Below are positions 1-39,860 of a DNA stretch of 39,860 nucleotides, one piece after another. The translations under genes and the position numbers were made by a program. A model generated the notes under the pieces. The model was not told the DNA's origin. It ran no database searches and saw only the letters and a list, made by a program, of their open reading frames with translations. This DNA is from a virus, in the IMG/VR virus record IMGVR_UViG_3300009146_000024, positions 1 through 39,860 of that record, one strand, 5' to 3'. Numbering within the stretch: the first letter of the stretch is position 1; the number at the start of each line of letters is the position of its first letter.

Positions 1-60
1 CAAGCAAAGTGCGTCGTCCTCGAGATGACCTCCAAACCTCCGTACGTGAAGGAGCTGTAA
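1..60 (+). CDS. 3' end of a small protein gene (partial)
   Basis: Frame 1 is open from the first base to a TAA at 58-60, giving 19 residues that end in PPYVKEL. A Shine-Dalgarno-like GAAGGAG inside its end serves the next gene, which starts 4 nt later. The start lies outside the window. If the window ends join, the frame continues back into the right end, with an in-frame TTG at 39846 and an ATG at 39771. No function can be given. Confidence 0.5.
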   Translation, partial: QAKCVVLEMTSKPPYVKEL

Positions 61-64
61 ACAT

Positions 65-319
65 ATGAAGGCACCCTGTTGCGGTCTGTCGGTCGAGGTT
101 GCGACTCCGCTGGATCACAAGAATCCGGACGCGCAGCCCAAGGATGGGGATGTGTTGATTTGCTTTAAGTGCTTTACGTGGTTGATCAAGACCGCAACAG
201 GGCTTCGACTCTTCTCGATCGAAGACTTCATGAGGCTCCCCGATGAGGAGCTAAACCAGGTGCGACGGATGTCGTCGCTGCTTAAGCAATTCAAAAAGGT
301 AACCAGCCATGAGGGATAA
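65..319 (+). CDS. Small zinc-binding-like protein, unknown function
   Basis: This 84-aa protein has a CC pair near residue 5 and a CFKC motif near residue 34, which together could form a metal site. The C-terminal half is helical and charged (EELNQVRRMSSLLKQ). The ATG lies 11 nt after a GAAGGAG. The stop overlaps the next gene by 11 nt, so the two are probably translationally coupled. I do not recognise the family; it looks like an early phage accessory protein. Confidence 0.7.
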   Translation: MKAPCCGLSVEVATPLDHKNPDAQPKDGDVLICFKCFTWLIKTATGLRLFSIEDFMRLPDEELNQVRRMSSLLKQFKKVTSHEG

Positions 320-524
320 GAGCGATCACTGGCACGTGGGCTACCAGGACGCCGCCGCGGGGAATCCCCGGTACAAGTTCCAGGACGCCCATCTCCAGAA
401 GGAATACGACGCCGGGTACAACAGCTTCTCGTTCGATGACGAGCCCACCCGACGCTACTGCCGTAACTGCGGCCGCCAGATGGCCACGGGGCCGAGCAAC
501 TACTACTGCCTAAATTGTCAATGA
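309..524 (+). CDS. Small protein with C-terminal zinc ribbon
   Basis: This 71-aa protein has two parts. The N-terminal half (about residues 7-40) follows the pattern HW-x2-GY-x-D-x4-G-x-PR, then Q-x2-Y-x2-GY. The C-terminal half is a zinc ribbon, CRNCGRQ...YYCLNC. The N-terminal part is shared with the next gene, which lacks the ribbon, so the pair looks like a tandem duplication with gain or loss of a domain. Ordinary ATG start with an AAGGT ribosome site. Function unknown. Confidence 0.75.
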   Translation: MRDKSDHWHVGYQDAAAGNPRYKFQDAHLQKEYDAGYNSFSFDDEPTRRYCRNCGRQMATGPSNYYCLNCQ

Positions 525-534
525 GGAGGCAAAG

Positions 535-714
535 ATGAAGAGCGAGCACTACGAAATGGGCTTCAAGGATGGCTCCGAGGGGGCTCCGCCCCGGCAGTTC
601 TCGTGCGCCGTGTGGCAGTACCACTACAACGAGGGCTACGCGGACGGGCGGAAGGGAGTTCAGGGATTCGTCGCCGAGCAGATGCGTACGGTTCTCTACC
701 GGGGTGGGTGCTAG
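535..714 (+). CDS. Small protein, paralogue of the preceding gene
   Basis: 59 aa, from the ATG at 535, 7 nt after a GAGGAGG ribosome site, to TAG at 712-714. The pattern HY-x2-GF-x-DG-x2-G-x-PRQF followed by YHYNEGYADGRKG matches the N-terminal domain of the gene at 309-524. It has no zinc ribbon. Its wide spacing of Gly, Tyr and Asp suggests a small repeated fold. Function unknown. Confidence 0.75.
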   Translation: MKSEHYEMGFKDGSEGAPPRQFSCAVWQYHYNEGYADGRKGVQGFVAEQMRTVLYRGGC

Positions 715-716
715 CC

Positions 717-974
717 GTGCCGAGGACGATCTCGACGGCAACGCACAACCAGAAGTTCTACGTTGAGCTCAGGTGCCAATGGTGCATCTACGGCGTGGAC
801 CTCGAGGTTGACCAGCGCGCGTTCGACGACTGGCAGCGCGGCAAGTTCATCCAGGATGCGTTCCCAGAGCTCAGCGCGGGTCTCCGGGAGCTGTTCATCA
901 GCGGAACCTGCGACTGGTGCTGGGACAAGATGTTCCCACCCGAGGAAGACGACGATGCCCCACATTCGGAATGA
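717..974 (+). CDS. Phage protein with two CxxC-type motifs
   Basis: 85 aa from a GTG at 717, two bases after the previous stop. An open frame extends further upstream, but that part overlaps the previous gene and reads as a shadow. Visible motifs are CQWC near residue 19 and CDWCWDKMF near residue 66. Between them is a segment of the kind W-x2-G-x2-IQDAFPELS that recurs in many phage proteins of this size. The paired CxxC sites suggest one zinc site. The exact role is unknown. It overlaps the next gene by 20 nt. Confidence 0.75.
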   Translation: MPRTISTATHNQKFYVELRCQWCIYGVDLEVDQRAFDDWQRGKFIQDAFPELSAGLRELFISGTCDWCWDKMFPPEEDDDAPHSE

Positions 975-1191
975 GTTCGACGTGGTGCAGGGGTTCCTGC
1001 AACAGGCCGCGCAAGTGATCCGCGACGCGCCTTGCGGCACGGTCGAGCTCGAGCGGAACAAGAACGCCGTGTATCATCACATCTACGAGGCACTGAACTT
1101 GTGCGTGACGTTTGCGCACGGGGAAGCCCCCTGTGCGGAGGCGAGCCCCGAGCTGCTGGGGGATCTTGACCTTATCGGAGGGTCGAAGTGA
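955..1191 (+). CDS. Hypothetical protein
   Basis: 78 aa from the ATG at 955, with GAGGAAG upstream, overlapping the end of the previous gene. The protein is mostly helical (QGFLQQAAQVIRD, NAVYHHIYEALNLC) with no motif I recognise. Its stop overlaps a GTG in the next frame, but the next gene more probably starts at 1212. Confidence 0.65.
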   Translation: MPHIRNEFDVVQGFLQQAAQVIRDAPCGTVELERNKNAVYHHIYEALNLCVTFAHGEAPCAEASPELLGDLDLIGGSK

Positions 1192-1211
1192 GGAGGAGAA
1201 GGAGGAAGGGA

Positions 1212-1643
1212 ATGCGTGAGTTGGGGATCACGGGAACACGGATTGGGCCTACTAAGGTGCAGAGGTCGTTGATGCAGGAGATTCTCCAGCGTGCAAAGGG
1301 CCTCGGCTACAGTAGGCTACACCACGGTGATTGCATCGGGGTCGACGAGGAGGCGGACAAGATCGCAAAGGCCCTCGGGTATGAAACGATCTGCCACCCG
1401 GCCCTCGGGACCCGTCACCGGGCACACACGGAGGGGCATTTGGTCGCACTCGCGCCGCTGCCGCCTCTGGACAGAAACTGGCGGATCGTTGAAGCATCCG
1501 AGGTGATGCTAGCGTTTCCGCAAGAGATCACGGAAGTCAGAAGAAGTGGGACGTGGGCCACCGTGCGGTACGCGAGGCATGCCCGGGTTACGAGCATGAT
1601 CGTGTCTCCGTTCGGTGTCATCAGGGTGGAGGACAACGCATGA
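1212..1643 (+). CDS. SLOG/YspA-like Rossmann-fold nucleotide-binding protein
   Basis: 143 aa. I chose the ATG at 1212 because a strong AGGAGGAGAAGGAGG lies just before it. A GTG at 1188 would only add an Arg-rich leader. The N-terminal GITGTRIG is a glycine-rich Rossmann turn. HHGDCIGVDEEADKIA matches the YspA/DUF2493 branch of the SLOG superfamily, where a Gly-Asp and an acidic helix line a nucleotide pocket. Later RNWRIVEASEVMLAFP fits the same fold. The family is linked to nucleotide-derived ligands; the phage ligand is unknown. Overlaps the next gene by 4 nt. Confidence 0.75.
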   Translation: MRELGITGTRIGPTKVQRSLMQEILQRAKGLGYSRLHHGDCIGVDEEADKIAKALGYETICHPALGTRHRAHTEGHLVALAPLPPLDRNWRIVEASEVMLAFPQEITEVRRSGTWATVRYARHARVTSMIVSPFGVIRVEDNA

Positions 1644-1813
1644 AAGAATTGCCAAAGTGCCCGAAGTGCAAGGTTTCGAGTCTGCTACCGCTTAGCGACT
1701 ACGGGAGCGACCACGGCGGGTCGGTGAAGTGGAAGGCGTGGGTGTGCATGGACAGCAAATGTGCATGGACGCTCAGGATCGACCGAGGACAGGTGTCTTA
1801 CACGAAGTCGTAA
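1640..1813 (+). CDS. Small zinc-ribbon protein
   Basis: 57 aa. CPKCKVSS near residue 7 and a later C-x4-C (VCMDSKCAW) form a zinc-ribbon pattern with a tryptophan after the second knuckle, as in several transcription-factor-like ribbons. The ATG overlaps the preceding stop (ATGA). There is no evidence for DNA or RNA binding beyond the fold. Confidence 0.7.
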   Translation: MKELPKCPKCKVSSLLPLSDYGSDHGGSVKWKAWVCMDSKCAWTLRIDRGQVSYTKS

Positions 1814-2064
1814 TGATGTTCTTCCTCACGTTTGAGATAACTATTCTTCTTCGGGGGCGCCCCGCCGTCGTGAAGGTCACTGATCATTTTGTTCATGACG
1901 GTGATCTGAGCGACGACGGGGAACCCGAGCCCGAGGAGATCGTGTTTAACTACCGCGTTTTCGATGTGGAGGAGGATGCAGAGATCGTGCAGCTAAGCGA
2001 GGAGGAACAATGGATGATTCACAAGGCAGTCCTCGAGGACCTGCAGAGCATCTGCGAGGGATAG
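1813..2064 (+). CDS. Acidic hypothetical protein
   Basis: 83 aa. Start ATG at 1813 (an adjacent ATG at 1816 is possible) overlaps the previous stop by one base. The N-terminus is hydrophobic (MMFFLTFEITILL) and the middle very acidic (DGDLSDDGEPEPEE). The hydrophobic start is too short and is followed by strand-like sequence, so I do not call a membrane segment. No recognised family. Confidence 0.65.
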   Translation: MMFFLTFEITILLRGRPAVVKVTDHFVHDGDLSDDGEPEPEEIVFNYRVFDVEEDAEIVQLSEEEQWMIHKAVLEDLQSICEG

Positions 2065-2067
2065 CCC

Positions 2068-2541
2068 ATGGCGTCGATTAGCTGGAGCAAGAGCATGGCC
2101 GAGGAGATCATCAAGGCCGGCTATCGCCAGCTAACCAAGAAGTTTCACCCCGACGCCGGGGGTAGCCACGATGAGATGATCGTGCTCAAGGTCACGGCCG
2201 AGCATCTACAGGCCTCCCTAGATGGCACAAAGGGTTCAGCACGGACCGAGGAAACTAATCGGCGCTCGAGTTGGGGTAATCGGAGACAGAAGCCCCCGGA
2301 GCCCGAGCCCGAGAGTGAGATACCGCTCAAGGAGTATGCGTACGGGTGGTATACCGTCGAGGACACAATCTGCGTTCGAGTGTCCGAGAAGGCGATCCAG
2401 GTGAAGTTTCCTGGAGTCGCGATGCCCCAATGGTTGCCCAAGTCACAACTTCACACGGCCGCGAACCAGATTTGGGACGAGGACGAGAAGGGCGACTGTG
2501 TGTTCAGCCGCTGGATCGCACAGCAGAAAGGATGGGCGTGA
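2068..2541 (+). CDS. J-domain (DnaJ-like) protein
   Basis: 157 aa. The segment YRQLTKKFHPDAGGSHDEM at about residues 19-37 carries the HPD tripeptide that J-domains use to stimulate Hsp70 ATPase. It is flanked by the expected helices II and III; helix I is short. A charged, proline-rich linker (EPEPESE) follows, then a C-terminal domain with VAMPQWLPKSQ that I do not recognise. There is no Gly/Phe region or zinc domain in this protein, but two separate mini zinc fingers of the DnaJ type lie at 6034-6260. Family knowledge suggests recruitment of host DnaK; that is inference. Confidence 0.75.
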   Translation: MASISWSKSMAEEIIKAGYRQLTKKFHPDAGGSHDEMIVLKVTAEHLQASLDGTKGSARTEETNRRSSWGNRRQKPPEPEPESEIPLKEYAYGWYTVEDTICVRVSEKAIQVKFPGVAMPQWLPKSQLHTAANQIWDEDEKGDCVFSRWIAQQKGWA

Positions 2542-3080
2542 AAGTTAACCGACTATACCGTCGGCAATGGGAGGGCTCCAAGGAGGAGATCCTCAGGGAA
2601 ATTTGCCAGCTAGTCGGGTACAAGGGTAAGTTCGTGTGGTTGGTCGAGACTGATAGCTTGGTTCCGCGGGGTCCTGGAAATGCTAAACACTCGCGGATTA
2701 AATATGTCCAAATCAAGCTGGAGCCCCGACCGAGTGTGGAGGGGATAGTAAAGGGGGAAGATGGGAAGATAACCATAGATCAGTCGGTAATCGTGGTAGC
2801 ACTCCCTATCTTGGACGGCCGCCGGAGGAGCGCATATATGTTTATGCACCCGGAGGTGTCCAAGCGCTATGACTGGTGCAAGACGACGAGTATGTGTGTC
2901 ATGCCCGAGGAACTCGCGGTGTTAATGAAGGAGACAGCGGGGCTGTCCCTCCAAACGACTGAGGTCGCTACCGTGTTGTGCTTCACCAGGGGCTTGATCA
3001 CTCTCACGAGGGAGCTGACTGAGGAAGGTAGAGCGTTAGTGTCATGGTATCTCTCAATCCGAAAGCTAAGTCGGTCGTAG
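2532..3080 (+). CDS. Hypothetical protein
   Basis: 182 aa from the ATG at 2532, overlapping the J-domain gene by 10 nt, with AGAAAGG as ribosome site. The open frame continues upstream inside the J-domain gene, but that part reads as a shadow. The protein is mixed alpha/beta with scattered cysteines and no catalytic signature I can name. It is probably co-translated with its neighbour. Confidence 0.7.
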   Translation: MGVKVNRLYRRQWEGSKEEILREICQLVGYKGKFVWLVETDSLVPRGPGNAKHSRIKYVQIKLEPRPSVEGIVKGEDGKITIDQSVIVVALPILDGRRRSAYMFMHPEVSKRYDWCKTTSMCVMPEELAVLMKETAGLSLQTTEVATVLCFTRGLITLTRELTEEGRALVSWYLSIRKLSRS

Positions 3081-3385
3081 ACCAGCTTGCTAAGTACGGC
3101 CATGTGGCTGTGCTAACCGAGTGTTCTGGATTCCTCCTGGATTCTGCGGGGGGAGTCTGGAACTGGGACGTGTTCGGCGACAACGTCACCGTGAGTCGTA
3201 ACGGGTGGCGGTCGCGGACGGTGCTTGTGGGCAACGTCTCCGAGTACATGTTCCGCTGGTTGTTCGACAACGAAACAACACGGCCCTCCCTGGAGTTCCC
3301 GATCACGTTGGAAGATGCGATCGAGATCTTCGGGGTGGCCGCAGTTCACGACGCGTTCAAACGTTTCAGACTAATAGACGCGTAA
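3044..3385 (+). CDS. Hypothetical protein
   Basis: 113 aa, overlapping the previous gene by 37 nt. The pattern is strand-rich with conserved-looking aromatic residues (GGVWNWDVFGDNV, SEYMFRWLFDNE) and a helical end (VAAVHDAFKRF). No family recognised. Confidence 0.7.
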   Translation: MVSLNPKAKSVVDQLAKYGHVAVLTECSGFLLDSAGGVWNWDVFGDNVTVSRNGWRSRTVLVGNVSEYMFRWLFDNETTRPSLEFPITLEDAIEIFGVAAVHDAFKRFRLIDA

Positions 3386-3393
3386 GGGGTTGA

Positions 3394-3861
3394 CGTGGTG
3401 GAGGTGAGGCCCTCACGCACGAGGACTCAGGTACGAATGAGCAAGACACGCTGGCAATCGCTATTGAGCGTTTTCGCGATCTGGCAAGGAGGTACGCACA
3501 TTCGCCTGGTAGGCACGGCACGGAGATCGAGCGCCGTCACTATCACCAGGCACAAAAAGAACTCTGGATACTAGCACAAACCATCTGTGGGAAGTACGAC
3601 CCACAGGCACAATCTGAGTTAGATGCAGCTCGGCGCGAGTTAGTGTCGCAGCTGCATCGGTGCGTCCGGACCCCAATTACGGGAGCTGTCGTATACTCTC
3701 GTATGCAAAAGCGATCGCTGTGTTGGCGAGACGTTCAGCTCACTCCTGAGTTGACAATCGACCCTGACCTTACGGGTTTGGCCGTGTTAAGGCCCGATCT
3801 GGAGAGGCTCAGGGTCGCTTTGCGTGCGCAGTCTGCAGTGCTGAGGCACCTATTAAGGTGA
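3394..3861 (+). CDS. Hypothetical helical protein, start unresolved or frameshifted
   Basis: The frame ending with TGA at 3859-3861 is open back to 3394 and reads as good coding sequence from about 3433 (ERFRDLARRYAHSPG, ERRHYHQAQKELW). It has no ATG, GTG or TTG before the methionine-free first 60 codons. An overlapping frame has a well-placed GTG at 3395 after AAGGGG, but it stops at 3572. Either a -1 frameshift joins the two, a rare start such as CTG or ATT is used, or the sequence has an error. The protein is about 140 residues and mostly helical. Function unknown. Confidence 0.5.
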   Translation, partial: RGGGEALTHEDSGTNEQDTLAIAIERFRDLARRYAHSPGRHGTEIERRHYHQAQKELWILAQTICGKYDPQAQSELDAARRELVSQLHRCVRTPITGAVVYSRMQKRSLCWRDVQLTPELTIDPDLTGLAVLRPDLERLRVALRAQSAVLRHLLR

Positions 3862-3948
3862 GGAGCTAGCAGACTAGCACGGTGGATCATAATGATGCAC
3901 CCGCAAAGCTTGGCATCAGAATTGCAATATCAGTGCCTAGGCAACGGG

Positions 3949-3969
3949 GCGCTTCAAGTTTTGAAACGC
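3949..3969 (+). promoter_or_regulatory. Palindromic motif copy a (TTCAA-GTT-TTGAA)
   Basis: TTCAA at 3953-3957 and TTGAA at 3961-3965 form a perfect 5-bp inverted repeat around a 3-nt centre. Outside one C/A mismatch the stem continues for 3 bp (GCG with CGC). The copy lies 34 nt before the ATG at 4000, in the gap after the previous gene. It is one of five related sites in the window. Confidence 0.5.
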
Positions 3970-3999
3970 CAACAATTGGAAGCCAGAAAGGAAAGACGT

Positions 4000-4293
4000 A
4001 TGGCAGCAGCGATCAATGTTCCGGACAAGCACGAGGCGAAGGTCAAGACCGTGACCCTCAAGGTGTCCACCGGTAAGGGCGACGACAAGTCAGAGCAGGA
4101 CTTCTCGGCCGACCTTCCCGCTTCCCTCGGCGACGCAGTATCTCTCCTGGGTGAGAAGGCCGTGTTCCGGCGCTTCATCAACGCCCACGTGGTGTACCTG
4201 CAGGGCGTCGAGCGCGGCAAGCTCCAGAAGGAGTCCGAGACCGAGCCGCGTGAGCGCAAGCGGGCCCAGTACCTCGAGTCTCTCGGCCTGTAA
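4000..4293 (+). CDS. Small hydrophilic phage protein
   Basis: 97 aa. The ATG at 4000 follows AGAAAGGAAAG. An upstream in-frame start at 3892 would run through the palindromic motif, so I prefer 4000. The protein has a basic C-terminal tail (ERKRAQYLESLGL) and a segment ASLGDAVSLLGEKAVFRRF. The layout resembles small phage proteins with a DNA-binding helix, but I see no diagnostic motif. It is the only gene in the rightward arm preceded by the palindrome. Confidence 0.75.
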   Translation: MAAAINVPDKHEAKVKTVTLKVSTGKGDDKSEQDFSADLPASLGDAVSLLGEKAVFRRFINAHVVYLQGVERGKLQKESETEPRERKRAQYLESLGL

Positions 4294-4300
4294 GGAAGTT

Positions 4301-4349
4301 GCGGGGGCCGTTGATGGCGATCCTATGGAAGACCGTTAATGGCCCCCGC
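4301..4349 (+). terminator. GC-rich inverted repeat after the 4000-4293 gene
   Basis: GCGGGGGCC at 4301-4309 pairs perfectly with GGCCCCCGC at 4341-4349 (9 bp) around a 31-nt loop, seven bases after a stop codon. No T-run follows, so it is not a classical intrinsic terminator. It could be a processing or attenuation structure. A TATTATAGG just downstream (about 4380) could be a -10 element, but no good -35 is spaced correctly. Confidence 0.35.
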
Positions 4350-4409
4350 CCTTGCGGCACAACAACAGCAGAAGTCCATTATTATAGGGGACTCGAAAGG
4401 CAACTACGC

Positions 4410-4589
4410 ATGCGAAAAGGCGTAGACGAGATGTCGGATGAGGAGCTGATCTCGGCGATATCAGAACTCCAAGCAGTCCGCGTACCAAGCAGCAAGCCCA
4501 AGCAACCTAAGAGACTCGATGAAAAACGGCCACCCAAGGACCCAGCCAAACGGACATGGCGAGACGACCTATTCGGCGAAGGGGAGTAG
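4410..4589 (+). CDS. Small charged protein
   Basis: 59 aa from the ATG at 4410, with GAAAGG before it. An in-frame TTG at 4299 would put the large inverted repeat inside the gene, so the shorter form is preferred. Acidic N-terminal half (DEMSDEELISAISELQ), then a basic Lys/Pro-rich tail ending in TWRDDLFGEGE. Probably disordered and protein-binding. Function unknown. Confidence 0.65.
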   Translation: MRKGVDEMSDEELISAISELQAVRVPSSKPKQPKRLDEKRPPKDPAKRTWRDDLFGEGE

Positions 4590-4593
4590 GGGT

Positions 4594-4857
4594 ATGATCT
4601 CCGCGCGCAAGATCCTGCGAGAGATCGAACTACTCGACTGGACCGGACACGTCGAACTTCCGCGCCAGGATATGGCGTGGCTCGCGTCCCAGTTGTACGT
4701 CAAGCTGAGCGAGACGGCTGCTGAGGTCTGTGACGCTTGCGACAAGGTGGCACCCCTCGTCCTCTCGACCGCACTCGGGAACATCTGCGCCGACTGCGTC
4801 GAGGACATGAACGACAACATCGACCAAATGAGGGAGACGCTGGGCAACGAGGACTGA
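4594..4857 (+). CDS. Zinc-binding-like small protein
   Basis: 87 aa. Two CxxC motifs (CDACDKVA and CADCVEDM, about residues 49 and 69) suggest a zinc ribbon after a helical N-terminus (MISARKILREIELLDW). The ATG follows GGGGAGTAGGGG. The stop TGA directly abuts the next ATG. Function unknown. Confidence 0.7.
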   Translation: MISARKILREIELLDWTGHVELPRQDMAWLASQLYVKLSETAAEVCDACDKVAPLVLSTALGNICADCVEDMNDNIDQMRETLGNED

Positions 4858-5100
4858 ATGACTGCCGAGGAAGCGATGCAATGGTTTCTAGAGCATCCAG
4901 AAGCATTCGAGAAGTGTCTACTCTGCAGTCGGCCTCCCACGTACATTGGCATGTTCGCCCCCGACAACTCCGTGAAGTTCGGTGGAATACCGGGCAAGCA
5001 ACGGTTGTACGGGTACGCAATTTGTGACGATTGCAAGAGCGAACCCGATTGCCAAGCACACGTTGAGCGGGTAATCTTCAAGAATAGACACGTCATCTAA
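4858..5100 (+). CDS. Small zinc-binding-like protein
   Basis: 80 aa with CLLCSRPPTYIGMF near residue 20 and CDDCKSEPDCQ near residue 58, which form a plausible four-cysteine zinc site. Between them is a strand-rich core (PGKQRLYGYAIC). It starts on the base after the preceding stop. The pattern recurs in phage proteins but has no function I know. Confidence 0.7.
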   Translation: MTAEEAMQWFLEHPEAFEKCLLCSRPPTYIGMFAPDNSVKFGGIPGKQRLYGYAICDDCKSEPDCQAHVERVIFKNRHVI

Positions 5101-5113
5101 CCGGGAGGAATAC

Positions 5114-6037
5114 ATGGGGGACGAGTTCTGGTTGGACTCCTCGAAGATCGAGGCGTTCCACCTGTGTCCACAGAAGTACGCCTACCGCTACGAGGAGCAT
5201 CTGGTTCCCGTAGACCGCAAGCGCGACTCGCCGATTATGTTTGGCGGGGCGCTCCATCGGTGCCTCGAGTCCTTGTATAAGGGGACAGCATTCGATAAAG
5301 TAGACTGCCCCTTGCATGAACCACAGAGCGGATGCTTTAGGTGCAAAGGGGTTCAGATTTCTCGCATAGCAGCGTTGCTGTTGGCGAACTACACCGACGA
5401 TCCCGAAGATCCCAAGGAGATCAGAACGGTTGATCGCGGTCTCGAGATACTCGCAGGCTACATAAGCAAGTGGGGCCGCGAACCGTTCAAGGTACTGGAA
5501 GTGGAGAAGCCGTTTGAACTCCACATGCAGTCGTACCACACGTTTGACGTGTTCGACTTCCTGTACATTGGACGCATCGACCTGATCGTCGACTACGAGG
5601 GCGTCCCGATGACGGTGGATCACAAATCTACCACCCGCTTTGGCATGGTGTTCGACGCGGGCTTCAAGCTCAGCGGTCAGTTCACCGGCTACATGAAGGG
5701 CGGTAGCACCCTGATCGGGAAGGAAATCACGGGGGCAATGAGCAACGCGATTCGCGTCACGACCAAGATCAGTGACGAGTCGTTCGCGCGGATCTTCACA
5801 CACCGGACTCCCGAGGAGTTCGACACGTGGCAGCGTGAAGTTCAGTACGTCGCGCGTACCATCATCGAGATGCGCGAGACGAAGCACTGGCCTAGAAGCG
5901 CACCGTTTGCATGTGGGGCGTACAACAGGATTTGCGAGTACTACCCCCTCTGCATCGCGGCCGCGCAGACACGTGAGACGTTGAAGCAGTCGGCCTATGA
6001 GGTTCTCGTGTGGGAACCAAGGAGAGCGGAGGAATGA
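5114..6037 (+). CDS. PD-(D/E)XK nuclease, Cas4/RecB-like, probable Fe-S cluster
   Basis: 307 aa. The N-terminal SKIEAFHLCPQKYAYRY is the typical opening of RecB/Cas4-family nucleases (first cysteine near residue 17). GGALHRCLE supplies the motif histidine, GRIDLIVDYEG the first acidic residue, and TVDHKSTTRFG the D-x-K part of the active site. Near the C-terminus ACGAYNRICEYYPLC gives three more cysteines (C-x6-C-x5-C). With the first cysteine these match the four ligands of the Cas4/AddB iron-sulphur cluster. It probably processes DNA ends in recombination-dependent replication with the ATPase at 6253. GGGAGG precedes the ATG. Confidence 0.9.
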   Translation: MGDEFWLDSSKIEAFHLCPQKYAYRYEEHLVPVDRKRDSPIMFGGALHRCLESLYKGTAFDKVDCPLHEPQSGCFRCKGVQISRIAALLLANYTDDPEDPKEIRTVDRGLEILAGYISKWGREPFKVLEVEKPFELHMQSYHTFDVFDFLYIGRIDLIVDYEGVPMTVDHKSTTRFGMVFDAGFKLSGQFTGYMKGGSTLIGKEITGAMSNAIRVTTKISDESFARIFTHRTPEEFDTWQREVQYVARTIIEMRETKHWPRSAPFACGAYNRICEYYPLCIAAAQTRETLKQSAYEVLVWEPRRAEE

Positions 6038-6144
6038 GTGACGAAGACGACACAGAAGAATGCCCCAAATGCGAGGGCTCAGGCGTCTATGACGGCGAGC
6101 GTTGCGATCGTTGCGGTGGCTTCGGCTACCTGGAGGACGAATGA
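6034..6144 (+). CDS. Mini zinc-finger protein of the DnaJ CxxCxGxG type
   Basis: 36 aa, with ATG overlapping the nuclease stop (ATGA). Residues 10-17 read CPKCEGSG and the later half reads CDRCGGFGYLE. Two CxxCxGxG-like repeats form one zinc site as in the cysteine-rich domain of DnaJ. A nearly identical design follows immediately. Such short stand-alone versions occur in phages; a chaperone or adaptor role is inference. Confidence 0.75.
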   Translation: MSDEDDTEECPKCEGSGVYDGERCDRCGGFGYLEDE

Positions 6145-6260
6145 GTACTAAGAAGTGCGAGCCCTGCGACGGCACCGGAGCAAGCGAGTGCTCGGAGTGC
6201 GGCACCGAGAAGGAATGCGACGAGTGCAACGGGACAGGAGAGGTGGTAGACGATGAGTGA
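6141..6260 (+). CDS. Second mini DnaJ-type zinc-finger protein
   Basis: 39 aa, overlapping both neighbours by a few nucleotides. Visible repeats are CEPCDGTG, CSECGTEKE and CDECNGTGE, that is two full CxxCxGxG repeats around a degenerate one, ending in an acidic tail. Together with the preceding gene it forms a tandem pair sandwiched between nuclease and ATPase genes, all translationally coupled. Confidence 0.75.
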   Translation: MSTKKCEPCDGTGASECSECGTEKECDECNGTGEVVDDE

Positions 6261-7029
6261 GCTTGAAAACATCCGCCACGTCGTCGATGCCCCACGGCAA
6301 GGAAGGTCGTTCTTGTTTTACGGCCCTCCGGGTTCGGGCAAGACGACGCTCGCGGCGATGCACCCAGCCAAGCGCAAGCTCTGGCTCGATGCAGATGGCA
6401 AGATCCACGAGATGGATCGCTTGCCAAACCCAGGGGCCATAAGTGTGTGGACCCCGGGCGAGCCCCTCGGGAATCCCGACAAGATCGAGATCCTTTGGAA
6501 CCCCGATCCCAAGAACCCACAGTCCGGGACCATTCCCGCGAAGAAGCCGTTGGGCTACGAGAAGATCGTTGCTGTTACAAACGATTTGCTCAAGTCCGCT
6601 CGGAGCCCCGAGGGGCTGGACTACGACTGTGTGGTTCTCGATACCCTCACGGCGGTCGGCGACCACTGGACCAGGTTGCTGATGTACACCCACAAGGTCT
6701 CGTTCATGACCGAACGCCTTTGGGGTATCTACCTCGCGGGTATGATGGAGTACCTTAACGGGTTCCTCACGCTCCCGTGTGACAGGATCGTCCTGTGCCA
6801 CGAGAAGCGTAGGACCGACGAGGACACCAAGGTCGAGACCATACGACCCAGCGTCGCCGGGCAGCTCGGTGATAACTTGATCCGGTTCTTCACCGAAGCA
6901 TACTGGCTCAAGGGCCGTGAGCGCAGCGGAAGCTACAAGCTCCAGACGGTCACGGGCAACGGGGCGGCAGCTCGCACGAGCCATGGCCTCGACCCCGAGT
7001 GCGTCGCGGGACCGGAGTTGTTTCTATGA
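6253..7029 (+). CDS. P-loop ATPase, Sak4/RecA-like recombination protein
   Basis: 258 aa. Walker A is FYGPPGSGKTTLA at about residues 23-35, and a Walker B-like strand is YDCVVLDTLTAVGD near residue 124. The size and layout match the phage Sak4-type RecA-core ATPases that promote single-strand annealing or exchange, although a generic phage AAA protein remains possible. Neighbours support recombination: Cas4-like nuclease upstream, SSB-like protein downstream. Its start overlaps the zinc-finger gene and its stop overlaps a 20-aa membrane peptide gene. Confidence 0.85.
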   Translation: MSELENIRHVVDAPRQGRSFLFYGPPGSGKTTLAAMHPAKRKLWLDADGKIHEMDRLPNPGAISVWTPGEPLGNPDKIEILWNPDPKNPQSGTIPAKKPLGYEKIVAVTNDLLKSARSPEGLDYDCVVLDTLTAVGDHWTRLLMYTHKVSFMTERLWGIYLAGMMEYLNGFLTLPCDRIVLCHEKRRTDEDTKVETIRPSVAGQLGDNLIRFFTEAYWLKGRERSGSYKLQTVTGNGAAARTSHGLDPECVAGPELFL

Positions 7030-7088
7030 GAACTGCAATCGTCATCGTGTGCGTCGTCATCTTTCTGGCGTGGGTGCTCTCCCCATAG
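7026..7088 (+). CDS. 20-residue membrane peptide
   Basis: ATG at 7026 overlaps the ATPase stop (ATGA) and TAG ends at 7088. The peptide MRTAIVIVCVVIFLAWVLSP is a single hydrophobic helix with one N-terminal arginine, as in tiny phage membrane peptides. Its last base is also the first base of the long stem at 7088-7149. Coding is supported by the coupled start and the clean membrane profile only. Confidence 0.5.
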   Translation: MRTAIVIVCVVIFLAWVLSP

Positions 7089-7149
7089 TTGCCTGGGGTC
7101 AGGGGGTAAAACCCAAGGACCATCCCTCCTTTGACTGACCCCGGGCAAC
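7088..7149 (+). ncRNA. Long stem with internal hairpins (structured mRNA element 1)
   Basis: GTTGCCTGGGGTCAG (7088-7102) pairs with CTGACCCCGGGCAAC (7135-7149) over 15 positions with a single G-U wobble. The 32-nt interior can form GGG-TAAAA-CCC and a weaker AAGG/CCTT hairpin, giving a branched shape. The TTG start proposed for the next gene lies at the 3' side of the interior (7131), so folding could control its translation. Part of the sequence (CCTGGGGTCAGGG) recurs in reverse orientation in the element at 7789-7856. Confidence 0.5.
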
Positions 7150-7355
7150 ATAGACTGTACCAGGTAGATCATCCGTTCTACTGCGCGGGCTTCGAGGTTG
7201 ACAGCCGCGGCACCGTCGTCCGATGCGCCCCGGTTTTGTTCAAGCGAATCTGGGGGCAGAAGCTAGACGTGGCCCTTAAGCGTCTCGAGAAGGTGCATGC
7301 TCGCGTGGTGCTCGTTTCCACGGCCGGTACGCCGGCCTTAACCGGGAGGCGGTAG
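7131..7355 (+). CDS. Small phage protein, unknown function
   Basis: 74 aa if TTG at 7131 is the start, with AAGGA 11 nt upstream. The core YQVDHPFYCAGFEVD, then TVVRCAPVLFKRIWGQKLD, follows a pattern common in short phage proteins: aromatic-Cys-Ala-Gly, a strand pair, then APIL and a basic helix. No better start codon is visible downstream; CTG at 7155 would remove the part overlapping the stem. The stop lies 18 nt before the next ATG, with AAGGAGG between. Confidence 0.65.
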   Translation: MTDPGQHRLYQVDHPFYCAGFEVDSRGTVVRCAPVLFKRIWGQKLDVALKRLEKVHARVVLVSTAGTPALTGRR

Positions 7356-7373
7356 CTTCCCAAGGAGGGCGAG

Positions 7374-7781
7374 ATGCCCGATCTAGAGGATCAGACGGAC
7401 TTCATCAACATCAACCTGGACTCCGTGGATGACGGGAGCGATCCCATTCCCGCGGGCCTCCAGCTGTGCCGCGTGAAGTCGGCGCAGAAGAAGCACAAGC
7501 AGGGGAGTGAGTTCCCGTACATCGACGTACGGCTCAACCCCCTCGAGGCTGGTGAGAAGTTCGACAACCGGCAGCTCTTTCTGACCCTGAGCTTCCACCC
7601 GAACGCGCAGTGGAACATGAAGCGGTTCATGAAGGCATTTCAGGTGCCGTTCGACGAGCGCGGCTTCCACGTGGAGGACTTCGCCGGCAAGGAAGGGTAC
7701 GTAACGGTGAAGCACACGCCGGACCAGAACGATCCGAGCGCCATCCGGGCGGAGGTGAATCCTCCGTACGCGAAGGCGTAA
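7374..7781 (+). CDS. DUF669-like putative single-strand DNA-binding protein
   Basis: 135 aa. Acidic N-terminus (MPDLEDQTDFINI), then an OB-fold-like alternation of strands (AGLQLCRVKSAQKKHKQGSEF, YIDVRLNPLEAG, NRQLFLTLSFHP) and a helix NMKRFMKAFQVPFD. The length, the P-x-G-x2-L opening and the position after a Sak4-like ATPase match DUF669-type proteins, which are regarded as SSB-like partners. The usual acidic C-terminal tip of bacterial SSB is absent. Confidence 0.65.
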   Translation: MPDLEDQTDFININLDSVDDGSDPIPAGLQLCRVKSAQKKHKQGSEFPYIDVRLNPLEAGEKFDNRQLFLTLSFHPNAQWNMKRFMKAFQVPFDERGFHVEDFAGKEGYVTVKHTPDQNDPSAIRAEVNPPYAKA

Positions 7782-7788
7782 TCTAGCA

Positions 7789-7856
7789 GGATGCTCGGCG
7801 GCTCGGGACTAAGACCCTGACCCCCTAGGTCCCTCCCCCCGGGTCGTCGGGCATCC
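7789..7856 (+). ncRNA. Long stem with C-rich loop (structured element 2)
   Basis: GGATGCTCGGCGGCTC (7789-7804) pairs with GGGTCGTCGGGCATCC (7841-7856) over 16 positions including four G-U wobbles, which favours an RNA rather than a DNA role. Inside, GGGACT (7805-7810) pairs with GGTCCC (7828-7833). C-runs follow. It fills the 90-nt gap between two genes and ends 15 nt before the ATG at 7872, leaving the GGAGG site free. It shares CCCTGACCCC-type sequence with element 1. Confidence 0.5.
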
Positions 7857-7871
7857 ACTTGGAGGCGGAAT

Positions 7872-8111
7872 ATGAACAAGAAGCTCAATGAGAAGATCGA
7901 CTCGATCCTCGACGTGCTGGGCGCCGTAGTCGACGGGCTGGAGGCGCTCAGGGCCGGCATCGAGGCGGAGGACGACGAGCAGATCGGCAACGGGCTGGAC
8001 ATGTTCCCGACGCCGAAGGTGCTCGAGCGCGCGTTGCAGAAGCTCGGTGGGATCATCACGGCAACTGACACCTACATGGAGAAGCAGAAGGAGAAGAAGA
8101 ATGCCGGATGA
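7872..8111 (+). CDS. Small helical protein
   Basis: 79 aa, strongly helical with heptad-like spacing (NKKLNEKIDSILDVLGAVVDGLEALRAGIEAE) and a lysine-rich tail (MEKQKEKKNAG). A coiled-coil oligomer is likely. TTGGAGGCGG precedes the ATG. It overlaps the methyltransferase start by 11 nt. Function unknown. Confidence 0.7.
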   Translation: MNKKLNEKIDSILDVLGAVVDGLEALRAGIEAEDDEQIGNGLDMFPTPKVLERALQKLGGIITATDTYMEKQKEKKNAG

Positions 8112-9552
8112 AATGATCAAGATTGCCGACGTCGTGGTCGAGGCAAGAATGCGGAAGACCTTCGGCGACATCGAGGGCCTTGCCGCGTCGATCGCACGGT
8201 TCGGGTTGCTTAACCCAATCGTGCTGGACGTCAACAACAACCTGATCGCGGGGCACCGGCGGCTGTTGGCCATGCGGCATCTGGGTTGGGCAGCGACGCC
8301 GTACCGCAGGATGGACCAGCTGGATCCGATCATCAGGAAAGAGATCGAGCTGGAAGAGAACATCAGGCGCAAGGACCTCGAGTGGCAAGAGGAGGTCGTT
8401 GGGCTCTACAAGCTGTACACCGCGAAGCAGGAGCGGTACGGCGAGAAGGGCAGCCCGGTAGCAGTTGAGGGCGGCTACGGAATCGAGGAAGCTGCGCGAG
8501 AGCTTGACCGGGCGACGGGGTCGATAAGCATGGACCTCGCGCTGGCCAAGGGCCTGTACGAGTTCCCTGAGCTTCTCGAGGAGAAGACCAAGAGCGCCGC
8601 GTTCAAGCGGTACCGGCGGCTGAAGGAGACTCAGCTCCGTGGAGAACTCGCCAAAAGGAAGCAAGCCACCGAAACTAACGGTCAGGTCGAAGAAGAAGAA
8701 GACTTCGATGTTGATGGCGAGAACGAAGAAGGCGCACGACCCCCAAGTGGAATACAGCGCCAGGCCATCAAAAAGGCCCTATGGAAAGGGCTGGGAGTCT
8801 TCTACCACGCTGACAGCAGGGACGTCTTGCGGCAACTCCCCGCCGAAAGCATCGACCTCATCGTCACGGATCCGCCATACGGAATTGGCCTCTACAAAGA
8901 AGGCGCCCCCATGTCGAGTTCAAAGTTTGCGGAGGCGCAAGGTGCAGGGTACGGCGACGATCCTAAAGAAATAATGGACATGCTGGACGAGACGTTCATG
9001 CATGCGGCTCGCTGTCTCAAGAAGGACGGTCATGCATACGTGTTCTTCCACATGACCAGGTACGAGCCGATCTACCTCATGCTCCGCAAACACTTCGGGA
9101 CGTGTGAGGCAACGCCGATCATCTGGATCAAGCAGACCACCGGAATCGGCGACCCGAACAGGGCGTGGGTCTACAGCTACGAGCCCTGCTTCTGGGTCAA
9201 CCGCGGTCGCGGGCTGGTCAAGCCGCAGCCGTTCAACACCCTCAAGTATGACACCGTATCGAAGAAGATCCACAGCGTCGAGAAGCCCGTCGCACTCATG
9301 CGACACCTCATCGAGGCCAGCGGCGTCACGGGAGAGCTCATCCTCGACCCGTTCGCCGGGAGCGGGAGCACCCTGGTCGCCGCTGCTCAGCTTGGAATGC
9401 GCTTCATTGGAGTCGAGAAGCACGAGGACTTCTGGAGGAGCGCGGTGGATCGTGTTGCGCGCGATCTGGCAAGTGAGGCGGTGTCTGACGCTCCGCCAGT
9501 TGTTGATCCTGAGCCTGGCAACGGTGATCAACCCGGCGAGACTGGTACGTGA
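8101..9552 (+). CDS. ParB-like nuclease domain fused to DNA (adenine/cytosine-N4) methyltransferase
   Basis: 483 aa from the ATG at 8101, with AAGGAG upstream. Residues about 5-110 form a ParB/Srx-like domain (GLAASIARFGLLNPIVLD, AGHRRLLAMRHLGW, EENIRRKDLEWQEE). After an acidic linker near residue 200 comes an amino-methyltransferase: DPPYGIG catalytic motif near residue 258, then the S-adenosylmethionine site DPFAGSGSTLVAAAQ near residue 418. Having the DPPY motif before FxGxG indicates the beta class. Fusions of this kind are common in phages. The role may be self-modification against host restriction or regulation; the target site is unknown. Confidence 0.9.
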   Translation: MPDEMIKIADVVVEARMRKTFGDIEGLAASIARFGLLNPIVLDVNNNLIAGHRRLLAMRHLGWAATPYRRMDQLDPIIRKEIELEENIRRKDLEWQEEVVGLYKLYTAKQERYGEKGSPVAVEGGYGIEEAARELDRATGSISMDLALAKGLYEFPELLEEKTKSAAFKRYRRLKETQLRGELAKRKQATETNGQVEEEEDFDVDGENEEGARPPSGIQRQAIKKALWKGLGVFYHADSRDVLRQLPAESIDLIVTDPPYGIGLYKEGAPMSSSKFAEAQGAGYGDDPKEIMDMLDETFMHAARCLKKDGHAYVFFHMTRYEPIYLMLRKHFGTCEATPIIWIKQTTGIGDPNRAWVYSYEPCFWVNRGRGLVKPQPFNTLKYDTVSKKIHSVEKPVALMRHLIEASGVTGELILDPFAGSGSTLVAAAQLGMRFIGVEKHEDFWRSAVDRVARDLASEAVSDAPPVVDPEPGNGDQPGETGT

Positions 9553-9571
9553 GCTAGGTAAATGAGACCCA

Positions 9572-11926
9572 ATGTCGAGCCATCTACATGGCAAGGTTGT
9601 CCCGCCTAGCGGAACACCCGCCTGTCAGATAGCCTTCGTGGGAGCACGCCCCGGAGAGGACGAGTGTTATCGGGGTCGCCCGTTCACTGGTCCCTCCGGG
9701 GAAATGCTTTGGAGGCTAGCAGGCGTTAACAGGAGCGAGTGCTATGTCACCAACGTCCGCAAAGACTTCAGCAAGTACCACAGCGTACCAACCCCGACCG
9801 AAATTTCTGAGGTACTGCCCACTTTGCGGGATGAGCTTGGAGGAACGTCTGCCAACGTATTCGTTGCAGTCGGAGCCCAAGCTCTCTACGCACTCACGGG
9901 AAAGACATCTATTGAACAGTGGCGAGGATCAGTTCTCCCCTGTACTCTGGTGCCGGGGCGCAAGGTCATCGGTACGTATCACACTGCTGCCGCCCTCCGG
10001 GACTACCCGATAACGAACATCATCGAGCGTGATCTAAGGAAGGTGCGACGTGAAGCAGCCGATCGAACTATCCGTTACCCTCAGCGCACGTACACGATCA
10101 ACGCCTCCCTTGCAGAAACTGTTAGCTATCTCGACGGCCTTGGCGACCCTATTTCGGTGGATATCGAAACAATCGGGTTGGACTACCCTGTGTGTGTCGG
10201 TATCTCTGACCATCCCGGAAGGGCAATCTGCATCCCGTTTAGAGGAGGTCGTCTCTCAGTTAGCGAACTTGCGTACGTATGGCGTCGACTCCAAGATGTC
10301 TTTCGGACCCGCGGGATCATCGGGCAGAACATTCAGTTCGACGTCACACGTCTCGAGAACTACGGCTTCAGGTTCCCGAACATTGCGTTTGATACGATGC
10401 TTGCGCACCACCTCCTTTACCCCGAATTCGACCACGACCTCGGATTCATAGTAAGCATCTACACGAACGAACCGTACTACAAGCACGAAGCGAGTAGTGA
10501 TCTCTGGTTGTATAACTGCAAGGATGCAGCCTGCACGTACGAGTGCTACCAGGGCCTCAAATGGGAGCTCGAGAAAGTCGGACAAACCAAGTATTTCCAC
10601 GAACACGTGATGAGTCTCATCCGTCCGATCATGGCGATGCAAGATGCGGGCTTTGTCATTGATAAGGAGGGCCTGGAGAAGACTCGCGCTCGTATGGAAC
10701 TTGAGCGGGAATACTTACAACTTCAACTCAACCAGGCAGTCGGATTCGATATTAACGTCCGTAGTCCAATTGACCTGCGAAGACTTCTACACGACGAGCT
10801 ACGGCTACCGAAGCTCAAAATCACCAGAACTGGTCTACCTTCTACTGACGAGGACACACTCCGCAAACTGTCCTACGACTCTACTCAGCACGCCCATCTG
10901 TTCAAGCAGATCCTGGATGTACGCGAGCGACGTACTATGCTCAGCGGGTTCCTGTCTATGCAGACTGGGCCGGATGATAGGTACAAGGCGAACTACCTAA
11001 TTCACGGCACGAAGTCTGGGCGGTTGAGCAGTCGGGGACGAGGTCAGGGACCCCAGCTCCAGAACATCCCGATGCGAGCGCGGAAGATGTTCATCGCTGC
11101 TCCCGGGATGGTTCTGATCCAAGGGGACCTCAAGCGAGCGGAGGCGATGTTCGTAGCTTTTGATAGCCAATCGCCCCATCTTCAACAACTGTATACAAAC
11201 GCTCTGATCAATCCTTACTGCGAGTTCGCAACGCGCACACTGAATAAAGTCGTCACCAAGAGCGACGAGCTGTTGTACAAGACGTTTAAGACGGTCACGC
11301 ATGCCAGTAACTACGGGATGGCGTGGAAGAAGCTCATCATCATCCTAAGACTAGCGGGGGTAAACATAGATGACATCGAAATCAGAGGACTCTGGGGCGC
11401 AAAGCAAAAGGCAGAATTCCTTATCGAGTCCTACCACGCTCTCGCTCCCGAACTCAGGAGTATCTGGTATCCTCGTATTCGGTCAATTGTCCGAGCCACA
11501 CGTTGTGTGCACGACGCCTTCGGGCGCCGTCGTTTGTTCCTTGACCGAATGGATGAGGAACTCTTCCGCAAAGCATACGCACAGCGACCTCAGTCATCAA
11601 TTGTCTCCGTTACCAATCAAGGAGTTCGGACTCTCGTTCGAAACGGAAGGTCTGTTCTCGCCCAAGTCCATGACTCCATCGTCGCGGAAATCCCGGAAGA
11701 AGAAGCGTGGAAAGGGCTAGCAGAACTCGAGCAGGCCATGACCACACCTGTAGAGACGTGGGGAGGAACCATTACGATTCCGGTCGAGTTGAAGATCGGG
11801 TACGATTGGGGGAGTCTCTATGAAGTTGACATCCATAGCCAGGATCCTAGTGAAATCGGGGGAATACTGGGTAGGCTTCAACGAGTACGGCCACTACATC
11901 AAGACGGAGCCCTACATTGCCAATGA
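9572..11926 (+). CDS. Uracil-DNA-glycosylase-like domain fused to family A DNA polymerase
   Basis: 784 aa. Residues about 15-170 resemble family 4/5 uracil-DNA glycosylase: GARPGEDE, GRPFTGPSGEML, then GTYHTAAAL in place of the usual histidine-proline motif. The Fe-S cysteine pair of family 4 is missing. Residues about 195-350 are a 3'-5' exonuclease with SVDIETIG, GQNIQFD and YNCKDAAC. The polymerase follows, with motif A IQGDLKRAE, motif B KTVTHASNYG and motif C QVHDSIVAE (HDS instead of HDE). This is the replicative polymerase. Its last 35 codons overlap the next gene in another frame. Confidence 0.92.
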   Translation: MSSHLHGKVVPPSGTPACQIAFVGARPGEDECYRGRPFTGPSGEMLWRLAGVNRSECYVTNVRKDFSKYHSVPTPTEISEVLPTLRDELGGTSANVFVAVGAQALYALTGKTSIEQWRGSVLPCTLVPGRKVIGTYHTAAALRDYPITNIIERDLRKVRREAADRTIRYPQRTYTINASLAETVSYLDGLGDPISVDIETIGLDYPVCVGISDHPGRAICIPFRGGRLSVSELAYVWRRLQDVFRTRGIIGQNIQFDVTRLENYGFRFPNIAFDTMLAHHLLYPEFDHDLGFIVSIYTNEPYYKHEASSDLWLYNCKDAACTYECYQGLKWELEKVGQTKYFHEHVMSLIRPIMAMQDAGFVIDKEGLEKTRARMELEREYLQLQLNQAVGFDINVRSPIDLRRLLHDELRLPKLKITRTGLPSTDEDTLRKLSYDSTQHAHLFKQILDVRERRTMLSGFLSMQTGPDDRYKANYLIHGTKSGRLSSRGRGQGPQLQNIPMRARKMFIAAPGMVLIQGDLKRAEAMFVAFDSQSPHLQQLYTNALINPYCEFATRTLNKVVTKSDELLYKTFKTVTHASNYGMAWKKLIIILRLAGVNIDDIEIRGLWGAKQKAEFLIESYHALAPELRSIWYPRIRSIVRATRCVHDAFGRRRLFLDRMDEELFRKAYAQRPQSSIVSVTNQGVRTLVRNGRSVLAQVHDSIVAEIPEEEAWKGLAELEQAMTTPVETWGGTITIPVELKIGYDWGSLYEVDIHSQDPSEIGGILGRLQRVRPLHQDGALHCQ

Positions 11927-11993
11927 GCAGGAGCGAGAGGGAGTTGTACAAGAAGCTATCCGGTACATCAAAAAAGTCGAGTTGCACAGATGA
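11820..11993 (+). CDS. Small protein overlapping the polymerase 3' end
   Basis: 57 aa from ATG at 11820 to TGA at 11993, overlapping the polymerase gene by 107 nt in a different frame. The sequence looks coding throughout (ILVKSGEYWVGFNEYGHYIK, then helix REGVVQEAIRYIKKVE). It has GGGGGAGT before the ATG and couples to the next gene through an ATGA overlap. The polymerase core should finish near YDWGSLYEV, so its tail is probably the overprinted partner. Function unknown. Confidence 0.65.
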   Translation: MKLTSIARILVKSGEYWVGFNEYGHYIKTEPYIANEQEREGVVQEAIRYIKKVELHR

Positions 11994-13117
11994 GCGCAAG
12001 CTTCCTGGACATGTATCTGAAGTACACGGCGAAGCAGGAGAGTCCAGCGGAGTTCCACCTGTTCACGGCAATGACGATAGTCGGCGCAGCGATGGGGAGA
12101 AAGTGCTGGCTGAACCGGGGCTACTACAAACTCTTTCCGAACTTCTTCACAATACTGGTAGCTGGTTCGGCGCGGTGTCGCAAAAGCACCGCGATCGGTA
12201 TCGGCGTCGATTTGTTGAAAGCCGTGCCCACCACGATGGTGGTAAAGGGAAAGACGACCCCTGAGCGGTTCCTTAAGGATATTGAGCCGGCTGCGAATAC
12301 GGAGGCATTGAACATTTTGGTTCACAGCAGCGAGCTCTCTGTGTTCTTAACCAAACAACAGTACGGTGAGCCGATGATCCATCTGCTCACTGACCTCTAT
12401 GACTGCCCTGAGGAGTGGTCGTACAAGACCAAGAATCGGGGCGAGAATACGTTGCGGAATGTCTTTCTCGCCATCATCGCCGCAACGACGCCGGATGGGG
12501 TCAGCAAGGGGATCCCACCAAGTGCACTCGAGGAGGGCTTCGCGAGTCGAGTTATCTTCGTTTACAAGTCGGACACCGATCGCCGGAACGCGATGCCGGA
12601 GCTGACTCAAGAGGAGTTGGATCTCAGAATGGAACTCTGCATCTTTCTGACAAAGATCGGGGAGATGGCAGCAGAGTTCCAGCTCGACCCGGAAGCAAGG
12701 GCCTGGTTCATCAACTGGTATAACACTATGGAGCCCCCGACAGACAAGAGAATGGAAGGGTTCTATGGCAGGAAACACGATCACCTCCTTCGCTTCGGCA
12801 TGGTATTCGCCGGTGCGGAGATGAAGACGGTTATAGAGCAGAGTCATTTGGAAGCGAGCTTGCTCGCGCTTAACGAAGTCGAGGTTACCGCGCCGTCGGC
12901 GTTCTCGGAGATTGGTGGGGATCAGACGACACAATTTCTTAGTAGGGCCGTGACAATGGTACAGCGCGCCCAGCGGATCACTCACAGCGAACTGCTGCGG
13001 CGACTCTACCCGATGCGTGCTGACGCTTTCAGGGTCGTGGTTGAGACCCTAATCGAAAGCGGAATCATGAAGCGGGACGAAACGAAACCGAATATCTATG
13101 TCTGGACGGGGGGTTAA
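11990..13117 (+). CDS. DUF3987-like replicative helicase/ATPase
   Basis: 375 aa. The opening FLDMYLKYTAKQESPAEFHLFTAM resembles the start of DUF3987-type phage ATPases. A Walker A-like LVAGSARCRKSTAIG lies near residues 56-70, with Arg-Cys-Arg before the lysine instead of the usual glycines. It is followed by VKGKTTPERFL and NILVHSSELSVFL, a Walker B-like strand. SALEEGFASRVIFVY fits an arginine-finger region. The end is a winged-helix-like segment (THSELLRRLYPM). It is expected to act as helicase or initiator with the polymerase upstream. Confidence 0.75.
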   Translation: MSASFLDMYLKYTAKQESPAEFHLFTAMTIVGAAMGRKCWLNRGYYKLFPNFFTILVAGSARCRKSTAIGIGVDLLKAVPTTMVVKGKTTPERFLKDIEPAANTEALNILVHSSELSVFLTKQQYGEPMIHLLTDLYDCPEEWSYKTKNRGENTLRNVFLAIIAATTPDGVSKGIPPSALEEGFASRVIFVYKSDTDRRNAMPELTQEELDLRMELCIFLTKIGEMAAEFQLDPEARAWFINWYNTMEPPTDKRMEGFYGRKHDHLLRFGMVFAGAEMKTVIEQSHLEASLLALNEVEVTAPSAFSEIGGDQTTQFLSRAVTMVQRAQRITHSELLRRLYPMRADAFRVVVETLIESGIMKRDETKPNIYVWTGG

Positions 13118-13385
13118 AACGTTTGAGTTACTGCTTCATATTCGCGAAGCAGTCGGACAAAAATCGTTCGCTGACGCGCTGGCGTTATTATCCGCGCCAC
13201 CCCACCTCCCCCCGGACCCGGAGAGGCTGGTAAGGGTAGAACAAGGCGGCCGCGCGCTCAAGCTGCCGTGGAACTTCATGTGTGACAAGGGACATACACA
13301 TCCTGTGACAGACGTTGCAGCTCTACTCGATGAAAGCGCACCAAAGTGCTTGCTTAGGCGCGTGCTTTCTGAGCTGCTGCTTTAG
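13098..13385 (+). CDS. Last gene of the rightward arm, hypothetical
   Basis: 95 aa from the ATG at 13098, overlapping the helicase by 20 nt. The helical N-terminus (FELLLHIREAVGQKSFADALALL) is followed by a proline-rich part encoded by the GC-rich repeat at 13192-13237, then WNFMCDKGHTHPVTDVAALL. The repeat inside the frame suggests that it was inserted without breaking it, or that the C-terminal part is not real. Function unknown. Confidence 0.55.
   Translation: MSGRGVKTFELLLHIREAVGQKSFADALALLSAPPHLPPDPERLVRVEQGGRALKLPWNFMCDKGHTHPVTDVAALLDESAPKCLLRRVLSELLL
13192..13237 (-). repeat. GC-rich dispersed repeat, copy R1
   Basis: The plus strand reads CCGCGCCACCCCACC, then CGGA and GAGGCTGG-TAAGGG, matching copies R2 (32998-33045, plus) and R3 (13401-13436, minus). 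On the minus strand CCTCTCC can pair with GGGGAGG, and GGTGGGGTGG follows. This copy lies inside a predicted gene, antisense to it. Confidence 0.55.
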
Positions 13386-13400
13386 CCTTGTTCTTCCCTC

Positions 13401-13436
13401 TCAGCCCTCCTCCGAGGGCGGGGTGGGGTGGCGCGG
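13401..13436 (+). terminator. GC-rich hairpin at the convergent gene ends (repeat copy R3)
   Basis: GCCCTC (13404-13409), loop CTCC, GAGGGC (13414-13419) is a perfect 6-bp stem followed by GGGGTGGGGTGG. It lies 16 nt after the rightward arm's last stop and overlaps the last codons of the leftward 48-aa gene. It is placed as a bidirectional terminator would be, but has no U-run. The same sequence arrangement recurs at 32998 and 38200. Confidence 0.45.
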
Positions 13437-13547
13437 TCTATCGCCTGTAAAGAGGGAGATCAACAGGATGAAGCCCGCAAGCGGAACGATGACCGCAAGC
13501 GATGCCAAGATCATCCCTAGGCCGAACAGGAACCCGCTGGTAAACAT
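13401..13547 (-). CDS. 48-aa membrane protein, holin candidate
   Basis: Start codon complement 13545-13547, stop 13401-13403. Residues about 5-32 are hydrophobic (SGFLFGLGMILASLAVIVPL and on to ISLF), long enough for one or two membrane segments. A hydrophilic tail (TGDRPRHPTPPSEEG) follows; part of that tail is encoded by repeat R3. It is the last gene of the leftward arm, directly after the ejection-protein genes. The palindromic motif (copy e) ends 8 nt upstream of the ATG. A lysis or virion-membrane role is inference. Confidence 0.6.
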   Translation of the reverse strand: MFTSGFLFGLGMILASLAVIVPLAGFILLISLFTGDRPRHPTPPSEEG

Positions 13548-13555
13548 CGTCCCGC

Positions 13556-13568
13556 TTCAATTATTGAT
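13556..13568 (-). promoter_or_regulatory. Palindromic motif copy e (TTCAA-TTA-TTGAT)
   Basis: One arm is perfect and the other has one substitution, giving a 4-bp stem. It overlaps the stop codon of the 705-aa gene and sits 8 nt before the start of the 48-aa membrane protein. It shares centre and right flank (TTATTGA, GCGG) with copy d. Confidence 0.4.
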
Positions 13569-15678
13569 CTGACAACGCCTGGGGATTCGCAACTGTCCCC
13601 ATGGGATCAGCGAGCATCTTGATGCCGGCGGGAGCGTCGGCTGGAATCAGTCCTTGGCCCGACTCAACCTGGCGCTTCCACTTCTCGAGCGGGCTAATAC
13701 CAAACCCGATGTCTTCAAGAATCTCCTCGGGGGAGATCCCCATCGACTCGGCGAGCCGTGTGCTCAGCCGGGTTATCCTATGTGGGCTGTCCTTCGCGTT
13801 GACCATCGCCTGGAGTAGCCTTGAAGACTTCGGCTTCAGCATCGCTCGGGCCACGTACTTCGGCACGGTCGCCAGGGCCGTGACCACCGCGACCTGTGCG
13901 GGCGACACATTGAATTGCGCTAGCTTAGCGGCGACTCCAGCCGCAGGTGCAATAATACTCCCGAGCTGGGTCATCGACAGCGCAGTCGTGCCGGCCTTGG
14001 TCGTGCGGCCCGTCTCGTTGAACCTGTCGAGCGCGTCGGCGTACCCCTCGTAATCCTTCACAAATTGCTTCCCGAACATGGCCTCCATGTACGCGCCGCC
14101 GAGCTTCTGGTGCTGGTTGAGCTGGACCCGCATCGCCGCAGGGTTGAGAGTCGGCACGCCGCTCTTGTTTTTGTTCGTGGCGTTCTCGGTAACGACTTCG
14201 GCCGTCGCAGCCTTGAGCTTCTGGAGTTCATCAGAACCGGGGCCAAGGGCCTTCTCGAGCCGCTTGTAGTCGTAGACGTCGCCCCTCTTGAGCAGATCGA
14301 GCGCATACTTCTTCGCTCCCTGCTTATCCATGCCGCCCACAAGGCCCTTAATAAACCCCGTGTTCAGCTGGCTAGAGTTCATGTCGTTGTCGACGTCCTG
14401 GAACTGTGTGTAGAGCTTCTTCGCGTCGTCGGGTAGCCGCTTCAATGTCGCAAAGTCAAGCGCCTTCGCCAACTCCGCTGCGCGCCATCGCTGCGCGTCT
14501 GGCAGACCCTCGTCCAGTGCGAGAGATCCCAGGGCGGTACGGGTAGACGCGATCTCATCCCAGTTTGCATAGTCGGACATTCTGCCGAGTAACGTGTCGG
14601 GCGGACTGGCCGGGTCGAGGTTGATCTTGAGGTTTTTAGTTCCCAAACCCCAGGGCATAACAACCGTCCCGGTTGATCCGCCCGTTTTCATGCTCTCAAG
14701 CTCGCCGATGGTTCGCACGGCGCTGTTGCGGAGCATCTGACCCGAACGAAGCTGACCGTCGAGCGCGGCGTGGATGGCGGAGCCCCAGTACGCGGGATCT
14801 ATGGTCTTACCGTACACGTCCCCCATCCCGCTGATTGCGTCTTGCAGCATGGCGGCTCGAGTCCCGCGCCACTTCTCGAACTCGCCCGCGTTCATGACGA
14901 GGCTGCCCCCGACGTTCTGCGCCCATCGGTAGACCGTGTTGTCGGAGAGATCGCCCATTCCGGCTACACCTTCTTCCGCAATCTGCCGTGCCATCGCGGG
15001 GTCGTAGCCAGCTTCTCGGAGCTTTCGAGCTTGCTCGGTGTTGTCGAGCATGGTCTCCAACTTCAAGCCCCGACGCATCGGGTTCCACCATTGCTTGCGT
15101 TGCTCGATCAGCTTTCCGTCGACGGTCTTTTCGTACACCTCCCGCACGCGGCTGTTGATCGTGTCCACCGTGCTTTGCCATTCGGGCGCAATACGGGGGT
15201 CCACCGGCATCATTTTCATCAGCCGGCTACCCATCTCACCCGTGGCAGCCCCCATGAACTGTTCGATGCCCGTGGGAATTGCGTGCTTTGCTGCGTCAGC
15301 AAACGAGTCGTCTCGACCCGAGGCCAAACCAGCGCCAAGTTCGGCAGCAGCGCCGACAGCGCCACTTGCCACTAGGGGAGCTGCGACCGCGGCCGCCTTG
15401 CCGACCATGCCCCCGCGAGCTAGCACCGGGGACACAACTCTACGAGTCGCCTCCTCAGCCGCGAGGCTACCCGCCCCAATTGCGAGGTTCTTCTTGAAGC
15501 TGTCCTCTGCCAACAGAGGGTTCGGTACGTTCTCCGCCGTGGCAGGCGGCACAGTTCCGCCCTCAAACGCAGCGGCTGCCCCTCCGCCCGTAGGCGCTGG
15601 AGTCCGTGTGGCCAGCTCTTCGTTGATGAGGCGTGCTCGTTCTTCGGCTGGTAGCTTCCTAAGTTCTTCGGCTGTCAT
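13561..15678 (-). CDS. Large internal virion (ejection-type) protein
   Basis: 705 aa. The first 70 residues are Ala/Pro-rich and disordered. A glycine/alanine-rich hydrophobic stretch (KAAAVAAPLVASGAVGAAAE, about residues 92-111) could insert into membrane. The rest is helical and charged, with another hydrophobic patch near residue 570 (TQLGSIIAPAAGVAAKL). Length, composition and position after two other helical proteins at the end of the structural cluster fit the DNA-ejection proteins of P22-like phages (gp16/gp20 role). No enzymatic motif is seen. Confidence 0.6.
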   Translation of the reverse strand: MTAEELRKLPAEERARLINEELATRTPAPTGGGAAAAFEGGTVPPATAENVPNPLLAEDSFKKNLAIGAGSLAAEEATRRVVSPVLARGGMVGKAAAVAAPLVASGAVGAAAELGAGLASGRDDSFADAAKHAIPTGIEQFMGAATGEMGSRLMKMMPVDPRIAPEWQSTVDTINSRVREVYEKTVDGKLIEQRKQWWNPMRRGLKLETMLDNTEQARKLREAGYDPAMARQIAEEGVAGMGDLSDNTVYRWAQNVGGSLVMNAGEFEKWRGTRAAMLQDAISGMGDVYGKTIDPAYWGSAIHAALDGQLRSGQMLRNSAVRTIGELESMKTGGSTGTVVMPWGLGTKNLKINLDPASPPDTLLGRMSDYANWDEIASTRTALGSLALDEGLPDAQRWRAAELAKALDFATLKRLPDDAKKLYTQFQDVDNDMNSSQLNTGFIKGLVGGMDKQGAKKYALDLLKRGDVYDYKRLEKALGPGSDELQKLKAATAEVVTENATNKNKSGVPTLNPAAMRVQLNQHQKLGGAYMEAMFGKQFVKDYEGYADALDRFNETGRTTKAGTTALSMTQLGSIIAPAAGVAAKLAQFNVSPAQVAVVTALATVPKYVARAMLKPKSSRLLQAMVNAKDSPHRITRLSTRLAESMGISPEEILEDIGFGISPLEKWKRQVESGQGLIPADAPAGIKMLADPMGTVANPQALSDQ

Positions 15679-17474
15679 CGCGCCATCCCCGGGTACGCTG
15701 CGCTCGGGAACGCACTACGGGCGTCCCGCTCGACATCCAGCCGCATCCTCTTGGCGTCCTTCTTGAGCGCATTCTTCTCTGGCTTAGCGGGGGCCTCCCC
15801 CTTCATCCTCATTAGCTCGTCGGTGCTCAGGTCCGCGAGGGGCCTAGTCGGCGTCGGCATGGTGGCCTTCACGTCGCCCTTGTCGCGCCTCTCGTTGGCG
15901 CCGCCGATCTTTGTCTCGCCCGCTCGAACCTTCGCGGCGTATGCCGGCAGGCCCTTCTCGTACGAGACGAACTCGCCCCGGTCGATGTACTCGAGATTCT
16001 TGGGATCGCCTACTGCGATCAGCCCGCCGGGTCCCCACCGCTTGACGGTTTCGGATGGCGGGATTGGAGGGACTCCGAGGTCGGGCGTGTCAATTGCGAT
16101 CGAGTCCCAGTAGCCCTTGTTCTGTCGCAACGTTCGCAGTACGTTGTTCTGCATGTCCCGCATCCGATGCCGAAACGTCTTGATGTTGTCGTTCTCGTTC
16201 GGATGCGCCTTTTTGAGATCTTCGCGCTCACTCTCGTTCGACTGCTTGCCCGTGACCTCGTTGATATAGCGCGAAACGATCTGCCTCTGGTTCCCGAGAA
16301 ACGTTGCGATCTCGGGATCTTGCACCTCGATGGATTCAAGCCACTTGATGAACGGCACGTGCAACCGGCCAACCGGGACCTTCTTCTGGGCGACCAGCTT
16401 ATCGAACTGATCAATGGTATTCCCAAGCGTCGAGTACAGGTTGACCAGGCTGTTCTGTTCCTGTTGGATCTTGTCAGCCTTGATCGCCGAAGCTTTCGAC
16501 TTGCTCCTGGCGCCCGTGATCCTCTCGATCATCCGCACGGCGCCCTCAGTATCCTTGTTCTTGGCCAAGTCATCCACCAGGCCGCCCTCGGCCTCGCCCA
16601 GTGTTGGGAGGATATCCTTCCTCATTCGGCCCACGAGCATCTCTTGACCAAAGGTATCACCCTCAGCGATAGCTTGATTCATTGCCTTTAGCCAAGACTC
16701 AAACGGTGTACCAGGCTTATCAGCCTCGTTCATCGTTTTGATAAAGTCAGCACTCGGCTCGCCCTTCTCATTCATGATGGTGAGGGCGAGCTTTTTTTCG
16801 TCCGGCGTCCACTGGCCGGTATAGTTATCCCGTTGGAGTTGGAAGTTTTCGCCGTTCAGGACCTTTCCAGCGGCCTCCATGTTCTCGACGTTGGCCCTGC
16901 CGGCGTCCGTCCCGACGTCGAACATCTGCTTGTTCCCCGAGAGGTACTGCTGCACCCCGTGGTTCCAAGTCTCCAAGGCCATTTTCTTGTACGCCTCGAG
17001 CCGCTGCTGGCGACCCCACTCCACTGTGGCGTCGGTCTTCGCGCGTTCGGCCGCGGTTCCAGCCTCCTCGTGCTTGACTTGGGCCGCGCCCGTTCTCTCG
17101 GTGACACCAGTCCTGCGTTCCTCTAGGCCGAGGCTCTTCTCCTCGCGGCCGCCTCGTTCCTGCTCGCGCTTAACGCGCTCCGTAGACTCCCACTCGTTGA
17201 AGTTTTGCTGCCGCTCCCTGAGCCCGTGGACTTGCTCGAACTCCTTGATCTTCTCCGCGTGCTCTTTCGCCTGCTGGTCCATCCGCGAGGAAAACTCGTA
17301 CGTCTTGCGGTTCTCGTCGCGAAGCTTTCGTGATTCTTCAGCCTGCGCCTCCAGCACCCGCTCAAGCTCAGATGGTCCGCTAAAGACCCCGGACTTGTTC
17401 CTGAGCTCTTGCATCATCATGATCTGCCGCATCTTGCGGTCCTGGGCAGCCCCAGCGAGATCGACAATTGGCAT
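15675..17474 (-). CDS. Coiled-coil internal virion protein
   Basis: 599 aa. Residues about 40-170 are extremely rich in Glu, Arg, Lys and Gln with heptads (LERVLEAQAEESRKLRDE, EKIKEFEQVHGLRERQQNF), a long coiled coil. The remainder is mixed helical. The stop overlaps the next gene's start by 4 nt. It probably belongs to the ejected protein set with the 705-aa and 186-aa neighbours. The start follows GGTGA. No domain recognised. Confidence 0.6.
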   Translation of the reverse strand: MPIVDLAGAAQDRKMRQIMMMQELRNKSGVFSGPSELERVLEAQAEESRKLRDENRKTYEFSSRMDQQAKEHAEKIKEFEQVHGLRERQQNFNEWESTERVKREQERGGREEKSLGLEERRTGVTERTGAAQVKHEEAGTAAERAKTDATVEWGRQQRLEAYKKMALETWNHGVQQYLSGNKQMFDVGTDAGRANVENMEAAGKVLNGENFQLQRDNYTGQWTPDEKKLALTIMNEKGEPSADFIKTMNEADKPGTPFESWLKAMNQAIAEGDTFGQEMLVGRMRKDILPTLGEAEGGLVDDLAKNKDTEGAVRMIERITGARSKSKASAIKADKIQQEQNSLVNLYSTLGNTIDQFDKLVAQKKVPVGRLHVPFIKWLESIEVQDPEIATFLGNQRQIVSRYINEVTGKQSNESEREDLKKAHPNENDNIKTFRHRMRDMQNNVLRTLRQNKGYWDSIAIDTPDLGVPPIPPSETVKRWGPGGLIAVGDPKNLEYIDRGEFVSYEKGLPAYAAKVRAGETKIGGANERRDKGDVKATMPTPTRPLADLSTDELMRMKGEAPAKPEKNALKKDAKRMRLDVERDARSAFPSAAYPGMAR

Positions 17475-17482
17475 GATTCACC

Positions 17483-18043
17483 TCACACGGCGTAGCTACC
17501 GCTACTCGGTCTGGTTGCTCCCGTCTGCGCGATCACGTTTGCCCAAGGCGGCACATCCGACCGGCGCATGAAGTCCGCAAACACGCGGGCCATCGCCGCC
17601 TCTCTACCGCCCATCTCAGCCTGCGCCACACCCGCTTGGCCTGCGAAGACCTGGCCCAGGGCTTTCTGTCTCTGGTCCTCGAGCGTCGTCTGGAACTCAG
17701 CGCCCTTGGCAGCGATGTCCTGCGAAGTCTTCTGCCGTAGGTCCGCTTGCTGCTGCAGGTTCGCGCTGCTGTAAAGGGCGCCGCGTGAGCCCAGCGACTC
17801 GCCGATCTGCGACGCCTGGCGCCCAGCCTCGCGGTTCGCTACGTCGACATACTTGCTGAACATGTCCTCGAAGCGATTGGTGGTGTTGTTCTCGATGCCC
17901 CCGTACTCCTTACCGAGCATCGCCGCGTAGTTGGTTCCCGCTTCCCCTGGCCCAACGTAGCCCGGCGCGATTGCCGCGTTGGTACTAGCTTGCGATTGCT
18001 GTACGCCGCCAGATGTTCCAGGCTGCGACTGTTGTACGCCCAT
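17483..18043 (-). CDS. Internal virion-type protein, Gln/Ala-rich
   Basis: 186 aa. The N-terminus contains a near-duplicated GVQQSQPGTSGGVQQSQAST. The middle is helical (REAGRQASQIGESLGSRGAL, NLQQQADLRQKTSQDIAAKG). The pattern of alanine/glutamine helices with a glycine turn (SRGALYSS) is common in proteins of the P22 gp7 region. One-base overlap with the previous gene. Function by position only. Confidence 0.6.
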   Translation of the reverse strand: MGVQQSQPGTSGGVQQSQASTNAAIAPGYVGPGEAGTNYAAMLGKEYGGIENNTTNRFEDMFSKYVDVANREAGRQASQIGESLGSRGALYSSANLQQQADLRQKTSQDIAAKGAEFQTTLEDQRQKALGQVFAGQAGVAQAEMGGREAAMARVFADFMRRSDVPPWANVIAQTGATRPSSGSYAV

Positions 18044-18663
18044 CAGACGTCCTCCTCAGTTACTCCCCAGCGGCCCATCGTACCAGCGCGCTTCTCCCGA
18101 AGCCTTGAGATCCTCGCGTCCCGCGCCGGCGTGCTTGGCATCTCCGACAGCTGGTCGGCCTTCTTTTCGAACCTGTGAATCCGACTCCAAGCGTTCTCGC
18201 CTCGAGCGGCCCATGCACCCGGCTTCTGCCCGCTTGCCCACGCGTCTCGAGCCCTCACGCGCGCCAGGTACAAGCGTTGCTCGGGCTTCATCGAGCCCCT
18301 AGCGATGTCCTCGTCGGTCATCTCAGGGATGTTCTCCCCGCGTCCACCCGTGAAGTGCAAAGCCGCGGCTTCCTCGGGCGTCATCTCGGGAACCGTGAGG
18401 TCGAACTTCGACTTCGCCTGATCGCCCCCGCTCTGCAAGAACTCCATGAACGAAGGGTACTGCTTGTCGATGTTCGACATCGCCATGCGGTACGAGTAGT
18501 CCTTCATGGCACGATCTTGGGGATCCTCAGGCGTGCGGTAGATCTTGGGGTCTCTACCGCCCGGTGTTCCCTCGTCGAAAGCGCCCGCCGATTGCGCAGC
18601 GCCTGCGCCTGCCGCAGCCGTCGCAGCCACCGCCGATACGACCGCCGCCGTTGTTAGTGCCAT
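18043..18663 (-). CDS. Virion-associated protein with hydrophobic N-terminus
   Basis: 206 aa. Residues 1-27 form an alanine-rich hydrophobic helix (TTAAVVSAVAATAAAGAGAA), a signal-like or membrane-active segment often found in phage internal proteins. Then a charged helical body (DYSYRMAMSNIDKQYPSF, RLYLARVRARDAWASG). GGAGGAACG precedes the start. It is the first gene of the ejection-protein group in the direction of transcription. Confidence 0.6.
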   Translation of the reverse strand: MALTTAAVVSAVAATAAAGAGAAQSAGAFDEGTPGGRDPKIYRTPEDPQDRAMKDYSYRMAMSNIDKQYPSFMEFLQSGGDQAKSKFDLTVPEMTPEEAAALHFTGGRGENIPEMTDEDIARGSMKPEQRLYLARVRARDAWASGQKPGAWAARGENAWSRIHRFEKKADQLSEMPSTPARDARISRLREKRAGTMGRWGVTEEDV

Positions 18664-18672
18664 CGTTCCTCC

Positions 18673-19239
18673 TTAGTCGAAGAAAGTCCACAGGATCAAT
18701 CGACCATCCTCTGGACCTGAGCCATGCCCATAGACGGGAAGCGCTGCGTGGAGCAATTCGCTCCTGATGACGATCATCCTATTCGGTGCGCAATCAACCT
18801 TCGCACGGATCTCCCACGCATCCACGTTGCTCTGGTCCCGCTGGAGAACCGCCAGTTCATATTCGTCTTTCGGGTGCGCGAACATTCCGGTCTCTTTGTG
18901 GCGCAGTAGAACGGTGCCCCCAGGGGAGGGGTTAATGTAGAGGAAAGACGCGAAGCGAGAGACAGATAGATCACTGTGTGCCCACTGCGGGGGCACCGTT
19001 CCAGTTATCGACAACCGAAAAGCGCAGATCTTGATGATTACTCGAGAACCCACCAGCCACGACAGTAGGTGCGTCAGTTGCTCCTTAACGCACTCGGGCA
19101 CCTCTGCCGACACGCCCTGGTAGATTACTCCGTCAGGACCCTTGCGATCCTCATACGGTACCAATCGACTGTACTCTCGCAGTATCTCGAACTCGCCCTG
19201 CGGGAGCGCGTCGTCGATGGCATAGAAGTACGGGATCAT
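18673..19239 (-). CDS. 2-oxoglutarate/Fe(II)-dependent oxygenase
   Basis: 188 aa. WAHSDLSVSRFASFLYINP supplies the H-x-D iron ligands near residues 86-88. RSELLHAALPVYGHG gives the distal histidine near residue 164, and EDGRLILWTFF the arginine that would bind 2-oxoglutarate. The double-stranded beta-helix strands between them fit. Proteins of this type are often found among phage tail genes; the substrate (protein or DNA) is unknown. It overlaps the GNAT gene by 4 nt, so it belongs to one modification cassette. Confidence 0.8.
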   Translation of the reverse strand: MIPYFYAIDDALPQGEFEILREYSRLVPYEDRKGPDGVIYQGVSAEVPECVKEQLTHLLSWLVGSRVIIKICAFRLSITGTVPPQWAHSDLSVSRFASFLYINPSPGGTVLLRHKETGMFAHPKDEYELAVLQRDQSNVDAWEIRAKVDCAPNRMIVIRSELLHAALPVYGHGSGPEDGRLILWTFFD

Positions 19240-19739
19240 ATTGCCTTTACGTACTGTGAGTCGAACGGCAGGTACCCGTTCCTGGTGTAGAACTGGCCCA
19301 GCTCACTGGCCTTGTTGTGGTCCATGTGCGCCATAGTTACTCGGGTGCACTTGCGGAACTTGGCCCACTCCTCGAACGCTTGGAGTAGCCGCGTGCCTGT
19401 TCCCTTTTCCGCCCCAGGCCACACGTACCAGAACAGCTCAGAGGCACATATGCCACCATCGAAGACGTTCTCGTACGTGACTCCTGCAATCGCCCCTTTG
19501 AGTTCGAAGTTCTCATGGGCGCACAGTACTATCCCAATGCCCCCCTTCATGAACTCCTGCATCTTCCTCACGAACACCGTCGGGTCGAACTTCATTATCC
19601 CCTGGCCGTACATCCCCGCAAACACTTGCCCCATTACTGCCAGGATCTGAAAGTCCTTCTCCGTCGCCGTCGCAATGAAAGAGTTCTTCGAGGAGGATTC
19701 CGAAAATGTGGTAGTCTCGGTAGATTCCATCGCGTACAT
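19236..19739 (-). CDS. GNAT-family acetyltransferase
   Basis: 167 aa from ATG at 19739, though the true start may be internal. Domain features are FIATATEKDFQ (strand 1), GIVLCAHENFELKGAIAGV, the acetyl-CoA loop region PGAEKGTGTRLLQAFEEWAK near residue 108, and HNKASELGQFYTRNGYLPF at the end. The Q/R-x2-G-x-G/A loop is represented by EKGTGTRL. Its first 76 codons overlap the upstream GNAT gene, and the first 20 or so do not look like GNAT sequence. Confidence 0.8.
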   Translation of the reverse strand: MYAMESTETTTFSESSSKNSFIATATEKDFQILAVMGQVFAGMYGQGIMKFDPTVFVRKMQEFMKGGIGIVLCAHENFELKGAIAGVTYENVFDGGICASELFWYVWPGAEKGTGTRLLQAFEEWAKFRKCTRVTMAHMDHNKASELGQFYTRNGYLPFDSQYVKAI

Positions 19740-20148
19740 GAGCCTTTCTCATCACGCCCTCTGGCTTGAACCCAAGCCGCAACACGAGCTTGATGGCTGT
19801 CTTGTTGTCCTCCGGCAGCACAACCGTCATCCTACGGAGCTTCGCCCGTACGGCAAACTCCTGGAGTGCCTCCGTTATGATCGGCTCTCGCCCTCGCAAC
19901 CGCCGGTCGAACATGACCAAGTGCAAGTTAGCATCGAGCTTCGGCCTCACTTGTGTCGCAGCCGCAAGACCAATTACGTCTTCGCCCTCCACAAACTCGT
20001 AGAACTGGTTCGTCGGGGCCAGCAAGTTCTCCCGAAATGCCTCCATTGTTCGAGGAATGACGTCATCGAAGACCTGTGGATACAGCTTCATGCGGTTCCA
20101 CAGTTCCTCGATCTTCCCGTTGGTCAGAACTAGCGGTCGGTATTCCAT
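19513..20148 (-). CDS. GNAT-family acetyltransferase, tail overlaps the next gene
   Basis: 211 aa. The GNAT core spans about residues 1-156: EFVEGEDVIGLAAAT, REPIITEALQEFAVRAKLRR, then EDNKTAIKLVLRLGFKPEG and DYHIFGILLEELF. This is the RimJ/RimL-like pattern with LGFKPEG. Beyond residue 156 the sequence (HCDGDGEGLSDPG and on) is out-of-frame reading of the next gene and probably carries no domain. The overlap is 227 nt. It follows the small tail-fibre gene. Confidence 0.75.
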   Translation of the reverse strand: MEYRPLVLTNGKIEELWNRMKLYPQVFDDVIPRTMEAFRENLLAPTNQFYEFVEGEDVIGLAAATQVRPKLDANLHLVMFDRRLRGREPIITEALQEFAVRAKLRRMTVVLPEDNKTAIKLVLRLGFKPEGVMRKAHVRDGIYRDYHIFGILLEELFHCDGDGEGLSDPGSNGASVCGDVRPGDNEVRPDGVREEDAGVHEGGHWDSTVRP

Positions 20149-20149
20149 G

Positions 20150-20926
20150 TCAGGTACAAGCGATCAGGGTCAGGTTGCCAGCCCTGAGGCGCCCCAGAAC
20201 GGTAGGGCCGAGGGAGAACACGTTTACCGTGTAGTTGTGATCGAGTGTGTCGAGAGTCCCTATGACAGACTCGTAGAAGATCGTCCAAGGCAGCTCCTGG
20301 GGCACTGGGTTGCCCGCCGCGGAGCCTTGTGCGAACCCATACATGTCGGCAACGATCTCCGAGCCGTCCCGTACCAGCTGCGCGTGGACGTCGATCCCAG
20401 GCCCACCCGAGACGACAGCCGTCCCCATCAGGTAGACCCGCACGGTGAGAAAGGAAGCAAAGGTACTACCGTGGGTTCGAATGATGGGCACAGACAGGTA
20501 GCCGGCGTGTCCGCCCGTCGCTCCGATGTCGATGTTGTCGCGTGAACGATGGTGATGTCCGATATCCCAGACTGACCCGCCGATTTCAAGCTTGGCCTTG
20601 GTGACGTTGGCATCTAGGATCTTATCGGTTGTTACGGAGCCAGGACCCAAGTCGGCCGCCGCAATACTACCATCGACGATCTTGCTGCTGTCTACGGAGT
20701 TGGGCTTCATGTTCGAAAGCCCGACCGAGCCTGGGCCCAGCATTCCGTCTACAACGCTCCCGGGCTTGATGTTCGAGCCCTGTTGGTTCCAAGCATCGTA
20801 GATGGTGTTTAGGTCCAGGTCTACTTCCGACGAGAGAATAGGCGCCTCGTTACCAGGCGCCGCAGCTACTTCACTTACGTACTCGCGAGTCCCGAAGGTC
20901 TTTAGCGGCCGCTGAATGTTAGCCAT
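20150..20926 (-). CDS. Small tail-fibre-like protein
   Basis: 258 aa from the ATG at 20926 (MANIQRPL). An anchor region with SSEVDLDLNTIYDAWNQQG near residue 32 is shared with the large fibre at 23398. It is followed by short fibre repeats of the form GS-V-x3-KI-x-D (SSKIVDGSIAAADLGPGSVT). The C-terminal half is a beta-rich domain (STFASFLTVRVYLMGTAVV) with no chaperone. The two fibres probably attach to the same tail site. Confidence 0.75.
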   Translation of the reverse strand: MANIQRPLKTFGTREYVSEVAAAPGNEAPILSSEVDLDLNTIYDAWNQQGSNIKPGSVVDGMLGPGSVGLSNMKPNSVDSSKIVDGSIAAADLGPGSVTTDKILDANVTKAKLEIGGSVWDIGHHHRSRDNIDIGATGGHAGYLSVPIIRTHGSTFASFLTVRVYLMGTAVVSGGPGIDVHAQLVRDGSEIVADMYGFAQGSAAGNPVPQELPWTIFYESVIGTLDTLDHNYTVNVFSLGPTVLGRLRAGNLTLIACT

Positions 20927-20927
20927 C

Positions 20928-22595
20928 TCACCCCCACAGACAGAGATCCCAGTGAGTCTTGTCCCAGATACCAAACGGAGCCTCGATCGGCCCCCTGGTG
21001 GGGAAGAACTCGCCAGAAGGAATGAACAGATCCGTGTAAGCTCTCCAGCTTGGCTTCGCGCCACTCGAGCTGGCGGGGTACCGGAATCGGTACCTCCGAA
21101 CAGGACTCGTCACGTTGAAGTCCACGAACTCGAAGCCCTGGTGTGAATATAGAGGAACCACAGGCGGCGGGGTCGTGAACGTCTTGCCCCGGTCAACACT
21201 TACTTCGACGAAATACGGAGCTTCCTGAAGGCGTACCGGATGGTTTTGCGATACCATGATACGTTCGAGTGTCCCGTTAGTCGCCGCCTCCTTGCCGTAG
21301 TACATATCAGGAGTGTCGAAGAACATTTCTACTCCGCCCGTTGAGTCGGCCTGCACGTAGTCCCCAACGATCCGCTCGTCTATGATAAAGAAGTCGTGAC
21401 TATGGCCCGCTACCAGGGTCGGGAAGATCTCCGGGTACGTCGCAAGATCGAAGACACGGGCCGCATTCTGGCTTATCTTTTGCGGCCACTCGTAGAACGC
21501 GGTCAGGCCCGGGATGATATCGCGGGTCCACGAGTCCCGAAGGTAGTCGTAGATCAGAACAACTACATCTCCGTTCTTCTGTGGGATCGCTAGGTGGTAC
21601 TCCTTGAAGGCCATGAACATCGTGGCGAATGGGAGAGTCTGCCAGTCTACGGTGTCTGGCAAATCCTTGTCGACGTCGACCAGCTGCCGAATGTAGGAAT
21701 GGATCGGCGTACCGATCGGGCTCAACTTCGCTCCATCCCACATGTACACGTTGAAGTCATTGGCGACGAAGATATGGAACTGACCCGCGCTAGCCAACGT
21801 CCACGGGAACGCGCAACCTAGCCCGTTGACTCGAGGCTGCGGCAGGAAGGGAGCCGTGTCGATACCTGTTACCACGAGGTCAGTGATCGAATCCTTCCTA
21901 TAGACCGCGAGCCTATCATTGAGTCGCTTTCCCCCCGTTATCGGCTCCACGCTTCCGTCGTAGAGCTCGAGGAATCCACCCTCGCCTCCCGTTGCTCCCC
22001 ACTTCGTGTAGTCTCCCTGCTTCGACCAGTGAATCCGGCTCGCCCCACTAACGCCCTGACCCGTGTCGGGCTGCTGATCCAGGAGCCGCATGAGGATCAC
22101 GCGGTTGTTGAAGTATTCTAGGAAGCATCCCTTCGGGGATGGTAGGACCTCGATGGTATTTATATTCGGGGCACTCTTATGCACCGCGGACACGGCCGAG
22201 GCCCGGCAGACAAACAGTCGCTCCTCACCCTGCGTCGACGAGAAGCGTACGTTCCAATCGGAATCGACTCCCAAGTCTACCGGGATCGCCGTGCTGTTGA
22301 ACGTGTAGCTAGCCTCGTTGTACAAGAAGACCACGTTGTCGGCGAGTGTACTGGCCCCGAGGGCCATCAAGGACTTCTCGCCTGTCGCGTCCGTTTGAGT
22401 GTTGAAGTCCATAAGACTTCGCGTTGCAATAACCTGCATCACGCGCGAGCGCCCTGGCGGCCGTAGGACGTTCCCAAACCGGAAGCGTACGTTCTGGCAC
22501 CACGGGGTGTACTCCGGGCCGATCATGTCGGCCACGGCGCTGGTGTACAACCCCTTCATAGGGATGAGGTTTCTGGTGTAGTTCTGCGCGCCCAC
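20928..22595 (-). CDS. P22 gp10-like tail hub / DNA stabilisation protein
   Basis: 555 aa from a GTG at 22595. Early NLIPMKGLYTSAVADMIG and QNVRFRFGNVLRPPGR, then repeated beta blades (FLYNEASYTFN, SKQGDYTKWGATGGEGGFLE, KRLNDRLAVYRKDSITDL), fit the propeller-like tail hubs that close the portal in short-tailed phages. It lies right after the adaptor gene as in P22-like maps. Only an AAGAGA serves as ribosome site; the palindromic motif copy d lies 11 nt before the start. Confidence 0.8.
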   Translation of the reverse strand: MGAQNYTRNLIPMKGLYTSAVADMIGPEYTPWCQNVRFRFGNVLRPPGRSRVMQVIATRSLMDFNTQTDATGEKSLMALGASTLADNVVFLYNEASYTFNSTAIPVDLGVDSDWNVRFSSTQGEERLFVCRASAVSAVHKSAPNINTIEVLPSPKGCFLEYFNNRVILMRLLDQQPDTGQGVSGASRIHWSKQGDYTKWGATGGEGGFLELYDGSVEPITGGKRLNDRLAVYRKDSITDLVVTGIDTAPFLPQPRVNGLGCAFPWTLASAGQFHIFVANDFNVYMWDGAKLSPIGTPIHSYIRQLVDVDKDLPDTVDWQTLPFATMFMAFKEYHLAIPQKNGDVVVLIYDYLRDSWTRDIIPGLTAFYEWPQKISQNAARVFDLATYPEIFPTLVAGHSHDFFIIDERIVGDYVQADSTGGVEMFFDTPDMYYGKEAATNGTLERIMVSQNHPVRLQEAPYFVEVSVDRGKTFTTPPPVVPLYSHQGFEFVDFNVTSPVRRYRFRYPASSSGAKPSWRAYTDLFIPSGEFFPTRGPIEAPFGIWDKTHWDLCLWG

Positions 22596-22605
22596 TCTCT
22601 TGACC

Positions 22606-22620
22606 CTTCAATTATTGAAG
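22606..22620 (-). promoter_or_regulatory. Palindromic motif copy d (CTTCAA-TTA-TTGAAG)
   Basis: A perfect 6-bp inverted repeat around a 3-nt centre lies in the 28-nt gap between the adaptor and tail-hub genes. On the minus strand the arm ends 11 nt before the GTG of the hub gene. Its plus-strand right flank (GCGG) matches that of copy e on the minus strand. Confidence 0.5.
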
Positions 22621-22623
22621 CGG

Positions 22624-23232
22624 CTACCTGAACCGGACGCCGATGGTCGTCTCGTATCCATCGTCTTCCAGCAGCGGGTTGTCCTGCCTCTGCCCCAACG
22701 CAGCATCCACAGCTCCCTTGTACGGTAGAGCCTCCTCAAATCGTTGCAGAGCCTCTAGGCCCTTGGCCACGGTGAGAACCACCAGGATCTCGTGCCACTC
22801 ACGCTCAAGCGGAATCGCCATCCCGTCCACCAGCTTGGGCAGCCGGCGGCGGTACCGCATGATCATCTGGTGATCTTGCGCGGGGATCGGATCGAGCTCT
22901 AGGTTGTCCTGGTATCGCGCGAACCGGGTCGGAATCCCCAGTGTCCGATACGTACGATCGAGCACCTGCCAGTGAACCTGGTCGAGCTTCCTCGTGGGAT
23001 CGCGGAGCGACAGGATGAACCAGAAGTCTGCGGGGACAGCTACTCGAGGCCCGTTGGCTGGGGCGACGAACTCATACAGAGCATCAAGCTCCCGAAAGCT
23101 AGCCTTCGGTGCCTGTGTCAGCTCCGTGAACGCGTCCATCAACCATTGGTCCACCCGGGTCGAGAGGTCCTGGCGGTTCCCCAGTCTCTTGACCACTTCC
23201 GTTTTCAGATCCCCGTAGGTCTGGACGTTCAT
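22624..23232 (-). CDS. Head-tail adaptor (P22 gp4-like)
   Basis: 202 aa. N-terminal TYGDLKTEVVKRLGNRQDLS and VDQWLMDAFTELTQ are the helical opening of gp4-like adaptors. The middle has beta segments (RVAVPADFWFILSLRD) and NLELDPIPAQDHQMIMRY. The C-terminal helix VLTVAKGLEALQRFEEA is also typical. It would bind the portal's lower ring and receive the tail hub encoded next. Confidence 0.75.
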   Translation of the reverse strand: MNVQTYGDLKTEVVKRLGNRQDLSTRVDQWLMDAFTELTQAPKASFRELDALYEFVAPANGPRVAVPADFWFILSLRDPTRKLDQVHWQVLDRTYRTLGIPTRFARYQDNLELDPIPAQDHQMIMRYRRRLPKLVDGMAIPLEREWHEILVVLTVAKGLEALQRFEEALPYKGAVDAALGQRQDNPLLEDDGYETTIGVRFR

Positions 23233-23401
23233 CTGCGTTCTCCTTCAACAGCTCGTCGCAGAGAGCTAGGGCGCCCTGGACTCGGTGTGCTTGAGTCCTA
23301 ACTGCATCCAGTTGGCCTACAAGCTCCTCCTCCTGTTTCCCTAGGTTCTTCAAGAGATCGACGAGTTGTTCTCGCCTAGCGCGTATGACTTTCTCGATCA
23401 T
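23099..23401 (-). CDS. Short coiled-coil protein, tail overlaps the adaptor gene
   Basis: 100 aa as read. The first 57 residues form a clear coiled coil (VIRARREQLVDLLKNLGKQE, LDAVRTQAHRVQGALALCDE), a small protein type frequent in phage structural operons. After residue 57 the frame runs 134 nt into the adaptor gene and becomes Gly/Pro-rich (GEPPGPLDPGGP), probably overprinted. Start overlaps the fibre gene's stop by 4 nt. Confidence 0.6.
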   Translation of the reverse strand: MIEKVIRARREQLVDLLKNLGKQEEELVGQLDAVRTQAHRVQGALALCDELLKENADERPDLRGSENGSGQETGEPPGPLDPGGPMVDGRVHGADTGTEG

Positions 23402-25896
23402 CTCGCCTCCAAGGCCACGACCCTATTCGTCAGTTCCTTCACCGCGTTGACGAGCAGAAGGATCAGGTTCGACTGGTCGACCGTCTGGATGTCCGTTAGT
23501 TCCTCGTCGTCTTCCTCGAGCCGCACAGCCGTCGTACCGACCATGATCGGCATGGCAGGCTCCACTTCGTCTGCGATGAAGCCCCAGCCACGCAATCCCG
23601 AGGTAGAATTTCCCTTGCCATTATAGACAAAGGTGCGTGGCTGGAGCTCCAAGATCTCTGCGAGGCCCGCGGTGTAGTCCTCGATCTCGTCCTTGATTCG
23701 CCGGTCAGAAGGATTGCTCCAGGTGGTACCCGTGGACTTCTGGCCGGTTGGTCCACTGATGATAAGGTTGCCCCCGGAATTGATCTGCGCGATCTGGGTG
23801 CCGATGGCTGCTGCCCCACCGAGCGTGCGGAAATAGAAATAGAACCCTGGATTCGGCGTCACCGCGCAATCCATGACCATCGTTAGCGAGGCTTTTGCAG
23901 CGTCCTGCGGTGCGTAGGCATTGTTGCAGTAGAGAAACGTAGCAGGACCAGGTTGCGTCGTGCTGATCTGCGTCTGGATCGGAGCTCCCAAGGAGAGGTC
24001 GCCTGCTGCCGCGACCTTTAGCACGTTCCCCAACGTCACCGAGCCGGGTGGAGAGCGCCAGACCTCAAACGCATCCGTCAAGGTATTGAGCCGCGCCATC
24101 CATGACGGCAGCGCCGGCGTGTCCTGCGCCCGGACCCCTGCCGCATTCATCGACATGTTCGCGGTCAGTTCCAGAACCCCATCCGTGGTCGCATGCCCAA
24201 GCATGCGCCCCTTCGTTGCCGTGGGACCCACTATGACCGCTGCGCCCGCAGTCGGCAGGGCGATGCCTGTAGGGGTGATGGCGCACATGTAGTTCCACGA
24301 TGCGTTCGCCCCAGCCGGCGTCGAGTAGAAGCCGAACTCGCGAGCGGGTGCATCGAACAGCCACGCCAGGCCAGGCTTCGTGGCGTCGTCCAGCACGTTG
24401 TTCATCTGGACGTTCGAGTAGATCTGGAAGTTGCCGGGGGTGTTGTTGCCGATGCGGAGGCGGGAGGGCGAGCTGGTGGGCGCATACATCTCGATGCCGC
24501 CCGTCGCGGCACCGTGGGTCGGGAGTGCGACCGTAAGAGCGTTCTTGATGGCAAGCGTGCCCGTGCCGTCGACCGTCAGCAGCGAGCCTGTCGCGGCCCC
24601 ACCGCCACCACTCGGTTGCGTGCGGTCGATCGAGAAGGCGTCCGTGCCGAGCGTCAGGTTGAAGCGCAGGTTCCAGCCTGCCAGGGCGGCGTTGTCCGCG
24701 ACACCCGCCTGCGTCGCGTTGACGCGCAAGCCCAGTACGTCGGCGGTGGGATTGTGATACAGGCGACCTCTCGGCGTGCGCGAGCCCCAGACAAGCGTGT
24801 TCGGGTCGGTGCTTGGCAGCACCACCGAGCCCGCTGACACCGTGAAGCCCGAACTCGCCTTGACGACGGTAGGATTCGGGTAGGTCGAGCCGAGGTCTCC
24901 GCCAGCGGGTCCCGATGGTGCTCCGCCACTCCCACCCGCCGGTGTGATCCACGCAAGCACAGGCCCCGACTGCACCGTCAGAACCTTGTCGGTATCTCCG
25001 ACAGTCGGGATCGGGGGCAGCCAGCAATCCGCCGCGCATTTGGCTCGTACGACCGCACCGTTCACGATCTGCGTCTGGCCCACCGAACTCAGCGCCAGGC
25101 TGGGGTTCGGGTACACGCCCGACAACGACCCGCTAGCAGACCCTGACGGCGGGAACGAGGTCGGAGCCCCAGTTACCTTCGCCCAGTCTACCGTGGCGAT
25201 CATCGAGTTGGTAACCCGACCAGGGCCGATCAAAGGATTCGGATAGAACCCGGTAAGATCGCCGCCAGCAGGTCCCGTTGGCGCTCCGCCTCCACCGCCG
25301 CCAGCTACCCACTGCAGCGTGGGGCCAGCCGCTACGGTTAGAACCTTCCCGACGTCACCGGCGACAGGTATCGGGGACAGCCACGCGTCAGCCGAGATCT
25401 TGATGCGGCCAACTTCGCCGTTACCGATAGACGGGAAGTTTACAGCACCGGCTGCGAGCTTCGGGCTTGTGATCGCGCCGTCGGCGATCTTCGTAGCCGT
25501 GACTGCCTCATTGACAAGGTTGTCTTCGTTGACGACGTGATCCGCAAGCCCGGGGTTCGGGTACGTTCCCGTCAACACGCCGCCCGCAGGGCCGCTGGCC
25601 GACAGATCCGGAACGCCCGTTAGCTTTGACCACGAGACCGAAACGATCTTACCATCCGTAACCGAGCCGGCTGCGATCTTGGGCTCGGTAACAGAGTTGC
25701 CAGCAAGCTTAGGGCTAGTGACGCTGCCGTCAGCAAGAGCCATTGTGCCATCAAGGCCAAAGTTCCACGCGTTAAAGAGGATGTCGAAGTCCGCGTCGAC
25801 CTCGCTTGCCCATGCACTTTTGTACCCCAGTCTGTAGGACTCATCGAAGCTTAGGACATTGCCTCTCTTGACTGACCGCTCAATAATCGCGCCCAT
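23398..25896 (-). CDS. Large tail fibre with C-terminal S74 intramolecular chaperone
   Basis: 832 aa from the ATG at 25896, with GAAAGGAAAG upstream. N-terminal SEVDADFDILFNAWN anchor, then GSVTSPKLAGNSVTEPKIAA-type repeats and four copies of a G-x-YPNP unit (LTGTYPNP, LTGFYPNP, LSGVYPNP, GSTYPNP). A long beta-rich shaft follows. The last about 120 residues are a Peptidase_S74 domain: SNPSDRRIKDEIEDYTAGLA, PRTFVYNGKG and GWGFIADEVEPAMP, with a C-terminal helix VNAVKELTNRVVALEAR. S74 domains trimerise fibres and cut themselves off at the serine of SDRRIK. Confidence 0.88.
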   Translation of the reverse strand: MGAIIERSVKRGNVLSFDESYRLGYKSAWASEVDADFDILFNAWNFGLDGTMALADGSVTSPKLAGNSVTEPKIAAGSVTDGKIVSVSWSKLTGVPDLSASGPAGGVLTGTYPNPGLADHVVNEDNLVNEAVTATKIADGAITSPKLAAGAVNFPSIGNGEVGRIKISADAWLSPIPVAGDVGKVLTVAAGPTLQWVAGGGGGGAPTGPAGGDLTGFYPNPLIGPGRVTNSMIATVDWAKVTGAPTSFPPSGSASGSLSGVYPNPSLALSSVGQTQIVNGAVVRAKCAADCWLPPIPTVGDTDKVLTVQSGPVLAWITPAGGSGGAPSGPAGGDLGSTYPNPTVVKASSGFTVSAGSVVLPSTDPNTLVWGSRTPRGRLYHNPTADVLGLRVNATQAGVADNAALAGWNLRFNLTLGTDAFSIDRTQPSGGGGAATGSLLTVDGTGTLAIKNALTVALPTHGAATGGIEMYAPTSSPSRLRIGNNTPGNFQIYSNVQMNNVLDDATKPGLAWLFDAPAREFGFYSTPAGANASWNYMCAITPTGIALPTAGAAVIVGPTATKGRMLGHATTDGVLELTANMSMNAAGVRAQDTPALPSWMARLNTLTDAFEVWRSPPGSVTLGNVLKVAAAGDLSLGAPIQTQISTTQPGPATFLYCNNAYAPQDAAKASLTMVMDCAVTPNPGFYFYFRTLGGAAAIGTQIAQINSGGNLIISGPTGQKSTGTTWSNPSDRRIKDEIEDYTAGLAEILELQPRTFVYNGKGNSTSGLRGWGFIADEVEPAMPIMVGTTAVRLEEDDEELTDIQTVDQSNLILLLVNAVKELTNRVVALEAR

Positions 25897-26228
25897 CAGT
25901 CTTTCCTTTCGCACGGGTCGCCGGTCCCGTACCACTCCATCTCGTACCAGATCCCGCCGTACCAGTTGTCATCCACGGCTGGACCCTGGCAGCTAACTGG
26001 CTGCTCGTTCTCGATCGGTCCTTCCTTCGGAACGTCAAGTTCCTCCATGTAGTCGGAATGAGTCTTTTCGTCATCACAAGCCGCATCGACCAGTCGCTGG
26101 CTCTTGTAGTGGCGACGAGACTCGCTCATCGGGAAGTCAAACCCGCAAATGTAGCACTCGAACCACTCCTCTCCCTTTCGAGGAAATACGGGTCCCGGGT
26201 AATCGCTCCCAACTTCACCTAGGCTCAT
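25896..26228 (-). CDS. Zinc-binding phage protein
   Basis: 110 aa. YPGPVFPRKGEEWFECYICGFDFPMSE (split by a CxxC) followed by RRHYKSQRLVDAACDDE gives a zinc-knuckle layout found in small phage structural-operon proteins. The C-terminus is Trp/Tyr-rich (DNWYGGIWYEMEWYG). It lies directly before the fibre gene with a 1-nt overlap. Role unknown. Confidence 0.65.
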   Translation of the reverse strand: MSLGEVGSDYPGPVFPRKGEEWFECYICGFDFPMSESRRHYKSQRLVDAACDDEKTHSDYMEELDVPKEGPIENEQPVSCQGPAVDDNWYGGIWYEMEWYGTGDPCERKD

Positions 26229-26365
26229 GGCTTGTCAACTTTCGTTTCGAGAGTCTTGTCGATCTCCAGAATGACTCGCTCCAGAACGTCAACAAGCTCG
26301 CGTGCCCACTGAAGAAGATCGTCCTCACGTCGCAACCGAGGCAAAGATGCTAGCTTCAACGACAC
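26225..26365 (-). CDS. 46-aa coiled-coil peptide
   Basis: GTG start at 26365, stop 26225-26227. The sequence LLQWARELVDVLERVILEID is an amphipathic helix with leucine/isoleucine heptads. It overlaps the HicB-like gene by 10 nt and the zinc-protein gene by 4 nt. These coupled overlaps and the coherent helix support coding. Function unknown. Confidence 0.55.
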   Translation of the reverse strand: MSLKLASLPRLRREDDLLQWARELVDVLERVILEIDKTLETKVDKP

Positions 26366-26544
26366 TGTTCACCCCACCTCTGTGCGTCTGCGAATCTAAG
26401 TAGATGGTCCTCTTGTGCAAAGCGGGCTGCGTCAATCGCTTCCTCTACTGTGAATCCACGACCGACGCAACCCACCAGCTGCGGAAACCGCACCTCCCAA
26501 CACTCCCCAGTGTGCTCGATTTCTATGCGGTACCGCTCGTCCAT
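26356..26544 (-). CDS. HicB-like small protein
   Basis: 62 aa. YRIEIEHTGECWEVRFPQLV followed by GFTVEEAIDAARFAQEDHLL matches the partial RNase H-like fold of HicB antitoxins. No HicA toxin (a small double-stranded-RNA-binding-like protein) is visible next to it. The protein lacks the usual C-terminal DNA-binding extension. It sits between structural genes in the leftward operon, so it may act alone, perhaps against a host HicA. Confidence 0.65.
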   Translation of the reverse strand: MDERYRIEIEHTGECWEVRFPQLVGCVGRGFTVEEAIDAARFAQEDHLLRFADAQRWGEQCR

Positions 26545-27224
26545 TACGCTGCCGCGAGCCAGGCAGGTGCCTGCTCGAACTTCAGAGTTGTTGCGGTGTC
26601 CGCTGACATCGCAACTACGGCCTTGTGGTCGCCAGAGGCCAGGAGGAGCCCTGCACCCCGCGCCCCGCTAGACGCGATGACCACACCGTTGTAGGTATCC
26701 GGGCGGGTATTGCTCCCCAAGAGGCTCGCGCCTTCCCGGCGAGTATCCCCGAAACCCGAAGGAGCAATAGTAGCCACAAGGGTCCCACCAGCTCCCGCGA
26801 GCCACTCGGCCTCGCTACCCATCCGCAGGTCCCCGTTCGGGAGAGCGAACAGATAGACGATGTCTTGCCCGTTGTTCCTCATCAGACCCAGGGCCGGCTT
26901 TGGTCCCTGGATCACCGCAGCGCCTGAGACTCGTCCAGACCCAAGCACTGTGATACCCTCGACTCGATCGAGCTCGGTCGGGGTGATGGCTACTGCTGTT
27001 CCCAGCGCAACACCTCCGCCGGGGTTGGTCATGACCTCGCTGTACCCTCCCCACATGGGGGTGACTGGACCTGTGCCATTCAGGTAGATCCAGAAATCAC
27101 CCGCAGGGGTAGAGAAGGACAGAGTGCCACAGGTCGTGAGCACGCCGAACACACCGAGTCCGCTCTTTTGCTTGTCGGACCCATACGTGCTCACGAGCCG
27201 TGGATACAGATTGCCAAGTGGCAT
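26544..27224 (-). CDS. Structural-type protein of unknown role
   Basis: 226 aa from MPLGNLY at 27224, preceded by GGGAGG. The composition is Gly/Ala/Thr-rich and beta (GVFGVLTTCGTLSFSTPAGD, GDHKAVVAMSADTATTLKFE) with no charged helices, as in capsid-decoration or minor virion proteins. It is the gene directly after the major capsid protein. No family recognised. Confidence 0.6.
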   Translation of the reverse strand: MPLGNLYPRLVSTYGSDKQKSGLGVFGVLTTCGTLSFSTPAGDFWIYLNGTGPVTPMWGGYSEVMTNPGGGVALGTAVAITPTELDRVEGITVLGSGRVSGAAVIQGPKPALGLMRNNGQDIVYLFALPNGDLRMGSEAEWLAGAGGTLVATIAPSGFGDTRREGASLLGSNTRPDTYNGVVIASSGARGAGLLLASGDHKAVVAMSADTATTLKFEQAPAWLAAA

Positions 27225-27235
27225 GTTGGCCTCCC

Positions 27236-28144
27236 TTAGGCCCCCTGGGAGCCGTAGACTCCGCGCCACTCGCCAGCACCCGTCGAGAAGCGCTGGAAAG
27301 CCTTGAACTTCGCGTCGCCGGAGTCGAAGTCGTCTCCGTTCTGGAACCGAACGGCCTGGCGCTCGAAGAAGTTCAGGTCGTGGTCGCCCTTGCCAGCCAG
27401 CAGGAACCAGCTGTCCGGGTCCACGATGTAGTGCCCGACCATGTAGTCCAGGCCCTCCTCGCGCAACGCGTTGATCTCGTTGTTCGAGGTGTACGGCCGG
27501 AACTCCGAGCCCAGGATCTCCCGAGCAGTCATCTTCAGCTGCGGCCCTACGACCAGTAGCTTCGGCTTGATGACCACGGGGATATCCATCTCGTCGGTCA
27601 GGGACTCGAAGGAGATGATCGCAGCCTCCAGGGAAGTGGGCGAGAGGTCTGCGTCGGTCGCCGCCCGGTTCGATCCGGTTCCCCCACCGAGCTTGGTGTG
27701 GGCGTTGCTGAACAGCGGCTCGTTCACGCCGAACTTCGGGAACCCGAACTCGGTGGTGAAGCCGTTGTTGAGCATATTGAAGAACGCGACCTCGCGAGCA
27801 TTGCTACCAGCCTTGCTCAGCTCGCGCGTGTTCTTCTTCATCACGTTGTACAGGTCGTCTTCCATCATCTCCAGGGTGACACGGAAGCCCAGCCCGTACG
27901 TGATGTGCGTGTAGCGCTTCTTCCCGCCCTGCCGGAAGTCCTGGTACACGATGCCCCGGCCTTCTGGCTTGATGGGCATGCTTCCCAAGCCGCCAACCTC
28001 GAGGTCTTCCTCGTACGCCTTGGAAGACTTCTCCTGGTTGGCAATCCTGCTGTACTCTGCAGGGCGCGCTTCCAGCTCTTGGAAGAAGACCTTGCGGAGC
28101 CCTGGGGCGAGAAGGTGACTGAATGCACCTGTTACGTTGACCAT
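27236..28144 (-). CDS. Major capsid protein
   Basis: 302 aa. The N-terminal FSHLLAPGLRKVFFQEL, the loop PEGRGIVYQDFRQGGKKRYT, EMMEDDLYNVMKKNTRELSK, and ATDADLSPTSLEAAIISFES match the layout of HK97-fold major capsid proteins of the shorter kind. KLLVVGPQLKMTAREILGSE and SNNEINALREEGLDYM form the axial domain. Position after scaffold-like and decoration-like genes agrees. No cleavable delta domain is obvious, so a separate scaffold is expected. Confidence 0.88.
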   Translation of the reverse strand: MVNVTGAFSHLLAPGLRKVFFQELEARPAEYSRIANQEKSSKAYEEDLEVGGLGSMPIKPEGRGIVYQDFRQGGKKRYTHITYGLGFRVTLEMMEDDLYNVMKKNTRELSKAGSNAREVAFFNMLNNGFTTEFGFPKFGVNEPLFSNAHTKLGGGTGSNRAATDADLSPTSLEAAIISFESLTDEMDIPVVIKPKLLVVGPQLKMTAREILGSEFRPYTSNNEINALREEGLDYMVGHYIVDPDSWFLLAGKGDHDLNFFERQAVRFQNGDDFDSGDAKFKAFQRFSTGAGEWRGVYGSQGA

Positions 28145-28147
28145 CGC

Positions 28148-28585
28148 TTACGCCGCCTTCCCCAGCTGAGTCGCGCTCTCGAGGAACTTGCCTCGCGCGA
28201 TCACCTGTCCAGGGGGCAGCGACTGCCCGATCTCCATGACCAGGAAGGTCCCGACCACGGCGCGATTGGCGTCCCACAGGGCGCCGGTCTTCCGGATGGT
28301 AACGAGCTTGCCGATGTCGGCCTGCACGCCACCTGGCATCGACACGCCGAACAGCGTATCGTCGTTGGCGATCCACACCGGGCAACCCCTACCGGTCACG
28401 CCCGATGCGTTTGCGGCTGCAACGCCGACGACAGACGCGGCCCCTGTCGCGGCTTCCTGCACGGTCCCAGATGCCGAGAGTACCACAGGGGCACCAACCT
28501 CGAACGTCTGGGATGCAGCCTCTGGAAACGTGAGCGTGTGGGGACTGTTGCCCGACACGGTCATCTGCTGCTCAAGTTGTCTCAT
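28148..28585 (-). CDS. Capsid decoration-like protein
   Basis: 145 aa from the ATG at 28585. The stretch TFEVGAPVVLSASGTVQEA, ATGAASVVGVAAANASG is the beta pattern of small phage decoration proteins of the DUF2190 kind encoded next to the capsid gene, with later VQADIGKLVTIRKTGALWD. Start overlaps the previous stop by 4 nt, with GGAGG upstream. Assigned by pattern and place only. Confidence 0.6.
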   Translation of the reverse strand: MRQLEQQMTVSGNSPHTLTFPEAASQTFEVGAPVVLSASGTVQEAATGAASVVGVAAANASGVTGRGCPVWIANDDTLFGVSMPGGVQADIGKLVTIRKTGALWDANRAVVGTFLVMEIGQSLPPGQVIARGKFLESATQLGKAA

Positions 28586-29037
28586 CGCAGATCCTCCAGG
28601 TCCACGTCGCCCCGTTCCACGCTTCCCGCGTAGCCCGGAACGTCCTTGTGCTCCTCGTACGCCCGGCCGCCGCCTACCGCCGCCTTGAAGCTCGCGGATA
28701 CGCCAGTTGCCAGAGCGTCGATCTTGGCTTTGTTCCGTGCCCTGTATTGTTCGTGCAGCTCCTTCGGAATCCGCGCGAGCACCAGGTCGCCGACCTCCAC
28801 CGCCCCCACCACACTCTCGCCTGCCTTCATGGGCGTGTTGTCTTTGCACACGCCCGACTCTGGCCCGTCGCCGACGATCTCGTATCCGAGGAAGTCGCGC
28901 TTGCGAGCCATGTTGAGCCGTTCCTTTCGAATCCACCGATAGTGGAATCGAGGGTCCTTACCTTCGACGTGCAGCGGATCGTAGATGCCTGCGGCCATCC
29001 TCTTGTCCGCCTCGTCCTTGACGAATTCGATTCCCAT
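28582..29037 (-). CDS. Hypothetical protein upstream of the capsid genes
   Basis: 151 aa. N-terminal FHYRWIRKERLNMARKRDFL followed by GYEIVGDGPESGV and VGDLVLARIPKELHEQYRAR is a pattern I know from phage proteins encoded between scaffold and capsid, of unknown role. A helical middle is followed by a Gly-rich and acidic C-terminus. One-base overlap with the scaffold-like gene. Confidence 0.65.
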   Translation of the reverse strand: MGIEFVKDEADKRMAAGIYDPLHVEGKDPRFHYRWIRKERLNMARKRDFLGYEIVGDGPESGVCKDNTPMKAGESVVGAVEVGDLVLARIPKELHEQYRARNKAKIDALATGVSASFKAAVGGGRAYEEHKDVPGYAGSVERGDVDLEDLR

Positions 29038-29759
29038 TACGCCGCCTTACTGCGCCCCTTCTCTTTGCGAGGACGGGTCCCGTCGGCTGTTCCCCACTTG
29101 GACCAGTCGTCCTCGGTCATCTCGAACGCCTTCATGATCTCACGCTCCTCACGCGAGACCGGCCGCGACTTGCGGCTTTCTGTCTCAGCCAAGCTGGCGC
29201 CTTCTGGCTGCGAAGCACGCTCTCGTTCTTGTTTACGTGCCTCCTCAACTTCCTCTTCCAGATGCTGGGAGCGCACGTACTTCAAAGCAGCCGTGTACGA
29301 TCCAGGCTTTGCCTTCACGTCCAGCGGCATGTCGCGCATGAACTCGTCGATCTCGTCGGCGTACTTGTCGAACATCTTGCCGTGCTGCTGCCGGGCCGCT
29401 TCGCGTTCCGTATCAGCCGTGCGTCCGAAGTACTCCTGCACGATTGGCCCCACCCTGAGCGTCACCAGCTCGTTCATGGCAGCGACAGGGTCCTCGTCGA
29501 ACTTGTCCCGAAGCGACTTGACCTGCTTCTGGGCGTCGACATTACCAGCGTTGGCCGCACGCTGGATCTGCTCCAGGATCACGCTGACTTGGCCCCGCGC
29601 CGCAGCAGCCTCTTCGAGACTGCGCTGCGTGACACCACGCATTTCCTGGTTTTCGGCCTCCAGGCGAGCAATGCGGTCGGACTCTGACTTTACGTCAGCT
29701 TCCTTCTCCGTTGCTTCGTCCTGAGTATCCTCCGTCTCCTCTGAATCTTTGTCTATCAT
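29037..29759 (-). CDS. Scaffold-like protein
   Basis: 240 aa, highly charged: acidic N-terminus (DKDSEETEDTQDEATEKEAD), a coiled coil (RIARLEAENQEMRGV), a central helical part, and a basic C-terminus (TRPRKEKGRSKAA). That order, and its location between portal and capsid genes, is typical for phage scaffolding proteins that guide procapsid assembly. No protease motif is seen. Its first 65 nt overlap the previous gene. Confidence 0.65.
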   Translation of the reverse strand: MIDKDSEETEDTQDEATEKEADVKSESDRIARLEAENQEMRGVTQRSLEEAAAARGQVSVILEQIQRAANAGNVDAQKQVKSLRDKFDEDPVAAMNELVTLRVGPIVQEYFGRTADTEREAARQQHGKMFDKYADEIDEFMRDMPLDVKAKPGSYTAALKYVRSQHLEEEVEEARKQERERASQPEGASLAETESRKSRPVSREEREIMKAFEMTEDDWSKWGTADGTRPRKEKGRSKAA

Positions 29760-30003
29760 TCTGTGCCTCTACGTACGCCTGTTCCAGGCGCTCTAGTAGT
29801 ACATCGCCAAACTCGATGAACTGGTTAAGTGCAGCTATCTCGCCTCGCTTCTCTCGGAATTCCTCCCACGACTGGCTATCCAGCAGCTGGAGGAGGCATC
29901 CCTGGCGGGCCTCCAGGAGGTACTCCCACAGGGTTTGCCACTCCGGCTCCGTTCTGATTCTGTCCAGGGACTCCTTGAGGTCCTCCAGGCGGTGGGTTGG
30001 CAT
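29695..30003 (-). CDS. Helical protein between portal and scaffold
   Basis: 102 aa. RLEDLKESLDRIRTEPEW, LLEARQGCLLQLLDSQSW and GEIAALNQFIEFGDVLLER give a coherent helical hairpin, a protein type common just downstream of portal genes. It overlaps the portal gene by 128 nt at its start and the scaffold gene by 65 nt at its end, so both of its ends are dual-coding. The last 15 residues (RGDGGYSGRSNGEGS) look like out-of-frame filler. Confidence 0.65.
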   Translation of the reverse strand: MPTHRLEDLKESLDRIRTEPEWQTLWEYLLEARQGCLLQLLDSQSWEEFREKRGEIAALNQFIEFGDVLLERLEQAYVEAQNDRQRFRGDGGYSGRSNGEGS

Positions 30004-31777
30004 TCGAATCGGCCTCCAATTGGTCGGCCAGGCTCGGCGGCAGTAGGGTGTCGACGGCCCGGATCTCGTAGGTCTGAACGATCATCGACATTAGGTACCG
30101 AGCACCGTCGGCCATCTGCAAGGCCAATTGCTGCACGGGTGGCGGCGTCTGAGGATTCATCGCAATGCCACTGATCTGGATGAGCTGCTGATAGTATTGG
30201 GTCAGAGTTCCCATCATTGACATGAGGCCCTGCTTCTCGATTTCGCGGTTAATCGTCGCAGTCGAAGCAGTTAGCTCCATCCCAATGCCATCAGCTATGA
30301 ACTCGTCAGGCAGGTTCAGGACGTTCTCGATCAGCTCCCCATCCTGGCCCTTGACGAAGTACGCCATGCCCGAGGGCCGGAACTGGGCATTCAGCAGCAG
30401 AAGCTGCTTACCTACTCCCCCAAGACAGTCGCGAATGTCGCGGACGTTCAGGTCAAATCTTCGGTTTCCTTCTTGGATGAGGGCGAGGGTTCCAGTTGCT
30501 GTTGCCCTGTTCCCCATAACGTTAGATTCTCGACCAAGCTGATAGTCAGCAATACCCGATCGCCGCTCAGCGTACGCAAGGCAAGATGTCTCAAGTTGGC
30601 GCATCGAGGGGTACACATCGGCCATCTGGAGGGCAACAATATCCCGTGCGGGGTCCGGCACGGTAAGAAATCTTCCCGGCCAAACACGAGTTCCATTTCT
30701 AACAACACCTCGCCTTCCAACGAAGCATCGCGTGTTGGCAAGGGTGGCGTTGTCGACTTGCTGGTTATGGAGCGTGGAGATTTCCTCTTGGATGAGGCAA
30801 AGTTGACGTGAGATACCGAGCCCATCTCGTTTTCCTTCTCGGTCGATGAACTTGCCTTTCTTGAAGGGACGACGGCCCATGATGTCGGGGTTGTACACGC
30901 AGCGAGCGATGGTCTTGGTCTCGTGGTGCCAGGTGAGCATTATCGGCACAGGAAGATCACTGCCGCCAACAGGAAGATCAGCATAGATCTCGTAGAGGGT
31001 GTTGAGCTTGTCTCGAGGACGAGTGGCCTCCTTTTCGAGCTCGTTCTCAAGAACCTTTTCCTCCATCGGGGTCATCTCTGCCTTGTGGGCGAGGATCTTG
31101 TCGACCTCTGTGTAGACCTGGTCATGCTTGCGCCACCGCAGCTGCCCATCTGTGAGCCGAATGCGATGAGAGATCCACTCGGCCTGATTGAGCTCGTCCT
31201 CGATGCCCGCCTGGCAAATGATATCGGCCAGAAGGACATGTTGGATCTGGGGGCGCCGGATGATTCGATCCTTCGCGCGCGCTGCACCTCGCTCGATTGC
31301 GAAGCCTCGCTGTGTGAAGGATTCCCAGTAGATCTTGAGGTAGCCCCACCCGTGCTTCACGACCTCAACGATCCAAGAGCGAACCTGAGCATACAGGTCA
31401 AGCTCGTTTGTGCGGGACCACTCCATGAAGTCCTGCAGGGGGTGGACGACGGGCTCGAGGTCTTTGATCAGCGCCTGTGCCGACCAGAACGGTTGCACAG
31501 CGAAGATTGTGTTGATAATGCGGGCGACGATCGAATCGACAGTGATGCCAACCAAAGGGATTACTAGGTTCGCAGCGCCGTCCCACGGAAACGTCTTTCT
31601 CGAGGTAAGGGGGTCACCCAGATAGAGGCGATTGGATTCGTCGATCCATTCGAGCTTAAGCTCATGTACTTGTAATGCCTCCTCCAGTTCACTGGCAAGA
31701 TACTGCGAAAGCCACTTCCGGTCATCCGCAGTCAGGTGGACCGGAGCGCCTGGAATGACCCCTGAGAGAGCGGACAC
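29876..31777 (-). CDS. Portal protein
   Basis: 633 aa from a GTG at 31777. Landmarks are FPWDGAANLVIPLVGITVDS near residue 63, VRSWIVEVVKHGWGYLKIYW, GRRPFKKGKFIDREGKRDGL and GISRQLCLIQEEISTLHNQQ, which match the P22-like portal family that forms the dodecameric DNA channel. The end, about residues 590-633, is Pro/Gly/Asn-rich (GGPPGMPPPAAG). Its 128-nt 3' part also encodes the next gene. Confidence 0.88.
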   Translation of the reverse strand: MSALSGVIPGAPVHLTADDRKWLSQYLASELEEALQVHELKLEWIDESNRLYLGDPLTSRKTFPWDGAANLVIPLVGITVDSIVARIINTIFAVQPFWSAQALIKDLEPVVHPLQDFMEWSRTNELDLYAQVRSWIVEVVKHGWGYLKIYWESFTQRGFAIERGAARAKDRIIRRPQIQHVLLADIICQAGIEDELNQAEWISHRIRLTDGQLRWRKHDQVYTEVDKILAHKAEMTPMEEKVLENELEKEATRPRDKLNTLYEIYADLPVGGSDLPVPIMLTWHHETKTIARCVYNPDIMGRRPFKKGKFIDREGKRDGLGISRQLCLIQEEISTLHNQQVDNATLANTRCFVGRRGVVRNGTRVWPGRFLTVPDPARDIVALQMADVYPSMRQLETSCLAYAERRSGIADYQLGRESNVMGNRATATGTLALIQEGNRRFDLNVRDIRDCLGGVGKQLLLLNAQFRPSGMAYFVKGQDGELIENVLNLPDEFIADGIGMELTASTATINREIEKQGLMSMMGTLTQYYQQLIQISGIAMNPQTPPPVQQLALQMADGARYLMSMIVQTYEIRAVDTLLPPSLADQLEADSNANPPPGGPQGVPGQNQNGAGVANPVGVPPGGPPGMPPPAAG

Positions 31778-31846
31778 TTACTTGACCTTCGGCGGCTTCT
31801 TTTGGGTGTTTCCACCACGGCGGGTGTTCTTTAGTGCGCGGCCCAT
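31778..31846 (-). CDS. 22-aa basic peptide
   Basis: ATG at 31846 after GGAGGAACAA, stop TAA at 31778-31780, next to the portal GTG. The peptide is rich in Lys, Arg, Gly and Pro (GRALKNTRRGGNTQKKPPK). The strong ribosome site and tight packing support coding; similar tiny basic peptides occur at 36889 and 38219. Function unknown. Confidence 0.5.
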   Translation of the reverse strand: MGRALKNTRRGGNTQKKPPKVK

Positions 31847-31855
31847 TTGTTCCTC

Positions 31856-32272
31856 CTATTTGAAGCCAAGACGGCTCATGATTCCCTGAGCCATCGCGGG
31901 ATCGAACGTCTTGGGAATCGCTGCGATTCCCCCCGATGGGCCGCCCTCACCGCCCATCGTGGTCATCGGTTTGGTGCCCTCCTTCATGATACGATCCATG
32001 AGGGTCGACTGCGAGAGCGCGGTCGTCACGCCGCCGATGTCCTTGGTTAGGGCCGTGAAGGCTTTCAGGTTGGCGATTCGCTCCTGCTCGTTGTCACCCA
32101 TGAAGCTCGAGACCATCTTGGCCTTGTCCATGCCCCGCGACAGGGCACCCATCATGCCCGACTCGCCCTCTCGGCCGCCGACTAGGGTCGGCGACTGGGC
32201 CTGGAACTGCTGGTCCATGGCCGTCTGAGAAACTCCACTGCTACCAAGTAGACCTGAGGCTTGTGTTCCCAT
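31856..32272 (-). CDS. Hypothetical protein upstream of the portal
   Basis: 138 aa. Helical, Gly/Ser/Met-rich (GMMGALSRGMDKAKMVSSFM) with IANLKAFTALTKDIGGVTTA and a C-terminal GIMSRLGFK. No motif recognised. It is packed between terminase-linked genes and the portal, with 2 nt between its start and the previous stop. Confidence 0.6.
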   Translation of the reverse strand: MGTQASGLLGSSGVSQTAMDQQFQAQSPTLVGGREGESGMMGALSRGMDKAKMVSSFMGDNEQERIANLKAFTALTKDIGGVTTALSQSTLMDRIMKEGTKPMTTMGGEGGPSGGIAAIPKTFDPAMAQGIMSRLGFK

Positions 32273-32274
32273 CG

Positions 32275-32601
32275 CTATCCTTTCCCTACGAGCATGAACG
32301 CCCGTTCTGGTGAAGTGTAGGCGCGTGCAAAGACCTTCTCCATGCCTTCGCGATCACCGCCGATTGACTCGAAGAGGCGCATACGCTCCTTGGCTGTGGC
32401 GCCCTCTGCCATCCTGCGCTGCTGCTGGCGGCGGATGCCCGTCATCGGGTCCCAAGTCTGGGTGCTTATGCCCATTCCTGGGCGAAGGAAATGCTGCTCA
32501 AACATCTTGGTGAACAGCACTTTCGCGGCCGGATCAGAGTCGCGAAGAGCCTGTTTTTGGGTTTCGGCGGCAGCGGGGGCCTTGGAAGGGTTGTTGTCCA
32601 T
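32275..32601 (-). CDS. Hypothetical protein
   Basis: 108 aa. An Ala/Gln-rich N-terminus, then FEQHFLRPGMGISTQTWDP, RRQQQRRMAEGATAKERM and a C-terminal SPERAFMLVGKG. Mostly helical and basic in the middle. Starts one base within the previous stop. No family recognised. Confidence 0.6.
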   Translation of the reverse strand: MDNNPSKAPAAAETQKQALRDSDPAAKVLFTKMFEQHFLRPGMGISTQTWDPMTGIRRQQQRRMAEGATAKERMRLFESIGGDREGMEKVFARAYTSPERAFMLVGKG

Positions 32602-32978
32602 TAGAAGTATATTGCCTCAACTTCAACCGAGAACGGATCTGCAGCGACCTCGATGATGTCCGTTGTGGCTGGTTTGCGGAGCATAAGCGGGACCTTGCCG
32701 ACCAAGGGAATCACGCATTCCCACCCCAGCACGCCGGTGGCACCTGGGAATGTGATTCGGAAGGTCGATTCGTTCACGGCGGGCTGGGGCTGCCAGATTT
32801 GAAGAAAGAGGTTCATTTCGCCATCTAGCGGCCAGTAGAAGCGAACCACGTCCATCCCGCCGTAGATCGACCAGTGCTCGTGGCGACTGTTTTGGGTCTG
32901 CGTGACGGAATCGACGTTGTTTTCGGAGCTAGATATCGGGTCGGTAGAAAAGACAGCGATTCGAACAGTCGTCGGCAT
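32601..32978 (-). CDS. Beta-rich hypothetical protein
   Basis: 125 aa starting MPTTVRIAVFSTDPI. Strand-rich with aromatic residues (HWSIYGGMDVVRFYWPLDGE, FRITFPGATGVLGWECVIPL). AAGAGGAG precedes the start, just after repeat R2. It could be a structural or assembly protein; it lies between the terminase and portal regions. No recognised domain. Confidence 0.6.
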   Translation of the reverse strand: MPTTVRIAVFSTDPISSSENNVDSVTQTQNSRHEHWSIYGGMDVVRFYWPLDGEMNLFLQIWQPQPAVNESTFRITFPGATGVLGWECVIPLVGKVPLMLRKPATTDIIEVAADPFSVEVEAIYF

Positions 32979-32997
32979 CAGTCGCTCCTCTTACAGT

Positions 32998-33045
32998 CCG
33001 CGCCACCCCACCCCCCCGCCGGACCGGAGGGAGGCTGAGAGGGTT
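32998..33045 (-). repeat. GC-rich dispersed repeat, copy R2, in the terminase 3' gap
   Basis: The plus strand CCGCGCCACCCCACC is followed by C-runs, CCGGACCGGAGG and GAGGCTGAGAGGG, matching R1 and R3. On the transcribed minus strand, CCTCCC can pair with GGGGGG and then GTGGGGTGG follows. It sits in the 85-nt gap after the large terminase stop, where a terminator or mRNA-processing site would be expected. Confidence 0.5.
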
Positions 33046-33063
33046 ATACAAGGCCAAAAGCGA

Positions 33064-34599
33064 TCAATATCCCGTTGCACTACATATTCCTTCGTAGCGC
33101 GGCTGTTGCTCGTCGTCCGGTTCTGCACGACGCATGTCCTTGTCTGTGTCGGGGCTAACCCAGACTTGCGGGCCGTACGAAAGGGCGTCGAGCACGTCGA
33201 CCGTATCGCCCAGCGGAAACGCCTCAAATTCTTCGATCAGTACCTGACAGGTTGATCTCCGAATCCAAAGGCGTCCCCGCTCGGCGTACGGTTGCAAGCC
33301 GCGGATGCGAGTCTCTTTCCCTTCCTTGCTGCCCGGGCGAACTTCGCGCACGTTGAGCCACCGTCCCCGCCGCATACATTCGGCCTCGATGAAGCCTTTA
33401 AGAGCCCTTTGGTACGCCACTCCTTCTACTACGATCGCAATTGGATCCCACCTCGCCGCCATCTCGAATATCTTGTCGATCATCCGGAGTGGTTGGCACC
33501 GATCAGCCCACGCCTCCAACACCATGACTCGTTCGACTTCATCGAGGCCGGCGCACACGACAGCACTACGCGCGGCGTAGTTCTTCTCGCTGATTGCGGG
33601 GTCCACGAAGATACACGGCACAACCTTCGTAGCTTTCGGTTGACCGACCATCCGCAGACTTACGGTCCCCTCGCCATCTTGTTCCCACCCTTCGAGCTCG
33701 AAATACCTGAGCCACCCGGGGTCGAACGTGAGGCTTTCGGGGTCAAATGGTTCGTTCTGATACTGACAACTGAACTTGAAGTTCCCAATCTTATGCTTGA
33801 TACGCAGGAGTTCGTTAAGCGGGAACCTCTCGGACCAGAGGGTAGTTCCGTCCTTCGCAACAGCTTTCCTATGAAAGATGTCAATGTCACGCTCGTGCTC
33901 CATGATCCACGCGTACAAATCCCGGTGGGTCCACCGAGTTCCATACGTCTGAATCGGGTCGATGGGCTTCTCGAGCAACGACTCGCAGTACAGGTACCAG
34001 TCGATCGTCTTCTTCATGACGTCGACGCTCTCGCTAGCCTCCTTGCCCACGAGGTCGTCGAGCTTGATCATGTTATAGTGTCGGGAGACGACCGCTCCAC
34101 CGACGCCCATAACCTCAACTGTTGCTTCAGGGTAGTCTTTGGTCCTCGGGACCAACATCTCGCTTTCGGACCATTTCGTTTTCCCGATATCGGGGATCAG
34201 CTCAGGAAACAACCACCTGAAAAGTGTGGCTCTCTCGAACACGGCCTGAATCCTCCGAAGGAAGTGGCTCGCGTTCGTGGCGGTTTCATTCGCGATGAGC
34301 AACCGGATATTCGGGTTCGCGGCAATAAGCCGCACGGTATCGGCAATGGTCCAGACGGATGTCTTCAAATGGTCGCGCGGCACTAGGCCGAGCTTCCGTG
34401 TGCTAGGGCCCTCGATCCATCCGCACATGATCCCATGCAACGTCGGCGTGAGATCATGGAAGCCCACGAACGCCTTGGCCATCAGGAACGTTGATCGCTG
34501 GGCCTGCATCCGCAGATTCAGCCGAACCTCCTCACTCCGACGACTACTATCGCCGGTCTGTGAGGCGTACTCGGCCTGCTCGAAGTCGCTAGCAAACAT
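33064..34599 (-). CDS. terL: Terminase large subunit
   Basis: 511 aa. ATPase region: GLVPRDHLKTSVWTIADT is the Walker A-like motif of this family near residues 71-88, NIRLLIANETA the following strand, and YNMIKLDDLVGKE the Walker B region. Nuclease region: CIFVDPAISEKNY (first acidic residue) near residue 340, IAIVVEGVAYQRAL, and DVLDALSYGPQ near residue 468 (last aspartate). Together these cut and package DNA at the portal. The motif copy c lies 5 nt before the ATG and no normal ribosome site is seen there. Confidence 0.92.
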   Translation of the reverse strand: MFASDFEQAEYASQTGDSSRRSEEVRLNLRMQAQRSTFLMAKAFVGFHDLTPTLHGIMCGWIEGPSTRKLGLVPRDHLKTSVWTIADTVRLIAANPNIRLLIANETATNASHFLRRIQAVFERATLFRWLFPELIPDIGKTKWSESEMLVPRTKDYPEATVEVMGVGGAVVSRHYNMIKLDDLVGKEASESVDVMKKTIDWYLYCESLLEKPIDPIQTYGTRWTHRDLYAWIMEHERDIDIFHRKAVAKDGTTLWSERFPLNELLRIKHKIGNFKFSCQYQNEPFDPESLTFDPGWLRYFELEGWEQDGEGTVSLRMVGQPKATKVVPCIFVDPAISEKNYAARSAVVCAGLDEVERVMVLEAWADRCQPLRMIDKIFEMAARWDPIAIVVEGVAYQRALKGFIEAECMRRGRWLNVREVRPGSKEGKETRIRGLQPYAERGRLWIRRSTCQVLIEEFEAFPLGDTVDVLDALSYGPQVWVSPDTDKDMRRAEPDDEQQPRYEGICSATGY

Positions 34600-34604
34600 A
34601 GCGT

Positions 34605-34617
34605 TTCAATTTTTGAA
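34605..34617 (-). promoter_or_regulatory. Palindromic motif copy c (TTCAA-TTT-TTGAA)
   Basis: A perfect 5-bp inverted repeat with an AAA centre on the minus strand, flanked downstream by ACGCT and then the large-terminase ATG. It lies in the 26-nt gap after the 36-aa acidic gene. It occupies the place where a Shine-Dalgarno site should be, so the palindrome may act on transcription or on translation of terL. Confidence 0.5.
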
Positions 34618-34625
34618 CGGGCAAC

Positions 34626-34736
34626 TTACTTGCCCTCGTCGGCTTCCTCCTCGTCCTCCAGATCTTCCTTCAGCTGCTCGAGCTCCTCTTCCGAAAGCTC
34701 CTCGTCCTTGACTTCGTCCTCGGGCCTCTTGTTCAT
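34626..34736 (-). CDS. 36-aa acidic peptide
   Basis: ATG at 34736, stop 34626-34628. Almost entirely Glu/Asp/Leu/Lys (EELSEEELEQLKEDLEDEEE), probably an acidic helix. GGAGGATCTGAG provides the ribosome site. It precedes the large terminase. The plus-strand serine-rich frame over the same DNA is a shadow. Confidence 0.55.
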   Translation of the reverse strand: MNKRPEDEVKDEELSEEELEQLKEDLEDEEEADEGK

Positions 34737-34737
34737 C

Positions 34738-34992
34738 TCAGATCCTCCTTATCCCTACGCGGCCGGCTCGGTTCACCAGGTCCGCGAAGTCCCCGTAAGC
34801 CGTTTGCCCCAGCTCGGGCGTCTGGCGACCCACGGTCATCCTTTGATCAATGATCCCCTTCGATCCCTCGAGAGTCGCCTGCGGATCCTTCCTGAGCTCA
34901 CTCCTGTCCATCCACAGCCGCTTCCTCGAGATCCTCGGCGTATCGCGCGGGTACTTCAACTCGACGTGTCTGGTCTTGTTGAGGGTCTTCAC
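34738..34992 (-). CDS. Small basic protein near the terminase genes
   Basis: 84 aa with TRHVELKYPRDTPRISRKRL and GRQTPELGQTAYGDFADLV. Basic N-terminal half, mixed C-terminal half. The stop lies one base before the next start codon, and the start overlaps the upstream gene by 4 nt. Possibly connected with packaging by position; no family known. Confidence 0.65.
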   Translation of the reverse strand: MKTLNKTRHVELKYPRDTPRISRKRLWMDRSELRKDPQATLEGSKGIIDQRMTVGRQTPELGQTAYGDFADLVNRAGRVGIRRI

Positions 34993-35105
34993 TTCTTCCC
35001 CCCTTTCTTCGGGTTCGGCAAAGCGCGTACCATCTTGATGAACAAGTTCTGCGCTTTACTCGGCGGTCTCTTTCCCTGCCAAGCCGTTGCTGCCTTCTTT
35101 GCCAT
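34989..35105 (-). CDS. 38-aa basic peptide
   Basis: ATG at 35105 lies inside the end of the small-terminase gene (49-nt overlap) and TGA overlaps the next start (ATGA). Sequence rich in Lys and Pro (MAKKAATAWQGKRPPSKAQN) with an end KKGGKK. The coupled stop supports coding. Possible nucleic-acid binding is inference from charge alone. Confidence 0.5.
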   Translation of the reverse strand: MAKKAATAWQGKRPPSKAQNLFIKMVRALPNPKKGGKK

Positions 35106-35589
35106 TCCCGTTCTCCGTCACGTCTATGATCCGGTGCGCATGAGCCTCTTGAAGTACCCCCGCCACATGGGCGAGAGCCTCCGCATCAATTGTATGTACC
35201 ATTTCCCCGACAACTTTCGTCGGCGCGCGTTTTCCAGCGCGATCAAGTATGTCCTGCGCCGTCGACGCCGCTCCCAGTTGTGCTCGTACATCATCGGCCT
35301 TCTCGAACAGGCGCTCCATGACTTCCTTCTCAACCGTGAACGCCCGATCCGCTGAGTTCATTATGGCCTTATCAAGATGCTTTGAACTCTCCCTGAGGTC
35401 CTGCACGAACGTTGACTCAAGCGCAATCAAGAACCGCGCGACTCTTGGACGCTTGAGTATGTAGCTCACGGTCATGTAGTCCGTATCGAGGAACCGCCCG
35501 ATTACAGCCTCCGACATGCCAGCCGCCCTCATAAGAGCGACTCGCCTCTCGATCGGCTCAAGATCCCGGTAATCTAGGTGTCTACTCAT
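35056..35589 (-). CDS. terS: Terminase small subunit-like protein
   Basis: 177 aa. The N-terminal segment ALMRAAGMSEAVIGRFLDTD followed by MTVSYILKRPRVARFL is a helix-turn-helix of the small-terminase type (sampling DNA with a TVSYILKRP recognition helix). Central coiled helices (ADRAFTVEKEVMERLFEKAD) would form the oligomer ring, and the disordered tail could contact TerL. Position upstream of terL agrees. Confidence 0.65.
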   Translation of the reverse strand: MSRHLDYRDLEPIERRVALMRAAGMSEAVIGRFLDTDYMTVSYILKRPRVARFLIALESTFVQDLRESSKHLDKAIMNSADRAFTVEKEVMERLFEKADDVRAQLGAASTAQDILDRAGKRAPTKVVGEMVHTIDAEALAHVAGVLQEAHAHRIIDVTENGNGKEGSNGLAGKETAE

Positions 35590-36362
35590 TACAGACTCTT
35601 ATCCCGCAACAGGCGCTCCGCAATCCGTGCCCTCATGCCCGCCGTCGCCCCGATATCAAGTGGTCTCTCCACGAATCTTCCTACCCGCACGGCCAACTCA
35701 CCCGGCGTGCCTCCCTTACCGAATGCCCTTTCGTAGCTACCCCTCTCGTTTGTCCCTCCAAATCGCTCCGAGCCGCCGTCCCTCTCGAGCGCAATCCAGT
35801 CAAGCTGTGCCTCCGGGTCCCGCCAGTCCCTTCCCGTCGCGCTCGCAAAGTTCTGGAGCCCCCGCAGCCGTGGCCCATTCCACTGCATGAACCCGTGGCT
35901 ATTCTCGCCCGGCACACTCGACTTGATCCCCGGATAAAAGCTCGATTCCACATGCACGTTCCCCGCGACGGCCGCTGCCTCCGCGGGCGAAAATCCCCTT
36001 CTCGTTAGACCATCCACAAACTTCTCCGGATCGTACCCGGCCCCAAGGGCCACTGGAGCCTTCGCAAGCAGCGACTTCTTTTTTGGCACCATGGACATGG
36101 CCGCGAGCGGCTCGGGTTCCTTTGGCGTCTCCCTCGGCGTTTCTACCGGCCAAATATCTGGCCCGGGCTCCTTTGTGGGCTCCTGCGGTGCCTGGGGAGC
36201 TGGTTCCTTTCTCCTAGCGGCCTCGTCTTCCGCAAGGAACTTGAACGTCGCGCTCGGGTATCCCCCAAGCTCCGTGGCCTCACGTTCTTTCCTTGCCTTG
36301 ATAAACATCATCAGTTGCTGTAAACGCAAATCTCGAGCACTTTGCTGTTGTTGTTTCGGCAT
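35589..36362 (-). CDS. Virion-associated lysozyme (phage tail lysozyme domain)
   Basis: 257 aa. A charged, proline-rich N-terminal half (about residues 1-105) is followed by a lysozyme-like domain: GFSPAEAAAVAGNVHVESSF with the likely catalytic glutamate in HVES, then GENSHGFMQWNGPRLRGLQN and DPEAQLDWIALE. This is the phage tail lysozyme family (Phage_lysozyme2), which opens peptidoglycan locally for DNA entry. It overlaps small-terminase and zinc-protein genes by one base. Confidence 0.8.
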   Translation of the reverse strand: MPKQQQQSARDLRLQQLMMFIKARKEREATELGGYPSATFKFLAEDEAARRKEPAPQAPQEPTKEPGPDIWPVETPRETPKEPEPLAAMSMVPKKKSLLAKAPVALGAGYDPEKFVDGLTRRGFSPAEAAAVAGNVHVESSFYPGIKSSVPGENSHGFMQWNGPRLRGLQNFASATGRDWRDPEAQLDWIALERDGGSERFGGTNERGSYERAFGKGGTPGELAVRVGRFVERPLDIGATAGMRARIAERLLRDKSL

Positions 36363-36538
36363 CAGCTCACCGAAATTAAAGTAGCGTCGTGAAGGTCGAG
36401 CCCGTTGACGACCTGGGTTTGTTTGTCACCGTGGCAGTACACCATGTACAGCACGGCCCCGCTGAAAAGATCCAAGCGTCTCTCGACCTTCTCGACGCCA
36501 CGTTTGCACTTCGCACAGTACGGCCACTCGAACGTCAC
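36362..36538 (-). CDS. 58-aa zinc-knuckle protein
   Basis: GTG at 36538 overlaps the previous stop (GTGA), and TGA at 36362-36364 overlaps the tail lysozyme ATG. CAKCKRG near residue 8 and YCHGDKQ near residue 34 give a C-x2-C...C-H metal site. Such short knuckles are frequent in phage late operons. Function unknown. Confidence 0.6.
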   Translation of the reverse strand: MTFEWPYCAKCKRGVEKVERRLDLFSGAVLYMVYCHGDKQTQVVNGLDLHDATLISVS

Positions 36539-36738
36539 GGCAATACTCTAGGTGTCCCTGGAAAGTTCACGAGGCCCACTGCTGACATTAGCATCAGCAA
36601 GAGCCAGATCACGATTCCGATGATCACCACCGCATTGATGATCTGCTTGATTCGCGCGTCCATCGGGATGTACGTGTTCACGGCCCACAGCAGCACCCCA
36701 AGGACAATAAGAATGACGACAACTTGGATGAGCAGCAC
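36535..36738 (-). CDS. Small two-helix membrane protein (Thivi_2564-like), holin candidate
   Basis: 67 aa with a GTG start. Two membrane helices: about residues 2-20 (LLIQVVVILIVLGVLLWAV) and 33-55 (IINAVVIIGIVIWLLLMLMS), joined by NTYIPMDARIKQ. The joining loop and layout match the Thivi_2564 family of small phage membrane proteins. It is located near the endolysin, so a holin role is plausible but unproven. Confidence 0.75.
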   Translation of the reverse strand: MLLIQVVVILIVLGVLLWAVNTYIPMDARIKQIINAVVIIGIVIWLLLMLMSAVGLVNFPGTPRVLP

Positions 36739-36885
36739 TTACTTGCCCCCCTTCCCCTTGTGTTTGGTAGAGGCGAAGTCCTTCAGCTGAGATGTAGACA
36801 TTCCAGTCTTCGTCCCCTTCCCAGCCCGTTTGCGTGCCAGCTCTGCGCCCATAAACCTCTGCTGGGCCTTCGACTTCGCTGGCAT
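36739..36885 (-). CDS. DUF3008-like basic protein
   Basis: 48 aa. The opening MPAKSKAQQRFMGAELARKR followed by TKTGMSTSQLKDFASTKHKG is the recognisable DUF3008 pattern, a short basic protein widespread in bacteria and phages with unknown function. TAA is next to the GTG of the membrane protein. Not preceded by a strong ribosome site (CTAGGCC). Confidence 0.75.
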   Translation of the reverse strand: MPAKSKAQQRFMGAELARKRAGKGTKTGMSTSQLKDFASTKHKGKGGK

Positions 36886-36888
36886 GGC

Positions 36889-37002
36889 CTAGTACATGAC
36901 GCCCTTCGGGGGCTTCTTGACTTCCCCGATAGGTGCTCCTCGACGCGGGATCGGCGGCTTGCCCTTCGGTGGGGCAGTTCCCTTCCCCTTCTTTTTTGGC
37001 AT
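36889..37002 (-). CDS. 37-aa basic Pro/Lys-rich peptide
   Basis: ATG at 37002 follows GGGAGTG; stop TAG at 36889-36891. Sequence is rich in Lys, Pro and Gly (MPKKKGKGTAPPKGKPPIPR and on). It has the same character as the peptides at 31778, 34989 and 38219; the four may bind nucleic acid or be virion peptides. Coding is supported by position and ribosome site only. Confidence 0.5.
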   Translation of the reverse strand: MPKKKGKGTAPPKGKPPIPRRGAPIGEVKKPPKGVMY

Positions 37003-37014
37003 GGCACACTCCCT

Positions 37015-37578
37015 TTAGATCCACGTTAGCGCGTTGAGAAACTTCTCCCCGTACCCTGCAATGTCTCCTGCTCGATCGTGGCCATTCACAATGGTCCGTG
37101 CGTTGTACCAGTCGGTGATCGACTCCGTAAAGAACTGGCCGAGCCGCTTACCTGTGAAGTCTCCGTCGTACATCCCGGTGATGATCACCTTCTTGGCGAC
37201 CTCGGGGTCGAGCGCCAGGTCTGGGTTTTGGATCAGCGCGCCCCGCAGGCCCAACTTCGCGTCCATCTTTCGGTAGTTTTCTTCCCACGTCAGCTGCACG
37301 TAACCTCTGCCGAACCAGGGATAATACGGCTTTGATTTCAGGTACGTCTGCCCACCGTATTCCTTGATCGGCTGCATGGTCATGGCTGTTTCGTGGTACG
37401 TCGTTGCCAGAATGTATGCAAGACATCGGTCGTCTATGTGGTACTTCTCCGGTAGAGGAGGGTTCTCGTTGTCGTACCAATCCAAGAACACGTTACACCC
37501 GTCTACCTGTTGCTGGTTCATGGTCACGAATAGGTAATACTTGATGTTCTCGAAGAAGTAGTCTCGGTGAATGCTCAC
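37015..37578 (-). CDS. Endolysin, chitinase-like GH19 family
   Basis: 187 aa from a GTG at 37578 that overlaps the previous stop (GTGA). YILATTYHETAMTMQPIKEY carries the first catalytic glutamate (HETA) near residue 62. KSKPYYPWFGRGYVQLTWEE is the substrate-groove motif GRGYVQLTW typical of GH19-type phage lysins. PDLALDPEVAKKVIITGMYD follows as expected. It would cut cell-wall glycan at lysis. No signal peptide, so a holin would be needed. Confidence 0.85.
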   Translation of the reverse strand: MSIHRDYFFENIKYYLFVTMNQQQVDGCNVFLDWYDNENPPLPEKYHIDDRCLAYILATTYHETAMTMQPIKEYGGQTYLKSKPYYPWFGRGYVQLTWEENYRKMDAKLGLRGALIQNPDLALDPEVAKKVIITGMYDGDFTGKRLGQFFTESITDWYNARTIVNGHDRAGDIAGYGEKFLNALTWI

Positions 37579-38222
37579 TGCGCCCACTCCTCTCCATACT
37601 TTCGCAGTATGGTTCGAACTCGCGTTTGCTCAGCTCGGTCCCCAGGGGACACGAAGCCCGCGGCCACGTACCCGACTAGGGCCTCTGGACCCGGCGGAAT
37701 GCCCGACGCACAAATCAACGTCAGCTCTAGCAACTTAGCCACCCGAATGACCTCGTTCTCGAGCGTCGTGCAGATAATTTCGCCGCCCATGATCCGAACA
37801 AGCATCTCGTTCTGGTCGCCCGTGAACATGGGCATAACGGTCTTCCACCGGTTGTCTACCAGCTCTTGGATTCGCCCTTGAAACGCGGGGTCCACGTCGT
37901 AGCCAACCAGCCATTGCTCGTTCCTGGCCGGGTCGGCCGCAAGTACGAGGACCATCCTCGCGTCGAGAATCCGCCGAAGCCGGGGCAGCTCCGCCGCGAT
38001 CTCGGCCGCATTCGCCAACACGGCCTTGTGGCCCGTAAGGGTGTTGGCCACATCCTCGACCCACGTGGGATTCCGCCACAGGAGCGCCCCCGCCAGGGTA
38101 CCGGCTCCGAGCGCGAGAAGAATAAAGGCTCTTTTCCATGTGGTTACTTGGCCGATTAGATCGACGGCTTTACCTGTGAGGCCGCCGTTCGACGGACCTC
38201 CCACCCCACCCCCAGCCCTCAC
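37575..38222 (-). CDS. Membrane-anchored protein next to the endolysin
   Basis: 215 aa if GTG at 38222 is used; that start overlaps the previous stop by 4 nt. GTG at 38204 is the alternative. A glycine-rich leader is followed by a membrane segment near residues 30-48 (AFILLALGAGTLAGALL), then an about 160-residue domain (ARMVLVLAADPARNEQWLVG, KLLELTLICASGIPPGPEAL). The strand/helix order is faintly GAF-like, but I would not rely on it. Position suggests a lysis or envelope role. Confidence 0.55.
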   Translation of the reverse strand: MRAGGGVGGPSNGGLTGKAVDLIGQVTTWKRAFILLALGAGTLAGALLWRNPTWVEDVANTLTGHKAVLANAAEIAAELPRLRRILDARMVLVLAADPARNEQWLVGYDVDPAFQGRIQELVDNRWKTVMPMFTGDQNEMLVRIMGGEIICTTLENEVIRVAKLLELTLICASGIPPGPEALVGYVAAGFVSPGDRAEQTRVRTILRKYGEEWAQ

Positions 38223-38232
38223 TTGCGAGGGC
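38200..38232 (-). repeat. GC-rich hairpin and G-run element, copy R4
   Basis: On the minus strand GCCCTC-GCAAGT-GAGGGC forms a 6-bp stem identical in its arms to R3. The runs GGG, GGGGG, GGGG and GGG follow or overlap it, which fits the standard pattern for a G-quadruplex. It covers the stop of the 44-aa gene and the start region of the membrane protein, so it could affect that start. Confidence 0.5.
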
Positions 38233-38353
38233 GGGCCTTCTTGCTCTGCGCGACGAGGGCTCTGCCCCGACCGGTCCCCAAGCCCACGGTCTTGCCCTTC
38301 GGGCTGCATTCGCTGCCCTTGATCGGGTTTCCCTTTGGGGTTTTGTATCCCAT
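38219..38353 (-). CDS. 44-aa basic peptide
   Basis: ATG at 38353 with AGAGGTGA upstream, TGA at 38219-38221. Rich in Gly, Lys and Arg (GYKTPKGNPIKGSECSPKGK and RALVAQSKKARPRK). Ends in a four-base overlap with the next gene. Possibly a DNA-compacting or virion peptide; unproven. Confidence 0.5.
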   Translation of the reverse strand: MGYKTPKGNPIKGSECSPKGKTVGLGTGRGRALVAQSKKARPRK

Positions 38354-38365
38354 CGTCGCTCACCT

Positions 38366-38554
38366 CTATGGCCCTGGGCTTATGAGTTCCATGTCCTCGT
38401 ACAGAAACGTGGAGAGGCCCTCGACTCGCGCTAGCGGAGCCGTCCACTTGATCGAGAGGAAATCTAGGTGTTTTTCATGGACGGTGCCAACGCCGGGACC
38501 GTTGTCCTTGACAGCCGCGCCGACCGTGAGCGCTCGAGCTTCGGCTTCCGTCAT
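38366..38554 (-). CDS. Small beta-barrel-like hypothetical protein
   Basis: 62 aa from the ATG at 38554 that overlaps the previous stop (ATGA). TVGAAVKDNGPGVGTVHEKH followed by FLSIKWTAPLARVEG looks like a small SH3-like or KOW-like barrel of the sort that reads GxVxx...xxVxWd. The upstream extension of the frame is a shadow of the next gene. Function unknown. Confidence 0.6.
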   Translation of the reverse strand: MTEAEARALTVGAAVKDNGPGVGTVHEKHLDFLSIKWTAPLARVEGLSTFLYEDMELISPGP

Positions 38555-39090
38555 GGCAGTAGTCCTTCTTGCTCGAGCCGCCGTTGCTGCTCGTCGCGAT
38601 ATCGGACGGGCGCCTCGGGATCGTACTGCCCATCTTTCCACAGACCCACCCGGTCGCCCCACGCGTCGGCCGCGGCCACAAACGCCTCGCGGTCCTTCTT
38701 GGACATATGGTTGTTTACGTACGACCCGAACCCATCCTCCTCGTGCCACATGATCCCGCCGGCCATCAGCTCCTCGATGCCATCCACGGGATCAAACTCC
38801 ATTGGGTCGGACTTCTTCCAGTTGCGCATGAAGTCCTTGAGCCGCGCCCTATGCTCCTTGCGTTCGGCAGCGTTGAGCTTGACCTCGTGGCGCCGATAAG
38901 GGTCAGCGCGCTCGCTATCTGGTGCAGCTTTGCCAGTGTCGGCGTAGAGCTTGGCCGCGGCCTCGCGCAGCGCGGGTTCGGCGGCCCGGGGGGTCATCCC
39001 CCCGGGATCAACTGGCGTGGGAACCCGATTAGTGAGACTCCACGTTTTGGGGTCCTGACGGGTCCAGATGATATCGCCGAAACTAGGCAT
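38551..39090 (-). CDS. Hypothetical protein
   Basis: 179 aa. Disordered start (NRVPTPVDPGGMTPRAAEPA), then charged helices (HEVKLNAAERKEHRARLKDF, NNHMSKKDREAFVAAADAWG) and a C-terminal DEQQRRLEQEGLLP. GAGGTAA is the ribosome site. No family recognised. It is the second gene of the leftward arm. Confidence 0.6.
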   Translation of the reverse strand: MPSFGDIIWTRQDPKTWSLTNRVPTPVDPGGMTPRAAEPALREAAAKLYADTGKAAPDSERADPYRRHEVKLNAAERKEHRARLKDFMRNWKKSDPMEFDPVDGIEELMAGGIMWHEEDGFGSYVNNHMSKKDREAFVAAADAWGDRVGLWKDGQYDPEAPVRYRDEQQRRLEQEGLLP

Positions 39091-39123
39091 CGTGCTTACC
39101 TCGAGTGTGCCTTGGGGGATTGA

Positions 39124-39147
39124 CCACCCCGCCTCCCACCCCTTCCC
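39124..39147 (-). repeat. G-run element, copy R5
   Basis: Directly after the stop of the 39148-39651 gene the minus strand has the runs GGG, GGGG, GGG and GGGG separated by 1-4 bases, the standard G-quadruplex pattern. It resembles the G-run half of R2-R4 (GGAGGCGGGGTGG) but has no clear hairpin. It lies in a 57-nt gap between two leftward genes. Confidence 0.4.
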
Positions 39148-39651
39148 TCAGGTCTTCTGGCTCGTCTCGGCCGTGCGGCCGCCCTCGGCGCTCTGGGCGT
39201 GGGAATCCTGCGTCCGGCCGGCGGTCTGGGCCTCGGCCTTGCGGGTCGAGTTCAGGAGTTCGACGGCCTTGGCGCCAGCGTCCTTGGCGGACTTGAACTG
39301 CTCCTTGACCTTGTCGTTTTCGGGGTCCTTCTCGCCCAGAAGGTTCAGGACTCCTCGGACCTCGAGGCCGCTCGGCTGGGGCCTCAGGCTCAGGAGGGCC
39401 TCGGTCGCCGCGCGCTCGACCTGCGCCAGCGAGAGCGTGTCGTTGGGGTTCCCGTCGTCGCCAACGCCGGACTTGTGATCGGGCTCGTTTGGCTTGAAGC
39501 TCTCGCTGAGCTTGGCCTCGGTTGGCGTCCCCTTGGGCAGCTCTTGGGTCGACCCGCCTTCGGAGCCGGGGCCGCCCGCGTCGCCCTGCGACGTCCCAAC
39601 CTTCCCGTGCAATGCGCTGTCACCTTCTGCTTGCTTCGTTGACTGTGGCAT
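39148..39651 (-). CDS. First gene of the leftward arm, disordered hydrophilic protein
   Basis: 167 aa from the ATG at 39651 with AAGGAGGGC upstream. The N-terminal 70 residues are Gly/Ser/Pro/Glu-rich (GDAGGPGSEGGSTQELPKGT). The centre is helical (SLAQVERAATEALLSLRPQP, NDKVKEQFKSAKDAGAKAVE). The C-terminus is Ser/Thr/Gln-rich. No family recognised. It may be a virion or early-acting protein by position at the head of the operon. Confidence 0.6.
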   Translation of the reverse strand: MPQSTKQAEGDSALHGKVGTSQGDAGGPGSEGGSTQELPKGTPTEAKLSESFKPNEPDHKSGVGDDGNPNDTLSLAQVERAATEALLSLRPQPSGLEVRGVLNLLGEKDPENDKVKEQFKSAKDAGAKAVELLNSTRKAEAQTAGRTQDSHAQSAEGGRTAETSQKT

Positions 39652-39697
39652 CCCTGCCCTCCTTGTTTTCGGCTGAAAGCGCCATTTGTGGCTATGC

Positions 39698-39724
39698 AGT
39701 ATAGGTATGCAGGTCCTATGCCAA
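39698..39724 (-). promoter_or_regulatory. Possible sigma70-like promoter for the leftward arm
   Basis: On the minus strand TTGGCA (39719-39724) lies 15 nt before TATACT (39698-39703). The -10 is good, but the spacing is 2 nt shorter than ideal. It points to the first leftward gene, whose ATG is 46 nt downstream with AAGGAGG in between. Confidence 0.4.
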
Positions 39725-39837
39725 TGGCCTCGGCCTCGCGAGCACAGATTGAAACTGGGCGAAGCCGGGGATGTCTGCATCCCTCCGCTTGATCGTCCAA
39801 GCGCCAGCTTGCTGTAACTTGGAGTCTTTGTTTCCGC

Positions 39838-39850
39838 TTCAAGGTTTGAA
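39838..39850 (+). promoter_or_regulatory. Palindromic motif copy b (TTCAA-GGT-TTGAA)
   Basis: A perfect 5-bp inverted repeat with flanks CCGC and ACTCG, ending 10 nt from the right edge. If the map is circular it lies ahead of the rightward arm's first genes. On the minus strand it is 187 nt upstream of the first leftward gene. Confidence 0.45.
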
Positions 39851-39860
39851 ACTCGTAGAG

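Follow-up and report, generated by a model that had tools for sequence, protein, structure and literature searches.

Dispersed palindromes and a ParB-like protein

The half-site of chromosomal parS is TGTTTCAC, and the operator of KorB is a 13-bp palindrome of 5-3-5 layout (TTTAGCSGCTAAA) that occurs in about a dozen dispersed copies. KorB is the ParB-family clamp of plasmid RK2; it combines a CTPase fold with a helix-turn-helix (HTH) and silences promoters at a distance (PMC11790492). Cluster O mycobacteriophages (Corndog) carry dispersed 17-bp dyads of 7-3-7 layout (TGTTCGG-N3-CCGAACA) whose binder was left undecided (PMC4351075). Besides, fusions of a ParB CTPase to an N6/N4 methyltransferase are frequent in phages and, in the parts of the survey considered here, the only role suggested for them is anti-defence or phage-host interaction (PMC12704722).

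The window, i.e. the whole stretch of 39,860 nucleotides analysed here, encodes a protein with this domain combination, which is proposed as the partner of a set of palindromic sites:

8113 to 9552, + strand: proposed cognate protein, family c41, 479 aa, with ParB CTPase fold, HTH and N6/N4 DNA methyltransferase
8113 to 8382, + strand: ParB_N (CTPase-fold) domain with motifs AGHRR and EENIRRKDLEWQEE; PHROG ParB-like families, alignment and Foldseek
8383 to 8583, + strand: ParB-type HTH, predicted recognition helix ATGSISMDLALAKG; AlphaFold helices 91-109, 124-130 and 135-150
8764 to 9468, + strand: N6/N4 DNA methyltransferase domain; PF01555, E 5.9e-30; Foldseek matches to TTHA0409, CcrM and M.BceJIV

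The predicted model of c41 residues 1-191 matches Spo0J/ParB/Noc in Foldseek (probability about 1.00), with an alignment that reaches across the ParB DNA-binding domain, and the GxRR and ENxxR motifs are found in the alignment as AGHRR and EENIRRKDL. The ParB_N Pfam score of the window protein is below the cut-off and those of several homologues are above it. HTH_ParB is a weak match by sequence alone; the HTH after the CTPase fold is backed by the predicted helices and by Foldseek.

Like KorB, c41 has a ParB CTPase fold and an HTH, and the sites of the window group are likewise dispersed intergenic palindromes; however, KorB is not described with a methyltransferase, which in c41 follows the HTH, and the phage sites are located in a phage and have a TTCA half-site plus outer contacts in each half. 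The fold of residues 1-191 also relates c41 to chromosomal ParB, and the parS half-site resembles the TTTCA half-site carried by two distant phages (G017 and G018). On the other hand, parS lies near the origin and goes together with ParA, whereas the phage sites span the whole genome, have spacers of 4-6 nt between TTCA and TGAA and belong with a fused methyltransferase; among the genes scanned, no ParA turned up. The Cluster O dyads are also dispersed, unoriented and mostly off promoters, in phages that encode the ParB-like gp90, but they number 34 and about a third of them lie within genes (PMC4351075); in gp90 (Catdawg copy, 502 aa) Pfam finds ParB_N and no methyltransferase. Cluster A stoperators are short sites repeated through the genome too, although they are asymmetric and oriented with transcription (PMC4351075), whereas the sites of the window group are symmetric and unoriented.

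The sites in the window and its relatives

The earlier note had described five copies of TTCAA-N3-TTGAA, and their coordinates are correct: the match is exact at 3953, 22607, 34605 and 39838, with a single mismatch at 13556. Allowing at most one mismatch, the window contains five matches, against a mean of 0.60 and a maximum of 4 in 100 dinucleotide shuffles; the copies are real and their abundance is far above chance. Only these five are special, because at two mismatches the count (12) is near the chance expectation (9.3). The similarity already noticed in their flanks also stands, since according to matrix scores the flanks belong to a 39-bp symmetric element:

3940 to 3978: 39-bp dyad site a, core TTCAAGTTTTGAA at 3953-3965, before the rightward gene at 4000; 32.3 bits
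13543 to 13581: 39-bp dyad site b, core TTCAATTATTGAT at 13556-13568, one half degenerate; 12.3 bits (13.3 and -1.0)
22594 to 22632: 39-bp dyad site c, core TTCAATTATTGAA at 22607-22619, before the 555-aa virion protein gene; 35.8 bits
34592 to 34630: 39-bp dyad site d, core TTCAATTTTTGAA at 34605-34617, occupying the whole gap before the large terminase gene; 28.3 bits
39825 to 39860: dyad site e, core TTCAAGGTTTGAA at 39838-39850, truncated by the contig end, late/early divergent region; complete half 18.6 bits

Equally good matches inside genes, which the earlier note had named as a point against the sites, do not appear in the rest of the window, where the 39-bp matrix reaches a maximum of 7.4 bits. 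The distances to start codons are as it had given them: 5 nt for the large terminase (TerL, 33064-34599), an identity that is confirmed, 8 nt for the gene at 13401-13547, 11 nt for that at 20928-22595 and 34 nt for the gene at 4000. The product of 20928-22595, previously called a tail hub, has a match only to a generic family of virion structural proteins (phrog_3287). The copy at 13556 overlaps the stop codon of the upstream gene.

At a threshold of at least 14 bits, 79 dyads were found in the window and 14 relatives and none in the reversed sequence, a control that is valid for a matrix and invalid for palindromes. Nearly all of them are intergenic, at matching gene junctions across these genomes, and of 147 core matches 116 are likewise intergenic; the sites recur at the same gene starts in related phages, as had been asked of them. 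Site a has a counterpart near the c36 gene in relatives, and site b lies where rightward early genes meet leftward late genes, a junction at which G003, G007, G008 and G014 carry better copies. Each half-site consists of the TTCA core and weaker outer positions (T at -7, C/G at -8 and a pyrimidine at -11). The matches to TTCAA-N4/5-GCTGAA ahead of the scaffold-like gene c6 and within the capsid gene were left out, because they look like coding sequence and recur where the outer motif is missing. A search of viral contigs with the fuller site pattern recovered a single clade member, and a host search with the terminase profile gave no match.

The sites are found roughly every 5-8 kb throughout a group of uncultured phages, and their spacing is more even than that of random gene junctions in G003, G007, G017, G018, G045 and G036 (p 0.001-0.011, values that are not independent as the genomes are related). 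This bears on the possibility that they are transcriptional operators, KorB-like or stoperator-like, where the bound protein, whether c41 or some other regulator, would stop RNA polymerase at operons or within them, gene control being the main role. Several positions agree with it: the site before terL is conserved in most relatives, about 5-18 nt ahead of the gene (5 or 11-12 nt in most), that before the 555-aa virion gene is conserved too, both lie 5-12 nt from start codons, and sites mark operon boundaries, the divergent late/early region included; moreover, KorB shows that a ParB-family clamp can silence distant promoters (PMC11790492). However, sites are also found between convergent genes (11 of 115), the early/late junction among them, and after the capsid gene, and no bias of orientation relative to transcription was found. 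The operator for an unknown regulator put forward in the earlier note is right in kind, as a symmetric protein-binding DNA site, but a purely promoter-linked role is less likely because the sites are evenly spaced and one lies at the convergent early/late junction; gene control as the main role is possible, on the unlikely side.

Duplex DNA, RNA hairpins and promoters

The spectrum of TTCA-Nk-TGAA has a sharp peak at k=5, with k=6 in one clade and k=4 in another, and no peak in 14 control genomes; in one clade nearly all sites have moved from spacer N5 to N6. Judged from such sequence patterns, the 39-bp dyad is a symmetric protein-binding site in duplex DNA and not an RNA hairpin, because its two halves change largely independently of each other, mismatches at the innermost pair are commoner than chance, orientation ignores transcription and the spacer has shifted from N5 to N6.

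RNA hairpins ahead of start codons, controlling translation or mRNA processing, would agree with the three copies 5-11 nt from starts that lack a Shine-Dalgarno sequence, with the better folding of the copy ahead of the 555-aa gene relative to shuffles (z -3.2) and with one early-region copy in relatives that is the apex of a covarying stem. That stem belongs to a different copy from those of the window, and here the hairpin proposal fails: shuffled sequences fold at least as well as four of the five copies of the window, the terL site shows no covariation of its pairs (54% paired, less than in shuffles), mismatches at the innermost pair exceed the chance rate among 76 sites, sites lie between convergent genes too, and distant phages have other palindromes with fixed spacers. 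This explanation is very improbable, and no curated Rfam family was matched in the window. Extended hairpins drawn from compensatory-looking flanks were also discarded, since shuffling halves among sites indicates that the symmetric consensus explains most of them; the modest pairing excess that remains at -1, -2 and -6 could be explained if some of the sites are perfect palindromes.

The geometry of a 5-bp stem and 3-nt loop ahead of gene starts had likewise suggested promoters of the hairpin type, read by an N4-type virion RNA polymerase or by some other polymerase of the phage. This proposal is hardly credible: no RNA polymerase, virion type included, was recognised among the larger annotated genes of the window, the sites are symmetric and random in orientation, their halves lack covariation and compensatory pairing, the start codon can be as near as 5 nt, and convergent junctions have sites. 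A -35/-10 promoter based on the spacing of the outer elements TTGG and CATAG was rejected because the transcript would begin downstream of the terminase ATG.

Co-inheritance with c41 and proposed role

Distant phages have uniform palindromes of their own, found de novo: TTTCA-N5, TATTCA-N4, TGTCCA-N4, TTGTCC-N6 and GTCCC-N5. Vibrio phage VS-ABTNL-3, a cultured relative with the fusion, has four copies of CAATCG-N6, and the Desulfofustis phage has six of GTCCC-N5-GGGAC. In a whole-genome test, 19 of 34 ParB-HTH-positive genomes bear palindromes against 0 of 14 negative ones, which are complete or nearly complete, in genome groups chosen partly via c41 itself. G003, G006, G007, G014 and G023 are missed by this strict test and pass the intergenic one. 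For six of the 34 (G016, G039, G040, G049, G050 and Mel-JY34) neither test gave a convincing palindrome; the result was only marginal for G037, G038 and MW202489, and G043 has only an unrelated-looking ATTG-N2 repeat. G016, a 30.7-kb fragment, has no TTCA-N5 peak despite its window-like ParB half (relative score 44).

The window-clade families that reach the distant palindrome-bearing phages are primase, terminase, polymerase, c41, exonuclease, virion protein and partly Sak4. Of the families tested, c41 is the one shared family of site-specific DNA-binding proteins; no other DNA-binding family was found in phages with palindromes and absent from those without. Relative ParB-HTH scores are 28-44 in the TTCA-N5 genomes (G033, G034, G037, G038, G044, G045 and G046) and 14-25 in those with other palindromes; terminase, portal and capsid scores rank the two sets the opposite way, and polymerase and primase scores do not separate them. 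These comparisons support the view that site sequence follows the ParB-HTH half of c41, and not terminase, portal, capsid, polymerase or primase.

The binder might instead be some other DNA-binding protein, of phage or host origin, with a specificity that happens to travel along with the replication module. Small early genes of unknown function are undetectable across distant genomes, and the Cluster O study gave three DNA-binding candidates for its dyads (PMC4351075). Nevertheless, only c41, among the families reaching the distant palindrome-bearing phages, is both site-specific in DNA binding and tracks the sites, and one fixed host factor is disfavoured because sites differ between phage lineages; a different binder is quite unlikely. 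The small terminase (c3) was set aside because most of the distant genomes with palindromes gave no detectable copy of it. An early protein other than c41 could also be co-inherited with it and escape detection at this distance.

We consider it fairly probable that the copies are duplex docking sites, like parS or the KorB operator, for the phage's own ParB-HTH-methyltransferase. This reading is supported by the sites, their symmetry and spacing, their uniform lineage-specific classes, the way they occur and are inherited together with the ParB-HTH half, and the predicted ParB-like fold of that half; from these we infer binding by c41, nucleotide use, clamp loading, sliding, methylation with its target, and a biological purpose. 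The predicted HTHs of two subunits would read the two TTCA half-sites, and the outer contacts, about one turn further out, would be recognised by the HTH domain itself or by a further one. As the sites are intergenic and roughly 5-8 kb apart, c41 could be loaded over the entire phage genome. A clamp that slides or spreads is suggested by the ParB nucleotide-binding motifs, which c41 has retained; such a clamp might carry the methyltransferase, or a transcription roadblock, along phage DNA. A more doubtful extension is self-marking, in which the clamp would load at evenly spaced phage-specific sites, slide and methylate the full phage DNA, host DNA without sites being spared; if true, this would amount to DNA modification that spreads and is parS-targeted.

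Phage ParB-methyltransferase fusions are widespread and the survey literature, in the parts considered here, names neither their function nor their DNA target (PMC12704722). If the link holds, their targets would be readable straight from genomes, because palindrome and spacer are particular to each lineage. By the same logic, gp90 would be offered as the binder of the Cluster O 17-bp dyads, and about ten natural site variants, paired with their recognition helices, would allow direct tests of ParB specificity.

Distribution and conservation of the palindrome

The five copies of TTCAA-N3-TTGAA reported in the earlier note were confirmed: those at 3953, 22607, 34605 and 39838 are exact, and the one at 13556 has a single mismatch. 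Their number is beyond chance, shuffled sequence averaging 0.6 such matches (maximum 4). Combined into a symmetric matrix, the sites extend to a 39-bp element (half-site Y-N-N-S-T-W-G-S-N-G-C-TTCAA), whose inner and outer contacts are spaced by about one helical turn. With this matrix, 79 sites in the window and its relatives reach at least 14 bits, and reversed sequence gives 0. The window copies score 32.3, 12.3, 35.8 and 28.3 bits, and the truncated copy, with one complete half, 18.6; elsewhere in the window the maximum is 7.4 bits, so there is no comparable match outside the copies.

A terminase search of viral contigs retrieved 24 relatives (71-91% identity), most of which carry the palindrome within about 5-18 nt upstream of the terminase gene, terL. 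Whole records were used, and genes were called with a simple purpose-made hexamer caller, the calls being approximate. There are about 5-10 copies per 46-49 kb relative, almost all intergenic. The proposed link with particular gene starts is borne out by recurring junctions before terL and before a 555-aa virion gene; further ones are the convergent early/late junction, the divergent region and the vicinity of early gene c36. The junction after the capsid gene has a site in relatives, absent from the window.

Gene annotation shows the window phage to be podovirus-like (SU10-type portal, DUF3987 primase, phrog_38 terminase), with early genes rightward and late genes leftward, meeting near 13.4 kb. 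The window spans the entire IMG/VR record of 39,860 bases. This record is probably incomplete: it ends directly after the core of the site at 39838, and close relatives measure 46.6-48.8 kb. Early genes c19 and c45, present in close relatives, are missing from it. The host search identified no host for this phage. Other window features are:

9572-11926 (+), family A DNA polymerase fused with a uracil-DNA glycosylase domain
37015-37578 (-), weak class I chitinase / glycoside hydrolase 19 match (E 1e-3, below the cut-off); possibly an endolysin
34626-34736 (-), tiny, very acidic reading frame whose end lies just before the 34605 site and the terminase; relatives also have acidic tails of this kind ahead of terL, and these do not cluster as one protein family

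DNA site or RNA hairpin

An RNA hairpin had also been considered, in which case the halves of one site are expected to covary. Shuffling halves among 76 sites revealed that their agreement is mainly shared consensus; positions -1, -2 and -6 agree modestly more than shuffled halves do (uncorrected p 0.004-0.014), and pairing at the innermost position fails more often than expected by chance (p 0.998). In the terL site, pairing occurs in 54% of cells, fewer than in shuffles, and asymmetric copies display no orientation bias relative to transcription. Nearly all sites of G011, G012, G014 and G015 have one extra central base, as expected if a single trans-acting protein reads all of them.

In eight relatives, not in the window, one copy caps a 24-bp stem, upstream of c45 where checked:

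L035:4080-4155 (+)
L033:6748-6823 (-)
L048:2837-2912 (+)
L051:8011-8087 (-)
L041:18657-18733 (-)
L045:7915-7991 (+)
L031:1-56 (-)
L136:2655-2731 (+)

Seven aligned copies show compensatory changes at 14/24 pairs (shuffles 0/500). The stem has no Rfam match and may be a new structured RNA or a DNA cruciform.

A ParB-like candidate binder

Phyletic profiles picked out family c41 (window 8113-9552), in which a ParB CTPase-fold domain and an HTH are joined to an N6/N4 DNA methyltransferase. AlphaFold models it with a pLDDT of about 74-76, a moderate confidence. Taken as a whole, the model matches DNA methyltransferases; for residues 1-191 by themselves the matches are Spo0J, pNOB8 ParB, Noc and Caulobacter ParB (probability 0.99-1.00). 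TM-scores are low (about 0.35), probably because relative domain positions differ. Most TTCA phages, though not G046, have GS(I/V)S(M/Q)D as the predicted recognition helix; several others have an xxVxEA-like one. Between the 13-mer and 14-mer clades, AT changes to SG immediately before this helix.

Searching by c41 alone yielded additional phages, many with a very distant terminase. In distant phages, an unbiased search for gapped palindromes that recur revealed uniform, lineage-specific families.

Table. Palindromes in distant phages
Same core, c41-found: TTTCAA-N3 (G033); TTCAA-N3 (G044, G045); TTCAAA-N1 (G046); GTTCA-N5 (G034); TCAAT-N1 (G048)
Palindrome scan: TTTCA-N5 (G017, G018)
Palindrome scan: TATTCA-N4 (G026, G027)
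Palindrome scan: TTGTCCA-N4 (G020, G021); TGTCCA-N4 (G036)
Palindrome scan: TTGTCC-N6 (G024, G025)
Palindrome scan: TTGTAC-N6 (G022, G023)

The c41-found phages G035, G036, G041 and G042 have their own, different palindromes; a Desulfofustis phage has six copies of GTCCCA-N3 (4e-19) and Vibrio phage VS-ABTNL-3 four of CAATCG-N6 (1e-7). The nearly complete G019, G028, G029 and G030, without a ParB homologue, have no palindrome at the 1e-3 level. In the whole-genome test at 1e-3, a significant palindrome occurs in 19/34 ParB-HTH-positive genomes vs 0/14 complete or nearly complete negatives (hypergeometric p about 2e-4; the tests are Poisson approximations and the genomes are not independent). 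G010, G012, G021, G048 and G052 were left out of this test because c41 lies, or perhaps lies, outside their available sequence. By the intergenic test five further positives pass, and 0/6 negatives tested do at 1e-2. No convincing palindrome was found in six positives (G016, G039, G040, G049, G050 and Mel-JY34), of which G016 is the most awkward exception, given how close its ParB half is to that of the window. G037, G038 and MW202489 have marginal palindromes only, and G043 only an ATTG-N2 repeat.

ParB-HTH scores against the window are 28-44% of self in genomes with the TTCA-N5-TGAA core and 14-25% in those with other palindromes; terminase, portal and capsid scores rank the groups oppositely, and polymerase and primase scores do not separate them. 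Across these phages, the window-clade families that can be detected are primase, terminase, polymerase, c41, exonuclease, a virion protein and partly Sak4, c41 being the sole site-specific DNA-binding one.

L059 (MW202554), a distant terminase relative, carries a different 35-nt dyad around GCAAAATTTTGC at 17575, 29543, 36090 and 44119, and a ParB-annotated protein, built differently, at 573-1853.

Known systems and genome-wide spacing

One study describes phage ParB-methyltransferase fusions as common and suggests anti-defence (PMC12704722). KorB, a ParB-family clamp, acts from distal operators to silence promoters (PMC11790492). A non-exhaustive literature search found no paper tying the fusion to dispersed palindromes. 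Cluster O mycobacteriophages have 34 dyads with no assigned role, a ParB-like protein being one of three candidates (PMC4351075). Like the window clade, they combine such a protein with dispersed palindromes (34 or more, 7-3-7). A Pfam search of Catdawg gp90 (L287:3179-4687, -) shows ParB_N and, unlike c41, no methyltransferase. By analogy with c41, gp90 would be a natural candidate binder of the 7-3-7 palindromes.

Sites at convergent junctions number 11/115. In most genomes the sites are more even than random gene junctions (combined p 1e-9, but the genomes are related), individually significant in six (p 0.001-0.011). Such even coverage is more in keeping with loading along the entire genome than with a small regulon, and is still compatible with regulation.

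Follow-up and report, generated by a model that had tools for sequence, protein, structure and literature searches.

A long predicted RNA stem over the start of a small gene in an uncultured phage, and two covarying RNA elements beside the neighboring SSB-like gene

Introduction

The early transcript of phage T7 carries RNase III processing hairpins between its genes. RNA structure is also found at the starts of translationally coupled genes, and a 2025 review (PMC12548453) names E. coli rpmI-rplT, a pair with +52 nt spacing and an inhibitory structure, the coat and lysis genes of MS2, coupled at -50 nt, and genes VII and IX of phage f1, coupled at -4 nt with a long hairpin. In one screen described there, coupling showed a negative correlation with structure that immediately follows the upstream stop codon. 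T4 has a leader pseudoknot before gene 32, its SSB gene, and an operator hairpin at gene 43 (PMC3014915, PMC535899). Among the phage RNA motifs named in PMC2864571 are manA, wcaG and c4.

Here we describe a predicted structure, element X, in the early operon of an uncultured phage. X resembles the three coupled pairs of MS2, f1 and rpmI-rplT, as these are presented in PMC12548453, in that the region of the downstream start is folded, the upstream stop codon lies at the foot of the structure and the spacing is short. In contrast to the MS2 and f1 pairs, which overlap, the TAG of the upstream gene and the TTG of the downstream gene at X are separated by a positive spacing of 42 nt, and X is a structure predicted from sequence. 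It is hence an instance of a structured start region, a kind already known, whereas two further elements of the same operon, B and C, are absent from Rfam 15.

Results

The window, i.e., the whole stretch of DNA analyzed, is the 39,860-base IMG/VR virus record IMGVR_UViG_3300009146_000024. X lies between a 20-aa hydrophobic ORF and a 74-aa ORF (Table 1). The ATG of the 20-aa ORF overlaps the TGA of the Sak4-like gene, and the last base of its TAG, G7088, is the first base of X. The 74-aa ORF had no match in Pfam or PHROG searches. As an observation apart, 19-mers at 34-52 and 7758-7776 of the window are 89% identical, and the window may start with the end of a second gene related to the SSB-like gene.

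Table 1. Genes and predicted RNA features around element X (window coordinates).
Feature	Position	Strand	Remarks
PD-(D/E)XK exonuclease-like gene	5114-6037	+	
Sak4-like gene	6253-7029	+	
20-aa hydrophobic ORF (MRTAIVIVCVVIFLAWVLSP)	7026-7088	+	from sequence
CATAG direct repeat, left copy	7084-7088	+	
X, whole element	7088-7149	+	predicted fold
X, long stem P1, 5' arm	7088-7102	+	pairs with 7135-7149
X, inner hairpin GGG/CCC	7103-7105/7112-7114	+	3 bp, loop GUAAAA; in MFE and centroid folds
X, inner hairpin AAGGA/UCCUU	7115-7119/7127-7131	+	5 bp, loop CCAUCCC
74-aa ORF	7131-7355	+	after X
X, long stem P1, 3' arm	7135-7149	+	within codons 2-7 of the 74-aa ORF
CATAG direct repeat, right copy	7149-7153	+	
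Element C	7322-7361	+	predicted hairpins 7322-7327/7332-7337 and 7344-7350/7355-7361 (GGUA loop), joined by UUAACC
SSB-like gene	7374-7781	+	PHROG 378, E 5.5e-6; Pfam DUF669 under its cut-off
Element B	7789-7856	+	19-pair stem 7789-7807/7838-7856; after SSB-like gene
Element B, inner part	7821-7825; 7831-7836	+	CCCCC in C-rich loop of short hairpin; then CCCUCC
79-aa ORF	7872-8111	+	
ParB/methyltransferase fusion gene	next after 79-aa ORF	+	

The long stem of X, P1, has 14 Watson-Crick pairs and one G-U pair and encloses two small hairpins of 3 and 5 bp. The first-pass annotation had reported a 15-position stem with one wobble and two inner hairpins, beginning at the last base of the 20-aa gene, and on both points our analysis agrees. 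It had also placed the TTG start of the 74-aa gene on the 3' side of the stem. X does enclose TTG 7131-7133, but the codon falls outside the 3' arm of P1: the 5-bp inner hairpin ends with U7131, and the other two bases of the codon lie in the junction that immediately precedes the arm.

That such a pairing is unlikely by chance, as also stated in the first-pass annotation, is borne out by the folding energies. X alone has a minimum free energy of -37.2 kcal/mol compared with a shuffle mean of -21.8 (z -5.2; 0 of 200 shuffles as low). It is the only stem across the 39,860 bases with at least 15 contiguous pairs, at most one G-U pair and a loop of at most 60 nt, and any stem of this kind arose in one of 60 dinucleotide-preserving shuffles of the window. 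Longer stems occur at 7789-7856 (19 pairs, four G-U), 4301-4349 (17 pairs, three G-U) and 3123-3163 (17 pairs, five G-U), and several other 80-nt windows have folds of lower energy. In 162 nt of context the fold of X is kept, with a weaker z of -2.69 (4 of 200 shuffles as low). This context value, the one shuffled window with an equally good stem and the lack of conservation among 16 relatives (see below) would fit a functionless, GC-rich intergenic stretch that folds well by chance or drift. We consider this unlikely, however, given the z of X itself, the match of its ends to gene boundaries and the enclosed Shine-Dalgarno (SD)-like run and start codon.

At the curated threshold, no Rfam family matched in the window, X included, or in eight loci of relatives. 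With E values up to 5, the region 6900-8000 gave ALIL only, on the minus strand at 6960-7009 (E 0.43) and outside X, and X was rejected as a known Rfam family. Judged from the sequence, an intrinsic terminator was also rejected, because no U run follows X on its 3' side (ATAGACTG).

We then considered the start of the 74-aa ORF. TTG 7131-7133 is the sole ATG, GTG or TTG between an upstream in-frame TAA (7107-7109) and codon 9, where conservation of the protein begins, and is therefore the only usual start. The homologue in the relative L019 has a TTG in the matching alignment column. By eye, the best SD-like run before this codon is AAGGA, which ends 11 nt upstream of it. In the folded leader (7030-7230), the unpaired probability was 0.00 for G7117 and G7118 and 0.33 for U7131. 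As in coupled starts, the SD-like run and the start codon thus sit in a stable predicted structure that depends on the sequence at the upstream stop codon.

Our main reading, to which we assign a probability of roughly 0.4, is that X is a stable plus-strand RNA structure of the early operon, lineage-specific in the available data, that controls translation of the 74-aa ORF. Because the SD-like run and the start are enclosed and X fits the upstream stop codon, translational control is the likeliest role, and most simply we favor structure-mediated coupling to the 20-aa ORF. P1 would bring together the hairpin in which AAGGA pairs with UCCUU, running into the TTG, and a free ribosome would find the start site closed. 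A ribosome ending the 20-aa peptide would cover the 5' arm of X and block the long stem, and output of the 74-aa protein would thereby be tied to upstream translation. Three steps of this best explanation are inferred: ribosomes start at the TTG, the structure holds translation down, and the upstream ribosome lifts this repression. When 7073-7100 was forced single-stranded in silico to mimic a ribosome on the stop codon, AAGGA was still paired in the small hairpin. Full relief is therefore not shown by the model, which is the main weakness of the coupling mechanism, and X would differ from the described coupled pairs in that its small SD-holding hairpin is predicted to survive cover by the upstream ribosome.

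Scans with the SSB-like protein, the Sak4-like protein and an SSB profile yielded 16 distinct IMG/VR relatives (L004-L014, L016, L019, L020, L022 and L025). No match was obtained for the SSB-like and Sak4-like proteins in INPHARED (tblastn) or for the SSB-like profile in genome_contigs, hence among the collections searched the clade is found only in IMG/VR. From the Sak4-like gene to the SSB leader, these phages carry differing cargo, or almost none. Homologues of the 74-aa ORF, with 42-45% identity, are present in three relatives (L005, L008 and L019), and a profile scan found none beyond these.

Within the 300 nt upstream of the SSB leader, none of the 16 relatives has a stem of more than 9 Watson-Crick pairs (best stems, 5-9), compared with 14 in the window. 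This stretch was uniform for all 16, following an earlier pass on eight, in which the slot starts of L016 and L020 were approximate. A stem comparable to X was found there in none of the 16, including all three relatives found with a 74-aa homologue. The first-pass annotation had named homologues lacking the stem as the observation that would speak against its proposal, and this is what the relatives show. X was therefore rejected as a conserved RNA, and a conserved regulatory RNA at this site is not supported: with X missing in all 16 relatives, there are no compensatory changes to count and there is no sign of long-term selection. In the available data X is confined to this phage lineage, and a lineage-specific structure affecting translation is plausible.

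We also searched for X elsewhere. BLAST with the region 7020-7230 gave no match in the records of the 16 relatives and short, weak matches within the window at 787-812 (E 0.007) and 18901-18914 (E 0.09). The inner sequence of X had one match in IMG/VR (L030), where by eye no such stem is present and the surroundings differ; we took it as chance. An exact pattern of the X arms had no match in genome_contigs (84,980 species), and INPHARED phages and plasmids gave chance-level matches only (E 2 to 8).

The occurrence of the stem in one genome and its absence from all relatives would also be expected from a mobile element. X could be a MITE-like palindromic insertion of 60 bp with 14-bp terminal inverted repeats (one mismatch as DNA) and CATAG duplicated on entry; its translational effect would then be a side effect, though the insertion would have supplied both AAGGA and the TTG. 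The CATAG copies flank 7089-7148 exactly, i.e., a terminal inverted repeat is combined with an apparent target-site duplication. By the same rule, 1267 of 200000 random 62-nt intervals (about 0.6%) have a flank repeat of at least 5, and such repeats flank none of the 16 tested copies of element B. However, the flank repeat was spotted only post hoc, and this strand of the window carries CATAG 14 times. Moreover, a second copy was found neither in genome_contigs or plasmids nor in INPHARED phages or IMG/VR. Removal of the element, by eye, leaves the 74-aa frame without ATG, GTG or TTG, so that a clean pre-insertion gene is not apparent. We hence regard an insertion as rather improbable.

The 19-pair stem downstream of the SSB-like gene belongs to element B. 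In the window, B begins 8 nt past a stop codon and sits upstream of the next SD. Across the clade it consists of a stem of 13-20 pairs, an inner hairpin with a C-rich loop and a CCCUCC-like run, the inner hairpin having 6-10 pairs in 11 of 14 relatives folded. We built two covariance models. R1 comprises eight slot copies (L006, L007, L008, L009, L011, L013, L019 and L022) and is free of window sequence; L005 was left out because MAFFT misplaced its 3' arm, and L004, L010, L014, L016 and L020 are likewise not included. R2 comprises 13 matches below E 0.002, among them B of the window; L004, L010, L014 and L016 were not supplied.

Slots after the SSB-like gene were examined in the window and 15 relatives, L012 ending before the slot, and 14 of these 16 gave a plus-strand match with R1, the weakest in L004 (19.6 bits, E 0.27). 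The slot of L016 holds a stem without the C loop (17.9 bits with R2), and that of L025 holds element F instead, with the B copy of L025 in another gap. Two relatives have B copies in other gaps (G008:1663-1723 and G016:6330-6412).

Covariation supports B as an RNA structure. In eight relatives, both partners have changed in 17 of 24 pairs, and 94.3% of cells pair. Five measures were compared with 500 shuffles, and no shuffle matched any of them; in slid versions, pairing fell to 31-46%. On 13 copies, 19 of 24 pairs changed on both sides and 93.2% of cells pair; since the R2 alignment had been fitted with R1, these counts lean towards the structure. There are 38 G-U cells compared with 4 A-C cells, so that plus-strand RNA is the form kept, and B on the minus strand was rejected. 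Judged by eye, B as coding sequence was also rejected, as joining lengths vary out of frame. A degenerate B pattern found 51 stretches in IMG/VR. Of the 50 scored with R2, i.e., all but the known carrier L013, those above 24.3 bits were without exception known clade records; the pattern recovers just six known clade carriers and is therefore of limited reach. B had no match in Rfam 15, in the window or in eight loci of relatives.

X might be a diverged copy of B, i.e., of a clade-specific intergenic hairpin that occupies more than one early-operon place, and might share the action of B on the mRNA. It could, e.g., bind a protein or serve between genes as a hairpin for processing or stability, and would then not act on the start of the 74-aa ORF in particular. 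B is indeed not bound to one slot. Both elements have a long stem at or just past a stop codon: X, which starts on one, has 15 pairs from there, within the 13-20 of B. Both have a C-rich inner region with UCCCUCC, at 7123-7129 and partly paired in X, yet this motif is not enriched in the window (8 found compared with 8.8 expected). With models that contain no X, X ranks second in the whole window after the genuine B. Its score is 21.4 bits under R1 (E 0.028) and 23.1 bits under R2 (E 0.009), a marginal likeness. The R1 score is within the range of the weakest slot copies (L004 19.6, L014 22.9 and L010 25.6 bits). However, the minus strand of X scores nearly as high (17.0 bits with R1 and 20.8 bits with R2), hence most of the score reflects a generic GC-rich stem. 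Moreover, in a 492-kb set chosen beforehand for a B-like pattern, R2 scores non-clade matches at up to 24.3 bits, and R1 gives 18.5 bits elsewhere in a clade record (L039:14678-14743). A whole-record search with default filters did not list X, which appears only with filters off.

Sequence comparison gave a similarly divided result. The summed local-alignment score of X to 17 sequences, i.e., 15 B-slot sequences, including that of L016, and the two copies in other gaps, had p 0.01 against 1000 structure-keeping shuffles, but the best single pairwise score had p 0.41. The letters of P1 fit the B profile not beyond a generic helix, with 2116 of 20000 permutations (10.6%) as good; the two other-gap B copies did no better in this test (p 0.09 and 0.72). 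X encloses a start codon, whereas B of the window does not reach the next SD, and X is without the inner CCCC-loop hairpin; in X, both models leave out this helix except for its outermost pair. For lack of this hairpin we did not file X under B, and we consider it unlikely that X is a B copy.

Element C sits immediately before the SD of the SSB-like gene and overlaps the end of the 74-aa ORF, whose stop codon (7353-7355) falls in the second hairpin of C in the window. C was found in all 17 records, 16 of 16 by script and L025 by eye, with GRUA as second loop. On 16 rows, L025 being judged by eye, 10 of 13 pairs changed on both sides and 96.6% of cells pair. The covariation score was 0.645 compared with 0.150 in shuffles; of 500 shuffles, one reached the count of pairs changed on both sides and none reached the other four measures. 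G-U and A-C cells (4 and 1) are too few to say much about the strand. C had no match in Rfam 15, in the window or in eight loci of relatives. A C pattern, which recovers only 3 of 16 relatives, found four IMG/VR stretches, three of them clade records; the fourth, in L096, lies inside a terminase-looking gene, was taken as chance and was rejected as C outside the clade.

Further structured or conserved stretches were observed in these phages. Element D, at 4301-4349 of the window, is a long stem that spans the start codon of a gene whose product begins (M)ILWKT.NGPRP. L003, L005, L008 and L011 fold into a similar stem; L002, L006 and L010 fold differently. With a hairpin over the start of another clade gene, the anatomy of X is not foreign to these phages.

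Element F (L010:3515, L006:3276, L002:2102, L022:2787 and L025:5458) combines a variable stem that ends in GGG/CCC with a loop of some 18 nt that hardly varies (URAAGC..GGGGAUAAUU); in four of the five, AGCGCC lies a few bases upstream. F was not found in the window, and an Rfam scan of four of its loci (L002, L006, L010 and L025) gave no match. X was rejected as a form of F, because it departs from F at invariant letters, even though by eye 10 of 17 positions in the loop are identical.

A short conserved stretch near CGCGTCATTACGACAAAATG lies between the Sak4-like gene and C, ahead of differing cargo genes. It was located by script at L006:5795, L014:5866 and L020:3036 and by eye in L007 and L008; in L008 it precedes the 74-aa homologue, and in L007 it lies in the corresponding gap. 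Perhaps this stretch is a promoter or operator.

Discussion

B, and loosely X, resemble the T7 RNase III hairpins as long intergenic hairpins soon past stop codons with an asymmetric internal loop. In contrast to these, B keeps a CCCC loop and CCCUCC-like letters, which are not obviously needed for cleavage. C resembles the T4 gene 32 leader in that a conserved RNA structure immediately precedes the SD of a phage SSB gene (PMC3014915, PMC535899). The T4 leader is described as a pseudoknot (PMC3014915), whereas C is predicted to form two simple hairpins with a GRUA loop. B and C also differ from the motifs manA, wcaG and c4 named in PMC2864571. A limited open-access literature search (conserved phage RNA structures, Sak4/DUF669 phages), judged by title and start of abstract, gave no description of B or C among the matches listed.

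X, B and perhaps C might form one phage-encoded RNA control layer. Structured cassettes would then have moved between early-operon gaps and placed small genes under one factor, e.g., the SSB-like protein, with X as a recent, diverged copy that also captured a start codon. We regard this as a long shot.

Taken alone, X is of modest value, as a clean example of a structured start region in an uncultured phage. The follow-up of X, however, brought to light two RNA elements with covariation, B and C, on either side of a phage SSB-like gene, neither of which matches an Rfam family. B and C are candidates for autogenous control like that of T4 gene 32. Operons of uncultured phages may hold many such cis elements, which are missed by protein-based annotation.
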